Below, in pieces: positions 1-43,817 of a DNA stretch of 43,817 nucleotides (positions are counted from its first letter, which is position 1; each line of letters opens with the position of its first letter). This DNA is from Paenibacillaceae bacterium (lineage in GTDB: Bacteria; Bacillota; Clostridia; Lachnospirales; Lachnospiraceae). The stretch spans positions 1-43,817 of the forward strand of contig SVDS01000016.1 of NCBI GenBank assembly GCA_015057715.1. Direction: 5' to 3'. Below the pieces are notes generated by a model. The model did no database searches, was not told the DNA's origin, and saw only the letters and a list, made by a program, of their open reading frames with translations. A program made the translations under genes and the position numbers.

Positions 1-134
1 TCCCCCACTGATACACTATCCTTTATATCCTGTCCTTCAAAATCATATCCAATCTGCGCTGCTAAAAGTCTTACCACATCAATCGATAATGACCCATCCA
101 GATGCAGATGGAGGTCAGTTTCCGGTCGCTTCAT
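1..134 (-). CDS. Adenosine deaminase family protein, N-terminal fragment
   Basis: The first 44 residues of a protein that continues beyond the left edge. It begins MKRPETDLHLHLDGSLS. The HxHxDGS stretch is the N-terminal metal-binding motif of the adenosine deaminase family, which hydrolytically deaminates adenosine or related purines with zinc in the cytoplasm. The ATG lies six bases after a strong GGAGGG ribosome binding site. A promoter-like sequence sits just upstream, and the product has no evident role in the biosynthetic cluster, so this gene probably marks the cluster's downstream boundary. The substrate cannot be decided from this fragment; an adenine deaminase-like member of the same family is possible. 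Confidence 0.85.
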   Translation of the reverse strand, partial: MKRPETDLHLHLDGSLSIDVVRLLAAQIGYDFEGQDIKDSVSVG

Positions 135-162
135 AACGATCCCTCCTTCATTCAATGGAAAT

Positions 163-191
163 ATTCTACCATATAATAAGGAAAGCAACAA
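163..191 (-). promoter_or_regulatory. Candidate sigma-A-type promoter for the adenosine deaminase gene
   Basis: On the minus strand the 61-base gap after iorB reads TTGTTG, a 17-base spacer, then TAGAAT. The -35 box matches the consensus in 4 of 6 positions and the -10 box in 5 of 6. It would start transcription about 20 bases before the ribosome binding site of the adenosine deaminase gene. No hairpin terminator was seen between iorB and this promoter, so read-through from the cluster is also possible. The prediction rests on sequence match only. Confidence 0.45.
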
Positions 192-195
192 TTAT

Positions 196-762
196 TTATT
201 TTGACATTAACCCCATTTCAAAAGCTCTTAAGTTAATTTCAATCAAACGAGAGGGGACATTTTCCCTTATAGCTTCAAACCAGATCTCTTTTTTTGTATC
301 TGTAATTGCAGCCAATGCTCCTAATAAGACAGCATTAACAGTTTTAATACTGCCTGCTTTCTGTGCATATTCCAAAGCATTAACTGTATAAAGGTTGATT
401 GGTAATTTCTTCAGTCTTTCCTCCATCTTTTCAGGATATGGCACAGAATTAGTCACAACTGGCATTGGGTCAATTCTCTGAGTACTGACAATTAGTGAGC
501 CGTCAGATTTTAACCAGTCAATATAGCGTACACCTTCTAACCATTCAAATGCCAAAATTACATCCGCACTGCCCTTTTCTATAACAGGTGAATAGATATT
601 TTTACCAATTCGTACGTGAGTAATTACACTTCCTCCTCTTTGAGACATTCCATGTACTTCAGATATTTTAACTTCCAAATCTTTTTTTTGTGCCAGTGTA
701 CCAAGTATTTTGCTGGCTAGTAACGCACCTTGTCCACCCACTGCTGATATCAGAATATTCAT
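196..762 (-). CDS. iorB: Indolepyruvate:ferredoxin oxidoreductase, beta subunit
   Basis: A 188-aa protein, the usual length for IorB. It starts with the glycine-rich AVGGQGALLASKILG segment and carries the family motif EVHGMSQRGGSV at residues 37-48, as in the gamma domain of 2-oxoacid:ferredoxin oxidoreductases. With IorA it decarboxylates aryl pyruvates (indolepyruvate, phenylpyruvate, 4-hydroxyphenylpyruvate) to arylacetyl-CoA and reduces ferredoxin, in the cytoplasm under anaerobic conditions. Its ATG overlaps the iorA stop codon by four bases (ATGA), with GGAGG nine bases upstream, which indicates translational coupling. In this cluster the product may supply the polyketide starter unit; that role is inferred from position. 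Confidence 0.92.
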   Translation of the reverse strand: MNILISAVGGQGALLASKILGTLAQKKDLEVKISEVHGMSQRGGSVITHVRIGKNIYSPVIEKGSADVILAFEWLEGVRYIDWLKSDGSLIVSTQRIDPMPVVTNSVPYPEKMEERLKKLPINLYTVNALEYAQKAGSIKTVNAVLLGALAAITDTKKEIWFEAIRENVPSRLIEINLRAFEMGLMSK

Positions 763-2513
763 GGCTGATTACCTCCTACTGAGACGTTTTTTCTAATTGC
801 CTGAAAGCTGCATACCTGGGCACAGAGTCCACATCCGATACATAAAGCTGAATTTATTTCAGCCTTGTTGTTTTTAAAGGATATGGAAGGACAGCCAATG
901 GTCAGGCAAACTTTACAGCCTTTGCAATCACTTACTTTAAGAGGCTGTATGTGTTCAGAATTCCGATTCAATAATACACAAGGTCTTTTGGTTATAATCA
1001 GGGATGGTTCTTCCACCTGCGTTTCTGTTTTTATTATTTTTTCCAGATTAATAAGATCATAAGCATCTACAGTCTGAATTCGTTTGATTCCAATTGCGTC
1101 TGCCAGAGAACGATAATCAATTGCTTTGCTCTCTTCGCCTCGAATTGTATAACCTGTACCAGCATGATCCTGGTTTCCAGTCATTGCAGTGGTCTGATTA
1201 TCAAGCAATATAACCGTTACATTGCCCTTATTGTAAACTACATCAATTAATGCTGTTATTCCTGAATGAATAAAAGTTGAATCACCAATAACCGCCACAG
1301 TTTTTTTAGAAAAATCTGTTCCCCGCGCTTTTTCTGCCCCCAGAGCCATACCGATGCTGGCTCCCATGCAAATGGATGTATCCATGGCATTTAATGGAGG
1401 GAATGCAGCCAGCGTATAGCAGCCAATATCCCCCATGACGTGCAACTTTAACTTTTTGAGCACATAAAAAACACCCCTGTGATGGCAGCCAGGACATAAA
1501 ACCGGGGGTCTGGCAGGAATGTCTGTTGTCAGATCTGTTTCAATTGATTGGATCCTTTCACCTGATATGGCATTTCTGATTATCTCCGTATTTAATTCTC
1601 CAATAGTGGGAAAAACTTTTTTGCCGATTACGTTCAACCCCCATGTCTTGATTTTTTCCTCAAAGACAGGCTCTAACTCTTCGATAACATATACTTTTTT
1701 ACATTTTTTAATAAAATCAGTTATTTTATTTTCAGGCAATGGATAAGACATTCCAAGCTTTAAAAAAGACGCATCTGGAAATGCTTCTTTTGAATATTGG
1801 TAGGCAATTCCGCTGGAGATAATGCCAAACTCCAGATTTTTATATTCCACTTGATTTAGTGCAGTTATTTCCGCATATTTTTCAAGTGACCTTAATCGAT
1901 CTTCTGCTACCACTCTGCGTTTTTTTGCCACTGCGGGAGCAACAATGTATTTATTGGGATTCTGCTGATAATTTTTTAAAGATGGGCTCTGATTATTCTC
2001 TAATTTGACAATACTTCTGGAATGTGAAACTCTTGTGCTTAATCTTAGGATAACGGGAGTATCAAACGCTTCACTGATGTTCAGTGCATGACCAACAAAT
2101 TCTTTACATTCTGCACTGTCAGATGGTTCTATTACCGGAATCTTAGCAGCGATACCAAAATATCTGGTATCCTGCTCATTTTGTGAACTATGCTGACCTG
2201 GGTCATCAGCAACAGCAATAACTAAACCAGCATTGACACCTGGATAAGAAATCGACATAAAAGGGTCTGCGGCCACATTAAGTCCTACATGCTTCATTGA
2301 AACAAGAGTTCTTGCCCCCGCAATCGAAGCACCTATACCAACCTCCATTGCAACCTTTTCATTTGGTGACCATTCTGCATTAATTTCTTTATATTTAATT
2401 ATGTTTTCGGTAATTTCCGTACTGGGTGTTCCCGGATATCCAGTTGCCACGGTTATACCATATTCAAAGGCACCCCGGGCAACTGCTTCATTGCCTGATA
2501 ATATTTTTTTCAT
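759..2513 (-). CDS. iorA: Indolepyruvate:ferredoxin oxidoreductase, alpha subunit
   Basis: A 584-aa protein of typical IorA length. The N-terminus has the pyrimidine-domain motif TGYPGTPSTEI. The thiamine-diphosphate site is visible as MGDIGCYTLAAFPP and VIGDSTFIHSG followed by LLDNQTTAMTG. Two ferredoxin-type 4Fe-4S motifs close the protein: CKGCKVC with a later Cys-Pro, and CIGCGLCAQVC. It catalyses oxidative decarboxylation of aryl pyruvates to arylacetyl-CoA, passing electrons to ferredoxin. The gene overlaps paaK by 26 bases. Its ATG has only a distant GGGGG stretch about 14 bases upstream, so it probably depends on translation of paaK. The enzyme is oxygen-sensitive in studied species, which supports an anaerobic host. 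Confidence 0.95.
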   Translation of the reverse strand: MKKILSGNEAVARGAFEYGITVATGYPGTPSTEITENIIKYKEINAEWSPNEKVAMEVGIGASIAGARTLVSMKHVGLNVAADPFMSISYPGVNAGLVIAVADDPGQHSSQNEQDTRYFGIAAKIPVIEPSDSAECKEFVGHALNISEAFDTPVILRLSTRVSHSRSIVKLENNQSPSLKNYQQNPNKYIVAPAVAKKRRVVAEDRLRSLEKYAEITALNQVEYKNLEFGIISSGIAYQYSKEAFPDASFLKLGMSYPLPENKITDFIKKCKKVYVIEELEPVFEEKIKTWGLNVIGKKVFPTIGELNTEIIRNAISGERIQSIETDLTTDIPARPPVLCPGCHHRGVFYVLKKLKLHVMGDIGCYTLAAFPPLNAMDTSICMGASIGMALGAEKARGTDFSKKTVAVIGDSTFIHSGITALIDVVYNKGNVTVILLDNQTTAMTGNQDHAGTGYTIRGEESKAIDYRSLADAIGIKRIQTVDAYDLINLEKIIKTETQVEEPSLIITKRPCVLLNRNSEHIQPLKVSDCKGCKVCLTIGCPSISFKNNKAEINSALCIGCGLCAQVCSFQAIRKNVSVGGNQP

Positions 2514-3849
2514 ATAGTATGCTGTTTCCCCCTATTGGTTTTGATAGCAGTATCCTTCTATTATCTATTACTCTGACTGCCTTACCTTCACTGCGTTTAA
2601 TACTTTGAGGCTCAACAATATTAATTTTAGCTGCAATTCCAATAACACTCTCCAATTTTTTGGTAACCAAAGAGCTTAATTGATCCAGATTATTTGGATA
2701 TCCGGGCAAAATATAGTCATTAAGTTCGATGTTAATGTTTAAATGATCTAGATTATTAATACGATCAACTACAATCTGATAATGGGGACTGACTTCAGTA
2801 AAATTCAACAGTACTGATTCAATCTGGGTGGGAAATACATTAACGCCACGGATAATTAACATGTCATCAGTTCTTCCAACTGGTTTTGTCATCCTGGTAT
2901 GAGTTCTGCCGCAATCACATGGTTCTTTAGTCAGACTGCAGATATCTCCGGTTTTATATCTGATCAGAGGAATTCCTTCTTTGTTAATGGTTGTAATCAC
3001 CAGACAGCCAGGTTTACCTTCCGTAAGTACCTCCCCCGTGTCTGGATTAATTACTTCAGCAATATAACTATCCTCCCAAATATGTAACCCATTTTGACAA
3101 GCACATTCCTGAGAAACAGAAGGCCCCATAATTTCACTCAGACCGTAGATGTCAAATGCTTTTAATCCTAGCTGGGATTCAATCTTCTGCCTCATTTCCT
3201 CTGTCCACGGCTCAGCTCCGAAAATACCGGAAGTAAGACTTAGTTCATGCTTTTTTATCCCCATCTGTTTCATAGTATCGGCAAGATATAAAGCATAGGA
3301 CGGTGTACAGCATATGCAGGTACTTCTGAAATCTCTCAGCATATTTATTTGCCTTTCGGTATTTCCGGTAGATGCCGGAATTGCAATTGCACCAACCCGC
3401 TCAACCCCATAGTGCACTCCCAGCCCACCTGTAAACAACCCATAGCCATAACAATTTTGTATTCTTGAATCCTTTTTTACTCCAGCCATAATCAGACAGC
3501 GAGCCATATTTTCAGACCAGTTTTCAATATCAGTTCTGGTATACCCTACTACTGTCTGTTTACCAGTTGTTCCACTTGATGCATGTACCCGGATAATATC
3601 CTCCAAGGGGGAAGCAAACATACCAAATGGATAGGTTTTTCGCAAATCCTCCTTATCTGTAAATGGAAGATTTTTTAGATCATCCAGGGTGTTGATATCA
3701 GCTGCAGAAATTCCTTTTTCCGTCATTTTTCTCGCATAATACGGTACATGTTCGGCTACATTTTTAACGGTTTGTTTTAATCGATGAAGTTGCAGTTCAT
3801 GCAGCTGCTTTCGTTCCATACATTCTATTTCCGCATTCCAAAATTTCAT
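2488..3849 (-). CDS. paaK: Phenylacetate-CoA ligase (arylacetate-CoA ligase)
   Basis: A 453-aa member of the adenylate-forming superfamily in the PaaK group. It shows the phosphate-binding loop HASSGTTGKQTVVGY near residue 95, the YGLSEIMGPSVSQEC motif, and the C-terminal catalytic lysine in KRSEGKAVRVID (Lys423). It converts arylacetates to arylacetyl-CoA with ATP and CoA. The C-terminus runs about 20 residues beyond the usual RVIDNR end because the gene overlaps the start of iorA by 26 bases. The ribosome binding site CAGGAG is seven bases before the ATG. paaK next to iorAB is common in anaerobes, where it salvages arylacetates. Here the three genes follow a discrete acyltransferase by 36 bases, suggesting they feed arylacetyl-CoA to the PKS. 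Confidence 0.93.
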   Translation of the reverse strand: MKFWNAEIECMERKQLHELQLHRLKQTVKNVAEHVPYYARKMTEKGISAADINTLDDLKNLPFTDKEDLRKTYPFGMFASPLEDIIRVHASSGTTGKQTVVGYTRTDIENWSENMARCLIMAGVKKDSRIQNCYGYGLFTGGLGVHYGVERVGAIAIPASTGNTERQINMLRDFRSTCICCTPSYALYLADTMKQMGIKKHELSLTSGIFGAEPWTEEMRQKIESQLGLKAFDIYGLSEIMGPSVSQECACQNGLHIWEDSYIAEVINPDTGEVLTEGKPGCLVITTINKEGIPLIRYKTGDICSLTKEPCDCGRTHTRMTKPVGRTDDMLIIRGVNVFPTQIESVLLNFTEVSPHYQIVVDRINNLDHLNINIELNDYILPGYPNNLDQLSSLVTKKLESVIGIAAKINIVEPQSIKRSEGKAVRVIDNRRILLSKPIGGNSILYEKNIIRQ

Positions 3850-3885
3850 CCTTGGTCTCCTGTCTTTTATTTTTATTTGGTAATT

Positions 3886-4806
3886 CTACACCCTTTGAAA
3901 TCTTTCTTCACGGTTGATTTTTTTGATTGTTGTAAACTGCAAATCCAGATCAATTAATCTTGAAATTTTTGTTAATCCGCCATCCAGACCAACTTCTGCA
4001 AATTCTTCTATTCCCATATCTCTGATGGATAAAATTGTTGTTCTCCACATCATTGCCGATGACATATTCCGGATTAATTCCATTTTGAGCTTAGCGCTGC
4101 TATCGATCATATGTTGATCGTATACGGATAATATCGGGATGGATAAATTTTTCACTTCCAAACAATTAATATAATGGGCAAAAGACTCTATACCTGCCGC
4201 TCCTAAAGGACAGTGAAATGCATACCTGGTTTTCAACTTTTCAGCCCTGATTACTCCATCTGCAATGCACATTGAGAGAATGGTATCAATACCAGTCTCA
4301 ATTCCAGATATAGTAACACAATCATGATTGTTATCAATTGCCACATATACCATATCATTTAACTTTTTTTGGTCTATCATAGATGCTATCTGTTGAAAGC
4401 TTTTTCCTATAATCACTGCCATAGTCTGATTTGTAACCGTGTTAAGGCTTCTGTATTTTTCAATTTCTATCAGCATCCTTGCCCCGTCAGTAAAGCTGAC
4501 AGCACCTGTACAGGCGGCCGCAACAATTAACCCAAGGCTATAACCTACGAAAATACCAGGGCGATAACCTTTACTTATGTATGTTTCGTAGATTACATAA
4601 CCAATGGTATACACCGCCAGCCATTCAGTAATCATTTTATTATTTTCTGAAAACGTAAAGAGGTATTCTTTTATTTGGTACTTTAAAAGAACTGGATCCG
4701 TCAGGCATAATGTTTTGATTTTTTCTGTCTGTGCCTCGTTTAACGTGCTAAGAAGCGGCCGCACATCCACTCCCATTCCCTGAAAAAGAAAAGCCATGTT
4801 TTTCAA
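3886..4806 (-). CDS. Discrete acyltransferase, FabD-like fold, without the malonyl-binding Arg
   Basis: A 306-aa stand-alone acyltransferase of malonyltransferase length. The nucleophile is Ser90 in GYSLG, where FabD and AT domains have GHSLG. The catalytic His is His198 in YAFHCP. Aligned without gaps from Ser90 to E. coli FabD, the Arg that binds the malonyl carboxylate (Arg117) falls on Ile115, so the substrate is probably not a dicarboxylic acyl group. The start is TTG at 4804-4806 with GGAGGAG six bases upstream; the first internal ATG (codon 4) would be too far away. Its position before paaK-iorAB fits loading of arylacetyl-CoA onto a PKS carrier. The alternatives are an acyl hydrolase that cleans stalled carriers, or a trans-acting AT for the module with the dead AT. 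Confidence 0.85.
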   Translation of the reverse strand: MKNMAFLFQGMGVDVRPLLSTLNEAQTEKIKTLCLTDPVLLKYQIKEYLFTFSENNKMITEWLAVYTIGYVIYETYISKGYRPGIFVGYSLGLIVAAACTGAVSFTDGARMLIEIEKYRSLNTVTNQTMAVIIGKSFQQIASMIDQKKLNDMVYVAIDNNHDCVTISGIETGIDTILSMCIADGVIRAEKLKTRYAFHCPLGAAGIESFAHYINCLEVKNLSIPILSVYDQHMIDSSAKLKMELIRNMSSAMMWRTTILSIRDMGIEEFAEVGLDGGLTKISRLIDLDLQFTTIKKINREERFQRV

Positions 4807-4836
4807 TTATTACTCCTCCATTTCTCAATTTTATAA

Positions 4837-4898
4837 AAAAACATACCTTAATAGTTAATTCAGTGTTTCTCTGCATTTTACTATCAGGGTATGTTTTT
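4837..4898 (-). terminator. Long-loop terminator-like hairpin between ACP-aminotransferase and acyltransferase genes
   Basis: An 11-base perfect inverted repeat, AAAAACATACC with GGTATGTTTTT (arms 4888-4898 and 4837-4847), is separated by a 40-base loop. On the minus strand it begins six bases after the aminotransferase stop codon and runs into a T tract. It may terminate or attenuate the long transcript, so the acyltransferase, paaK and iorAB could be expressed at a lower level or separately. The loop is unusually long and the stem AT-rich, so efficiency is doubtful. A weak promoter-like pair (TTAACT, 17 bases, TATAAA) overlaps its downstream arm. The gap holds nothing else recognisable. Confidence 0.5.
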
Positions 4899-4903
4899 AA
4901 ACT

Positions 4904-6823
4904 TTATTGGAAAAATCCAGCATCTTTCATCTCATTAATGGTCTTTTTTACCGCATTAATAATATATTGAATATCTTCATTGCTATGCTCCGTTGATAAA
5001 AAGCAGTTTCGTCCCTCCCATACATAAATGCCCTTTTCCAGAAGGCCATAATAAAAAATTTCCTTTTCCAGATTAATGTTAAAGCGGAATAATGAGCTAA
5101 AATGATTAATATGAACCGGAACCTTCTCCAAATCAAAGAATTCATTTAATTCTGTAACCATCTCAGCGGTTTTCTGATTCAGATTATCGTATATCTGTGC
5201 TTTATTCTCTTTGATAAATTGTAAGACTGCATGTGCTGCCGTCATAGCTAATGGGTGATGACAAAAAGTGCCGGCAACAAACGTTCTCTTATCGTCGCAG
5301 GGAGGAACAGAATTATCACCAAACTTCCACATACCGCCGTCTATACTGTCTAAATATTCTCTTTTTCCAGCCAATATTCCGATTGGCATACCTCCGCCAA
5401 TCACCTTGCCATATGTAACTATGTCTGCCTTAACACCAAAATATTCCTGGGCTCCACCTGTGCAAATTCTAAAACCGGTAATGATCTCATCGAAAATCAG
5501 CGCAATATTGCACTGCTCAGTTACCGCTCTCAGCTTTTTAAGAAACGGGCCTGGCTGAAGGTCAGGTCGTCGGCTTTGCACTGGTTCCGTTAATACCGCA
5601 GCAATAATATCTGCATGAGACTCAATATAGCGCAGGGAATCCTCAGAATCATAATCCAGCAAAATAAGATCTCGTACCGAATTATCTGTTATTCCGGGAG
5701 TCAGTGAAATGGTATTTAAATCAGGGTCATCAGTAGGCATAGGTATTCCCAATACTCCATCATAGGTTCCATGAAAAGCACCCTTAAAACAGACAACCTT
5801 ATTTTTACCGGTAACTGCTCTTGCCACTCTGACCGCAAACATATCAGCCTCAGTGCCGGAATTGCAGAAAAATACTCTTTCTACACCAGTTAACTGAGCA
5901 ATGTCGCTGGCTACCTCTCCAGTCAGCCTGCCCATGGGCCCCAATGGCATTCCTTTTTCTAATTCAGCAAGTAAAGCCTTTTTAACAAAATCAGGATTGT
6001 GCCCAAACAGCAAAGCTCCGAATCCCATAGTTAAGTCAATCATTTCATTGCCATCTAAATCAACCAGTTTGTCTCCCCTGCCCTGATCAGCAATGATCTG
6101 ATACAGCATTTCTTTATAAAGCAGCCGAAAGCCTGCAGAATTCCGGTTACTTGCGTATACATGCCGATATTTTTGAGTCTGTTCTTTTGACGTTTTTGTC
6201 AGATTATTTACACGTTGTTCAATGTTTTTTATATAGGCCAGCTGAAGGGGAGGGACTTCATCCTCCTGATGCAATTCCATTTTCCGATAAGGTACGAAGT
6301 AATCCACCCGTTGCGCTGCAGTCTGTCTGCCTGGCTGCGGCTTTTGTTTTTGTGCAGGCTTAACGGCTTCTGGTTCTTTCTTTTTATTGGGCTCCGTTAT
6401 TAATTTTAAAATTTCATTTTGTTTCATAATGATATGATACTGACTGTCAAAAATCTTGACCAGATTCCCAAAATCAAGAGAATTACTATTAAGTGACGAA
6501 TCTATGGCAGGCAACATTTCCGATTCCACTGAATCAATTTCCTGAGTTTCCTCTTGTACCATTGAACTATTAATTACTATGTGTTCTGCAACCAGACGTA
6601 ATGTATTTAATGTAGTAAAAAAAATGTCTAATGGAATTACCAGTTGATAAATGGAATCAATCTGTTTGGATAAGGTTAACAACAAAATGGAATCCAGACC
6701 ATATGAAATCAATCTTCGGTCAATATCCATCGCTTCTTTTTCCATTCCTGAAATCATATGTATAATATCTTTTAATTCATCTGCAACTTTTAAAACTTCT
6801 GTCTGTTCCAGTTCCTTAATCAT
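4904..6823 (-). CDS. ACP-aminotransferase fusion, PKS beta-aminotransferase (AMT)
   Basis: A 639-aa two-domain protein. Residues 1-85 form an acyl carrier protein with the phosphopantetheine site Ser45 in YGLDSILLL. A Pro/Lys/Gln-rich linker follows at about 150-175. Residues about 200-639 are a class III aminotransferase of the glutamate-1-semialdehyde aminomutase-like group, with PLP lysine Lys473 in TYGKVIGGG and the LIFDEIITGFR motif. Such AMT domains in iturin-, microcystin- and microsclerodermin-type lines convert a carrier-bound beta-ketone to a beta-amine. The preceding gene encodes KS-AT without an ACP, so this ACP should complete that module. The ATG overlaps the KS-AT gene by eight bases, after GGAGG. 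Fusion with the ACP lets the intermediate be aminated in place. Confidence 0.92.
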   Translation of the reverse strand: MIKELEQTEVLKVADELKDIIHMISGMEKEAMDIDRRLISYGLDSILLLTLSKQIDSIYQLVIPLDIFFTTLNTLRLVAEHIVINSSMVQEETQEIDSVESEMLPAIDSSLNSNSLDFGNLVKIFDSQYHIIMKQNEILKLITEPNKKKEPEAVKPAQKQKPQPGRQTAAQRVDYFVPYRKMELHQEDEVPPLQLAYIKNIEQRVNNLTKTSKEQTQKYRHVYASNRNSAGFRLLYKEMLYQIIADQGRGDKLVDLDGNEMIDLTMGFGALLFGHNPDFVKKALLAELEKGMPLGPMGRLTGEVASDIAQLTGVERVFFCNSGTEADMFAVRVARAVTGKNKVVCFKGAFHGTYDGVLGIPMPTDDPDLNTISLTPGITDNSVRDLILLDYDSEDSLRYIESHADIIAAVLTEPVQSRRPDLQPGPFLKKLRAVTEQCNIALIFDEIITGFRICTGGAQEYFGVKADIVTYGKVIGGGMPIGILAGKREYLDSIDGGMWKFGDNSVPPCDDKRTFVAGTFCHHPLAMTAAHAVLQFIKENKAQIYDNLNQKTAEMVTELNEFFDLEKVPVHINHFSSLFRFNINLEKEIFYYGLLEKGIYVWEGRNCFLSTEHSNEDIQYIINAVKKTINEMKDAGFFQ

Positions 6824-9707
6824 AAGTTATTTCCTCCACCCCAATATTCTTCATTACTTTCCCAGATTCAAGCATCTGTTTTAGATAACTTCTTTGTTCC
6901 AGCAGCTGTGTCCGCTGTTTATTTAACAGCAGATCAGCAGTACCCGCACTCAGATCAGAGGCCGGTAATTGATGTGACCTGTCTTTCCAGGATGTCCTCC
7001 GGTCAAATGCATAACCTGGTAATGCCACCTTTTTCACCTGATATTCTTTATAAAGACCATCCCATTGCAGATTCATCCCATTTAAATAAAGTTGTTTTAA
7101 TGACTCACTCAGTTGCTTATAGCTGCCAATTCCATTTCTAAGCGTTGGAACACAGATTGCCTCCTGATTTTCCATACATTGCCCTGCCAGGCCGCACAAA
7201 GTGGCTGTCCCGCCAATTTCAATAAAGGCTGTTACTCCCAGTTTTTCCGCCTGTTCCATGGCAGCTTTAAAATTGACCGTATTCTCTAAATGCTGCATCC
7301 AATAATATTTATCCTCAAATAAATGATAATACTCCAGCTTTCCTGTCACACTGGAGATAACTTGAATCGGACTTTCCTTACCCCGGCCAGTCAGGTAATC
7401 CAGACTATCACCATAAGAACCGGTGTAGTGGTTCATTTCCACCGAATGGTATGGGTATCGGATACCAAGATCATTAACAAATACCCGCGCCCGCTGCTGA
7501 AGAAGATCAATAACCTGATCCACTTCTGCTGCCAATCCGGAGACAGTCACGTTTTTAGGTGCGTTTACCGCTGCAATTGATACATTATGACAGCCGCTTT
7601 CATTGATTATCTCCCGCATTCGGAATTCTTCAATCAATACTCCCACCATTTTTCCATTTGGTTTTACGCCTGACATCAGCCTGCTTCTGAGAGCTACCAT
7701 ATTTGTTATTTCTTCAAAACTGAGTATTTTGCTATAACAAAGCGCGGCATATTCGCCAATGCTGTGACCAATTACATAATCTGGAACAATATTTAGACTG
7801 TCCCAAATTTTAGTCAAAGAATATTCCAGGGAAAAGATTACTGGCTGTGAGTATAAGGCATTGTTCAAATGATCACCTGTCCGCTTGTATAGGGCATCAG
7901 TTACCGAGATACCTAACAGCTGTTTAAAGCGTTCATCGCATCTATTAAATGCATTTCGAAAGGCAGATGAAAATTGATAAAACTCCTGAGCTGCATTTTC
8001 ATAAATTGACCCTTGCCCCGTAAATAAAAAAGCGGTTTTTTTACGTTTTTCTGTGGATCTTCCCATGTAAAATCTGCTGATCTCCTGATTTTCTATGATT
8101 GAGTCAAGGGTTTTGATTATGTGTTCACGGGAATTTCCAACCAAAGCAAGACGGTATTCATTTTTAGCTCTGGTCACATTGGTGGAATATGCAATATCGG
8201 ATAAATGTTCAGCTGAACGGCTGATATAATCACGGATATCAGCCGCGGCTTTTACTAATGCTCCTTTATTTTTTGTGGATATGGTAATTATACCTTCCGG
8301 GAACTGTGGTTTTTCCTCAAAGCCATGGTCCTCTTCCGGTTGGGACTCTTCCAGAATAACATGAACCAGATTTCCGCTTATCCCAAAAGAACTGATTCCT
8401 GCACGCCTTTTTTTATCACTGCGCTGCCATTTGACGGGTTCAGCCACAACTTTCATTTTTTTCCAGTCAATATTGGGATTGGGCTGGTTAAAATGAATGC
8501 TTGGAGGAATACATTGATGTTTTAATGAGAGAAGTACTTTAATGACGCCTGCAATCCCGGCGGCTGCTTCCAGATGTCCAATGTTTGACTTTACTGAACC
8601 AATCAGGATTGGTTTCTGGCGATCCTTAAACGCATCACAGATTGCCTGGGTTTCAATAAAATCTCCCAGTGACGTGCCGGTTCCATGAGCCTCAATGTAA
8701 TCAATATCCTGCTGACTTAATCCGCCCTGCTTTAGGGCTGCTTCGATTACTCTTTGCTCTCCCAGCCCGTTAGGCGCATAAAAACCGTTAGACCTTCCAT
8801 CCTGTCCAATGTATATAGCCCGGATGAAAGCTTCAATGGTATTATTATCCCTTTTGGCATCTACGGCTCTTTTCAACAGAATGACACCGCCGCCTTCCCC
8901 TCTTCCAAACCCATCGGCAGACGCATCAAAGGTTTTACATCGTCCGTCTGGTGATAAAGCATGGAACTGTGAGAGCCCAATAAATGACTCAGGATTTAAC
9001 AATAAGTTAGCTCCGGCGACAATTGCCAGGTCACACTGACCTCCTCTTAAGCTGTCTACCGCCATATTCATTGCCGAAAGGGAAGAAGAACAGGCGGAAT
9101 TTATACAGATTGCCGGACCTTTGAAATCATAAAAATAAGCGATCCGGCCAGCGGTTGCATGAGAAGATATTCCAATTGCCGAATAAGGTCCAAGGTCGTT
9201 TACGTTTCCGGAAAATACCTCCCGACTGATATAATCCACCTCGTCCAGTCCGATAAAGACTCCTGTTTTGCTTCCCCGTAATTGAGCAATGTCAATACCT
9301 GCATTTTCTAATGCTTCCCAGCTTAGTTCCAACAGTAACTTTTGCTGTGGATCAAGAGAGGCAGCCTCTACAGCTGAAATCTCAAAATGGCTGTAATCAA
9401 AGGTTTTAATATCATGATCCAGAAAAGCGGCAGATTTGGTGTACATTTTACCCTGTACTGAGGAATCTTTACTATAAAAAGGCTGTGGGTCGAACCGATC
9501 AGGCTTAATTTCAGTAACAGCATCATATCCCTGCATTAGCTTTTCCCAGAATAACTGGGGATCATTGGCACCTCCCGGAAACCGGCAGTGGTAACCAATT
9601 ATTGCAATCTCATCTTTTTGCTGCAAACTTTTTAATTCAGCGTCTAATTCATTTATTTTTTCTGCAGCCTTAACTAAGGCTGCTTTATATTTGCCTATTT
9701 CATCCAT
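6816..9707 (-). CDS. Type I PKS, KS-AT, module lacking its own ACP
   Basis: A protein of about 963 aa from the preferred ATG at 9707, which has GGGGAAGGGAG just upstream. An upstream ATG at 9728 overlaps the previous stop but lacks a ribosome binding site. The N-terminus (MDEIGKYKAALVKAAEKI) is a short amphipathic helix typical of cis-AT PKS docking regions. The KS has Cys206 in NSACSSSL, His341 in EAHGTGT and His378 in NIGHLE. The AT has Ser649 in GHSIGEYA and keeps the carboxylate-binding Arg (ALRSRLM). Its specificity motif reads YPYHS, neither the malonyl HAFH nor the methylmalonyl YASH. There is no reductive domain and no ACP; the next gene supplies the ACP and aminotransferase. The divergent AT is a candidate for accepting hydroxymalonyl-ACP (inference). 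Confidence 0.93.
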   Translation of the reverse strand: MDEIGKYKAALVKAAEKINELDAELKSLQQKDEIAIIGYHCRFPGGANDPQLFWEKLMQGYDAVTEIKPDRFDPQPFYSKDSSVQGKMYTKSAAFLDHDIKTFDYSHFEISAVEAASLDPQQKLLLELSWEALENAGIDIAQLRGSKTGVFIGLDEVDYISREVFSGNVNDLGPYSAIGISSHATAGRIAYFYDFKGPAICINSACSSSLSAMNMAVDSLRGGQCDLAIVAGANLLLNPESFIGLSQFHALSPDGRCKTFDASADGFGRGEGGGVILLKRAVDAKRDNNTIEAFIRAIYIGQDGRSNGFYAPNGLGEQRVIEAALKQGGLSQQDIDYIEAHGTGTSLGDFIETQAICDAFKDRQKPILIGSVKSNIGHLEAAAGIAGVIKVLLSLKHQCIPPSIHFNQPNPNIDWKKMKVVAEPVKWQRSDKKRRAGISSFGISGNLVHVILEESQPEEDHGFEEKPQFPEGIITISTKNKGALVKAAADIRDYISRSAEHLSDIAYSTNVTRAKNEYRLALVGNSREHIIKTLDSIIENQEISRFYMGRSTEKRKKTAFLFTGQGSIYENAAQEFYQFSSAFRNAFNRCDERFKQLLGISVTDALYKRTGDHLNNALYSQPVIFSLEYSLTKIWDSLNIVPDYVIGHSIGEYAALCYSKILSFEEITNMVALRSRLMSGVKPNGKMVGVLIEEFRMREIINESGCHNVSIAAVNAPKNVTVSGLAAEVDQVIDLLQQRARVFVNDLGIRYPYHSVEMNHYTGSYGDSLDYLTGRGKESPIQVISSVTGKLEYYHLFEDKYYWMQHLENTVNFKAAMEQAEKLGVTAFIEIGGTATLCGLAGQCMENQEAICVPTLRNGIGSYKQLSESLKQLYLNGMNLQWDGLYKEYQVKKVALPGYAFDRRTSWKDRSHQLPASDLSAGTADLLLNKQRTQLLEQRSYLKQMLESGKVMKNIGVEEITYD

Positions 9708-9727
9708 AATTCTCCCTTCCCCAGACA

Positions 9728-12700
9728 TTATTTTGTCAGCTCAGCAATTTCCAACAGAATGTCATCGATGCTCTCCTCAGATTCAAGCACCGGCTTTTGG
9801 TCAAATATAAACACATCAGTAAGCAGATACTCGACCAGTCTGGTAATGGTGGGATAATTAAAGAACACTGAAATATTTAAATCAATCCCAAATAATTTGT
9901 TAATTGCAGTTCTCATGGAAAATGTCATCAGCGAATCAGCTCCCTGTTCTCTTAATGCTTCATTCAGTGACAGTGACTGGTCACTTTCAAAGCCCATGAT
10001 CTTTGCACACACAGGCCGGACCTTAGAGACCAGGAATTCCTCTCTCTCCTCAGGTGGCAATTGCTTTAGCGTATTTAATAATACACTGCTTTCCTCTTCC
10101 CCTTCTTCCTCTTTTAAACCTGCATCCAGAGTCACCAGACGTTCCAGGAAAATACTTTTACCTGCAGCATCATGAAATGATTTGTTCATCTGATCCCAAT
10201 CTGCATCTACAATCACCAGATTTTCGTAAGGGCGCTCCATAAAATCTTCCATTATTTTTTCAGCCTGTTCTTTGGAAAAAGGCTTCATCCCAATCCGTTC
10301 CATATTACTGGATATGCTTTTATTATTGGCAGCCATACCGCTTTCACCAAATGCTCCCCAGCAAAGGGTATATCCTGGAATTTGATTGTAACTGAGATAA
10401 GACGCAAAGATATTCATAAAATAATTAGCCACTGCATAATTAGCCTGTCCCATATTTCCAATAACACTGGTAACAGAAGAGGTCATCATAAAGAAATCAA
10501 GGGGATCTTTACAAAGCAGCTGATATAGGTTGATACTTCCATTTACTTTTGCCTTAATGACCGCTTCAAAATCAGACCACTCAGCATTTTGGATTGTCTT
10601 ATCATTAATGATACCAGCGGCATGCACCACGCCTCCAATGGGCGGCAGGCTTAGTTTAACCTGGTTTAAGACTTTTTTCAGGTTTTCATAATCACTGATA
10701 TCCGCAAAAATTATATCTGTTTTGACGTTAAGATCGTTAAAACGTCTGATTGCCTCTATTGCTTTTTGCCCTGGTTCTTTTGTGCATAATAAGATCAGAT
10801 GTCTGGCACCGGATTTTACGAACTGCTCTGCATAAGTAAGGCCTACCGTTCCGGTTCCTCCTGTAATCAGGTAGCAGCAGTCAGGCCGGATCTTTAATTC
10901 AGGATTTGGGAAAGCTGCATTTTTCAAATAATCCTCATGTGAAATTAATCTTGCACTATAAAAATGCTTTTCTCTAAAACAGATATCCTGGAAATTGTGA
11001 TTTAATAATTCATCCATAAAATTGCTATCCTGATCAAAGGCAGATTGGTCGCAGTCAATGATTCCGTTATATAATTCCGGATATTCAATACTGAATACTC
11101 TGGATAAGCCCCATAACAAAGATCCTGACAAGTTAACGCAGCCTCTGTTTTTAAAAGGCTGAACATTCCTTGTTACAATTTTTATGCTGCTGCCCTGTGA
11201 GTATCCTTCTTCACTTATTGCTTTAATAAGGGATAACAATGCTTTTACCGGCTGGCAGTCCACTTGCTCCATGTCACTACGGCGTAAATCTGCTTCTCCG
11301 CCGCAGAAGATAATATGTAAATTTCCCCTTTTACCATTCTGGCAAATATTCTTCAATAATTCCTGCCAATCAGTATCCATACCTGCTTTTATTGGCTCAA
11401 TACCCAGTGTTTTCATTTTTTTGCCAATACAGCAGGTCAAAGAATCTTCCTTTTCCTCTGAAATAATCAGATATTTATCATCAGATCTGATTATTTTAAG
11501 CGGTTTAGTTTCTAAGAGAGGAATCCAGTCTGTGTGATAATACATTTTATCCAGACTCCTGGTTTCCCGCAGTAAACTGTTGCTGTCAGTGATTTTTGCC
11601 ATTAAATTAATAATTTTAATCACGACCTGCCCCTGATCATTATATACGGTGAGATCTACGTAAATAATTCCATTTTCATAACGTGACCTTGTATCACACC
11701 ATAAGCGGTCTGAAGGATAATAATTATAAGTAAACTCTTCCAGATAGTATGGAATAACGGTGACATTTTTGTCTTTAAAGATACCATCATCACGCATCTT
11801 TTCTTCAATAAAGGCAAAACCGGTCTGCAAAATCGAATCAATTGTACCAGGATAAAGTACATATTCATTTAAATAAGGGACTGATTTTAAAGGCTCAATC
11901 TGACAGATACACCCCTTATGTGCAAAACTAATTGCTTTAATTCCCCGAAACCCATCTCCAAGCTTAAAACCAGACTGTCTCATGGCATAGTAAACACCTG
12001 TTGTTTCCATATCAGACTTGTAGCTGAGCTGCCTGTATTTATTAATATCTGCCTGCTGCCAGGTGAATTGAAATTCGTGCAGAATTTTGACATTGCCTTT
12101 GACATGCAGCTTCCATTTGTCATTCTCAGAATTATAATCTTTGCTGTGAATGCTAAACTTCGGCAGATCACCGCTCTTTTCTATACAAAGCTGAACTTTT
12201 CTTGCAGCATCACCGTCAACAGATAGAGGAGACCGGAATTCCAGGTTACTAAGAGTACAGCTTTTGGCATTATCAATCTCCTTAACTCCGGCAAGCATCA
12301 TTCCAATGTGGGCTGCTGCCGGTGAAATGGCAACATCAAAAATAATATGTTCTTTCATAAAAAATGGTTCTGCAGCAGTAAATTTACTTTGAAACAGTAC
12401 CGTATCATTGATATGAGACAGATCAATTTTCTGACCAAGGATTTTGTGACAATCAGTGGAGTCAATGGTATGGGATTCCCTATCATAGAATAACTCCATA
12501 GGATATTTACTTTTTTCATATGGATAATTGGGAAGCTTTGCTTTCATCCAGCTTTCGTTCCCGGCAAAATTAATCTGATTCCAATTTAAATTAACACCTG
12601 CTGCATAAAGAAGTGCGATGTCTTCAGCAATCTGAATATGATCTGCTTTTTTAAAATTTAAAGATGATACCAAAATCCGATCCTGTTCAAAAATCAGTTT

Positions 12701-15445
12701 TGCCAGGGCAGACAACACCCGGTTACTTCCGACTTCCATTAAAATATGATTTTCCTTCTTTTCAATGCTGCTGACAGCGCCATAAAAATCAACCTCTTCC
12801 CGGATATGTCTTGTCCAATACTCACTGTCTAAGATTTCTTCTGGTCCGATTTCCCTTGCATATAAAGCTGATACGAATCTGATATGCGGGGAGTGGTACT
12901 CTATTTCATCAGCAATTGACTGGTATTCATTAAGAATGGGGTCCATCAGCATTGAATGAAAACCATGGGAAACTTTTAACTCTTTTACTGTAATTCCTTC
13001 TGCTGCGGCCCGACTGGCCACCAAACGAACATCGGTGGAAGATCCTGAAATAACACAGGTATCCAGTGCATTCCGGGCAGCAATACAAACCGAATTATCA
13101 TAGCCCTGCAACAGTTCCGTCACTTTTTCCCTGTTTGCAAAAATGGTAGCCATACTGCCGCTGCCAGGAGCCTGATCCATCAGTTTGCTGCGGGCCGATA
13201 CCAGTTTAACCGCATCCTCAAGGCTTAGAATTCCAGCTTCTACTGCCGCCGCATACTCGCCTATACTATGTCCCATTACCAAATCAGGTTTATTCCCATA
13301 ATCTTCCCACATTTTTGATAAAGCATATTCGATTGCAAAAATTAACGGCTGGGCATATGCAGTCCTTTCAATAATCTGGTCAGATGTGTTTTCACCATAT
13401 ATTAATTCCACAATGGATTTTAATAAATGTGGTTTGAACAATCCCTCACACTGATCAAAAGCCTGCCGGAAAATTTCATTGGTATCATACAGCAGCTTAC
13501 CCATACTTAAATACTGGGAGCCCTGTCCGGTATACATAAATGCCACTTTGCGGTCTTTTTGTAACATCAGCGGATCTTTCGTGTTAACAAAAATCCCTTC
13601 TGTATCGTAACCATCAAGATACTGTTCCAACCGCTTAAGAAGCATAGTTGGGCTGCCGGCGCATACGGCAAAACGGTAATCAAGATCCGTTCGGCAGCGG
13701 TTAGCCGTATAAATGATATTTTGAAATTCCTCTTTTGTGCTGTTTGTCAACAGGACGTGATACTGACGGACTAATTCTGTTAATGAAGTTTTACTCTTGG
13801 CAGAAAGCTTTAATACCCAGTCTATTCCACCCTTTTCAGAATCCTCAACTCCATTTTGCTGTGGCTGCCTGTATTCTTCAATAATGACATGAGCATTGGA
13901 ACCACCAAAGCCAAAACCATTTACTGCAGCTGCCCTTAAACCATTTTCTTTTTTCCACTGGGTATGTTGACTGACTACTTCCAGGTTGGTGTCTTTCCAG
14001 TTGATTAAAGGATTGGGCGTATGAAAATGAAGATTTCCCGGAATTAAGCCATGCCTCATTGAGAGCAGTACTTTAATAATTGAGGAAATTCCGGCAGCAG
14101 CTTCCAAATGACCGATATTGGATTTAACTGAGCCAATCTTTAAACGATTATTATCATCCCGGTTTTTTCCATAAACAGCAGCAACTGCATTTACCTCAAT
14201 AGGATCCCCCAGCTTGGTTCCGGTCCCATGCATTTCCACATAATCGATATCCAGGTTATTTAAACCGGCATTGGATAAGGTTCTGCGTATTAATTTTTCC
14301 TGGGCTTCTCCGTTTGGAGCAGTCAGACCATTACTTTTTCCATCCTGATTAATGCCTGTTGACCGGATAACTCCCAGAATTTCATTTCCATCCTGAATTG
14401 CCTGAGACAAACATTTAAGGAGAATCACTCCACCGCCCTCACCCCGTCCATAGCCATCGGCTGAAGCATCAAATGCCTTGCTGTGTCCGTCTGTGGAGGT
14501 TGCCTGTAATTTTGAAAATCCCACATTACTGCAGGGACTTTCAATGATATTAATTCCTGCCACAACCTGTAAATCCGCTTCTTTCGCCTGCAATGCTGTA
14601 CAGGCCAGATGAAGAGCGGATAAAGTGGAAGAACAGGCGGTATCCACGCTGACACAGGGTCCTTCAAAACCAAACGTATATGCAATTCTTCCGCATGCGG
14701 TACTAAAGCAGCTTCCAGTTAATGAATATGGTCCTATTTTAGATAAGTCCCCAGAATGTAAATGTGCCATATTATACTCATTTGTAGAAATTCCAAGATA
14801 TACTCCGGTATCACTGCCATTATATCTGGCAATATCCAAATTGGCATTTTCAAAAGCCTCCCATGTCAGCTCCAGCAGCAGACGCTGCTGTGGATCAAGA
14901 GCCTGTGCCTCCTTTGGGGAAATATTAAATAAGCGGGCATCAAATGCGTCTATATCAGACTTTAAAAAGCCTCCTTTTTTGCAGTACATTTTTCCCGGCG
15001 CATTCTTATCTTCATCATAATATTTCAAAAGATCCCAACGTGACTTTGGGATCTCACAGATACCGTCTTCTCCACTTAGAAGGAACTCCCAATATTTATC
15101 AACATTGTCAGCTCCGCCCGGCAAGCGGCAGCTCATTCCTACGATAGCAATTTGATCCCTGATCTGCCCTCCCCCATTTTCACACGATACATCATTTTCT
15201 TTTTTTGTGTTAAGTAAGGAATCAACATAATTCGTCATAAGAGAAACATTAAAACATTTAAAAATATCAGACACATTAATTTCAACAGAAAATTCTTTTG
15301 AGAGTATTTTGACAAAGAGCGGAATATCCAGTGATACCATTCCATATTCCGTAAAAGGAGTATTATTATCTGTAATGGTAATGTCAAAATTATCTTCAAT
15401 AATTGAAAGTACCCGTTTTAAAATAGTATTTTTCGTATCTATCAT
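9728..15445 (-). CDS. Type I PKS, ACP-KS-AT-DH-KR-ACP
   Basis: A 1905-aa loading-plus-extension protein. Residues 1-80 are a carrier domain with Ser38 in GMVSLDIP, where the usual Asp before Ser is Val. The KS follows with Cys271 in DTACSSTL, plus EMHGTGT and NIGHLE. The AT has Ser727 in GHSIGEYAAAV, Arg in SARSKLM and a GFHS motif close to malonyl-type HAFH. The DH has His1033 in EHIIFDVAISP (Gly of HxxxGxxxxP is Asp) and Asp1203 in GTIDSIL. The KR has TGGTGTVG near 1526, Ser and Tyr in TSSVTS and GQANYAVAN, and HAAGIIND, close to the B-type LDD signature. The last ACP has GADSL near 1838. No ER is present, so the expected product is an enoyl thioester. The N-terminal carrier is the likely starter acceptor. 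Confidence 0.94.
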   Translation of the reverse strand: MIDTKNTILKRVLSIIEDNFDITITDNNTPFTEYGMVSLDIPLFVKILSKEFSVEINVSDIFKCFNVSLMTNYVDSLLNTKKENDVSCENGGGQIRDQIAIVGMSCRLPGGADNVDKYWEFLLSGEDGICEIPKSRWDLLKYYDEDKNAPGKMYCKKGGFLKSDIDAFDARLFNISPKEAQALDPQQRLLLELTWEAFENANLDIARYNGSDTGVYLGISTNEYNMAHLHSGDLSKIGPYSLTGSCFSTACGRIAYTFGFEGPCVSVDTACSSTLSALHLACTALQAKEADLQVVAGINIIESPCSNVGFSKLQATSTDGHSKAFDASADGYGRGEGGGVILLKCLSQAIQDGNEILGVIRSTGINQDGKSNGLTAPNGEAQEKLIRRTLSNAGLNNLDIDYVEMHGTGTKLGDPIEVNAVAAVYGKNRDDNNRLKIGSVKSNIGHLEAAAGISSIIKVLLSMRHGLIPGNLHFHTPNPLINWKDTNLEVVSQHTQWKKENGLRAAAVNGFGFGGSNAHVIIEEYRQPQQNGVEDSEKGGIDWVLKLSAKSKTSLTELVRQYHVLLTNSTKEEFQNIIYTANRCRTDLDYRFAVCAGSPTMLLKRLEQYLDGYDTEGIFVNTKDPLMLQKDRKVAFMYTGQGSQYLSMGKLLYDTNEIFRQAFDQCEGLFKPHLLKSIVELIYGENTSDQIIERTAYAQPLIFAIEYALSKMWEDYGNKPDLVMGHSIGEYAAAVEAGILSLEDAVKLVSARSKLMDQAPGSGSMATIFANREKVTELLQGYDNSVCIAARNALDTCVISGSSTDVRLVASRAAAEGITVKELKVSHGFHSMLMDPILNEYQSIADEIEYHSPHIRFVSALYAREIGPEEILDSEYWTRHIREEVDFYGAVSSIEKKENHILMEVGSNRVLSALAKLIFEQDRILVSSLNFKKADHIQIAEDIALLYAAGVNLNWNQINFAGNESWMKAKLPNYPYEKSKYPMELFYDRESHTIDSTDCHKILGQKIDLSHINDTVLFQSKFTAAEPFFMKEHIIFDVAISPAAAHIGMMLAGVKEIDNAKSCTLSNLEFRSPLSVDGDAARKVQLCIEKSGDLPKFSIHSKDYNSENDKWKLHVKGNVKILHEFQFTWQQADINKYRQLSYKSDMETTGVYYAMRQSGFKLGDGFRGIKAISFAHKGCICQIEPLKSVPYLNEYVLYPGTIDSILQTGFAFIEEKMRDDGIFKDKNVTVIPYYLEEFTYNYYPSDRLWCDTRSRYENGIIYVDLTVYNDQGQVVIKIINLMAKITDSNSLLRETRSLDKMYYHTDWIPLLETKPLKIIRSDDKYLIISEEKEDSLTCCIGKKMKTLGIEPIKAGMDTDWQELLKNICQNGKRGNLHIIFCGGEADLRRSDMEQVDCQPVKALLSLIKAISEEGYSQGSSIKIVTRNVQPFKNRGCVNLSGSLLWGLSRVFSIEYPELYNGIIDCDQSAFDQDSNFMDELLNHNFQDICFREKHFYSARLISHEDYLKNAAFPNPELKIRPDCCYLITGGTGTVGLTYAEQFVKSGARHLILLCTKEPGQKAIEAIRRFNDLNVKTDIIFADISDYENLKKVLNQVKLSLPPIGGVVHAAGIINDKTIQNAEWSDFEAVIKAKVNGSINLYQLLCKDPLDFFMMTSSVTSVIGNMGQANYAVANYFMNIFASYLSYNQIPGYTLCWGAFGESGMAANNKSISSNMERIGMKPFSKEQAEKIMEDFMERPYENLVIVDADWDQMNKSFHDAAGKSIFLERLVTLDAGLKEEEGEEESSVLLNTLKQLPPEEREEFLVSKVRPVCAKIMGFESDQSLSLNEALREQGADSLMTFSMRTAINKLFGIDLNISVFFNYPTITRLVEYLLTDVFIFDQKPVLESEESIDDILLEIAELTK

Positions 15446-15450
15446 ATAGT

Positions 15451-16452
15451 TTAGTTCCTTTCTGAAAAAGTAACCTTAGTATTGCTCAGTTTTTCTAAGT
15501 GATCCAGGATAGATTCAAGATTTTCCACAACAGAATAATCGGCATAATCAAATATAGCTGCCTGTCGATCCGTATTCACTGCAATGATAGCAGCAGCATT
15601 TTTTATCCCCACCATATGCTGACTTGCGCCTGATACTCCAAAGCTGATATAGATCTGAGGGGATATGCTTTTTCCCGACTGCCCTACCTGTCTTTCTTTT
15701 TCAATTAATTTTTCTTCTACAACAGCCCTGGTGCCAACAATACCCATATCATACTTCTCTGCAATCTTATAAATCCGATCAAGTACTGCACGATCCTTTA
15801 CTCCCCTGCCAATACAGAAAACTTTTTTAAACAGATGAATATCGATCTCCTTTTTCCTTTCCCGCTCTATTCGTTCTTCAACCACCCACGCTCCATTGCA
15901 TTTTGGTTCTTCCCCTGAAAAGGTGAACTCCACAATACTCTCTTCCCGGGGTTTTCCTGCTGCTTTGATAAACACATCCTTTTTTACAGTTCCCATCATG
16001 ATATTGCAGTTGATACATTTTATGGTTGCCGTCACTGAATCATTGATTGCCGCTCTTGAAAAACCAAGCTCGCCCGCCTCGTCAAACTCAATTTCAATAC
16101 AGTCGGCAGTCAATCCCGCCTCAAATCTGGTGGAAAGTACTGCTGCTATTATTTTACCGTCAACAGTTGCCGGAACCAGAATCACCTCTGGATAAATTTC
16201 AGTTACCATTGCAGCAATCACTTCGGTAAAATATGGAAGGTCAAAGCGTCCTTCCTCCCGGCAAAATACCACCCGATCAGCCCCATACAAAAACAAGGTG
16301 GAAATTCGTTCCTGATCCATATATCCCACACAAAAAACGGATACCTTTCTCTTTGAAGCATCTCCAAGTGATCTGGCTTTTGTAACAAGCTGTAAGACAT
16401 CTTCACGGTCATATTCCTGTGAATCACAAATAACAGTTATTTCCTTACTCAT
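15451..16452 (-). CDS. etfA: Electron transfer flavoprotein, alpha subunit
   Basis: A 333-aa protein of normal EtfA length. The C-terminal FAD-binding region is clear: VGQSGKSISPQIYISFGVSG, then SQHMVGI and IIAVNTD, matching the family pattern GQTGKxVxPxLYIxxGISGAxQH. The N-terminal alpha/beta domain has LVPATVDGKIIAAVLSTRF and AGLTADC. With EtfB it carries electrons from an acyl-CoA dehydrogenase-type flavoenzyme to a downstream acceptor. It ends five bases before the PKS gene and lies in the same run as the FkbI-like dehydrogenase, so it is probably the dedicated electron acceptor for hydroxymalonyl-ACP formation. Confidence 0.94.
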   Translation of the reverse strand: MSKEITVICDSQEYDREDVLQLVTKARSLGDASKRKVSVFCVGYMDQERISTLFLYGADRVVFCREEGRFDLPYFTEVIAAMVTEIYPEVILVPATVDGKIIAAVLSTRFEAGLTADCIEIEFDEAGELGFSRAAINDSVTATIKCINCNIMMGTVKKDVFIKAAGKPREESIVEFTFSGEEPKCNGAWVVEERIERERKKEIDIHLFKKVFCIGRGVKDRAVLDRIYKIAEKYDMGIVGTRAVVEEKLIEKERQVGQSGKSISPQIYISFGVSGASQHMVGIKNAAAIIAVNTDRQAAIFDYADYSVVENLESILDHLEKLSNTKVTFSERN

Positions 16453-16472
16453 ACAAACTAGACCTCACTTTT

Positions 16473-17234
16473 TCAGCTGTGTTTCCCCTTTATAATATTA
16501 AAAATAAACTCTGCTTTTTCTTCAGTTTTCCCGTCTATATATGCTTTTTTCTTTTTACATATCTCCTTCTCAATCTGCATCACTCTTGTTTTAGAGCCTT
16601 CCAGTCCGCACTTTTCTTCCTCCACCTCAAGATCGGCAGCATTCCAGACAGTGATTTCACTTTTCCTGGCTTTTTTTAATGCTAACAGGCTGATTTGTGG
16701 CTGTGACAGAATAAAGTCATGAAAAGCCACAATTGCCGGCAGGTTTAATTGACCCACCAGATTTTCCGATTCTGTTACCTGCATCACTTTAAGTGCATCT
16801 GCACTGGCATCTAAGATTTCGGCCACTTCGGGTAAACAGTAATATCTAAGGCGTTCGCCTATCCCATATACTACCTGTCCGGTTTCACCATCAATTGTTC
16901 TTCTGCCGCAAGTCACCAGACTTACATTACCAATCTGTTTAATTGCCTTTGCCAATATGTAAGAAGTAGCAACGGTATCAGATCCCCGAAATAAATTATC
17001 ATTTAAAATAATTGCCTGATCGGTTCCCATCGCCAGAGCTTTCTGCATCATCCCAACCGCCCCCATTGGTCCCATGCACAGGCATATAATTTTACAATCC
17101 ATAAATTGTTTTATTTTGACAGTCTCCTGCAAAGCATATAAATCATAGGGATTTATTAAATATTCTTCCACCCGCGACTCAGAGGGATAAACCAGTTCTG
17201 ATTTTACCGGTTTTATGCATACAACAATTTTCAT
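16473..17234 (-). CDS. etfB: Electron transfer flavoprotein, beta subunit
   Basis: A 253-aa protein beginning MKIVVCIKPVK. It carries the EtfB signature region FRGSDTVATSYILAKAI and GRRTIDGETGQVVYGIGERL, the nucleotide-binding segment of this subunit in clostridial-type ETFs. It pairs with EtfA, encoded 20 bases downstream. AAGGAG lies six bases before the ATG. The order dehydrogenase-etfB-etfA is the same as in butyryl-CoA dehydrogenase operons, but the companion dehydrogenase here is FkbI-like and sits beside an FkbH homologue, which argues for a secondary-metabolite role. Whether this ETF bifurcates electrons cannot be judged from these motifs. Confidence 0.93.
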   Translation of the reverse strand: MKIVVCIKPVKSELVYPSESRVEEYLINPYDLYALQETVKIKQFMDCKIICLCMGPMGAVGMMQKALAMGTDQAIILNDNLFRGSDTVATSYILAKAIKQIGNVSLVTCGRRTIDGETGQVVYGIGERLRYYCLPEVAEILDASADALKVMQVTESENLVGQLNLPAIVAFHDFILSQPQISLLALKKARKSEITVWNAADLEVEEEKCGLEGSKTRVMQIEKEICKKKKAYIDGKTEEKAEFIFNIIKGKHS

Positions 17235-17253
17235 AATAACTCCTTATGATTTC

Positions 17254-18390
17254 TCACAGACATCTGGCATTGACCATGGAATAAATCGTGTTTTTCTGCA
17301 TTTCATTGGTTCCGGAATGAATACTGCTGGCAAGTGCGTCCCGCATTTCCCTCTCCAAGTTGTATTCTTTACTATAACCATATGCGCCAAAAATCTGCAG
17401 TGCATCCCGGCATGTTTTAATATAATTTTCACTGACAAAAAGTTTAAAAACAGATGTTTGTAAATAAGCTGATTTCTTTTGATCTTTCAGCCAGGCAATT
17501 TGGTAAAGCATCATCCGTGCCATTTCTATCGCCACTTCCATTTCCGCAATTTTATGAGATACCGCCTGATTTTCACCAATCGGCTTTCCAAACTGCTTCC
17601 TGCCATTGACCTGCCTGATACACTCCTCCATGACCCGCTGCATAACACCAATGTGGGGAGCAAACTCAAAACATCGTTCCCACTCCAATGCCCCCATCAT
17701 GATATTGCCTCCTCCATTAAAATTACCAAGCAGGTTCTCTTTGGGAATCCGGACATTATTTAAAATCAATTCACTTGTAGGACAGGCACCAAGTCCCATT
17801 TTTTCAATGTTTTTGCCGGTTGTTACTCCATCATACTGGCGCTCCACAACAAATGCTGAAAATTTAACCGGTTCTTTCTGAGTCACCGCAAAAACAATAA
17901 AAATGTCTGAGATGGGTCCGTTGGAAATGAACATTTTAGTCCCGTTTAGCAGATAACAGTCTTCCTGTTCTACCACAGTAGTTGTCATTGAGAATGCATC
18001 AGATCCAGATTCAGCTTCTGTTATGGCTATTGATCCGATCCGTGCTCCTGCTACCATCTGGTGTAAATATTTATCTTTTAATATTTTTGTACCATAGAGA
18101 AAAATTAAATTCTGTGCTACCCATATATGATTATTAATAACAAAAATAAAACCATTATTCATACAGCCATAGCCAAGTGCCTCAAAAACAATTGCCGCTG
18201 TCTCATAACTTTCACACAGGCCTCCGTATTCTTCATCAATCGTAATGCCGAGCAAGCCGAAATCACTGACTTTTTTCCACATTTCTATGGAAAATTCTTC
18301 GTAATACCGGCTGTCGTTCAAATTCTCACGTGCAAAATCTATTACTTCCTGCCGGAACTCTTTTTGTTCTCTGGTAATCGAAAAATCCAT
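17254..18390 (-). CDS. Acyl-CoA dehydrogenase family oxidase, FkbI/ZmaE-like
   Basis: A 378-aa acyl-CoA dehydrogenase fold: the AITEAESGSDAFSM flavin/substrate segment, the FISNGPISDIFIVFA stretch and the C-terminal arginine/FAD helices. At the position of the catalytic Glu of medium- and short-chain enzymes (YEGT) it has HSGT, with Ser359, so the usual base is absent there. In the FK520 and zwittermicin pathways the FkbI/ZmaE homologues oxidise the carrier-bound 2-hydroxy-3-oxopropionyl group to hydroxymalonyl-ACP. The neighbouring FkbH-, ACP- and FkbK-like genes give the same set here. The start codon overlaps the FkbH stop (TAATG). The adjacent etfBA genes probably reoxidise its FAD. A beta-oxidation role is less likely given this context. 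Confidence 0.88.
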   Translation of the reverse strand: MDFSITREQKEFRQEVIDFARENLNDSRYYEEFSIEMWKKVSDFGLLGITIDEEYGGLCESYETAAIVFEALGYGCMNNGFIFVINNHIWVAQNLIFLYGTKILKDKYLHQMVAGARIGSIAITEAESGSDAFSMTTTVVEQEDCYLLNGTKMFISNGPISDIFIVFAVTQKEPVKFSAFVVERQYDGVTTGKNIEKMGLGACPTSELILNNVRIPKENLLGNFNGGGNIMMGALEWERCFEFAPHIGVMQRVMEECIRQVNGRKQFGKPIGENQAVSHKIAEMEVAIEMARMMLYQIAWLKDQKKSAYLQTSVFKLFVSENYIKTCRDALQIFGAYGYSKEYNLEREMRDALASSIHSGTNEMQKNTIYSMVNARCL

Positions 18391-19430
18391 TATATGTCCC
18401 CTTCTTCATAAATAAGATTTACATAATGTGGTATCACCCTCGGATAAGATGTATCAGCTTCCAGAATCACAACATCTCCCTTCTGGCCAATTTCTTTAAA
18501 GCCATTAAATTTATAGGTAACATACATGATCCGGTTTTTATCTGTGGGAATAAACTGGGCTCTGATTGTTTTGCCATACTTTCCAGCCTCGTTAATTAAG
18601 TGATTTAAAAACACATTTCCAACTCCTTTTGACATTACGCGGCAGGACATTAAAAGCAGTTTGATTTCCCAGATTTCCTGCTGTTTTTCAATCAGAGCCA
18701 ATCCAATTTTTCCATACGTTCCGAATTTATCATCAAGCTGTGCAACAAACACATCGTGCTGCCCGCTGTTTATAAAGCCTTTTAATTCCTCATAAGAATA
18801 TATGTAACCGGTTGAATTTAACTGATGGGTTCTGACTGTCAGTTCCTCTGCCCTCTTAAGATCTTCTTCCTGTGCTCTATCAATTTTAAAACACATCTCT
18901 AACGTCTCTAAAAAGGCTTCTTTTGTGCCGGTATATACTTCCTCCTGCTGGTTTCTTTTAATGTCATTTTGATACATCTGTCTTCTTTTTTTTGAATCCT
19001 CTGTAATATATTTGGGATTTAGGCAGTCCATATCAAGCAGCCCCCCAATGTTACCTGCATCTATGCATAATACTTCCGGATGGGTGAAAGATACTTCCTC
19101 CCGTTCAAATTCCTGATCGTCAACAAAACAGAATGTATCAATTCCAATATTGATCTTCTTGGCAATCTGGCTGATCGCTTCGGATTTGCTGTTCCAGTTG
19201 ATCTGCGGGTATATAAAATAGTCCCATAAGCCTGATTCCATAAGCCTCTGTCTGGCCATCTGGTACTCATTTTTACTGCTGACAGACTGTAATATTCCCC
19301 GTCTGTCCAGTTCTTTGATTACCTCCACAACATGATCCTTTATAACTACCTGCTTGTCTTCAATTAAAATCCCTTCCCATAATGTCTGATCTAAATCCCA
19401 CACCACACATTTTACTTTTTGTCTCTCCAT
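18390..19430 (-). CDS. FkbH-like glyceryl-ACP synthase (HAD family)
   Basis: A 346-aa protein with an N-terminal HAD domain: nucleophile Asp12 and Asp14 in WDLDQTLWEG, SSKNEY, and FVDDQEFEREEV near residue 100. The C-terminal half resembles the GNAT-like part of FkbH proteins, with the conserved LLMSCRVMSKGVG segment. FkbH homologues take 1,3-bisphosphoglycerate, remove phosphate and load the glyceryl group on a discrete ACP, the first step to methoxymalonyl- or hydroxymalonyl-ACP. The next gene upstream encodes the matching ACP, and the following ones the two oxidising enzymes. No O-methyltransferase is seen in the window, so the extender is predicted to remain hydroxymalonyl-ACP. Confidence 0.93.
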   Translation of the reverse strand: MERQKVKCVVWDLDQTLWEGILIEDKQVVIKDHVVEVIKELDRRGILQSVSSKNEYQMARQRLMESGLWDYFIYPQINWNSKSEAISQIAKKINIGIDTFCFVDDQEFEREEVSFTHPEVLCIDAGNIGGLLDMDCLNPKYITEDSKKRRQMYQNDIKRNQQEEVYTGTKEAFLETLEMCFKIDRAQEEDLKRAEELTVRTHQLNSTGYIYSYEELKGFINSGQHDVFVAQLDDKFGTYGKIGLALIEKQQEIWEIKLLLMSCRVMSKGVGNVFLNHLINEAGKYGKTIRAQFIPTDKNRIMYVTYKFNGFKEIGQKGDVVILEADTSYPRVIPHYVNLIYEEGDI

Positions 19431-19460
19431 CTATCTTTTTTCTCTCCCGAAATCATATGA

Positions 19461-19691
19461 TTATGACTGCTTTCTCTCAATCAGCGAAGTAATGGAATGG
19501 ATATCCTTAAAATTATCCAGATCCAATTCTGAATTTTCAATTGATATATCAAATTCACTTTCAATAAAACTCACCAGATTTACCGCAAACAAAGAGTTCA
19601 CCAGACCCGTATCAAAAATATTATCCTCATCCTTAAGCTCGCTAACGTCTACAAATTTAGACAAAAATGCTATTATTTTATCTCTTACCAT
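19461..19691 (-). CDS. Discrete acyl carrier protein, FkbJ/ZmaD-like
   Basis: A 76-aa acidic carrier protein. The phosphopantetheine serine lies in FDTGLVNSLFAVNLVSFIE (Ser33 or thereabouts). VNSL in place of the common DSL is shared by the ACPs of methoxymalonyl and hydroxymalonyl pathways. It should carry the glyceryl group from the FkbH homologue through oxidation to hydroxymalonyl-ACP and then deliver it to an acyltransferase. The gene lies 30 bases before the fkbH-like gene, with AAGGAT upstream of the ATG. Confidence 0.92.
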   Translation of the reverse strand: MVRDKIIAFLSKFVDVSELKDEDNIFDTGLVNSLFAVNLVSFIESEFDISIENSELDLDNFKDIHSITSLIERKQS

Positions 19692-19709
19692 GTTATTATC
19701 CTTACCTTT

Positions 19710-20543
19710 CTAATAGTTATAAAAACCTTTTCCTGATTTTCTTCCCGTTTTACCCGCATATACCATATTCTTAAGCAATGGGCAGGCTCTGTATTTTGGA
19801 TCTTCATAATGTTCATATATTATTTTTAATGAATCCAGAACAACATCAAGCCCGATTAAATCGGCTGTTTCCAAAGGTCCCATTTTATGACCAAAGCCAT
19901 TTTTAAAAATAGAATCAATTTGTTTTGGTGTTGCAACTCCCTCATAAACCAGCATAGCCGCTTCATTCATAAATAAATGAGACAAACGGTTTGAAACAAA
20001 TCCAGCACTGTCATTAACTACTTCAATCTCAATGCCAATTACTTTTAACAATTGTTCCACTTTGTCAATTGTTTCCTGTGATGTATGAATTCCCTTAATC
20101 ACTTCCGCAAAATTCTTCATGGGTACCGGATTCATAAAGTGTACTCCAATTACCTTGTCAGTCCGTTGGGTACCGGATGCAATTAGGGTGATCGGTACAC
20201 AAGATGTATTAACCATATAAATACACTCCGGTTTACACACTTGTTCCAGCTGATTGTATACTGACTTTTTAATATCAATGTTTTCGGTAACATTTTCCAC
20301 GATATAATCAGCCTGCTTCAACTCCTCATACTGAGATGCAACCTTAATATTTGAAATGCATTCTTCCGCATTAATTGTTTTTTGAAACATGGAGGCAATT
20401 TTTAAACTCTTTTCAATTTCCTGCAACACAGAAATCCTTACTTCAGGATCATGATCAAATATAATTACCTGGTGATGATATTGAGCAAAACGCTGTGCCA
20501 CTCCTTTTCCCATAACACCTGCCCCAATGATGCCAATCTGCAT
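19710..20543 (-). CDS. 3-hydroxyacyl dehydrogenase, FkbK/ZmaG-like
   Basis: A 277-aa NAD-dependent dehydrogenase. The Rossmann motif GIIGAGVMGKGVA opens the protein; IVENVTENIDIKK, the HFMNPVPMKNFAEVIKG catalytic segment with its His, and the C-terminal GPLETADLIGLDVV dimer domain follow. In the hydroxymalonyl-ACP pathway this enzyme oxidises the C3 hydroxyl of glyceryl-ACP to the aldehyde. The preferred start is the ATG at 20543, just after GGAGGGGAG. A GTG at 20558 would put that binding site inside the gene. Fatty-acid 3-hydroxybutyryl-CoA dehydrogenases share the fold, so the assignment depends on the adjacent FkbJ-, FkbH- and FkbI-like genes. Confidence 0.9.
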   Translation of the reverse strand: MQIGIIGAGVMGKGVAQRFAQYHHQVIIFDHDPEVRISVLQEIEKSLKIASMFQKTINAEECISNIKVASQYEELKQADYIVENVTENIDIKKSVYNQLEQVCKPECIYMVNTSCVPITLIASGTQRTDKVIGVHFMNPVPMKNFAEVIKGIHTSQETIDKVEQLLKVIGIEIEVVNDSAGFVSNRLSHLFMNEAAMLVYEGVATPKQIDSIFKNGFGHKMGPLETADLIGLDVVLDSLKIIYEHYEDPKYRACPLLKNMVYAGKTGRKSGKGFYNY

Positions 20544-20569
20544 AATACTCCCCTCCACTCCCTATTATC

Positions 20570-21331
20570 TTAAATGCCGATCTGCTGTGCATGAGCTAAT
20601 ATCTTGTCTGCCCGAATTCCAATACTATGGCTTTTAAACTTATCTAACTGTATTTCTGAGATGATTTTTCCATCCTTCATGAATAAGACTCTGCTTGCCC
20701 TTGCTGCCACCTTCACATCATGAGTCACCAGTAAAATAGCTGTTCCCTCATTATTAATACCGGACAAAAGATCCATTATTTCTTCCGATGCCTTTGAATT
20801 TAAAGCTCCAGTAGGCTCATCGGCAAATAATATTTCTGGGGAAGTCATTAATGCTCTGCAAATCCCCGCCCGCTGTAGCTGGCCTCCTGATACCTCTGTA
20901 ATATCACGATTTCCCAGTTGATTAATTCCTGTTTTTTCCATTAACATTCTGGCCTTATGTTTTACCTGGGCAGGACTCATTCCAGCACGATTTTGTGCCA
21001 CTGGCAGAATAATATTATCAAGCAGATTCAGATTTTTTAACATGGTTGGCTGTTGAAAAACAAAACCCATTTTTGTTCTGCGGATATCTGCCAACTGCTT
21101 TTCATTTAACCCGGATAACTCTACCTCATCAAATTTTACCGAACCGCTGGTAATGTCATCCATTCCGCTTAAAGCAAATAACAAGGTAGACTTTCCTCCT
21201 CCTGAAGCCCCCATAACCGCTACAAATTCGCCTTTTGATATGGATACACTCACTTTGTCAAGTGCTTTAATCTCTTCACCTTTTTCACCAAAAATCTTCA
21301 TAATATCTTTTCCGGTCAATATATTTTCCAT
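20570..21331 (-). CDS. ABC transporter ATP-binding protein, MacB/LolD type
   Basis: A 253-aa ATPase with Walker A GASGGGKST at 41-49, the Q-loop FVFQQPTML, the ABC signature VSGGQLQRAG at 147-156, Walker B EILFADEP and the switch histidine in LLVTHD. These features match the FtsX-coupled ATPases that energise export or extraction from the membrane. The permease gene ends three bases upstream, and AAGGAG precedes the ATG. In this position the pair probably exports the cluster product or confers self-resistance at the membrane. Confidence 0.94.
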   Translation of the reverse strand: MENILTGKDIMKIFGEKGEEIKALDKVSVSISKGEFVAVMGASGGGKSTLLFALSGMDDITSGSVKFDEVELSGLNEKQLADIRRTKMGFVFQQPTMLKNLNLLDNIILPVAQNRAGMSPAQVKHKARMLMEKTGINQLGNRDITEVSGGQLQRAGICRALMTSPEILFADEPTGALNSKASEEIMDLLSGINNEGTAILLVTHDVKVAARASRVLFMKDGKIISEIQLDKFKSHSIGIRADKILAHAQQIGI

Positions 21332-21334
21332 TAT

Positions 21335-23659
21335 TTACTCCTTTATATGATCAGATACTAATAACATATCAATGTCTGAGATTCCAAATATTGTAGCAGC
21401 GTAAACACACACCGTAATTACTATTGGAGAAAACAGGTATGCAAATAACGGATTTACCTCAAAGTGAAATGATGAAGCGCCAAATGAGGAAATCAATGCA
21501 ACCCCAACCAGTTCACCCAGAGTATTGGCTAACGCTGTGCCAATCACAACTCCGAATATCAATACAAAAATCGAACGTGCTACATACTGCCTGCGAATCT
21601 CAGAACAGGTAAAGCCAAGGGATTTTAAGACAGCAATCGGATAACGGTCCTTAGTGACCAGCATTTTCATAAACAGCAGTGTAACGAGTATTGTAAGTAA
21701 TACGGAAGCTGCAATTGAAGTATAGGAAACTTTCTGGATTGCCAGAATCGTAGATCCGAATGACTGGTCAATATACTGATCTATATTTGATACTTTGGCA
21801 AAAGGATATAACGTCCGGTATTTCTTTATTTCAATATCAGTTAATGAATTATCATGAAATTCTACAGGAATAACCGACCACAATACATCGCTTCTCAGAC
21901 TCTTGAACATAGCTTTTGCCGTTCTGCCGCCATTTGTAATGTCTGAATAAATTCCGCAGATTGTTAATCGCTTTTCCTGTCCATCAATAAGAAGCGTTAT
22001 CTCATCACCAATATCTTTCTTTAAATCATCCATATTTAACTTTGATAAAGCTATCTCTTTCTCTGACGCAGGAGCTCTGCCTTTTGAATATTTAATTGGA
22101 AATAGTGAATGATCACCAAGTTCAACTTTAAGCCGTTTAACAGTTCCATCATCCAGATTCATATCAAATAGAAAACTTGTCAGAACTGTGTATTTGGAAA
22201 TATTTTTATCCTGAGCCATTTCAGAAGCAATTGCTTCCGTTTTTTCTGGAATATCATCGGTTTGCTGAATATCAATCCTCATGTAACAGCTTCCAATACC
22301 CATATAAGTCATAAAATTCCTGGATAAAATGGTATTATAAATATTTTGTGGTACTACCATAATAAATGAGGAAACCACTAACACCATGAACATTGTGATA
22401 TAAAGCTTTTTTCTTGACAAAACATCCTTTATGCCCAGAAATGTATTACAGGAAAATATACGATTTTTGCTTAACACAAAAGCGTTTGATGATTTGGACT
22501 TTTCCCTGGGTGCTCCGAATCGGATTGCCTGAGCCGCAGATATCTTGCGGAATCGTGATAATACCCCATTTACATATAGAATAATTACAATAAATATAAT
22601 TGCAGAGCCAATAAATCCGCCGATCAAGGCAGGAAACGTACTGTCACATTCACCCATATACAGCCTGATGTTGTATGAAAGAGGAGTAAGCAGAATCCGT
22701 GAAGTTAAAAATCCCAGCAGACAGGCAGCAGCAGCAATTGCTCCATATTTTGCAAGGTAGATTTTTTTTATATTGGATACCCTTATTCCAATGGCTTTCA
22801 TTACACCTATCTCTCTGTAATCTTCTTCAATCTTTGCAAGCAGAGTAAAACGAATGCATAAAAATGTAACAATAATGACCAGCACACTGACTAATACCAA
22901 CACTGCAATCATAATTCCATCGGTGCTGGCATTGGCTATCTTAAAAAGAGCATAAGTAATACTGGAAGGACCATTTGCTTCAATTCCGGCATCCATATAG
23001 GCGGTTTCAAAATTCGTAACCGGAATACTGTTATCTATAAAACGGAACTCGATAATATTTTCTAATCTTCCAAATCCTCGTACCATTTCAAAATCATTCC
23101 GGCTAACCAGAAAACGTTTTGAAGAAATCATTGCCGGATTCATTTGAGAGTCCCGGATAAATCCTGCTACTTTAAACGGAACGCCGCAAATAATTGCTTT
23201 ATCCCCCTCACGTGCCTTCCCTTCTCTCATGTAATAAATTGGCACATAGATTTCTCCATCTGACGGCTGAGCGACCTCTCCATTTAAACTAATTAAAAAG
23301 TCAAATTTGGAGTTTTGTACTGTGAGACCATTGTCTTGAACACTTCCAGCCAGCGTATTCTCTCCTATCACGATCTCGGCACCCTCAATATTTAAAAATT
23401 CAGATACCTGATAGTCTTTTACATTCTTTTGGTTAACTGCAAATGCTGCTAACCGATCCATATTTACATTACCGGAGTGCATCTGCATATAATGCGGTGT
23501 TTTGGCTTGCAGCATAAAATTATCAATAGCCCCAAGTAAATCAATGCTCAGTGCCGACGCAAGCGATGTCAGTAATGACGCCAATACAATGAAGATTGCA
23601 ATGGTTGCAGTAATTAGCCTGCTTCTGCGCATATCATTTCTGATGATTTTGCCGTACAT
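21335..23659 (-). CDS. ABC transporter permease with two FtsX domains
   Basis: A 774-aa membrane protein with two repeated FtsX units. An N-terminal membrane helix at about 15-37 is followed by an extracellular domain to about 245, three helices at about 250-385, a further helix near 420, a second extracellular domain to about 645, and three helices to the end. The ETYREIGV-like motif is seen as EDYREIGVMKAIG in the first unit and RYPIAVLKSLG in the second; both are the coupling segments of FtsX-type permeases. It works with the ATPase encoded immediately after it. Likely roles are export of, or protection from, the peptide-polyketide product. The exact substrate is not predictable. Confidence 0.92.
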   Translation of the reverse strand: MYGKIIRNDMRRSRLITATIAIFIVLASLLTSLASALSIDLLGAIDNFMLQAKTPHYMQMHSGNVNMDRLAAFAVNQKNVKDYQVSEFLNIEGAEIVIGENTLAGSVQDNGLTVQNSKFDFLISLNGEVAQPSDGEIYVPIYYMREGKAREGDKAIICGVPFKVAGFIRDSQMNPAMISSKRFLVSRNDFEMVRGFGRLENIIEFRFIDNSIPVTNFETAYMDAGIEANGPSSITYALFKIANASTDGIMIAVLVLVSVLVIIVTFLCIRFTLLAKIEEDYREIGVMKAIGIRVSNIKKIYLAKYGAIAAAACLLGFLTSRILLTPLSYNIRLYMGECDSTFPALIGGFIGSAIIFIVIILYVNGVLSRFRKISAAQAIRFGAPREKSKSSNAFVLSKNRIFSCNTFLGIKDVLSRKKLYITMFMVLVVSSFIMVVPQNIYNTILSRNFMTYMGIGSCYMRIDIQQTDDIPEKTEAIASEMAQDKNISKYTVLTSFLFDMNLDDGTVKRLKVELGDHSLFPIKYSKGRAPASEKEIALSKLNMDDLKKDIGDEITLLIDGQEKRLTICGIYSDITNGGRTAKAMFKSLRSDVLWSVIPVEFHDNSLTDIEIKKYRTLYPFAKVSNIDQYIDQSFGSTILAIQKVSYTSIAASVLLTILVTLLFMKMLVTKDRYPIAVLKSLGFTCSEIRRQYVARSIFVLIFGVVIGTALANTLGELVGVALISSFGASSFHFEVNPLFAYLFSPIVITVCVYAATIFGISDIDMLLVSDHIKE

Positions 23660-23666
23660 GATGACC

Positions 23667-24995
23667 TCATTTCTCCTGTTGACTGACAGGTTTTATTAAA
23701 TAACCAATATGGCTATCCACCTCTTCCAGATTTCTAATATCCTTTGATTGAAACACAAGATATGCAATCATGATCAGACCAAATCCTGAAATCATAATCA
23801 ACAGACTTACTCCCCGTGTTTCTCCGGTTCCCATAATTTTCCCTACGCTTCCCGCCAATACACCATCCGGCCGTAAAGCCGGGATAAAAACATAATCCGA
23901 TAAGATTCCGGAAATTCCATATGCCAGAACGTATCCAAGTTGTGAAATCAATGCAATTAATCCCCACACACGTCCTTGCTGCTCATTTTTAATGGTGATT
24001 CTAATCAGGTAATTGGTACTGGTATCAGCAAAAGGTAAGGTTGCAAAAAAGACAAATCCCATTGCCGCAATTACCGGAACGATCATCGTTGCTCCAAATC
24101 CAACCATAGCTGCCCCGCCAACTACGAAACTGATACCCATAACATTTACATAATTACGGCTTAGCTTTCCAGATCCAATAACAATTCCAGCCAGCAATGT
24201 ACCACAACCGCATATTGTCTGCATGATTCCAAGGCCCTTTTCATCCATTAACGGAAGGCACATGGGTTTTGACAAAACCTGGACAAATCCCAGATAAAAA
24301 CACACCAGCGTAACAAGAATAACCAGTTTCCTTACTCCCTTATTCTCATTTAATTGCAGCCAGCCTTCCTTTAAATCTTTTAATATATGTAGCTTTCCCT
24401 GTTTCGCCAATTGGACTGTCAGGGATTTTCTGACAGCAAAGATTACCGAGACAGTAATAACTAAGGTTAAAATATCAATGATTAAAATTAATTCAATATT
24501 GAAATAACTAAGTGCCAGACCTGCCAGTGCCGGTGAAATCAAGAATTTGGCTGAAGATGCCAATGACATCATACCGGTTGCTTTTGAATACTCTTCCTTT
24601 GTCAGTAAATCCGTAATTGTTGCTTTATAAGCAGGGTCTAAAAGGGAACTAAAGGTGGAAGAAAAGCCCACACAAAGGCAGATCTGCCACACTTCAATCG
24701 TGCCGGCTTTCATTATGACCAGCATGGCGACGAGTCCCAGCGCAGATACTGTATCACCAATAATCATCAACAACCGCCGGTCAAACCGATCCGCCAGTAC
24801 ACCTGCAATTGGCGAGAGTAATACCAGTGGTAAAAGTGCCGCTAATTCCACCATGGATACGTCAACTGTGGAATTTGTCAGCTGCCAGACATAAACCCCA
24901 AGCCCAAAGCTGGTCATTCCAGTTCCAATTCCAGCCAATAATTCGCCGATCCAGATAATGAGGAAATTACGGTAATTTCTTTTATTATTAATCAT
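23667..24995 (-). CDS. MFS exporter
   Basis: A 442-aa major facilitator with about 12 hydrophobic segments. It has the loop-2/3 motif GVLADRFDRRLLM and an enterobactin-exporter/macrolide-efflux-like layout (LPLVLLSPIAG). The chosen ATG (24993-24995) starts MINNKRNYRNFLIIW and has AAAGGAA about six bases upstream. A longer reading frame begins at 25085, but its first 30 residues are not hydrophobic and lie inside the thioesterase gene. It ends eight bases before the permease gene. It probably exports the product or an intermediate by proton antiport. Confidence 0.92.
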   Translation of the reverse strand: MINNKRNYRNFLIIWIGELLAGIGTGMTSFGLGVYVWQLTNSTVDVSMVELAALLPLVLLSPIAGVLADRFDRRLLMIIGDTVSALGLVAMLVIMKAGTIEVWQICLCVGFSSTFSSLLDPAYKATITDLLTKEEYSKATGMMSLASSAKFLISPALAGLALSYFNIELILIIDILTLVITVSVIFAVRKSLTVQLAKQGKLHILKDLKEGWLQLNENKGVRKLVILVTLVCFYLGFVQVLSKPMCLPLMDEKGLGIMQTICGCGTLLAGIVIGSGKLSRNYVNVMGISFVVGGAAMVGFGATMIVPVIAAMGFVFFATLPFADTSTNYLIRITIKNEQQGRVWGLIALISQLGYVLAYGISGILSDYVFIPALRPDGVLAGSVGKIMGTGETRGVSLLIMISGFGLIMIAYLVFQSKDIRNLEEVDSHIGYLIKPVSQQEK

Positions 24996-25032
24996 GCTGT
25001 TCCTTTCTTTGATGCAGATTTTATCAAACTGT

Positions 25033-25755
25033 TTAGAGCCCCATGAATTTTTCCACATGATCTGCAACTTCAGCGGCTCTGTCATGAATGAATAAATGAG
25101 AAGCCTTCTTTAAAGTAACAACATTTAATCCACGGCGAAGCAGATTTCTCCACAAATAAGCATTTTCTATTGTCTCGACCCTGTCATTTTCTCCCCATAG
25201 AATCAGTGTCTCAACATCAATCTTTTGTAATTTAGCGGCAGCGGATTCCAGAATCTTATAATCAGCGCGGAAAATTGGTCTCATAATATCCATTAATTCA
25301 CCATTTGCTAACAAGGGAGCCGGCAGACCACCATAGCTTTTTAGGACCTCAACCAGATCATCGTCACTAAAACTGCTATATTGTTTCTCAGCAAATGTAT
25401 CTGGCATGGAAGTGGCTGATAGGATCAGTTTTTCAGGAAGCGGTAATTTTCGATTGGCTGCAATTTTATTAATTAGTGAAAAAGCCACCACTCCCCCCAT
25501 GCTATGGCCAAGGAAACAGCTTTTTTCTGAAATCAGGGAACCGATTTCCTCATAATATAAATTAGTAAGGGTATCAATATCCGACACCAGATTCAAATTT
25601 GAGCCCAGATGTCCGGGCGGATTGGCCACCCAGACCTCCAAATTGTGGTGAAAGGATTGAATCAGATCACCAAAAGAATTGACATAGCCTCCCAAATAAG
25701 GAAAGCAAAACAAGCGACCCTGATTACCGGCCTTCATTTTCGTAAATAGTTCCAA
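25033..25755 (-). CDS. Type II thioesterase (GrsT/TycF family)
   Basis: A 240-aa alpha/beta hydrolase with the type II thioesterase pattern. It has FCFPYLGGYVNSF near the N-terminus, Ser85 in GHSMGG, Asp191 in WGENDRV and His220 in KKASHLFI. It removes misprimed or stalled acyl groups from carrier proteins. It starts with TTG at 25753-25755, preceded by AAGGGGGG six bases upstream, and overlaps the CPBP-like gene by 32 bases. Because no thioesterase domain occurs in the megasynthases, it could also assist product release, though family members usually only proofread. Confidence 0.94.
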   Translation of the reverse strand: MELFTKMKAGNQGRLFCFPYLGGYVNSFGDLIQSFHHNLEVWVANPPGHLGSNLNLVSDIDTLTNLYYEEIGSLISEKSCFLGHSMGGVVAFSLINKIAANRKLPLPEKLILSATSMPDTFAEKQYSSFSDDDLVEVLKSYGGLPAPLLANGELMDIMRPIFRADYKILESAAAKLQKIDVETLILWGENDRVETIENAYLWRNLLRRGLNVVTLKKASHLFIHDRAAEVADHVEKFMGL

Positions 25756-26608
25756 TATTTTCCCCCCTTAATTCATCTGTTTTTGAGCCTTCAAGAAAAT
25801 ATTGAGGAAGTTTCACCAGCTCCATTTTAATTTTATTCCGGGTAAGTATATGAAATCCTAACGCAGCCAGTGCAAATGCCCCAATCTGAAGAATCTGGGA
25901 CGGAGGTGCAAAGTAGTACAACTGCATGCGGCTGCCTGAGGAATTCACCCATAAGAGAATGACATATAGCATCAGATTGCCATTCGTCAAATTAAAAATA
26001 TAGCTATACAAAACCATGAATGTTACCATTTGCAATACATAAAGGGGATACAATGCAACCAGACCAAACGCTGAAATAGCGTAACCGGGAATTACAAACA
26101 GACCAATCCCCAATCCTGCCATAATACCTGCTTTAATATTATTGTTGAATTTGGTTTGAAAGTAAGGAATTAAAAATCCAACCCATCCCATAGCTCCACC
26201 GATAACCCCAATCTCTTCAAAAAAATTAATTATCATTTCTTTTAACTGCTGATTTAATGTCAATGTAATCTCAGGAACTTCAATTCCCAATAATATCAAA
26301 CCGAATCGAACTATTAAAAAAAAGAGCAGGTTAAGACTAATAATAACTGGAATCCAAAATAACTGTTCCCGTTTAATTAAAAATTTTTTCAAAATGCTTT
26401 TGATGGCAGGCTTCCCACCAGTTATGCCATAAATAATCAAAGCTGCCAGCGTTGGAGCACACATAGCAACCAATACGGCGGGATCACTGAATGAAGCACT
26501 AAAACCATTGCTGAATATTGTATATAATATTCCAAGTCCCCAACAAATTACCAACGTTATAACCATGTACATGACAGGGTATTTCTTTTGATTAATATCA
26601 TTTTTCAT
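25724..26608 (-). CDS. CPBP-like membrane protein lacking the protease residues
   Basis: A 294-aa protein with about eight hydrophobic segments. Residues GGAMGWVGFLIPYFQTK and GIMAGLGIGLFVIP correspond to the CPBP (Abi/Rce1-type) motifs GEExGWRGFLxP and GLIWGLWHLP, but the paired Glu, the Arg and the His are replaced (GGAMGWV, LFVIP). It should therefore not be an active glutamic intramembrane protease. It overlaps the second megasynthase gene by 11 bases and the thioesterase by 32, so it is co-translated with them. A membrane-anchored immunity or transport-accessory role is possible, but this is only inferred from its position. Confidence 0.65.
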   Translation of the reverse strand: MKNDINQKKYPVMYMVITLVICWGLGILYTIFSNGFSASFSDPAVLVAMCAPTLAALIIYGITGGKPAIKSILKKFLIKREQLFWIPVIISLNLLFFLIVRFGLILLGIEVPEITLTLNQQLKEMIINFFEEIGVIGGAMGWVGFLIPYFQTKFNNNIKAGIMAGLGIGLFVIPGYAISAFGLVALYPLYVLQMVTFMVLYSYIFNLTNGNLMLYVILLWVNSSGSRMQLYYFAPPSQILQIGAFALAALGFHILTRNKIKMELVKLPQYFLEGSKTDELRGENIGTIYENEGR

Positions 26609-29600
26609 TTAAGTTCCCCCAGTTATCTGTCTGCGATTTTATAATATTCATTATTTTATCCCCATCCAGTCCGAATACATCCGTTATTTCCAAATGCAGT
26701 TTCTCTTCATCATAATGTGCTGTCACCACGGTTCTGCCCAGTTTTGTATCATCTGTTATCTGAGACAGGGTAGATTCATCCGTTTTGGAAACAAATCCCT
26801 GAAAATTGAATAAAATAAAATTAAAAAAAGATTGATCAGGATAAAAATCTTTTTTAATTATATTTCTTACTTCCTCATAACAATCTGTAGTTTTTCCAGG
26901 TTCCAATAAGGACAGGAAATTAAGCGAGCAATCCTTACAATATTGGAACAACCGCCCAACTGACCCGTCCTCTACCATATCACTCATTACGGGTATTAAA
27001 TCCAGGAACTCGCCAATGGTATTATAATATGACTCACCTCCATAAGATCTGCCGGAGTCTACCAGTACCAGCGGTATGACCGGCATACCAAAGTATTCTA
27101 TTAATATTTCAATTGTCAAGTGAATTGCCTGCTGCCAGATATCTGAATCGCCCATCTGCTTTACCGAAACATCAAAAGCAAATTCGTTCATCAATTTATC
27201 AGCTGATAAAAGTGGCTGCTTTAAGGCAATTTCTATATTTAATTTACTCCAGCTTAATAAATCAAAGCAATTAATAATACTTTGTGAGGTTATTTCCTTC
27301 GGACCTCTTTCCAATAGCTTTACATAATCACTATACGGACGGATTGGCTGAAGCAGGGCTCCAGCTGAAGGATTTAAATTGGCTTCTACCTGAGTCTTTA
27401 AAATTTCAGCGCTCATGCCATCAAAAATAACATGATCTATCCCCCATACAATGACATGATTACCGGCCTGTTTTCTGACAATACAAAGATTCCAGCGCAG
27501 TGTTCCAGGCTCATATTTTACCGCAAATATATCATGTGACAATTGCTTTAAAAGCTGTGTTTTTATCTCATCAGAATATGCGGATACATCAAGATATCCA
27601 TAACTGTCCCGGCTGATTTCTTCAAATCCGGCACCAGAATGTTCAGACCATTCCAGCCGGTCGTCCGCTGACACTAGTACCGAACGCAGCAATTGGTTAT
27701 CCATGATCACTTTAGTAACCGCATCTTTAATCTCATGTTTTGAATACTCCCCAATTAATTCGATTATCGCCCCGCTATAAGCCGAACCGCTTTGATAATG
27801 CCCCCACTGAATTGGAGTTAATGAAAAATTTTCAATGACGTCTGTGCCGGATATAAAATCAGACGCACTGTTTCGCCTTGCAAGAGCCATTGATACCAGG
27901 CCTTTCATCTGGGCCTCATCTAAGGAGCAGACACTGCTTGTCTGAATGCTTTCTTTCGTTGTTTCTTCTGCTTGTTTAAAATGGGATTTTTTAAGGAAGG
28001 AAGCAATCTGTTGTGCAGTTTGATACTGAAATATATCATTCACTTTGATTTTAACTCCCTGCTCTAACAAATTTTTTGCCAATGCGATTGCTTTAATCGA
28101 TTGTCCCCCATTTCTGAAAAAGTTATCTTCAGAACCAAGCACCTGATTGTTAAGCACCTGCTTCATCGATTTTAAAATTACCGCCTCCAGATCATTTCCA
28201 TAATGATTTACATCGGTAAAAACAGCCGATTCACTCTCCATATCGTTCAATGCCGTTTTATCGATTTTGCCGCTGTGATTAAGAGGGAACTCCGGTAAAA
28301 TAACATATTTTTCCGGAACCATATATTCCGGCACTTTTTTTCTTAACGAGGTTCTGATATAGTTCTCATCAAAGAAATCACGCTTATTGTAGTCCCTGAG
28401 AGTGCAGTAAGCTTTTAAGTAAACGACTCCAGTATCATCGGTCGGTGCAGTAACAACGGCTTTCTTTACACCGTCTACTGTTTCCAGATAGCGCTCAACT
28501 TCTTCTAATTCAATTCGATAGCCGTTAATCTTATGCTGAAAATCTTTTCTTCCCAGATATATCAGTTCTCCTTTGCTGTTCCACATTACAATATCACCTG
28601 TAGCATAAGCTATCTGCCCATTTACAGCTGACAGCGGGGCAAATTTTTCCCGGGTTAGTTCTGGTCTGTTCAGATAATCGGCAGCCAGACCTTCTCCACC
28701 AATATACAACTCACCCGGTACACCAATGGGAGCCAGCTGCTTTTGGTCATCCATTACATATATGGTCGTATTGGATACGGGACGACCAATTGGTATCACG
28801 TTGGTTCTGTTTAATTCATTGATCAGATAGTAGGTTGCAATTACTGTGGATTCCGTAGGTCCATACCCGTCAACAAGTTTTCCAGGGCCCATTATTTCCA
28901 GGGCTTTTTTCGTGTGCTCCAGTGACATCTTTTCTCCTCCGACAATAATCCGCCGGACATGTCTCAGGGCTTTTGCATCCCAGTCTGCTATCAGATGGAA
29001 CAACGCCGTAGGAATTGCAAACACAGTGATATCATGTTCCCTGATAAATTGTGCCAGACTGGCAATCTCAATAGATAAAGACCTGGGAATCACCACCAGA
29101 CATGCCTGATTCAACAAAGCCAGAAAGATATTCATAACCGATGCGTCAAACACATAATTACTAATCTGTATGATCCGGTCACCAGCCTCCATCTGGACAT
29201 AGTTTGTATCTCTTACCGTTCGTATGACATTCCTGTGCCTGATTCTGGTTCCCTTTGGCTGACCAGTTGAACCTGATGTATAAATTACATAGCAGATATC
29301 TTCAGAATTTAATTCTGTGGGAGTGTAAGCTGAATGAAGTCCAAAATCCAGTGAAGGATCCAGTATATTTTCATCTGCATCAACAACAAACTTCTGAATT
29401 GGACAGCCAATTTTATCCTGAGCTGATTGCTCAGTAATGATAATTTTACTGGCTGAATCCTGAAGAATAAAATCAATTCGTTCTTGAGGGTAAGTCGGAT
29501 CAATGGGCAGATAAGCGGCACCTAACTTCATAATACTAAAGATGCTTACAATCTGCATTGGTCCCCAATCCAGCAGTATGGGAACGATGTCCTTGTATGT

Positions 29601-32354
29601 AACCTGCTGTTTTGCCAATTTCCCGGACATCTGATTGACCATATTGTTAAATTGCCGATAGGTTATCTTCTGATCCTGCCATTCAATGGCGGGCGCCTCA
29701 GGATGTTCCCTAACCCCCTCTTCAAACAGGCTGATAATTGTTTTATCAAGCGGCGCATCTGTCAGAGTCTGATTGACTACATTCATAAGCCAGTGGCGTT
29801 CTTCCTGGGAAATAATGCTGATCTCGTTTAAAGTGCAGCAGCCGCCTTTAGAAAGCCTGGATAAAATCAGCAAAAAACGCTTACCCATAAGTTCTATTGT
29901 TTCCCTGCAATAAAGTGACTTGGCATATTCAACATCCAGAGAAAAACCAACGGAATTCTCCTCAATAATAAAACCAAGATCCTGTTTTATCCCGATTTCA
30001 TCTTTTTCATAAGCTGACCAGACATTCCCATCGATTTCCAGCTGACTTAAACTTACATTCACATAGTTTAAAAATACATCAAATAACGGATTCCGGGAGA
30101 GATCTTTCGGGGGATCTAAGGCTTCAACCAGCATTTCAAATTGGAAATCCTGATTATCAAAAGCGCTTAACATTTTACGCCTGACTAATTGGATATATTC
30201 CTCAATGGTGGACTGTCCATCTATTTTTGTATTGATTACCAGTGTATTGACAAACATTCCCACTACGGCGTCCAGCTTTGAGTGTCTCCTGCCTGAAATA
30301 GCAGTCCCCACCGGAATATCTGTCTGCCCGGTATATTTCCACAGCAGAATATTCAGTGCTGCCAGCATCATCATATATGGCGTAATTCCCATTGCTTTTG
30401 ATGCTGTCCTGATTGCTTCACTTAATTGGGGATCAAATTGATATGTTACCTTATCCCCCTGATATTCCATTACCTCAGGACGATTAAAATCAGTCTGCAG
30501 ATTCAGACATGGAATACCGTCTGTAAACTCATTTTTCCAATAGTTTAACTGAGAATCCAGTTTTCCACTTTTAAAGTAATTATTCTGCCAGTGGGCGAAG
30601 TCCTTATATTGGATTTCCAGCGGCGGGAGTGGACGATTCTCATAAATATCCGATAACTCTTCTCTCAATATGCCAAGTGAAGTCTGATCGGATATAATAT
30701 GATGCATATCAATTACTACCACATGATCCTGTTCCCCAAGACTAATTACGGTTACTCTTAATAAAGGTGCCTGGGACAAATCAAACGGCCTTATGTTTCG
30801 TTCAATTTCAGTTTTCAGATCAGTGGGATTTGAGGTAATATAGGTGACCTGAAAATCGACTCTGTCTTCTATTCTTTGCACTACCTCACCGTTAATCAGG
30901 TCAAACCGGGTTCGAAAAGCATCATGACGGTCGATCAGCTGCAAAAAGGCATCATTGAGTGCGTTTTTATTTATGATGCCGCTGACCCGGTAAACGTCAG
31001 CAAAGTTATAAGGCACGCCTGTTTCAATAAGTTCATTCATAACAAACATTCGTTTTTGTGCTGAAGAGGCCTCATAATACTCACTCTTTGGAAGAACAGG
31101 AATCTCATTATTATCAGTTTCCTGAAATGATTTGCTTACAAGGACTGACATTTTTTTTAAGGTCGAATGGGCAAAAATATCCGACAATGTCAGATCAATT
31201 TTTAATTGTTCTCTGATTCTGGAGGTCAGCATGATTCCATTAAGAGAATCTCCGCCCAGCTGAAAAAAATCATCATTGTCATGAAACTCCCGGCAGCCAA
31301 TGATTTCACTCCAGAACTCCTTTAAAGCTTCAACTGGATCAATCCTTAGATTACCACTGCATGCTGCCTTGTTCACAGAAGAATTACTAATCCCTTCAGC
31401 CTCAGTTTTAATGTCACTGACAAAAGCAATTTTATCAAATGAATAGGTTGGCAGGATTATTCTTTTGTGAGTCTGGCGACCAGCGAGTTTTTTCCAGTTA
31501 ATATCAAATCCCTGACACCATAGCCGAGCAATCAAATGACAGAACGAATCCTCTATATTGGGAGGATCTTCTGTAAATAAATGTAAACTTTTACACGGTT
31601 GTACCTTGCAGCCATCAAGAACCGGATTCGTCAGCCTGGAAGTGCCTAGTTTAACCAGTACTCCCTCTTGAAGGTGCTGACTGGCTTTCTGGGATGGGGT
31701 CCGCATAATTGGTATAATCCGTGGTTTCAACTGGTCCTTTTGATATACGGATTGATATGTGCTTAGCTCCCCATACCGCTTAATGATCTCAAGCGCATGG
31801 TCTACAGGCAGTGCTCCGGAACAGGACATGGCTGTTAATTCTGTGATCCCAGTACCAATATAAGCAGTTGGAGTAATTCCTGATTCAGTCAGGACATGAT
31901 TACTTGCATATCCATTTGCAAAAGCCTGATAACAGGAAATAATCGGGTCAGACACTTTTCCCGTCTTTATTTTATCTGCAATAGCTATCGGCAGGCGGTC
32001 TAAAACAACCGCTCTGCCAGCCTGAAACAACTGATGTATTCCATCATTATGTATTTTTTCTGAAAATGTCTCCCATCTCCATAAATCGCTTGTATCTGGA
32101 AAAGCAAAGATTATATTATTTGCTGCTCCTGTTTCTGTAATTTCCAGCGGCCGCAGATTGTCAAGCTCAGCTTCGCTGGTTACAGCGGTGCTCCTGTAAT
32201 GATAAGCCCTTCTTCCAGATTGAAGCAGAAATGAAGCATCCGAAAGGCTGATCTGCGGATTACCAATCAGATGGTCGATTATCTGATTGGCTGTATTAAC
32301 TAAGGCTTCCTTGCTTTTAGCTGAGAAAGTCAAAATATATTTATTGTTGTTCAT
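26598..32354 (-). CDS. NRPS-PKS megasynthase: AT remnant-ACP-C-A-PCP-C
   Basis: A 1918-aa protein. Residues 1-45 (ILTFSAKSKEALVNTANQI) are the linker that normally joins a KS to its AT. Residues about 80-310 are a shortened AT: GQGS is FPDTSD, GHSxGE is GTGITEL at 167-173, and the substrate-binding half is reduced; the post-AT linker ILPTYSFDK remains. Then come a carrier (Ser370 in LGGDSLNG), a C domain (HHIISDQ at 551-557; the Gly is Gln), an A domain (YTSGSTGQPKG, FDASVMNIF, DGYGPTESTV, tentative code DAMAIGGVIK), a PCP (Ser1419 in NGGQS) and a C-terminal condensation-like domain with DHVIFDG at 1640-1646, which keeps the second His. No thioesterase follows. The ATG at 32354 lies ten bases after AAGGAG, within the end of the previous gene. 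Confidence 0.93.
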   Translation of the reverse strand: MNNNKYILTFSAKSKEALVNTANQIIDHLIGNPQISLSDASFLLQSGRRAYHYRSTAVTSEAELDNLRPLEITETGAANNIIFAFPDTSDLWRWETFSEKIHNDGIHQLFQAGRAVVLDRLPIAIADKIKTGKVSDPIISCYQAFANGYASNHVLTESGITPTAYIGTGITELTAMSCSGALPVDHALEIIKRYGELSTYQSVYQKDQLKPRIIPIMRTPSQKASQHLQEGVLVKLGTSRLTNPVLDGCKVQPCKSLHLFTEDPPNIEDSFCHLIARLWCQGFDINWKKLAGRQTHKRIILPTYSFDKIAFVSDIKTEAEGISNSSVNKAACSGNLRIDPVEALKEFWSEIIGCREFHDNDDFFQLGGDSLNGIMLTSRIREQLKIDLTLSDIFAHSTLKKMSVLVSKSFQETDNNEIPVLPKSEYYEASSAQKRMFVMNELIETGVPYNFADVYRVSGIINKNALNDAFLQLIDRHDAFRTRFDLINGEVVQRIEDRVDFQVTYITSNPTDLKTEIERNIRPFDLSQAPLLRVTVISLGEQDHVVVIDMHHIISDQTSLGILREELSDIYENRPLPPLEIQYKDFAHWQNNYFKSGKLDSQLNYWKNEFTDGIPCLNLQTDFNRPEVMEYQGDKVTYQFDPQLSEAIRTASKAMGITPYMMMLAALNILLWKYTGQTDIPVGTAISGRRHSKLDAVVGMFVNTLVINTKIDGQSTIEEYIQLVRRKMLSAFDNQDFQFEMLVEALDPPKDLSRNPLFDVFLNYVNVSLSQLEIDGNVWSAYEKDEIGIKQDLGFIIEENSVGFSLDVEYAKSLYCRETIELMGKRFLLILSRLSKGGCCTLNEISIISQEERHWLMNVVNQTLTDAPLDKTIISLFEEGVREHPEAPAIEWQDQKITYRQFNNMVNQMSGKLAKQQVTYKDIVPILLDWGPMQIVSIFSIMKLGAAYLPIDPTYPQERIDFILQDSASKIIITEQSAQDKIGCPIQKFVVDADENILDPSLDFGLHSAYTPTELNSEDICYVIYTSGSTGQPKGTRIRHRNVIRTVRDTNYVQMEAGDRIIQISNYVFDASVMNIFLALLNQACLVVIPRSLSIEIASLAQFIREHDITVFAIPTALFHLIADWDAKALRHVRRIIVGGEKMSLEHTKKALEIMGPGKLVDGYGPTESTVIATYYLINELNRTNVIPIGRPVSNTTIYVMDDQKQLAPIGVPGELYIGGEGLAADYLNRPELTREKFAPLSAVNGQIAYATGDIVMWNSKGELIYLGRKDFQHKINGYRIELEEVERYLETVDGVKKAVVTAPTDDTGVVYLKAYCTLRDYNKRDFFDENYIRTSLRKKVPEYMVPEKYVILPEFPLNHSGKIDKTALNDMESESAVFTDVNHYGNDLEAVILKSMKQVLNNQVLGSEDNFFRNGGQSIKAIALAKNLLEQGVKIKVNDIFQYQTAQQIASFLKKSHFKQAEETTKESIQTSSVCSLDEAQMKGLVSMALARRNSASDFISGTDVIENFSLTPIQWGHYQSGSAYSGAIIELIGEYSKHEIKDAVTKVIMDNQLLRSVLVSADDRLEWSEHSGAGFEEISRDSYGYLDVSAYSDEIKTQLLKQLSHDIFAVKYEPGTLRWNLCIVRKQAGNHVIVWGIDHVIFDGMSAEILKTQVEANLNPSAGALLQPIRPYSDYVKLLERGPKEITSQSIINCFDLLSWSKLNIEIALKQPLLSADKLMNEFAFDVSVKQMGDSDIWQQAIHLTIEILIEYFGMPVIPLVLVDSGRSYGGESYYNTIGEFLDLIPVMSDMVEDGSVGRLFQYCKDCSLNFLSLLEPGKTTDCYEEVRNIIKKDFYPDQSFFNFILFNFQGFVSKTDESTLSQITDDTKLGRTVVTAHYDEEKLHLEITDVFGLDGDKIMNIIKSQTDNWGNLNEK

Positions 32355-32370
32355 ATACTTAAAACTCCTT
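32352..32370 (-). promoter_or_regulatory. Stop-start junction with possible +1 frameshift site
   Basis: On the minus strand the sequence reads AAGGAG UUU UAA G UAU AUG. AAGGAG (32365-32370) can serve as the ribosome binding site for the AUG of the second megasynthase. UUU (32362-32364) can slip one base forward onto UUU (32361-32363) at the UAA stop, after which AAG UAU AUG continues in the downstream frame. The arrangement recalls the prfB +1 site, an SD-like sequence just before a slippery codon and a stop, although the spacing here is zero rather than three bases. Ordinary coupled initiation or a one-base sequence error in the T run are the alternatives. Confidence 0.4.
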
Positions 32371-35300
32371 ATTTACTTCCTCCAGGATTATGTGGGCATT
32401 GGTTCCGCCAATACCAAATGAACTAACTCCAGCTATTCGCTTCTTTTTATTTGGTACCAGTTCTTGAGCATCTGTGTTAATGTAAAACGGGCTATTGTCT
32501 AAATCTAATTTATCATTTGGCACAGTGAAATTTATCTGTGGCGGTACTACTTTATGATGTAAGACCATTACCGCCTTAATGAAACCGGCAATTCCTGCGG
32601 CGGCATCCAAATGTCCGATATTGGCTTTGACACTACCCAGGGCACAATAGCCTTTTTGAGGAGTATCATAAGCCTGCCGCAAAGCCTCCACTTCGATAGG
32701 GTCTCCCAGGAGTGTGCCTGTCCCGTGTGCTTCCACATAACAGATGTCTTCAGCACTTACGTTAGCATTGGCCAAAGCTTTATGTATAACATCACGTTGT
32801 CCTTTGATGCCAGGTGCAGTATAGCCTACCTTATCCATACCGTCATTATTTACAGCTGATCCTTTTATCACAGCATAGATATGATCACGGTCTTTTAATG
32901 CCTGTTCCAACGGTTTTAATAATACTGCACCGCAGCCGTTCCCGGTTACAGTACCAGTTGTATCGTTTGAAAACGGGCGGCAATGCCCATCCTTTGATAA
33001 AATCATATCCTGGTGCCACAGATAACCCTCTTTTCTTGGGTGCGTAATTGAGACTCCTGCAGCAATTGCCATTTCGGCATCCCCGTCAATGATTGATTTC
33101 GCCGCCTGATGAATTGCCACTAAGGAGGTAGAACAAGCGGTCTGAACCGTCATACTGGGACCCTTTAAATTCAGCTTGTAAGCAATTCTGGTAGCAAGAA
33201 AATCTTTTTCATTAAATGTAATTGCTTCAAGTGCCTCCATAAAATTATTCTGATTCTTTAAAAACTGAGACATCCACAACAGGTTCGGGCTACTTCCTGC
33301 AAACAATGAAATTCGTTCTTTAAAATCAAACGAGTTATATCCTGATTTTTCCAACAGCTCATAAATACAAAGATGAAGCAGACGAATCTGGGGATCCATC
33401 AGAGAAGCTTCTTTGTCAGAATAATCAAACAGTTTAGGATCAAAATATTCTGCATCTTCCAGATATCCTTTTGCCCTGACATAATTCTCCCGATTAAATA
33501 TCTCCTCGGAAATACCGCTTTTTCGTAGTTCGTCATCTGTAAAAACACGAATACTCTCTTTACCGGCAATTAAATTATCCCAGTACTGCTCTACTGATTT
33601 CGCACCTGGAAACCGGCAAGTCATACCAATAACTGCAATATCATTTACATCCACTTCACCATAGTCAGTTTCCGTTAATGCTTTATACAGTGTCCTGTCT
33701 GGTTCTAAGTCCCCATTCTCATCGGCAAAATCATCTAATAAATCATCAGCCTGATTGCTTGCAACGGTAAGCTGCTGTTCCTTAAACATCTGATCTGCAA
33801 AGCTTTCAATTGTCGGACATTCAAACAGTCTCATAACCGGTATGGTTATGTTTAACTCCTCAATGATTCTGTTATTTACCAGCATGATTCCAAGGGAAGT
33901 ACCACCAATATCAAAGAAATTATCGGTAATATTAATCTGTTCCTTCCCAAGAACTTCCTTCCAGATATTTACCAATGTGCTTACAATCTGAGTCTTAGAC
34001 TGGCTTGCGGGAAGGGGAACTTCCTCTTGATCACTGGTACTTAAAGTGTCATTTGATTCAGGAATGCTCAAAGCCTTTTTATCAATTTTTCCATTGGGTG
34101 TGTGAGGCATCTTCTCTAACCGGATATACTTTGCAGGTATCATATATGCAGGAAGCTGTGACTCCAGCCATTTCTTTAAGTTATTTTCATAGCCGTAATC
34201 AGTATTTTTAGCATTTGTACAGTAATATAACTGGATTCCATTGCTGCCGGCCTGGTCAACAAAAACTTTTGCCACGGCTTCAGAGATATCCTGGTATTTT
34301 GCTGCAGTTTTATCAATCTCGCCCAATTCCACACGATATCCTCTGATTTTGACCTGGTTGTCAAACCGCCCCAGAATATCAAACTCTCCATTTGGAAGCA
34401 TTCTGCCTCTGTCTCCGGTTTTATAAATTTTAGTATTCAGAGGGCTTTCAAGTGTAATAAACCGTTTATTTGTTTCTTTGGGGTTCTCATAATATCCCCG
34501 GCTCAGTCCTTTTCCAGCTATACAGATCTCTCCATATACACCATATGGCTGCAGCTTGTTAAAACTATTTAAGATAAATACCTGTACATTGGATATGGGC
34601 TTGCCAATTGTTATAACAGTTTCATGAGTCAGATCCTTTATTGTCATCCAGATTGTAGTTTCTGTCGGACCATACACGGTCAGAATGGAAGTGTCAGATC
34701 CAACTTTTTTCTGCAGCTGCTGCATCAGCTGTTCCGGATATACCTCTCCTCCGCAAATTATGTATTTAAGTTGTTTTAATGCTGGAGCAAAAGCAGGATT
34801 CTCCGCAAAGGCTTTTACTCGCGACGGTGTACTGGCAAGATGTGAAACATTATATTTAAGTATTTTTGCGGTCACTGCTGCTGCATCAATCTGTTCAATT
34901 TCATCGGCAAGATACACTGAATAGCCTGCGCATAAGGGAAAAATTGATTCAAATAAAAAAATATCAAATGAAAATGTTGTTACAGACAGAATCCGATCCC
35001 GCCCAGGTGTGCACATCTGTCTTGCAATATGATCATCAACAAAATTGATCAGCGAATGGTGGGTCAGCATAACCCCTTTTGGATTTCCGGTGGAACCGGA
35101 AGTAAAAATCACCATTGCCAACGCACTGCTCTCAATTATAACCAACGGATTAAATGTATTAGCTGCAGTCTCAGCCAGTTCAGAGCAAACGATAAACTGA
35201 CCGTTATAATCATATTCAGCCGGAATATGGTCATCAACGAGAATAACTTTCGGTTTACTTTGTTCTATCATGTAATTAATCCGCTGTTTCGGATAGCTGG

Positions 35301-38300
35301 CATCTAACGGAACATAAGCCGCTCCGGATTTCAAAACCCCCATGATACTGGTAAATAAATGGACATTACGTTTTGTCATAATGCCCACCAGATCCCCCTG
35401 ACCTACACCTGATGCTATGAGTTGATGGGCAATTATATTGGAACGCAGGTTAATCTCACGGTAAGAAAATTCTGTTCCATCAGTGACTATAAGTGCAATT
35501 TTGTCAGGTTCTTTCACCACCTGTTCTTCAAAAGACTGATGTATAGTAACCGTATCACGGATATCTGATTTCGTCTCTTCAAACTGACTGGTTATTTTGG
35601 AAATCTCCTCTTTTGATACGATATCAATTGCTCCGATTTGTTCCAGAGGATGGGTAATAACGCTTTTCAATGCCACTTTAAAATTTTCAACCATGCGCTC
35701 AATTGTTTCCCGTTTAAACAGACTGGCTGCGAAATCTAAAGTTCCGGTAATAATATCCCTGTCTTTATATTCGTGGCAGGTCAGCACCAGATCATACACT
35801 GAACTAAAGGTATCAAATGAAAACGGTCGGATGGACATCCCTTCAATATCAATATCATGAGTATCCATATTCTGATAATCAAAATACACATCAAAAATGG
35901 CATTTCTGTTTGGTACTCGTTTTACTTTAAGCTGGTCAAGCAGATCATCGAAAGGATATTCCTGATTGCTAAGTGCATTTAAGGTGTTTTCTTTCACCTC
36001 ATGCAGAAAATCCAGATACTGTTTTTCAAAAACCGGACGGTTTCTCATCGCTAACGTATTAAGAAAGAATCCGATGACATCAGCTATTTCAGTGTTACTG
36101 CGACCGGCTACAGGAGTTCCGATGACAATGTCTTCCTGACCGGAATAACGAGCTAGGATGAGATACCAGACACTTAGTAACAACATATATTTCGTTACAC
36201 CATGCTGACGTGCAAAAACTTCGGTCTGAACGGATAGTTCTTCATCTAAGGAAAAATAGAGACGGTGTCCGTCAAATGAACGCAGATTTGGTCTGGGCTT
36301 ATCAAGCGGCAGCTCCAGAACAGGGATACCATTGTTAAACTGGGCCAGCCAGTAATCTTTCTGACCAGCAATTTCATTTTCCTGCATCCGCTTTATCTGC
36401 CATGCTGTAAAATCTTTATATTGAATTTTTAATGGTTCCAGCGGTATTGATGAATATAAGTAATTGAAATCTCTGGTCAATATCTCAGCTGATGTACCAT
36501 CTGCCACACTATGATGAATGTCAAATAAAAATACAGTTTTCTGTGCTCCTATTTTAACCAGCCTTAACCGGCATAAAGGAGCTGTTGATAAATCAAATGG
36601 TTTTACAAAATCAGTGATCAAATCAGTGATCTGCTTTTCATCAGTCAGTTCTCTTTCCTGGAAATCCACTTCCATGGAAGCAATATCTGAAATGACTTGA
36701 ACAACCTGATTATTAACAATCTTAAACGAGGTCCGTAAAGCTTCATGGCGCATTACCAGCTGATCAACCGCTTTTCGTACTTTAGCCGGATCTAACAAAC
36801 CTTCAATAATTGTGGCTGAAGGCATATTATAGGCAGTACTTTCGGCTTCCATTTTTGATAAACTAAACATTCGCTGCTGGGAGTAGGAAGAACTGTAATA
36901 TGGCTGTCTGGGAAGCGGCGTAATCTTTGCAAAAGCATCTGATGGACTATTTGTCAGCTGGAGTGTTTTTAGATAACCAGCCAGCTTACGGGGCGTGGGA
37001 TATTTGAAAATCTCTGATACTGCAACTCTGATACCGTTCTGCTTTTCAATATAATTGGCCAGGCTTACTGCTTTCAGGGAATCTCCACCCAGTGTGAAAA
37101 AATCTTCATCTTCCTTAATATCACCAAATCCTAAAACAGCCGTAAAGGCTTCAGTTATGGGATTTTCATTGTAACATGTACTAACTGATATCTCGATCTT
37201 AGGCATTGCGGTAGCAGCAGCATAAGCAGCACTTTTGCTTTCAGAACGGTTATCAATGGGTGTATTATCGGTCAGTCTAATGGGATAATGAGTCTTGTCA
37301 AACTGATAGGTTGGCATTGATATTTTTTTTCTGATTTTTCCGCTCCAAAACTCATTCCAATGAAAGGACAGCCCACAACTCCACAGTTGACCTATTTTCT
37401 TATATAAATAATGAATGTCATTTTCCAGCTCCCTTGGGTGACGGAGCATATTAATAAAGACCTGGCTCTCCTTTTTATCCTGATGCTGGATAGCAAATGT
37501 ACATAATGACCGGCCTGCACCAACTTCGATAAAAGCTGTATCCTCTTTTGACAGTACCTCAGCCAGATCATTACTGAACTGAACCGTTTCTACAATGTGG
37601 CGGCCCCAATATTGGGGGTTGGTCATTTCATCTTCCCTCACCCATTGACCGGTCACATTGGAGACAATGGGGATGCTGGGATTTTGCATCGGATACTGAC
37701 TGATAAAATGTTGAAATTCTTCAGCTGCTGCTGCCATCATGCCAGTATGAAACGCATGTGATGTTTTAACGATTGTACTTTTTATATTCCTGTCAGCCAG
37801 CAGATTCCGGAATCTTTCAATTGCATCGGCACTGCCACCAACAACACAGCGGTCAGAGGTGTTATCCAATGACAGCGTAACATCTCCGGGCAGCAGTGGT
37901 GCAACCTGACTGGCGTTTAACATAACAGCAAGCATTGCTCCTGACTGCTGTTTCTGCATGATTTCTCCACGCATTTTAACAATTTCCACAGCGTTTTGAA
38001 GGCTCCAGACACCAGCCACGGCAGCAGCAGTTACTTCGCCAATGCTGTGACCGATAACCATATCGGGACGCACTCCCAAATCAATCATAGTCTTGGAAAT
38101 CGCATATTCGCTTAGAAATAGTGCAAATTGGCTGTATTTTGTCTCATTAATCTGCTCTGGTTGTGTATCACCAAATATAACTTCAACATATTCTACCCGC
38201 TCTTCTTTTGAGAGATAATTTAAAATCTTATCCGCATACATCCGGTATCGCTGCCCCAAAACTATGTCAGAGCTATAATACAGCTGTCTGCCCATCCCCT

Positions 38301-41300
38301 GATATTGACTTCCCTGTCCGGAAAACATAAAGCAGACCTGTTTGATATCTCTGGAGATTTGGGCTGGATCGCTTAGCACATCAGCAATTGCCTGATCAAT
38401 ATTACAGGCATCTAAAAACTCTGAGTCCACCACTACCGCTTTTCGGTATGAAAAATGTTTTCTGCCTGTCATCATTGTCCAGGCTGCATCGGAATAGTTT
38501 ATATTACCGGAAGCTGCAAGATTACTCAGTATAGCTCTCAAATTTTCAGACAGGGCTGATTCTGTCTTGCCGCTGACTAAAATTAGATTCTGATCATCGG
38601 ACGGACTGCTTTCACTTTGCTCCTGATATTCTTCCACAATCATATGGGCATTTGTTCCTCCCACACCAAATGAATTAATTCCTGCTCTTAATGGGATCTG
38701 ATCCTGACTAATCCAGTTTTGTCCTTTATTTGTCACTACAAACGGAGTCTGGCTGAAATCAATTCTGGGGTTGGGATTGTGATAGTTTACTGTACCTGGA
38801 ATATATTTATGTTTCAGACTCAGGGCAACTTTAACTAAGCCGACAATGCCCGCTGCAGTATCAGCATGACCGATATTCCCTTTTACAGAGCCTAACGTGC
38901 AGTAATTTTTTTTGTCGGTGCCAAACGCTTTCGTAAGCGACATCACTTCAATTGGATCACCAAGAATCGTCCCTGTTCCGTGCGCTTCAATATAACTTAC
39001 CGTTTCAGGATCAATTCCGGCCCTTTGATAAGCCTGAATAATCGCCTGAGACTGTCCTTCTACGCTTGGTGCAGCAAAGCCAGCTTTGATGCTTCCATCA
39101 TTATTTATAGCAGAGCCTTTGATAACCCCATAGATATGGTCGCCTGAAGCAATGGCCTCCTCCAGTCTTCTTAGCACGACAATACCCATACCATTTGAAA
39201 AAACAGTTCCCTGGGCACCGGCATCAAACGGGCGGCAGTGCCCGTCTGGAGAAAACATCATTCCATCATAATACATATATCCACCCTCGTTTGGCGATTC
39301 AATGGTAATTCCGCCAGCGATAGCAAGGTCACATTCCCTCATAATTAAAGATTGACAGGCAAGATGTGGGGTTACTAGAGAGGTTGAGCAGCCAGTCAGG
39401 GCTGACAGTGCAGGTCCCTTTAAGTTAAACTTATAAGCTAACCGGGTTGCCAGAAAATGATTGGTGCTCATTGTGTATGATTCATATGTTTCACTATAAC
39501 CTCCAGCACCATTGCCTAACGCGTCGGCATACCAGACAAAATCATCGGAACCACCCACAAAAACACCAATTTTATCCTCGGTTGATTCGGGGCAATAACC
39601 AGCATCCTCCAATGCCTGCCATGTCCCTTTATACAATGCCCTAAGCTGGGGTGACATCAGTCTTACTTCGTTGGGAGTGTGTTCAAATAATGCCGAGTCA
39701 AAATAATCAATCGACTGAATTCGCCCCTTAGCTTTGACATAATGTTTATCTTCAATTACTGCCTTTTTAATTCCCAGAGCCAGAAGTTCTTCATCACTGT
39801 AGAAATGAATGCTTTCTTTTCCTTCCTGTAAAACAGTCCAGAAATCGTCTAAAGTTTCAGCACCCGGAACATTTACGGACATGCCGATAATGGCAATATC
39901 ACAAGGTTGAAATGATTTACCCTGGTTTGAGAACAATTTTCTATTTTCCATTGTTGTCTCCTGATTTCCTGCAAGAAATTCAGCCAGCATTTTAATGGTG
40001 GGAAACTCATATAGTGCGGTAATTGAAAAATCGGAATCTATGAAGCGTTTTAGTTTATTATGGGCAAGAATTGCAAGGGTTGAATGACCTCCAATTTCAA
40101 AGAAATTGTCTGATACATCAATTTTTTCAATCCCCAGTACTTCTTTCCATACTGCAGCTATGATATTCTCAAGAGGTGATTCCGGAAGGTTATAATCACT
40201 GCCCTTTTCTATACAACGGTGATTAACTGCTATTAATGCTTTACGGTCGGTTTTACCGCTATTGTTGACCGGAATTTCATCAAGCCTGGTAAAAGAGGAC
40301 GGGATCATATAAGCTGGAATATGACTGTTTAAAAACTTGCGCAGACTATTCTGATTAATCTCCTGCTCTGCAAGATAGTACGCGCTAAGAACCTGCAGAT
40401 GATCTGCGATCTGCTTCATGACTACCACTGCTTTGATAATATCAGGATGCTGACTCAGCGCATTTTCTATTTCACCAAGCTCAATCCGTAAACCATTGAT
40501 TTTTACCTGGGAATCAATACGGCCTAAAAATTCAATGGTTCCATTAGGTAGCCATCTGGCTAAATCACCGGTCTTATACATTTTTCGATACCAGACCGGA
40601 TCGATAGTATTATCATAAAATGGATTTTCACAAAATTGCTGGTTAGTCAGTTCTGGCTTATTTAAATATCCCCTTGCCAGACCTACTCCGGATAAACAAA
40701 GTTCTCCCGGCACTCCGATCATCTGCAATTGGTTATTTTTATCGGTAACATACCACCTGATTTCATTTAATGGACTGCCTATTGACACATTAACCGCTTC
40801 TTCACAGGCAGAAACAGAATAATTAGATGCCCACATTGTACACTCAGTGGGACCGTAAACATTTTCCAATCTGGCTGAAATCCCAGTTTGAAAATACAGC
40901 TTAATCGTGTCCGGTGTAATTGCTTCACCACCAACAAAAATCCATTTTAAAGATTTTGCTTTTAATACATTTTCTTTATTTAAAAATAGTTCCAGGAAGA
41001 GCCGGAACATCGTTGGAACAAAGTTTATGTGAGTAATTTGATATTGATTGATATATTGCAAAATCAGTTCAGGATTTTTTTCACCATCTGGTTCCATAAT
41101 GCATAGAGTGCCCTGACCTGCAAACCATCCATACAATTCAGTCCCTGAGATATCAAAAGAAAACGGTGTTTTATATAAATATACATCTCCTGACTCAACC
41201 GGGAAGCGGCGTTCCAGATCCATAATCGTATTTACAACACTATGATGCTCGATCATAACCCCTTTTGGTTCTCCGGTAGAACCTGAAGTATATTCAATAT

Positions 41301-43101
41301 AAGCAAGGTCATATGGATTTAGCTCAATTGTTGGGTTGGAATCATCACAATTGGACCAATCCTGATCGCGATCCAGATAAAACACCATGCCATCTTCACA
41401 AAAAGCCACATCCATGTCTGAAGCAGTCAGACAGATTGAGATGTCCGCATCACCCATAATATATTTCTTTCTGTTTTCAGGATAGTAACTTTCAATCGGC
41501 ACATAGGCGCACCCAGCCTTTAAAACAGCCAGGATTGCTATCACCATTTCCTTTGACCGTTTTAGCTGGATGCCGACTACTTCATTTTGCCTCGTCTTAT
41601 TTTCCAGAATTTTTCTGGACAATTGATTTACCTTCCGGTTCAACTGGTCATAGGTTAGCGCCCCCTCATGATAAACCAACGCCTTGCGATCCGGATATAA
41701 TTTAACCTTTTCATTAAACAAATCAACTACGTTTGACGGAACATAATCAAAGAATGAACTCTGATTAAAATCAATAAGAATCTTTTCTTTTTCCTGCTCC
41801 AGAAACAGATCAATTTCTTTAATGGAGATGTCCGGATCAGCAGTGACAATTTCAAGTGTTTTAATAAAGCGCTTACCAAGCAGCTCAATCAATTCCTGGT
41901 CATAAATATCAGCTTTGTATTGAATCTTAACAATGTTGTCTTCTGGCATTCGGGAAAATGTAATCATGATGTTGCCTGGAAACGTTGTATCATCCATCTG
42001 ATACGGGCGGCACTTGATACCTTTCCCTGTTAAATGCGTAAACTTATCGTATACAAACGATATATCGAAAATAGTCTGGCTACCGGCATAAGCTCCAGGA
42101 AAATTATCTCTTGCAATCAGATTATTGGGATAACCTAAATTTTGATGGGCACCAATAAATTGTTCATATGTTTCATTAACAATATCCCGGAACGTCAAAT
42201 CACCACCAAAATTGTTAGTAAACGGTAAGGTGTAGATAAAACAGCCCACTGACTGATCAAACGTGCTTCCAGGACGATACGTAAAAGGAGTGGAAATGGT
42301 TACCTGATCTTCATTGCAGCATTTAGACATAAGGAGGCTTAAGGCTGACAGACTTACTAAAAAAGGAGTTCCCTCCATCTGCCACGCAGATGTTTCAATT
42401 TTTTCCATTAATTCTCCGCTTATGGAAAAGTTTTTTTCCTTACCAGAACCAAAGTTATTTACGGAACTGAAATCTTTTGGAAAATCTAATGGCTTTGCAC
42501 TCTTAACCCTGTTGCTCCAGTACTTCTTTTGCGGTTCATAAACTCCTTTTTCCAATTTATCTTTTTCCTGATCTAAAAATTCGAAAAAGCTGTAATCTGG
42601 TGTGACAGTAATTTCTTCTCCATTTATTAATTCTGTATAATATGTGATAAATTTACTTAACAGGATATCCAGTGATATTCCATCTGCTATTAAATGATGG
42701 ATATTGACAAGTAATACAAAAATCTCCGGCGCCTGCTTAACTACAGAGACTCTTAGTAAAGGGGCACTGGATAAATTAAACTCATAATTAATTTCCTGAT
42801 TAATAATAGATTTGGTCTCTGCCTCTTTATTAATTGCAGAGCTTACGTCATAAACTTGTGCATGGATGCTGATTTTATCTTCTATTGCCAGCACCAATTT
42901 GTTATTTTCTGTTTTGACACTACACCGTAAAACCGGCTGCTCTTCCATTAATAACATTAAGGCACGATCAAGCTGTGAAAGATTTAATGCAGCCTCTATC
43001 TGCATCGCAGCTGGTATATTATAGATATTCTTCCCCCCAGCCTGACACTCAAAATATATTCCCTTTTGTATTTCTGACAGCTCCATAAACTTGTATTCCA
43101 T
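32359..43101 (-). CDS. NRPS-PKS megasynthase: C-A-PCP-KS-AT-ACP-C-A-PCP-KS
   Basis: A 3580-aa hybrid assembly-line protein. Domains: C1 (HHLIADG 135-141), A1 (TSGSTGEPKG near 604, NVYGPTECTMW), PCP (Ser1007, GGHST), KS1 (Cys1238 in TGCSTSL, EAHGTGT, NIGH), AT (Ser1686 in GHSIGE, MRGEIM, malonyl-type SHAFH), ACP (Ser2008, GGDSL), C2 (HHSVADG 2196-2202), A2 (TSGSTGNPKG near 2668, TVYGPTETTIW), PCP (Ser3069, GGTSL) and KS2 (Cys3323 in QTACSTSL, EAHGTGT, NIGH). Tentative A-domain codes, read by eye against GrsA, are DITNFGVMWK and DIFAIGVIWK; I cannot assign substrates, though the first shares positions with glycine codes. The protein ends right after KS2 (GTNAHIILEEVNKEF), so its last module continues in the next gene. 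AAGGAAGG lies six bases before the ATG. An N-terminal C domain means it accepts an acyl chain from elsewhere. Confidence 0.95.
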   Translation of the reverse strand: MEYKFMELSEIQKGIYFECQAGGKNIYNIPAAMQIEAALNLSQLDRALMLLMEEQPVLRCSVKTENNKLVLAIEDKISIHAQVYDVSSAINKEAETKSIINQEINYEFNLSSAPLLRVSVVKQAPEIFVLLVNIHHLIADGISLDILLSKFITYYTELINGEEITVTPDYSFFEFLDQEKDKLEKGVYEPQKKYWSNRVKSAKPLDFPKDFSSVNNFGSGKEKNFSISGELMEKIETSAWQMEGTPFLVSLSALSLLMSKCCNEDQVTISTPFTYRPGSTFDQSVGCFIYTLPFTNNFGGDLTFRDIVNETYEQFIGAHQNLGYPNNLIARDNFPGAYAGSQTIFDISFVYDKFTHLTGKGIKCRPYQMDDTTFPGNIMITFSRMPEDNIVKIQYKADIYDQELIELLGKRFIKTLEIVTADPDISIKEIDLFLEQEKEKILIDFNQSSFFDYVPSNVVDLFNEKVKLYPDRKALVYHEGALTYDQLNRKVNQLSRKILENKTRQNEVVGIQLKRSKEMVIAILAVLKAGCAYVPIESYYPENRKKYIMGDADISICLTASDMDVAFCEDGMVFYLDRDQDWSNCDDSNPTIELNPYDLAYIEYTSGSTGEPKGVMIEHHSVVNTIMDLERRFPVESGDVYLYKTPFSFDISGTELYGWFAGQGTLCIMEPDGEKNPELILQYINQYQITHINFVPTMFRLFLELFLNKENVLKAKSLKWIFVGGEAITPDTIKLYFQTGISARLENVYGPTECTMWASNYSVSACEEAVNVSIGSPLNEIRWYVTDKNNQLQMIGVPGELCLSGVGLARGYLNKPELTNQQFCENPFYDNTIDPVWYRKMYKTGDLARWLPNGTIEFLGRIDSQVKINGLRIELGEIENALSQHPDIIKAVVVMKQIADHLQVLSAYYLAEQEINQNSLRKFLNSHIPAYMIPSSFTRLDEIPVNNSGKTDRKALIAVNHRCIEKGSDYNLPESPLENIIAAVWKEVLGIEKIDVSDNFFEIGGHSTLAILAHNKLKRFIDSDFSITALYEFPTIKMLAEFLAGNQETTMENRKLFSNQGKSFQPCDIAIIGMSVNVPGAETLDDFWTVLQEGKESIHFYSDEELLALGIKKAVIEDKHYVKAKGRIQSIDYFDSALFEHTPNEVRLMSPQLRALYKGTWQALEDAGYCPESTEDKIGVFVGGSDDFVWYADALGNGAGGYSETYESYTMSTNHFLATRLAYKFNLKGPALSALTGCSTSLVTPHLACQSLIMRECDLAIAGGITIESPNEGGYMYYDGMMFSPDGHCRPFDAGAQGTVFSNGMGIVVLRRLEEAIASGDHIYGVIKGSAINNDGSIKAGFAAPSVEGQSQAIIQAYQRAGIDPETVSYIEAHGTGTILGDPIEVMSLTKAFGTDKKNYCTLGSVKGNIGHADTAAGIVGLVKVALSLKHKYIPGTVNYHNPNPRIDFSQTPFVVTNKGQNWISQDQIPLRAGINSFGVGGTNAHMIVEEYQEQSESSPSDDQNLILVSGKTESALSENLRAILSNLAASGNINYSDAAWTMMTGRKHFSYRKAVVVDSEFLDACNIDQAIADVLSDPAQISRDIKQVCFMFSGQGSQYQGMGRQLYYSSDIVLGQRYRMYADKILNYLSKEERVEYVEVIFGDTQPEQINETKYSQFALFLSEYAISKTMIDLGVRPDMVIGHSIGEVTAAAVAGVWSLQNAVEIVKMRGEIMQKQQSGAMLAVMLNASQVAPLLPGDVTLSLDNTSDRCVVGGSADAIERFRNLLADRNIKSTIVKTSHAFHTGMMAAAAEEFQHFISQYPMQNPSIPIVSNVTGQWVREDEMTNPQYWGRHIVETVQFSNDLAEVLSKEDTAFIEVGAGRSLCTFAIQHQDKKESQVFINMLRHPRELENDIHYLYKKIGQLWSCGLSFHWNEFWSGKIRKKISMPTYQFDKTHYPIRLTDNTPIDNRSESKSAAYAAATAMPKIEISVSTCYNENPITEAFTAVLGFGDIKEDEDFFTLGGDSLKAVSLANYIEKQNGIRVAVSEIFKYPTPRKLAGYLKTLQLTNSPSDAFAKITPLPRQPYYSSSYSQQRMFSLSKMEAESTAYNMPSATIIEGLLDPAKVRKAVDQLVMRHEALRTSFKIVNNQVVQVISDIASMEVDFQERELTDEKQITDLITDFVKPFDLSTAPLCRLRLVKIGAQKTVFLFDIHHSVADGTSAEILTRDFNYLYSSIPLEPLKIQYKDFTAWQIKRMQENEIAGQKDYWLAQFNNGIPVLELPLDKPRPNLRSFDGHRLYFSLDEELSVQTEVFARQHGVTKYMLLLSVWYLILARYSGQEDIVIGTPVAGRSNTEIADVIGFFLNTLAMRNRPVFEKQYLDFLHEVKENTLNALSNQEYPFDDLLDQLKVKRVPNRNAIFDVYFDYQNMDTHDIDIEGMSIRPFSFDTFSSVYDLVLTCHEYKDRDIITGTLDFAASLFKRETIERMVENFKVALKSVITHPLEQIGAIDIVSKEEISKITSQFEETKSDIRDTVTIHQSFEEQVVKEPDKIALIVTDGTEFSYREINLRSNIIAHQLIASGVGQGDLVGIMTKRNVHLFTSIMGVLKSGAAYVPLDASYPKQRINYMIEQSKPKVILVDDHIPAEYDYNGQFIVCSELAETAANTFNPLVIIESSALAMVIFTSGSTGNPKGVMLTHHSLINFVDDHIARQMCTPGRDRILSVTTFSFDIFLFESIFPLCAGYSVYLADEIEQIDAAAVTAKILKYNVSHLASTPSRVKAFAENPAFAPALKQLKYIICGGEVYPEQLMQQLQKKVGSDTSILTVYGPTETTIWMTIKDLTHETVITIGKPISNVQVFILNSFNKLQPYGVYGEICIAGKGLSRGYYENPKETNKRFITLESPLNTKIYKTGDRGRMLPNGEFDILGRFDNQVKIRGYRVELGEIDKTAAKYQDISEAVAKVFVDQAGSNGIQLYYCTNAKNTDYGYENNLKKWLESQLPAYMIPAKYIRLEKMPHTPNGKIDKKALSIPESNDTLSTSDQEEVPLPASQSKTQIVSTLVNIWKEVLGKEQINITDNFFDIGGTSLGIMLVNNRIIEELNITIPVMRLFECPTIESFADQMFKEQQLTVASNQADDLLDDFADENGDLEPDRTLYKALTETDYGEVDVNDIAVIGMTCRFPGAKSVEQYWDNLIAGKESIRVFTDDELRKSGISEEIFNRENYVRAKGYLEDAEYFDPKLFDYSDKEASLMDPQIRLLHLCIYELLEKSGYNSFDFKERISLFAGSSPNLLWMSQFLKNQNNFMEALEAITFNEKDFLATRIAYKLNLKGPSMTVQTACSTSLVAIHQAAKSIIDGDAEMAIAAGVSITHPRKEGYLWHQDMILSKDGHCRPFSNDTTGTVTGNGCGAVLLKPLEQALKDRDHIYAVIKGSAVNNDGMDKVGYTAPGIKGQRDVIHKALANANVSAEDICYVEAHGTGTLLGDPIEVEALRQAYDTPQKGYCALGSVKANIGHLDAAAGIAGFIKAVMVLHHKVVPPQINFTVPNDKLDLDNSPFYINTDAQELVPNKKKRIAGVSSFGIGGTNAHIILEEVNKEF

Positions 43102-43135
43102 ACATTACCTTCCTTAATATAAATCGTAATTATTA

Positions 43136-43618
43136 TTAAAAAGTCCAGAACCCATCAATATTTATAGATAAAACTGTTAAGTAAATGGCATATATGACCG
43201 TCACAATGATCATTGCAATTTCATTTTTATCTTTTTTCCCCTTCATTTTAATACTGTTTAAATGGGACCATGTTCCACTGATACTGTACATATACCAGTT
43301 AATCAGGGTAGCCGTCCAGAATCCTCCCCGAAACCAGATACACATAATCCCCAGAACACCAATTGCGATTTGCGAGAAGCCATATTTAATCTGCCAGGGT
43401 CCACCAGGCCATCCGAGATATTTGGCATTTTTTTCTGCGAAAGCAATATTACTAAAAAAACCAACAATTCCCACGTCACCAAAGAGTACTACAAATTGAT
43501 GAAGTAAAAGAATGGAAGAAATTGTGCCAGCATCACCAGGAAATCCCCGTATGTATAAATGAATAATACCTGTAACAACCCCCAGAATAATATTTAAAGT
43601 AAAAATCATATTAGCCAC
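43136..43618 (-). CDS. DUF6790-type four-helix membrane protein
   Basis: A 160-aa protein with four hydrophobic segments at about 4-22, 35-60, 82-110 and 134-154. The GWPGGPWQIKYGFSQIAIGVLGI stretch resembles the DUF6790 family, whose function is not known. AGAGGTGG lies five bases before the ATG. The gene sits between the biotin carrier gene and the first megasynthase, 34 bases from the latter, and may be the first gene of the cluster transcript or an unrelated insertion. A role in export or immunity cannot be excluded but has no sequence support. Confidence 0.7.
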   Translation of the reverse strand: MANMIFTLNIILGVVTGIIHLYIRGFPGDAGTISSILLLHQFVVLFGDVGIVGFFSNIAFAEKNAKYLGWPGGPWQIKYGFSQIAIGVLGIMCIWFRGGFWTATLINWYMYSISGTWSHLNSIKMKGKKDKNEIAMIIVTVIYAIYLTVLSINIDGFWTF

Positions 43619-43665
43619 CTCTTTTATTTAATATTTTTAGTAACTGTTAACACCAGTTTTTATGG

Positions 43666-43817
43666 TTATGTACTTGTCAGTGACACTCCTATTTTTAGTA
43701 TAGGCTGCCCATATTCCACTTCCTCTCCGTCTTTTACCATAATTTCTGTCACTTTACCATCAACCGGACATATCACATTGTTATAAAGTTTCATTGCCTC
43801 AATCGTACAAAGAGGAT
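43666..43817 (-). CDS. accB: Biotin carboxyl carrier protein of acetyl-CoA carboxylase, C-terminal fragment
   Basis: The last 49 residues of a protein that starts beyond the right edge, read from the + strand TTA stop at 43666-43668. The biotin site is the Lys in CTIEAMKLYNN, matching the EAMKM motif. The tail DGEEVEYGQPILKI is typical of AccB rather than of decarboxylase biotin subunits. AccB carries carboxybiotin for the synthesis of malonyl-CoA, the extender for the malonyl-type AT domains here. Genes for the other carboxylase subunits may lie to the right, which would make the carboxylase part of the cluster; the window does not show this. Confidence 0.85.
   Translation of the reverse strand, partial: PLCTIEAMKLYNNVICPVDGKVTEIMVKDGEEVEYGQPILKIGVSLTST

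Follow-up and report, generated by a model that had tools for sequence, protein, structure and literature searches.

We describe an apparently undescribed gene cluster in the window, by which we mean the whole stretch of 43,817 nucleotides analyzed here. Taken jointly, the explanation that we favor is on balance probable: the cluster is a self-contained, horizontally moving hybrid PKS-NRPS system of a clostridium, the lifestyle of which is likely anaerobic. The first-pass annotation had named paaK-iorAB, a discrete acyltransferase (AT), PKS and aminotransferase (AMT) genes, a hydroxymalonyl cassette and NRPS lines. All of these were recovered by domain and motif searches in the window, at the positions claimed and on the minus strand (Table 1). 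The 21 genes leave 20 intergenic gaps, spanning -53 to +97 bp. Rfam searches at gathering scores gave no match in the window, L013 and L032. The best relative found is a line on CALGKJ010000057, from an uncultured Clostridia MAG (G099).

Table 1. Features of the window (positions in nucleotides; a dot marks a feature with no strand).
Feature	Position	Strand	Basis or remark
Adenosine-deaminase-like chromosomal gene, N-terminus	3..134	-	Outside cluster, marks cluster end; name from letters only
IorB, indolepyruvate oxidoreductase subunit beta	196..762	-	PF01558
Right edge of inserted cluster	208..211	.	A few codons inside 3' end of iorB
IorA, TPP and 4Fe-4S subunit	759..2513	-	TIGR03336
PaaK-type arylacetate-CoA ligase	2488..3849	-	PF14535/PF00501
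Discrete AT, proposed arylacetyl loading AT	3886..4806	-	PF00698; GYSLG...YAFH
ACP-AMT	4904..6823	-	PF00550+PF00202; 45% to bamA region; 70% to G099
KS-AT, proposed hydroxymalonyl extension	6816..9728	-	Carrier motif FVN before YPYH
ACP-KS-AT-DH-KR-ACP	9728..15445	-	Begins at loading ACP; AMP ligase-ACP at this place in G099
EtfA	15451..16452	-	PF00766+PF01012
EtfB	16473..17234	-	PF01012
Acyl-CoA/ACP dehydrogenase of hydroxymalonyl cassette	17254..18390	-	PF00441/02770/02771; 80% to G099
FkbH-type glyceryl transferase/phosphatase	18390..19430	-	TIGR01686 272.1 bits, cut-off 146.65
Discrete ACP for hydroxymalonate	19461..19691	-	PF00550 22.5 bits, cut-off 20.8
3-Hydroxyacyl dehydrogenase of cassette	19710..20558	-	PF02737+PF00725
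ABC transporter ATPase, candidate self-immunity	20570..21331	-	Same site in G017, G005 without cluster
FtsX-type permease, candidate self-immunity	21335..23659	-	Whole gene with ATPase in G017; 3' part in G005
MFS exporter	23667..25085	-	PF07690
Type II thioesterase	25033..25755	-	PF00975; 'type II' by position
294-aa hydrophobic protein	25724..26608	-	Matches neither Pfam nor NCBIfam
AT0-ACP-C-A-PCP-C(terminal)	26598..32354	-	Domain search
C-A-PCP-KS-AT-ACP-C-A-PCP-KS	32359..43101	-	Domain search
DUF6790 membrane protein	43136..43618	-	PF20589; in G099 also adjoins this line

The interval first drawn was correct as to the genes inside it but not as to its limit at 43,817, since the cluster extends beyond the window there. 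The contig reaches 52,585 and carries upstream, in the same orientation, a BCCP-like ORF, accA, accD, LoaP (137.6 bits against a cut-off of 125), agrB, a LytTR regulator, a PPTase, accC and a GHKL kinase. The acetyl-CoA carboxylase genes, the PPTase, the agr genes and LoaP are part of the same insertion. At the other end, the alignment to the closest same-genus genomes breaks off at the edge given in Table 1, and the chromosomal gene beyond it is matched in all 25 genus genomes. The site is empty in G003 and G018, where matches to window positions 1-208 and to the far end of the contig (52.2-52.6 kb) lie 31 bp apart. These empty sites bracket an insertion of about 52 kb that contains IorAB, PaaK and the discrete AT. 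Another assembly from the same genus (G019) shows the identical gene order from the first NRPS gene to IorB, spread over two contigs.

The line retains the KS Cys-His-His triads (Cys motif of the KS-AT protein read by eye as SACSSSL), the carrier serines, the C-domain motifs and the PLP lysine of the iturin-type ACP-AMT (GKVIGGG). The hydroxymalonyl extension proposed earlier is supported, as the FkbH-type protein, the discrete ACP (serine motif GLVNSL, by eye) and the hydroxyacyl and acyl dehydrogenases all lie together in a complete cassette. Its extender would be used by the KS-AT protein. The carrier motif that precedes the YASH box, read by eye, is FVN here and in the KS-AT of G099, and TVK or KST in the other cis ATs of the window; FVN has no basic residue, and its Phe is hydrophobic while its Asn is not. 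The AT of this protein reads GHSIG...YPYH, lacks the GYSFG...GAAH of the hydroxymalonyl AT of ZmaA, and matches CurL best and ZmaA third among solved structures. A malonyl cycle in which KR and possibly DH act, followed by one hydroxymalonyl cycle and the AMT, would give the 3-amino-2-hydroxy-6-aryl-hex-4-enoyl unit first proposed. Its aryl start, hydroxymalonyl extension and beta-amination are supported, but the 4-ene is uncertain because the DH motif, HIIFDVAISP, has Asp in place of the Gly of HxxxGxxxxP, both here and in G019. If the DH is dead, the 5-hydroxy form would result.

A fatty-acid-activating AMP ligase is absent from the loading ACP, and the alignment with G099 starts at residue 4, within the ACP. 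The discrete AT would put an arylacetyl group onto the first ACP. In an alignment this protein has Ile where malonyl-specific ATs have the carboxylate-binding Arg, which is absent from all five discrete-AT homologues compared and kept in the five intact cis ATs that served as control. An AlphaFold2 model from the discrete AT sequence alone had a mean pLDDT of 32.9 and was left out of the evidence. Homologues also occur in G180, G296 and G307 with IorA on another contig, and membership of the family therefore does not imply an aryl substrate. It is also conceivable, if unlikely, that the protein is a trans malonyl/ACP-extender transferase for the AT0 module or a hydrolase editing stalled chains, with the starter loaded otherwise, for example by PaaK alone. 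The AT0 is genuine (serine motif GTGITE, catalytic His lost) and requires an AT, and ZmaF, the AT for aminomalonyl-ACP, likewise has GYSLG. However, the loss of Arg speaks against this role, as does the carrier motif RAE, which starts with a basic residue. A separate stand-alone, FabD-like PF00698 protein of 321 residues (C51) could charge the AT0, and the cluster already has a thioesterase.

For the arylacetyl starter that we prefer, IorAB would convert arylpyruvate to arylacetyl-CoA and PaaK would form the same product from the free aryl acid, by synthesis or salvage. IorA exceeds the TIGR03336 equivalog cut-off (710.4 against 650.9 bits) and IorB the NF005325 cut-off (264.6 against 230). 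The best solved matches of PaaK, over residues 2-432, are the phenylacetate-CoA ligases 4r1l and 2y27. Relatives of IorAB and PaaK can use other 2-oxo acids and acids, and a non-aromatic acyl-CoA starter would accord with the scores of PaaK (545.7 bits for TIGR02155, under the phenylacetate-CoA ligase cut-off of 646.3) and of IorB for TIGR03334 (194.8, under 205.8); given the matches just listed, we regard it as improbable. An ordinary aromatic-acid catabolic operon lying downstream of the cluster by chance is about equally improbable. The trio can exist alone, as in the paaK-iorA-iorB-paaK locus of G180, which is apart from the discrete-AT homologue of that genome. Compared with this stand-alone iorAB-paaK locus (G180, L096; IorA 58%, PaaK 53-58% identity), the trio of the window sits behind the discrete AT within the biosynthetic gene series; its genes overlap (-4 and -26 bp), 36 bp separate it from the AT, and it recurs in G019. 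A chance neighborhood is further weakened by the empty-site comparison. At E <= 1e-50, PaaK is found in 2 of the 25 genus genomes, both cluster carriers, and in none of the other 23, and IorA in nine of the 25. This genome holds one IorA copy at that threshold, and a second one as a housekeeping gene was not found. A copy of 72-74% identity occurs in six of the 25; in G016 and G007 its neighbors form another gene series that includes ketosynthase-like genes, the family assignments having been checked in G016. The arylacetyl starter of the first-pass annotation is thus backed by the IorA score, the nearest structures of PaaK, the Arg-less AT, the place of the trio and AT inside the insertion and the missing AMP ligase.

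Downstream, the first C domain would hand the acyl unit to three amino-acid modules with two unreduced C2 modules between them. This domain content, with its three A domains, agrees with the hybrid line of three amino-acid and two C2 units already suggested. The A-domain codes, read by eye, are DITNFGVMW, DIFAIGVIW and DAMAIGGVI, for which there is no trusted amino-acid assignment. In the solved-structure search LgrA came first for all three by a whole-chain score that sums two A domains; by single-domain scores, A1 is nearest the second A domain of LgrA (399.9 bits), whereas the higher scores are against McyA and GrsA for A2 and against SrfA-C for A3. There is no TE domain, and release may be performed by the divergent terminal C-like domain, which reads DHVIFDG, has one weak solved match (E 0.0013) and matches three plasmid records at 21-25%. 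Two of these records correspond to the ends of A-PCP-C proteins from a single Paenibacillus strain. Chemically, the last intermediate could undergo Dieckmann closure, which would yield a 3-acyl tetramic acid.

In the cluster-free genome G017 this site retains the ABC-FtsX pair and nothing else of the cluster, and the same probably holds for G005. These transporter-only sites hint at an antibacterial product.

Counted against the explanation that we favor are the PaaK score under its cut-off, the AT family with non-linked IorA, the IorAB that G099/G296 itself has elsewhere, the changed Gly of the DH, the non-hydrophobic Asn of FVN and the unlikeness of the KS-AT to ZmaA. A fuller scenario is possible but, taken jointly, falls a little short of probable: a lipo-initiated beta-amino PKS-NRPS became aryl-primed by dropping its AMP ligase and recruiting paaK-iorAB, a pre-existing anaerobic catabolic unit, and an Arg-less discrete AT of an undescribed clade, its key chemistry (aryl-CoA, alpha-OH, beta-NH2) being free of O2, and its product antibacterial, with immunity genes persisting alone at that chromosomal site in non-producers. 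The pathway would show concretely how 2-hydroxy-3-amino aryl acids, which belong to a type found in aminopeptidase inhibitors, can be made without O2. To our knowledge, few natural products are known from strict anaerobes. It would also offer a cluster pair that differs in the chain start and an acyltransferase clade that can be tested in vitro, while the transporter-only loci make self-protection and its ecology testable.

It had been suggested that no published cluster has this combination, and none was found in the open-licence full text searched. That the cluster makes an already known compound out of reach of our searches is very improbable: nothing with this combination appeared among the papers listed, and for the AMT there were G019 as the only match above 39% besides the own genome among 99 kin genomes and two further matches at E <= 1e-90 (42-53%) among 398 sampled phylum genomes. 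Phages gave 58 AMT records, none with 80% query coverage; the five listed are unannotated and 30-32% identical.

G099 has the order HCDH-ACP-ACDH-EtfB-EtfA-PKS-(KS-AT)-(ACP-AMT)-DUF6790-C-A at 54-80% identity, its contig stopping in the first A domain. It shares the hydroxymalonyl cassette, the PKS (block collinear with the window at 59-80% identity), KS-AT, ACP-AMT, DUF6790 and the first NRPS module. It differs in an AMP-ligase (FAAL-like) domain fused to the loading ACP, in an FkbH cut to the last ~30 codons and in a PKS that precedes the NRPS. The G099 line seems to start its chain with an apparent fatty acid and the window with an aryl acid; G099/G296 has IorAB elsewhere. In the iturin family, which includes bacillomycin (BamA) and mycosubtilin, beta-amination likewise precedes a C domain, whereas the window has an inferred aryl rather than fatty starter, a hydroxymalonyl extension, no TE domain and two hybrid C2 modules. 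In the zwittermicin A hydroxymalonyl pathway the carrier motif of the AT is likewise non-basic, and the pathway presumably also has a hydroxyacyl dehydrogenase, an ACP, an FkbH-type protein and an acyl dehydrogenase; the window differs from it in the AT motifs given above and in having EtfAB inside the operon. Microginin and nostophycin carry a 2-hydroxy-3-amino acyl N-terminus, phenyl-bearing in nostophycin, and use an oxygen-dependent hydroxylase. In the window, by contrast, the hydroxyl would come from the extender, which fits an anaerobe.

The contig is 52,585 bp long; the window covers its bases 1-43817 and holds 21 genes, all on the minus strand, with intergenic gaps of -53 to +97 bp. 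The domain architecture claimed in the first-pass annotation was borne out by Pfam across the megasynthases, the hydroxymalonyl-ACP cassette, the acyltransferase (AT), PaaK and IorAB. Catalytic residues were examined by pattern check, and those of the ATs and C domains also by alignment. The pattern check gave the C-domain motifs HHLIADG, HHSVADG and HHIISDQ, and DHVIFDG in the terminal C domain. This terminal C-like domain is divergent and ends its NRPS protein without a TE domain; NRPS proteins on plasmids of one Paenibacillus strain (L087 and L089) likewise end in a divergent C-like domain without TE. A hydrophobic protein of no family carries an EE motif resembling, by eye only, that of CPBP-type immunity proteins.

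Features of the cluster and its upstream genes (L013 and L032 are stretches of the same contig upstream of the window)
Feature	Position	Strand	Length	Basis
C-A-PCP-KS-AT-ACP-C-A-PCP-KS		minus	3580 aa	Pfam
KS-AT linker and dead AT, then ACP-C-A-PCP-C		minus	1918 aa	Pfam
Terminal C-like domain	window 26601-27917			
Hydrophobic protein	window 25724-26608	minus	294 aa	
ACP-KS-AT-DH-KR-ACP	window 9728-15445	minus		Pfam
KS-AT; ACP-AMT		minus		Pfam
ETF, acyl dehydrogenase, FkbH-type protein, ACP, hydroxyacyl dehydrogenase		minus		family matches
Discrete AT, PaaK, IorA, IorB		minus		family matches
LoaP, agrB, LytTR, GHKL kinase, PPTase, ACC	L013 1792-10000 and L032 849-2132			

The genes upstream of DUF6790 share its orientation and comprise a BCCP-like ORF, accA, accD, LoaP (137.6 bits against a cut-off of 125), agrB, genes for a LytTR regulator and a PPTase, accC, and a single GHKL sensor-kinase gene. 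The BCCP-like ORF, split by a string of Ns at L013 1819-1828, has no Pfam match and was named from its position; the kinase ORF ends at the border of L013 and is complete in L032 (427 aa). Given these ACC, PPTase, agr and LoaP genes, the cluster seems to supply its own malonyl-CoA, to activate its own carrier proteins and to bring its own quorum sensing and antitermination. Antitermination by the Bacillus velezensis LoaP is the subject of a paper. LoaP is known to target polyketide operons.

The adenosine-deaminase-like gene adjoining iorB was matched in all 25 genus genomes. With a limit of E <= 1e-50, the window's genome has a single IorA, and IorA occurs in 9 of the 25, including the window's and G019, a second carrier of the genus; PaaK at this threshold was found in 2/25, both cluster carriers. 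Of the 26 matching places, the 20 that came back as loci, the window among them, were compared at this site, together with five longer stretches. All 20 align inside window 1-211; the closest matches end at 208-211, within the 3' end of iorB, and the G019 contig stops at 197. Beyond that point, G018 next matches the far end of the contig (L032 2424-2586, 94.5%) after 31 bp; G003 and G004 next match L032 2232-2316 (79-80%), after 31 bp and 28 bp, respectively. About 52 kb, starting in iorB and reaching past the sensor kinase on its upstream side, is thus missing from this site in the three genomes. G023 gave a 33-bp match only, and no far-end match was found in the remaining compared genomes within the stretches fetched. 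What adjoins the adenosine-deaminase-like gene at this site (window 1-211) varies within the genus: the cluster, a transporter pair (G017), an aldolase gene with its neighbours (G003) or, in G018, immediately the far flank.

The G017 site carries ABC ATPase and FtsX genes, both open (3136 bp at 88.5%, L117 940-4075), a 68-bp piece resembling the agr region and an 85-bp far-end match. The 1395 bp fetched from G005 (L105 1-1395), a partial view, hold the ATPase together with the 3' portion of FtsX. Identity of both to the cluster's pair is 88-89%, and neither a close aminotransferase domain (AMT) nor PaaK at E <= 1e-50 was found in these two genomes. The ABC-FtsX transporter would confer immunity, and both sites look like immunity-only loci.

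The discrete AT, proposed to load the arylacetyl starter, has matches at E <= 1e-15 in 103 of 391 class genomes, most at 21-27%. It was compared with the best five homologues of the 103, its own genome aside (G180, two in G296, G016 and G307; 31-39%). In the alignment all six proteins have GYS[LM]G, and the Arg of the intact cis ATs (three in the window, two in the best relative, G099) is present in none of them. The text on the YASH box in PMC4207774 assigns hydrophobic residues before this box to ATs for ACP-bound extenders and basic ones to CoA-type ATs. Counted by eye on the alignment, these residues are FVN in the KS-AT of both the window and G099, TVK and KST in the other window cis ATs, and RAE in the discrete AT. 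The motifs lean towards an ACP-borne extender as the substrate of KS-AT and, for the discrete AT, towards an acyl group that is non-carboxylated and carried by CoA. The best argument for a rival role, as trans AT for the module with the dead AT, is that ZmaF, an aminomalonyl-ACP AT, has GYSLG (table of PMC4207774). The module with the dead AT could be loaded by a stand-alone FabD-like AT encoded in the genome (C51) or by the adjoining cis AT. In G016 (L060/L061) the discrete-AT homologue lies beside AFOR, KASIII-like, KS, B12-radical-SAM, enoyl-CoA hydratase and glycosyltransferase genes, with IorAB about 13 kb away; in G180 (L062) an AFOR gene adjoins it. Stretches L066 (G007), L062 and L064 (G296), which also carry discrete-AT homologues or IorAB, look like the G016 series by their first residues.

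Scanning the AMT protein against genome contigs reduced 29 candidate stretches to four loci: L014 (99%, G019), L015 (70%, G099), L016 (39%) and L017 (26%). In G019 the order from NRPS1 to IorB is spread over two contigs, C67 (NRPS1, NRPS2, TM protein, TEII, MFS) and C54 (MFS end through IorB). The G099 contig carries hydroxyacyl dehydrogenase (HCDH, 73.6% identity to the window), a discrete ACP (read, unscored), acyl dehydrogenase (80.5%), EtfB (68.1%), EtfA (68.5%), PKS (58.7%), KS-AT (64.5%), ACP-AMT (AMT 70.4%), DUF6790 (53.8%) and the first C-A (54.8%), where it ends. Behind its ACP, FkbH is reduced to the last ~30 codons before the acyl dehydrogenase (L028 5850-6215), and FkbH homologues lie on other contigs (two at 51-53%, two at 29-32%); an ORF upstream of the remnant was named IS630-like from its letters. 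The G099 PKS begins with an AMP-ligase domain, which we read as a FAAL, and an ACP, whereas the window PKS aligns to it from its own residue 4 onward and therefore lacks the ligase; IorAB, PaaK and AT stand at the opposite end of the window's series. Since G099 has its own IorAB (IorA 50%) on a separate 5.8-kb contig without PaaK, position rather than possession of IorAB sets the two genomes apart. This genome, which is the same as G296 by size and contig coordinates, carries the deposit name uncultured Clostridia bacterium and belongs to the class of the window's genome, which makes the Paenibacillaceae label a probable error. We infer an anaerobic host. AMT relatives at E <= 1e-90 were found in 3/398 sampled phylum genomes, the window's included, the other two (42-53%) inside longer open frames of 3092-4001 codons. 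HCDH at E <= 1e-80 was found in 8/391 sampled class genomes, the window's included (next best G296, 74%). Because these surveys are samples, further carriers may exist.

The cluster is real, and its earlier interpretation largely survives: the starter argument is stronger and the cluster wider, while the claim of a double bond is weaker. Arylacetyl, malonyl (KR, DH), hydroxymalonyl and AMT steps would give a 3-amino-2-hydroxy-6-aryl-hex-4-enoyl unit. The DH motif is HIIFDVAISP in the window and HIIFDIAISP in G019, that is, HxxxDxxxxP instead of the canonical HxxxGxxxxP kept in G099 (HVIFGAAISP). If the Asp inactivates DH, the unit would be the 5-hydroxy compound. Both later C2 units would remain beta-keto, and ring closure of the last intermediate could yield a 3-acyl tetramic acid. 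The cluster is a new combination of known parts. The acid of nostophycin is of the 5-hydroxy type, and the window's unit would resemble it if DH is dead.
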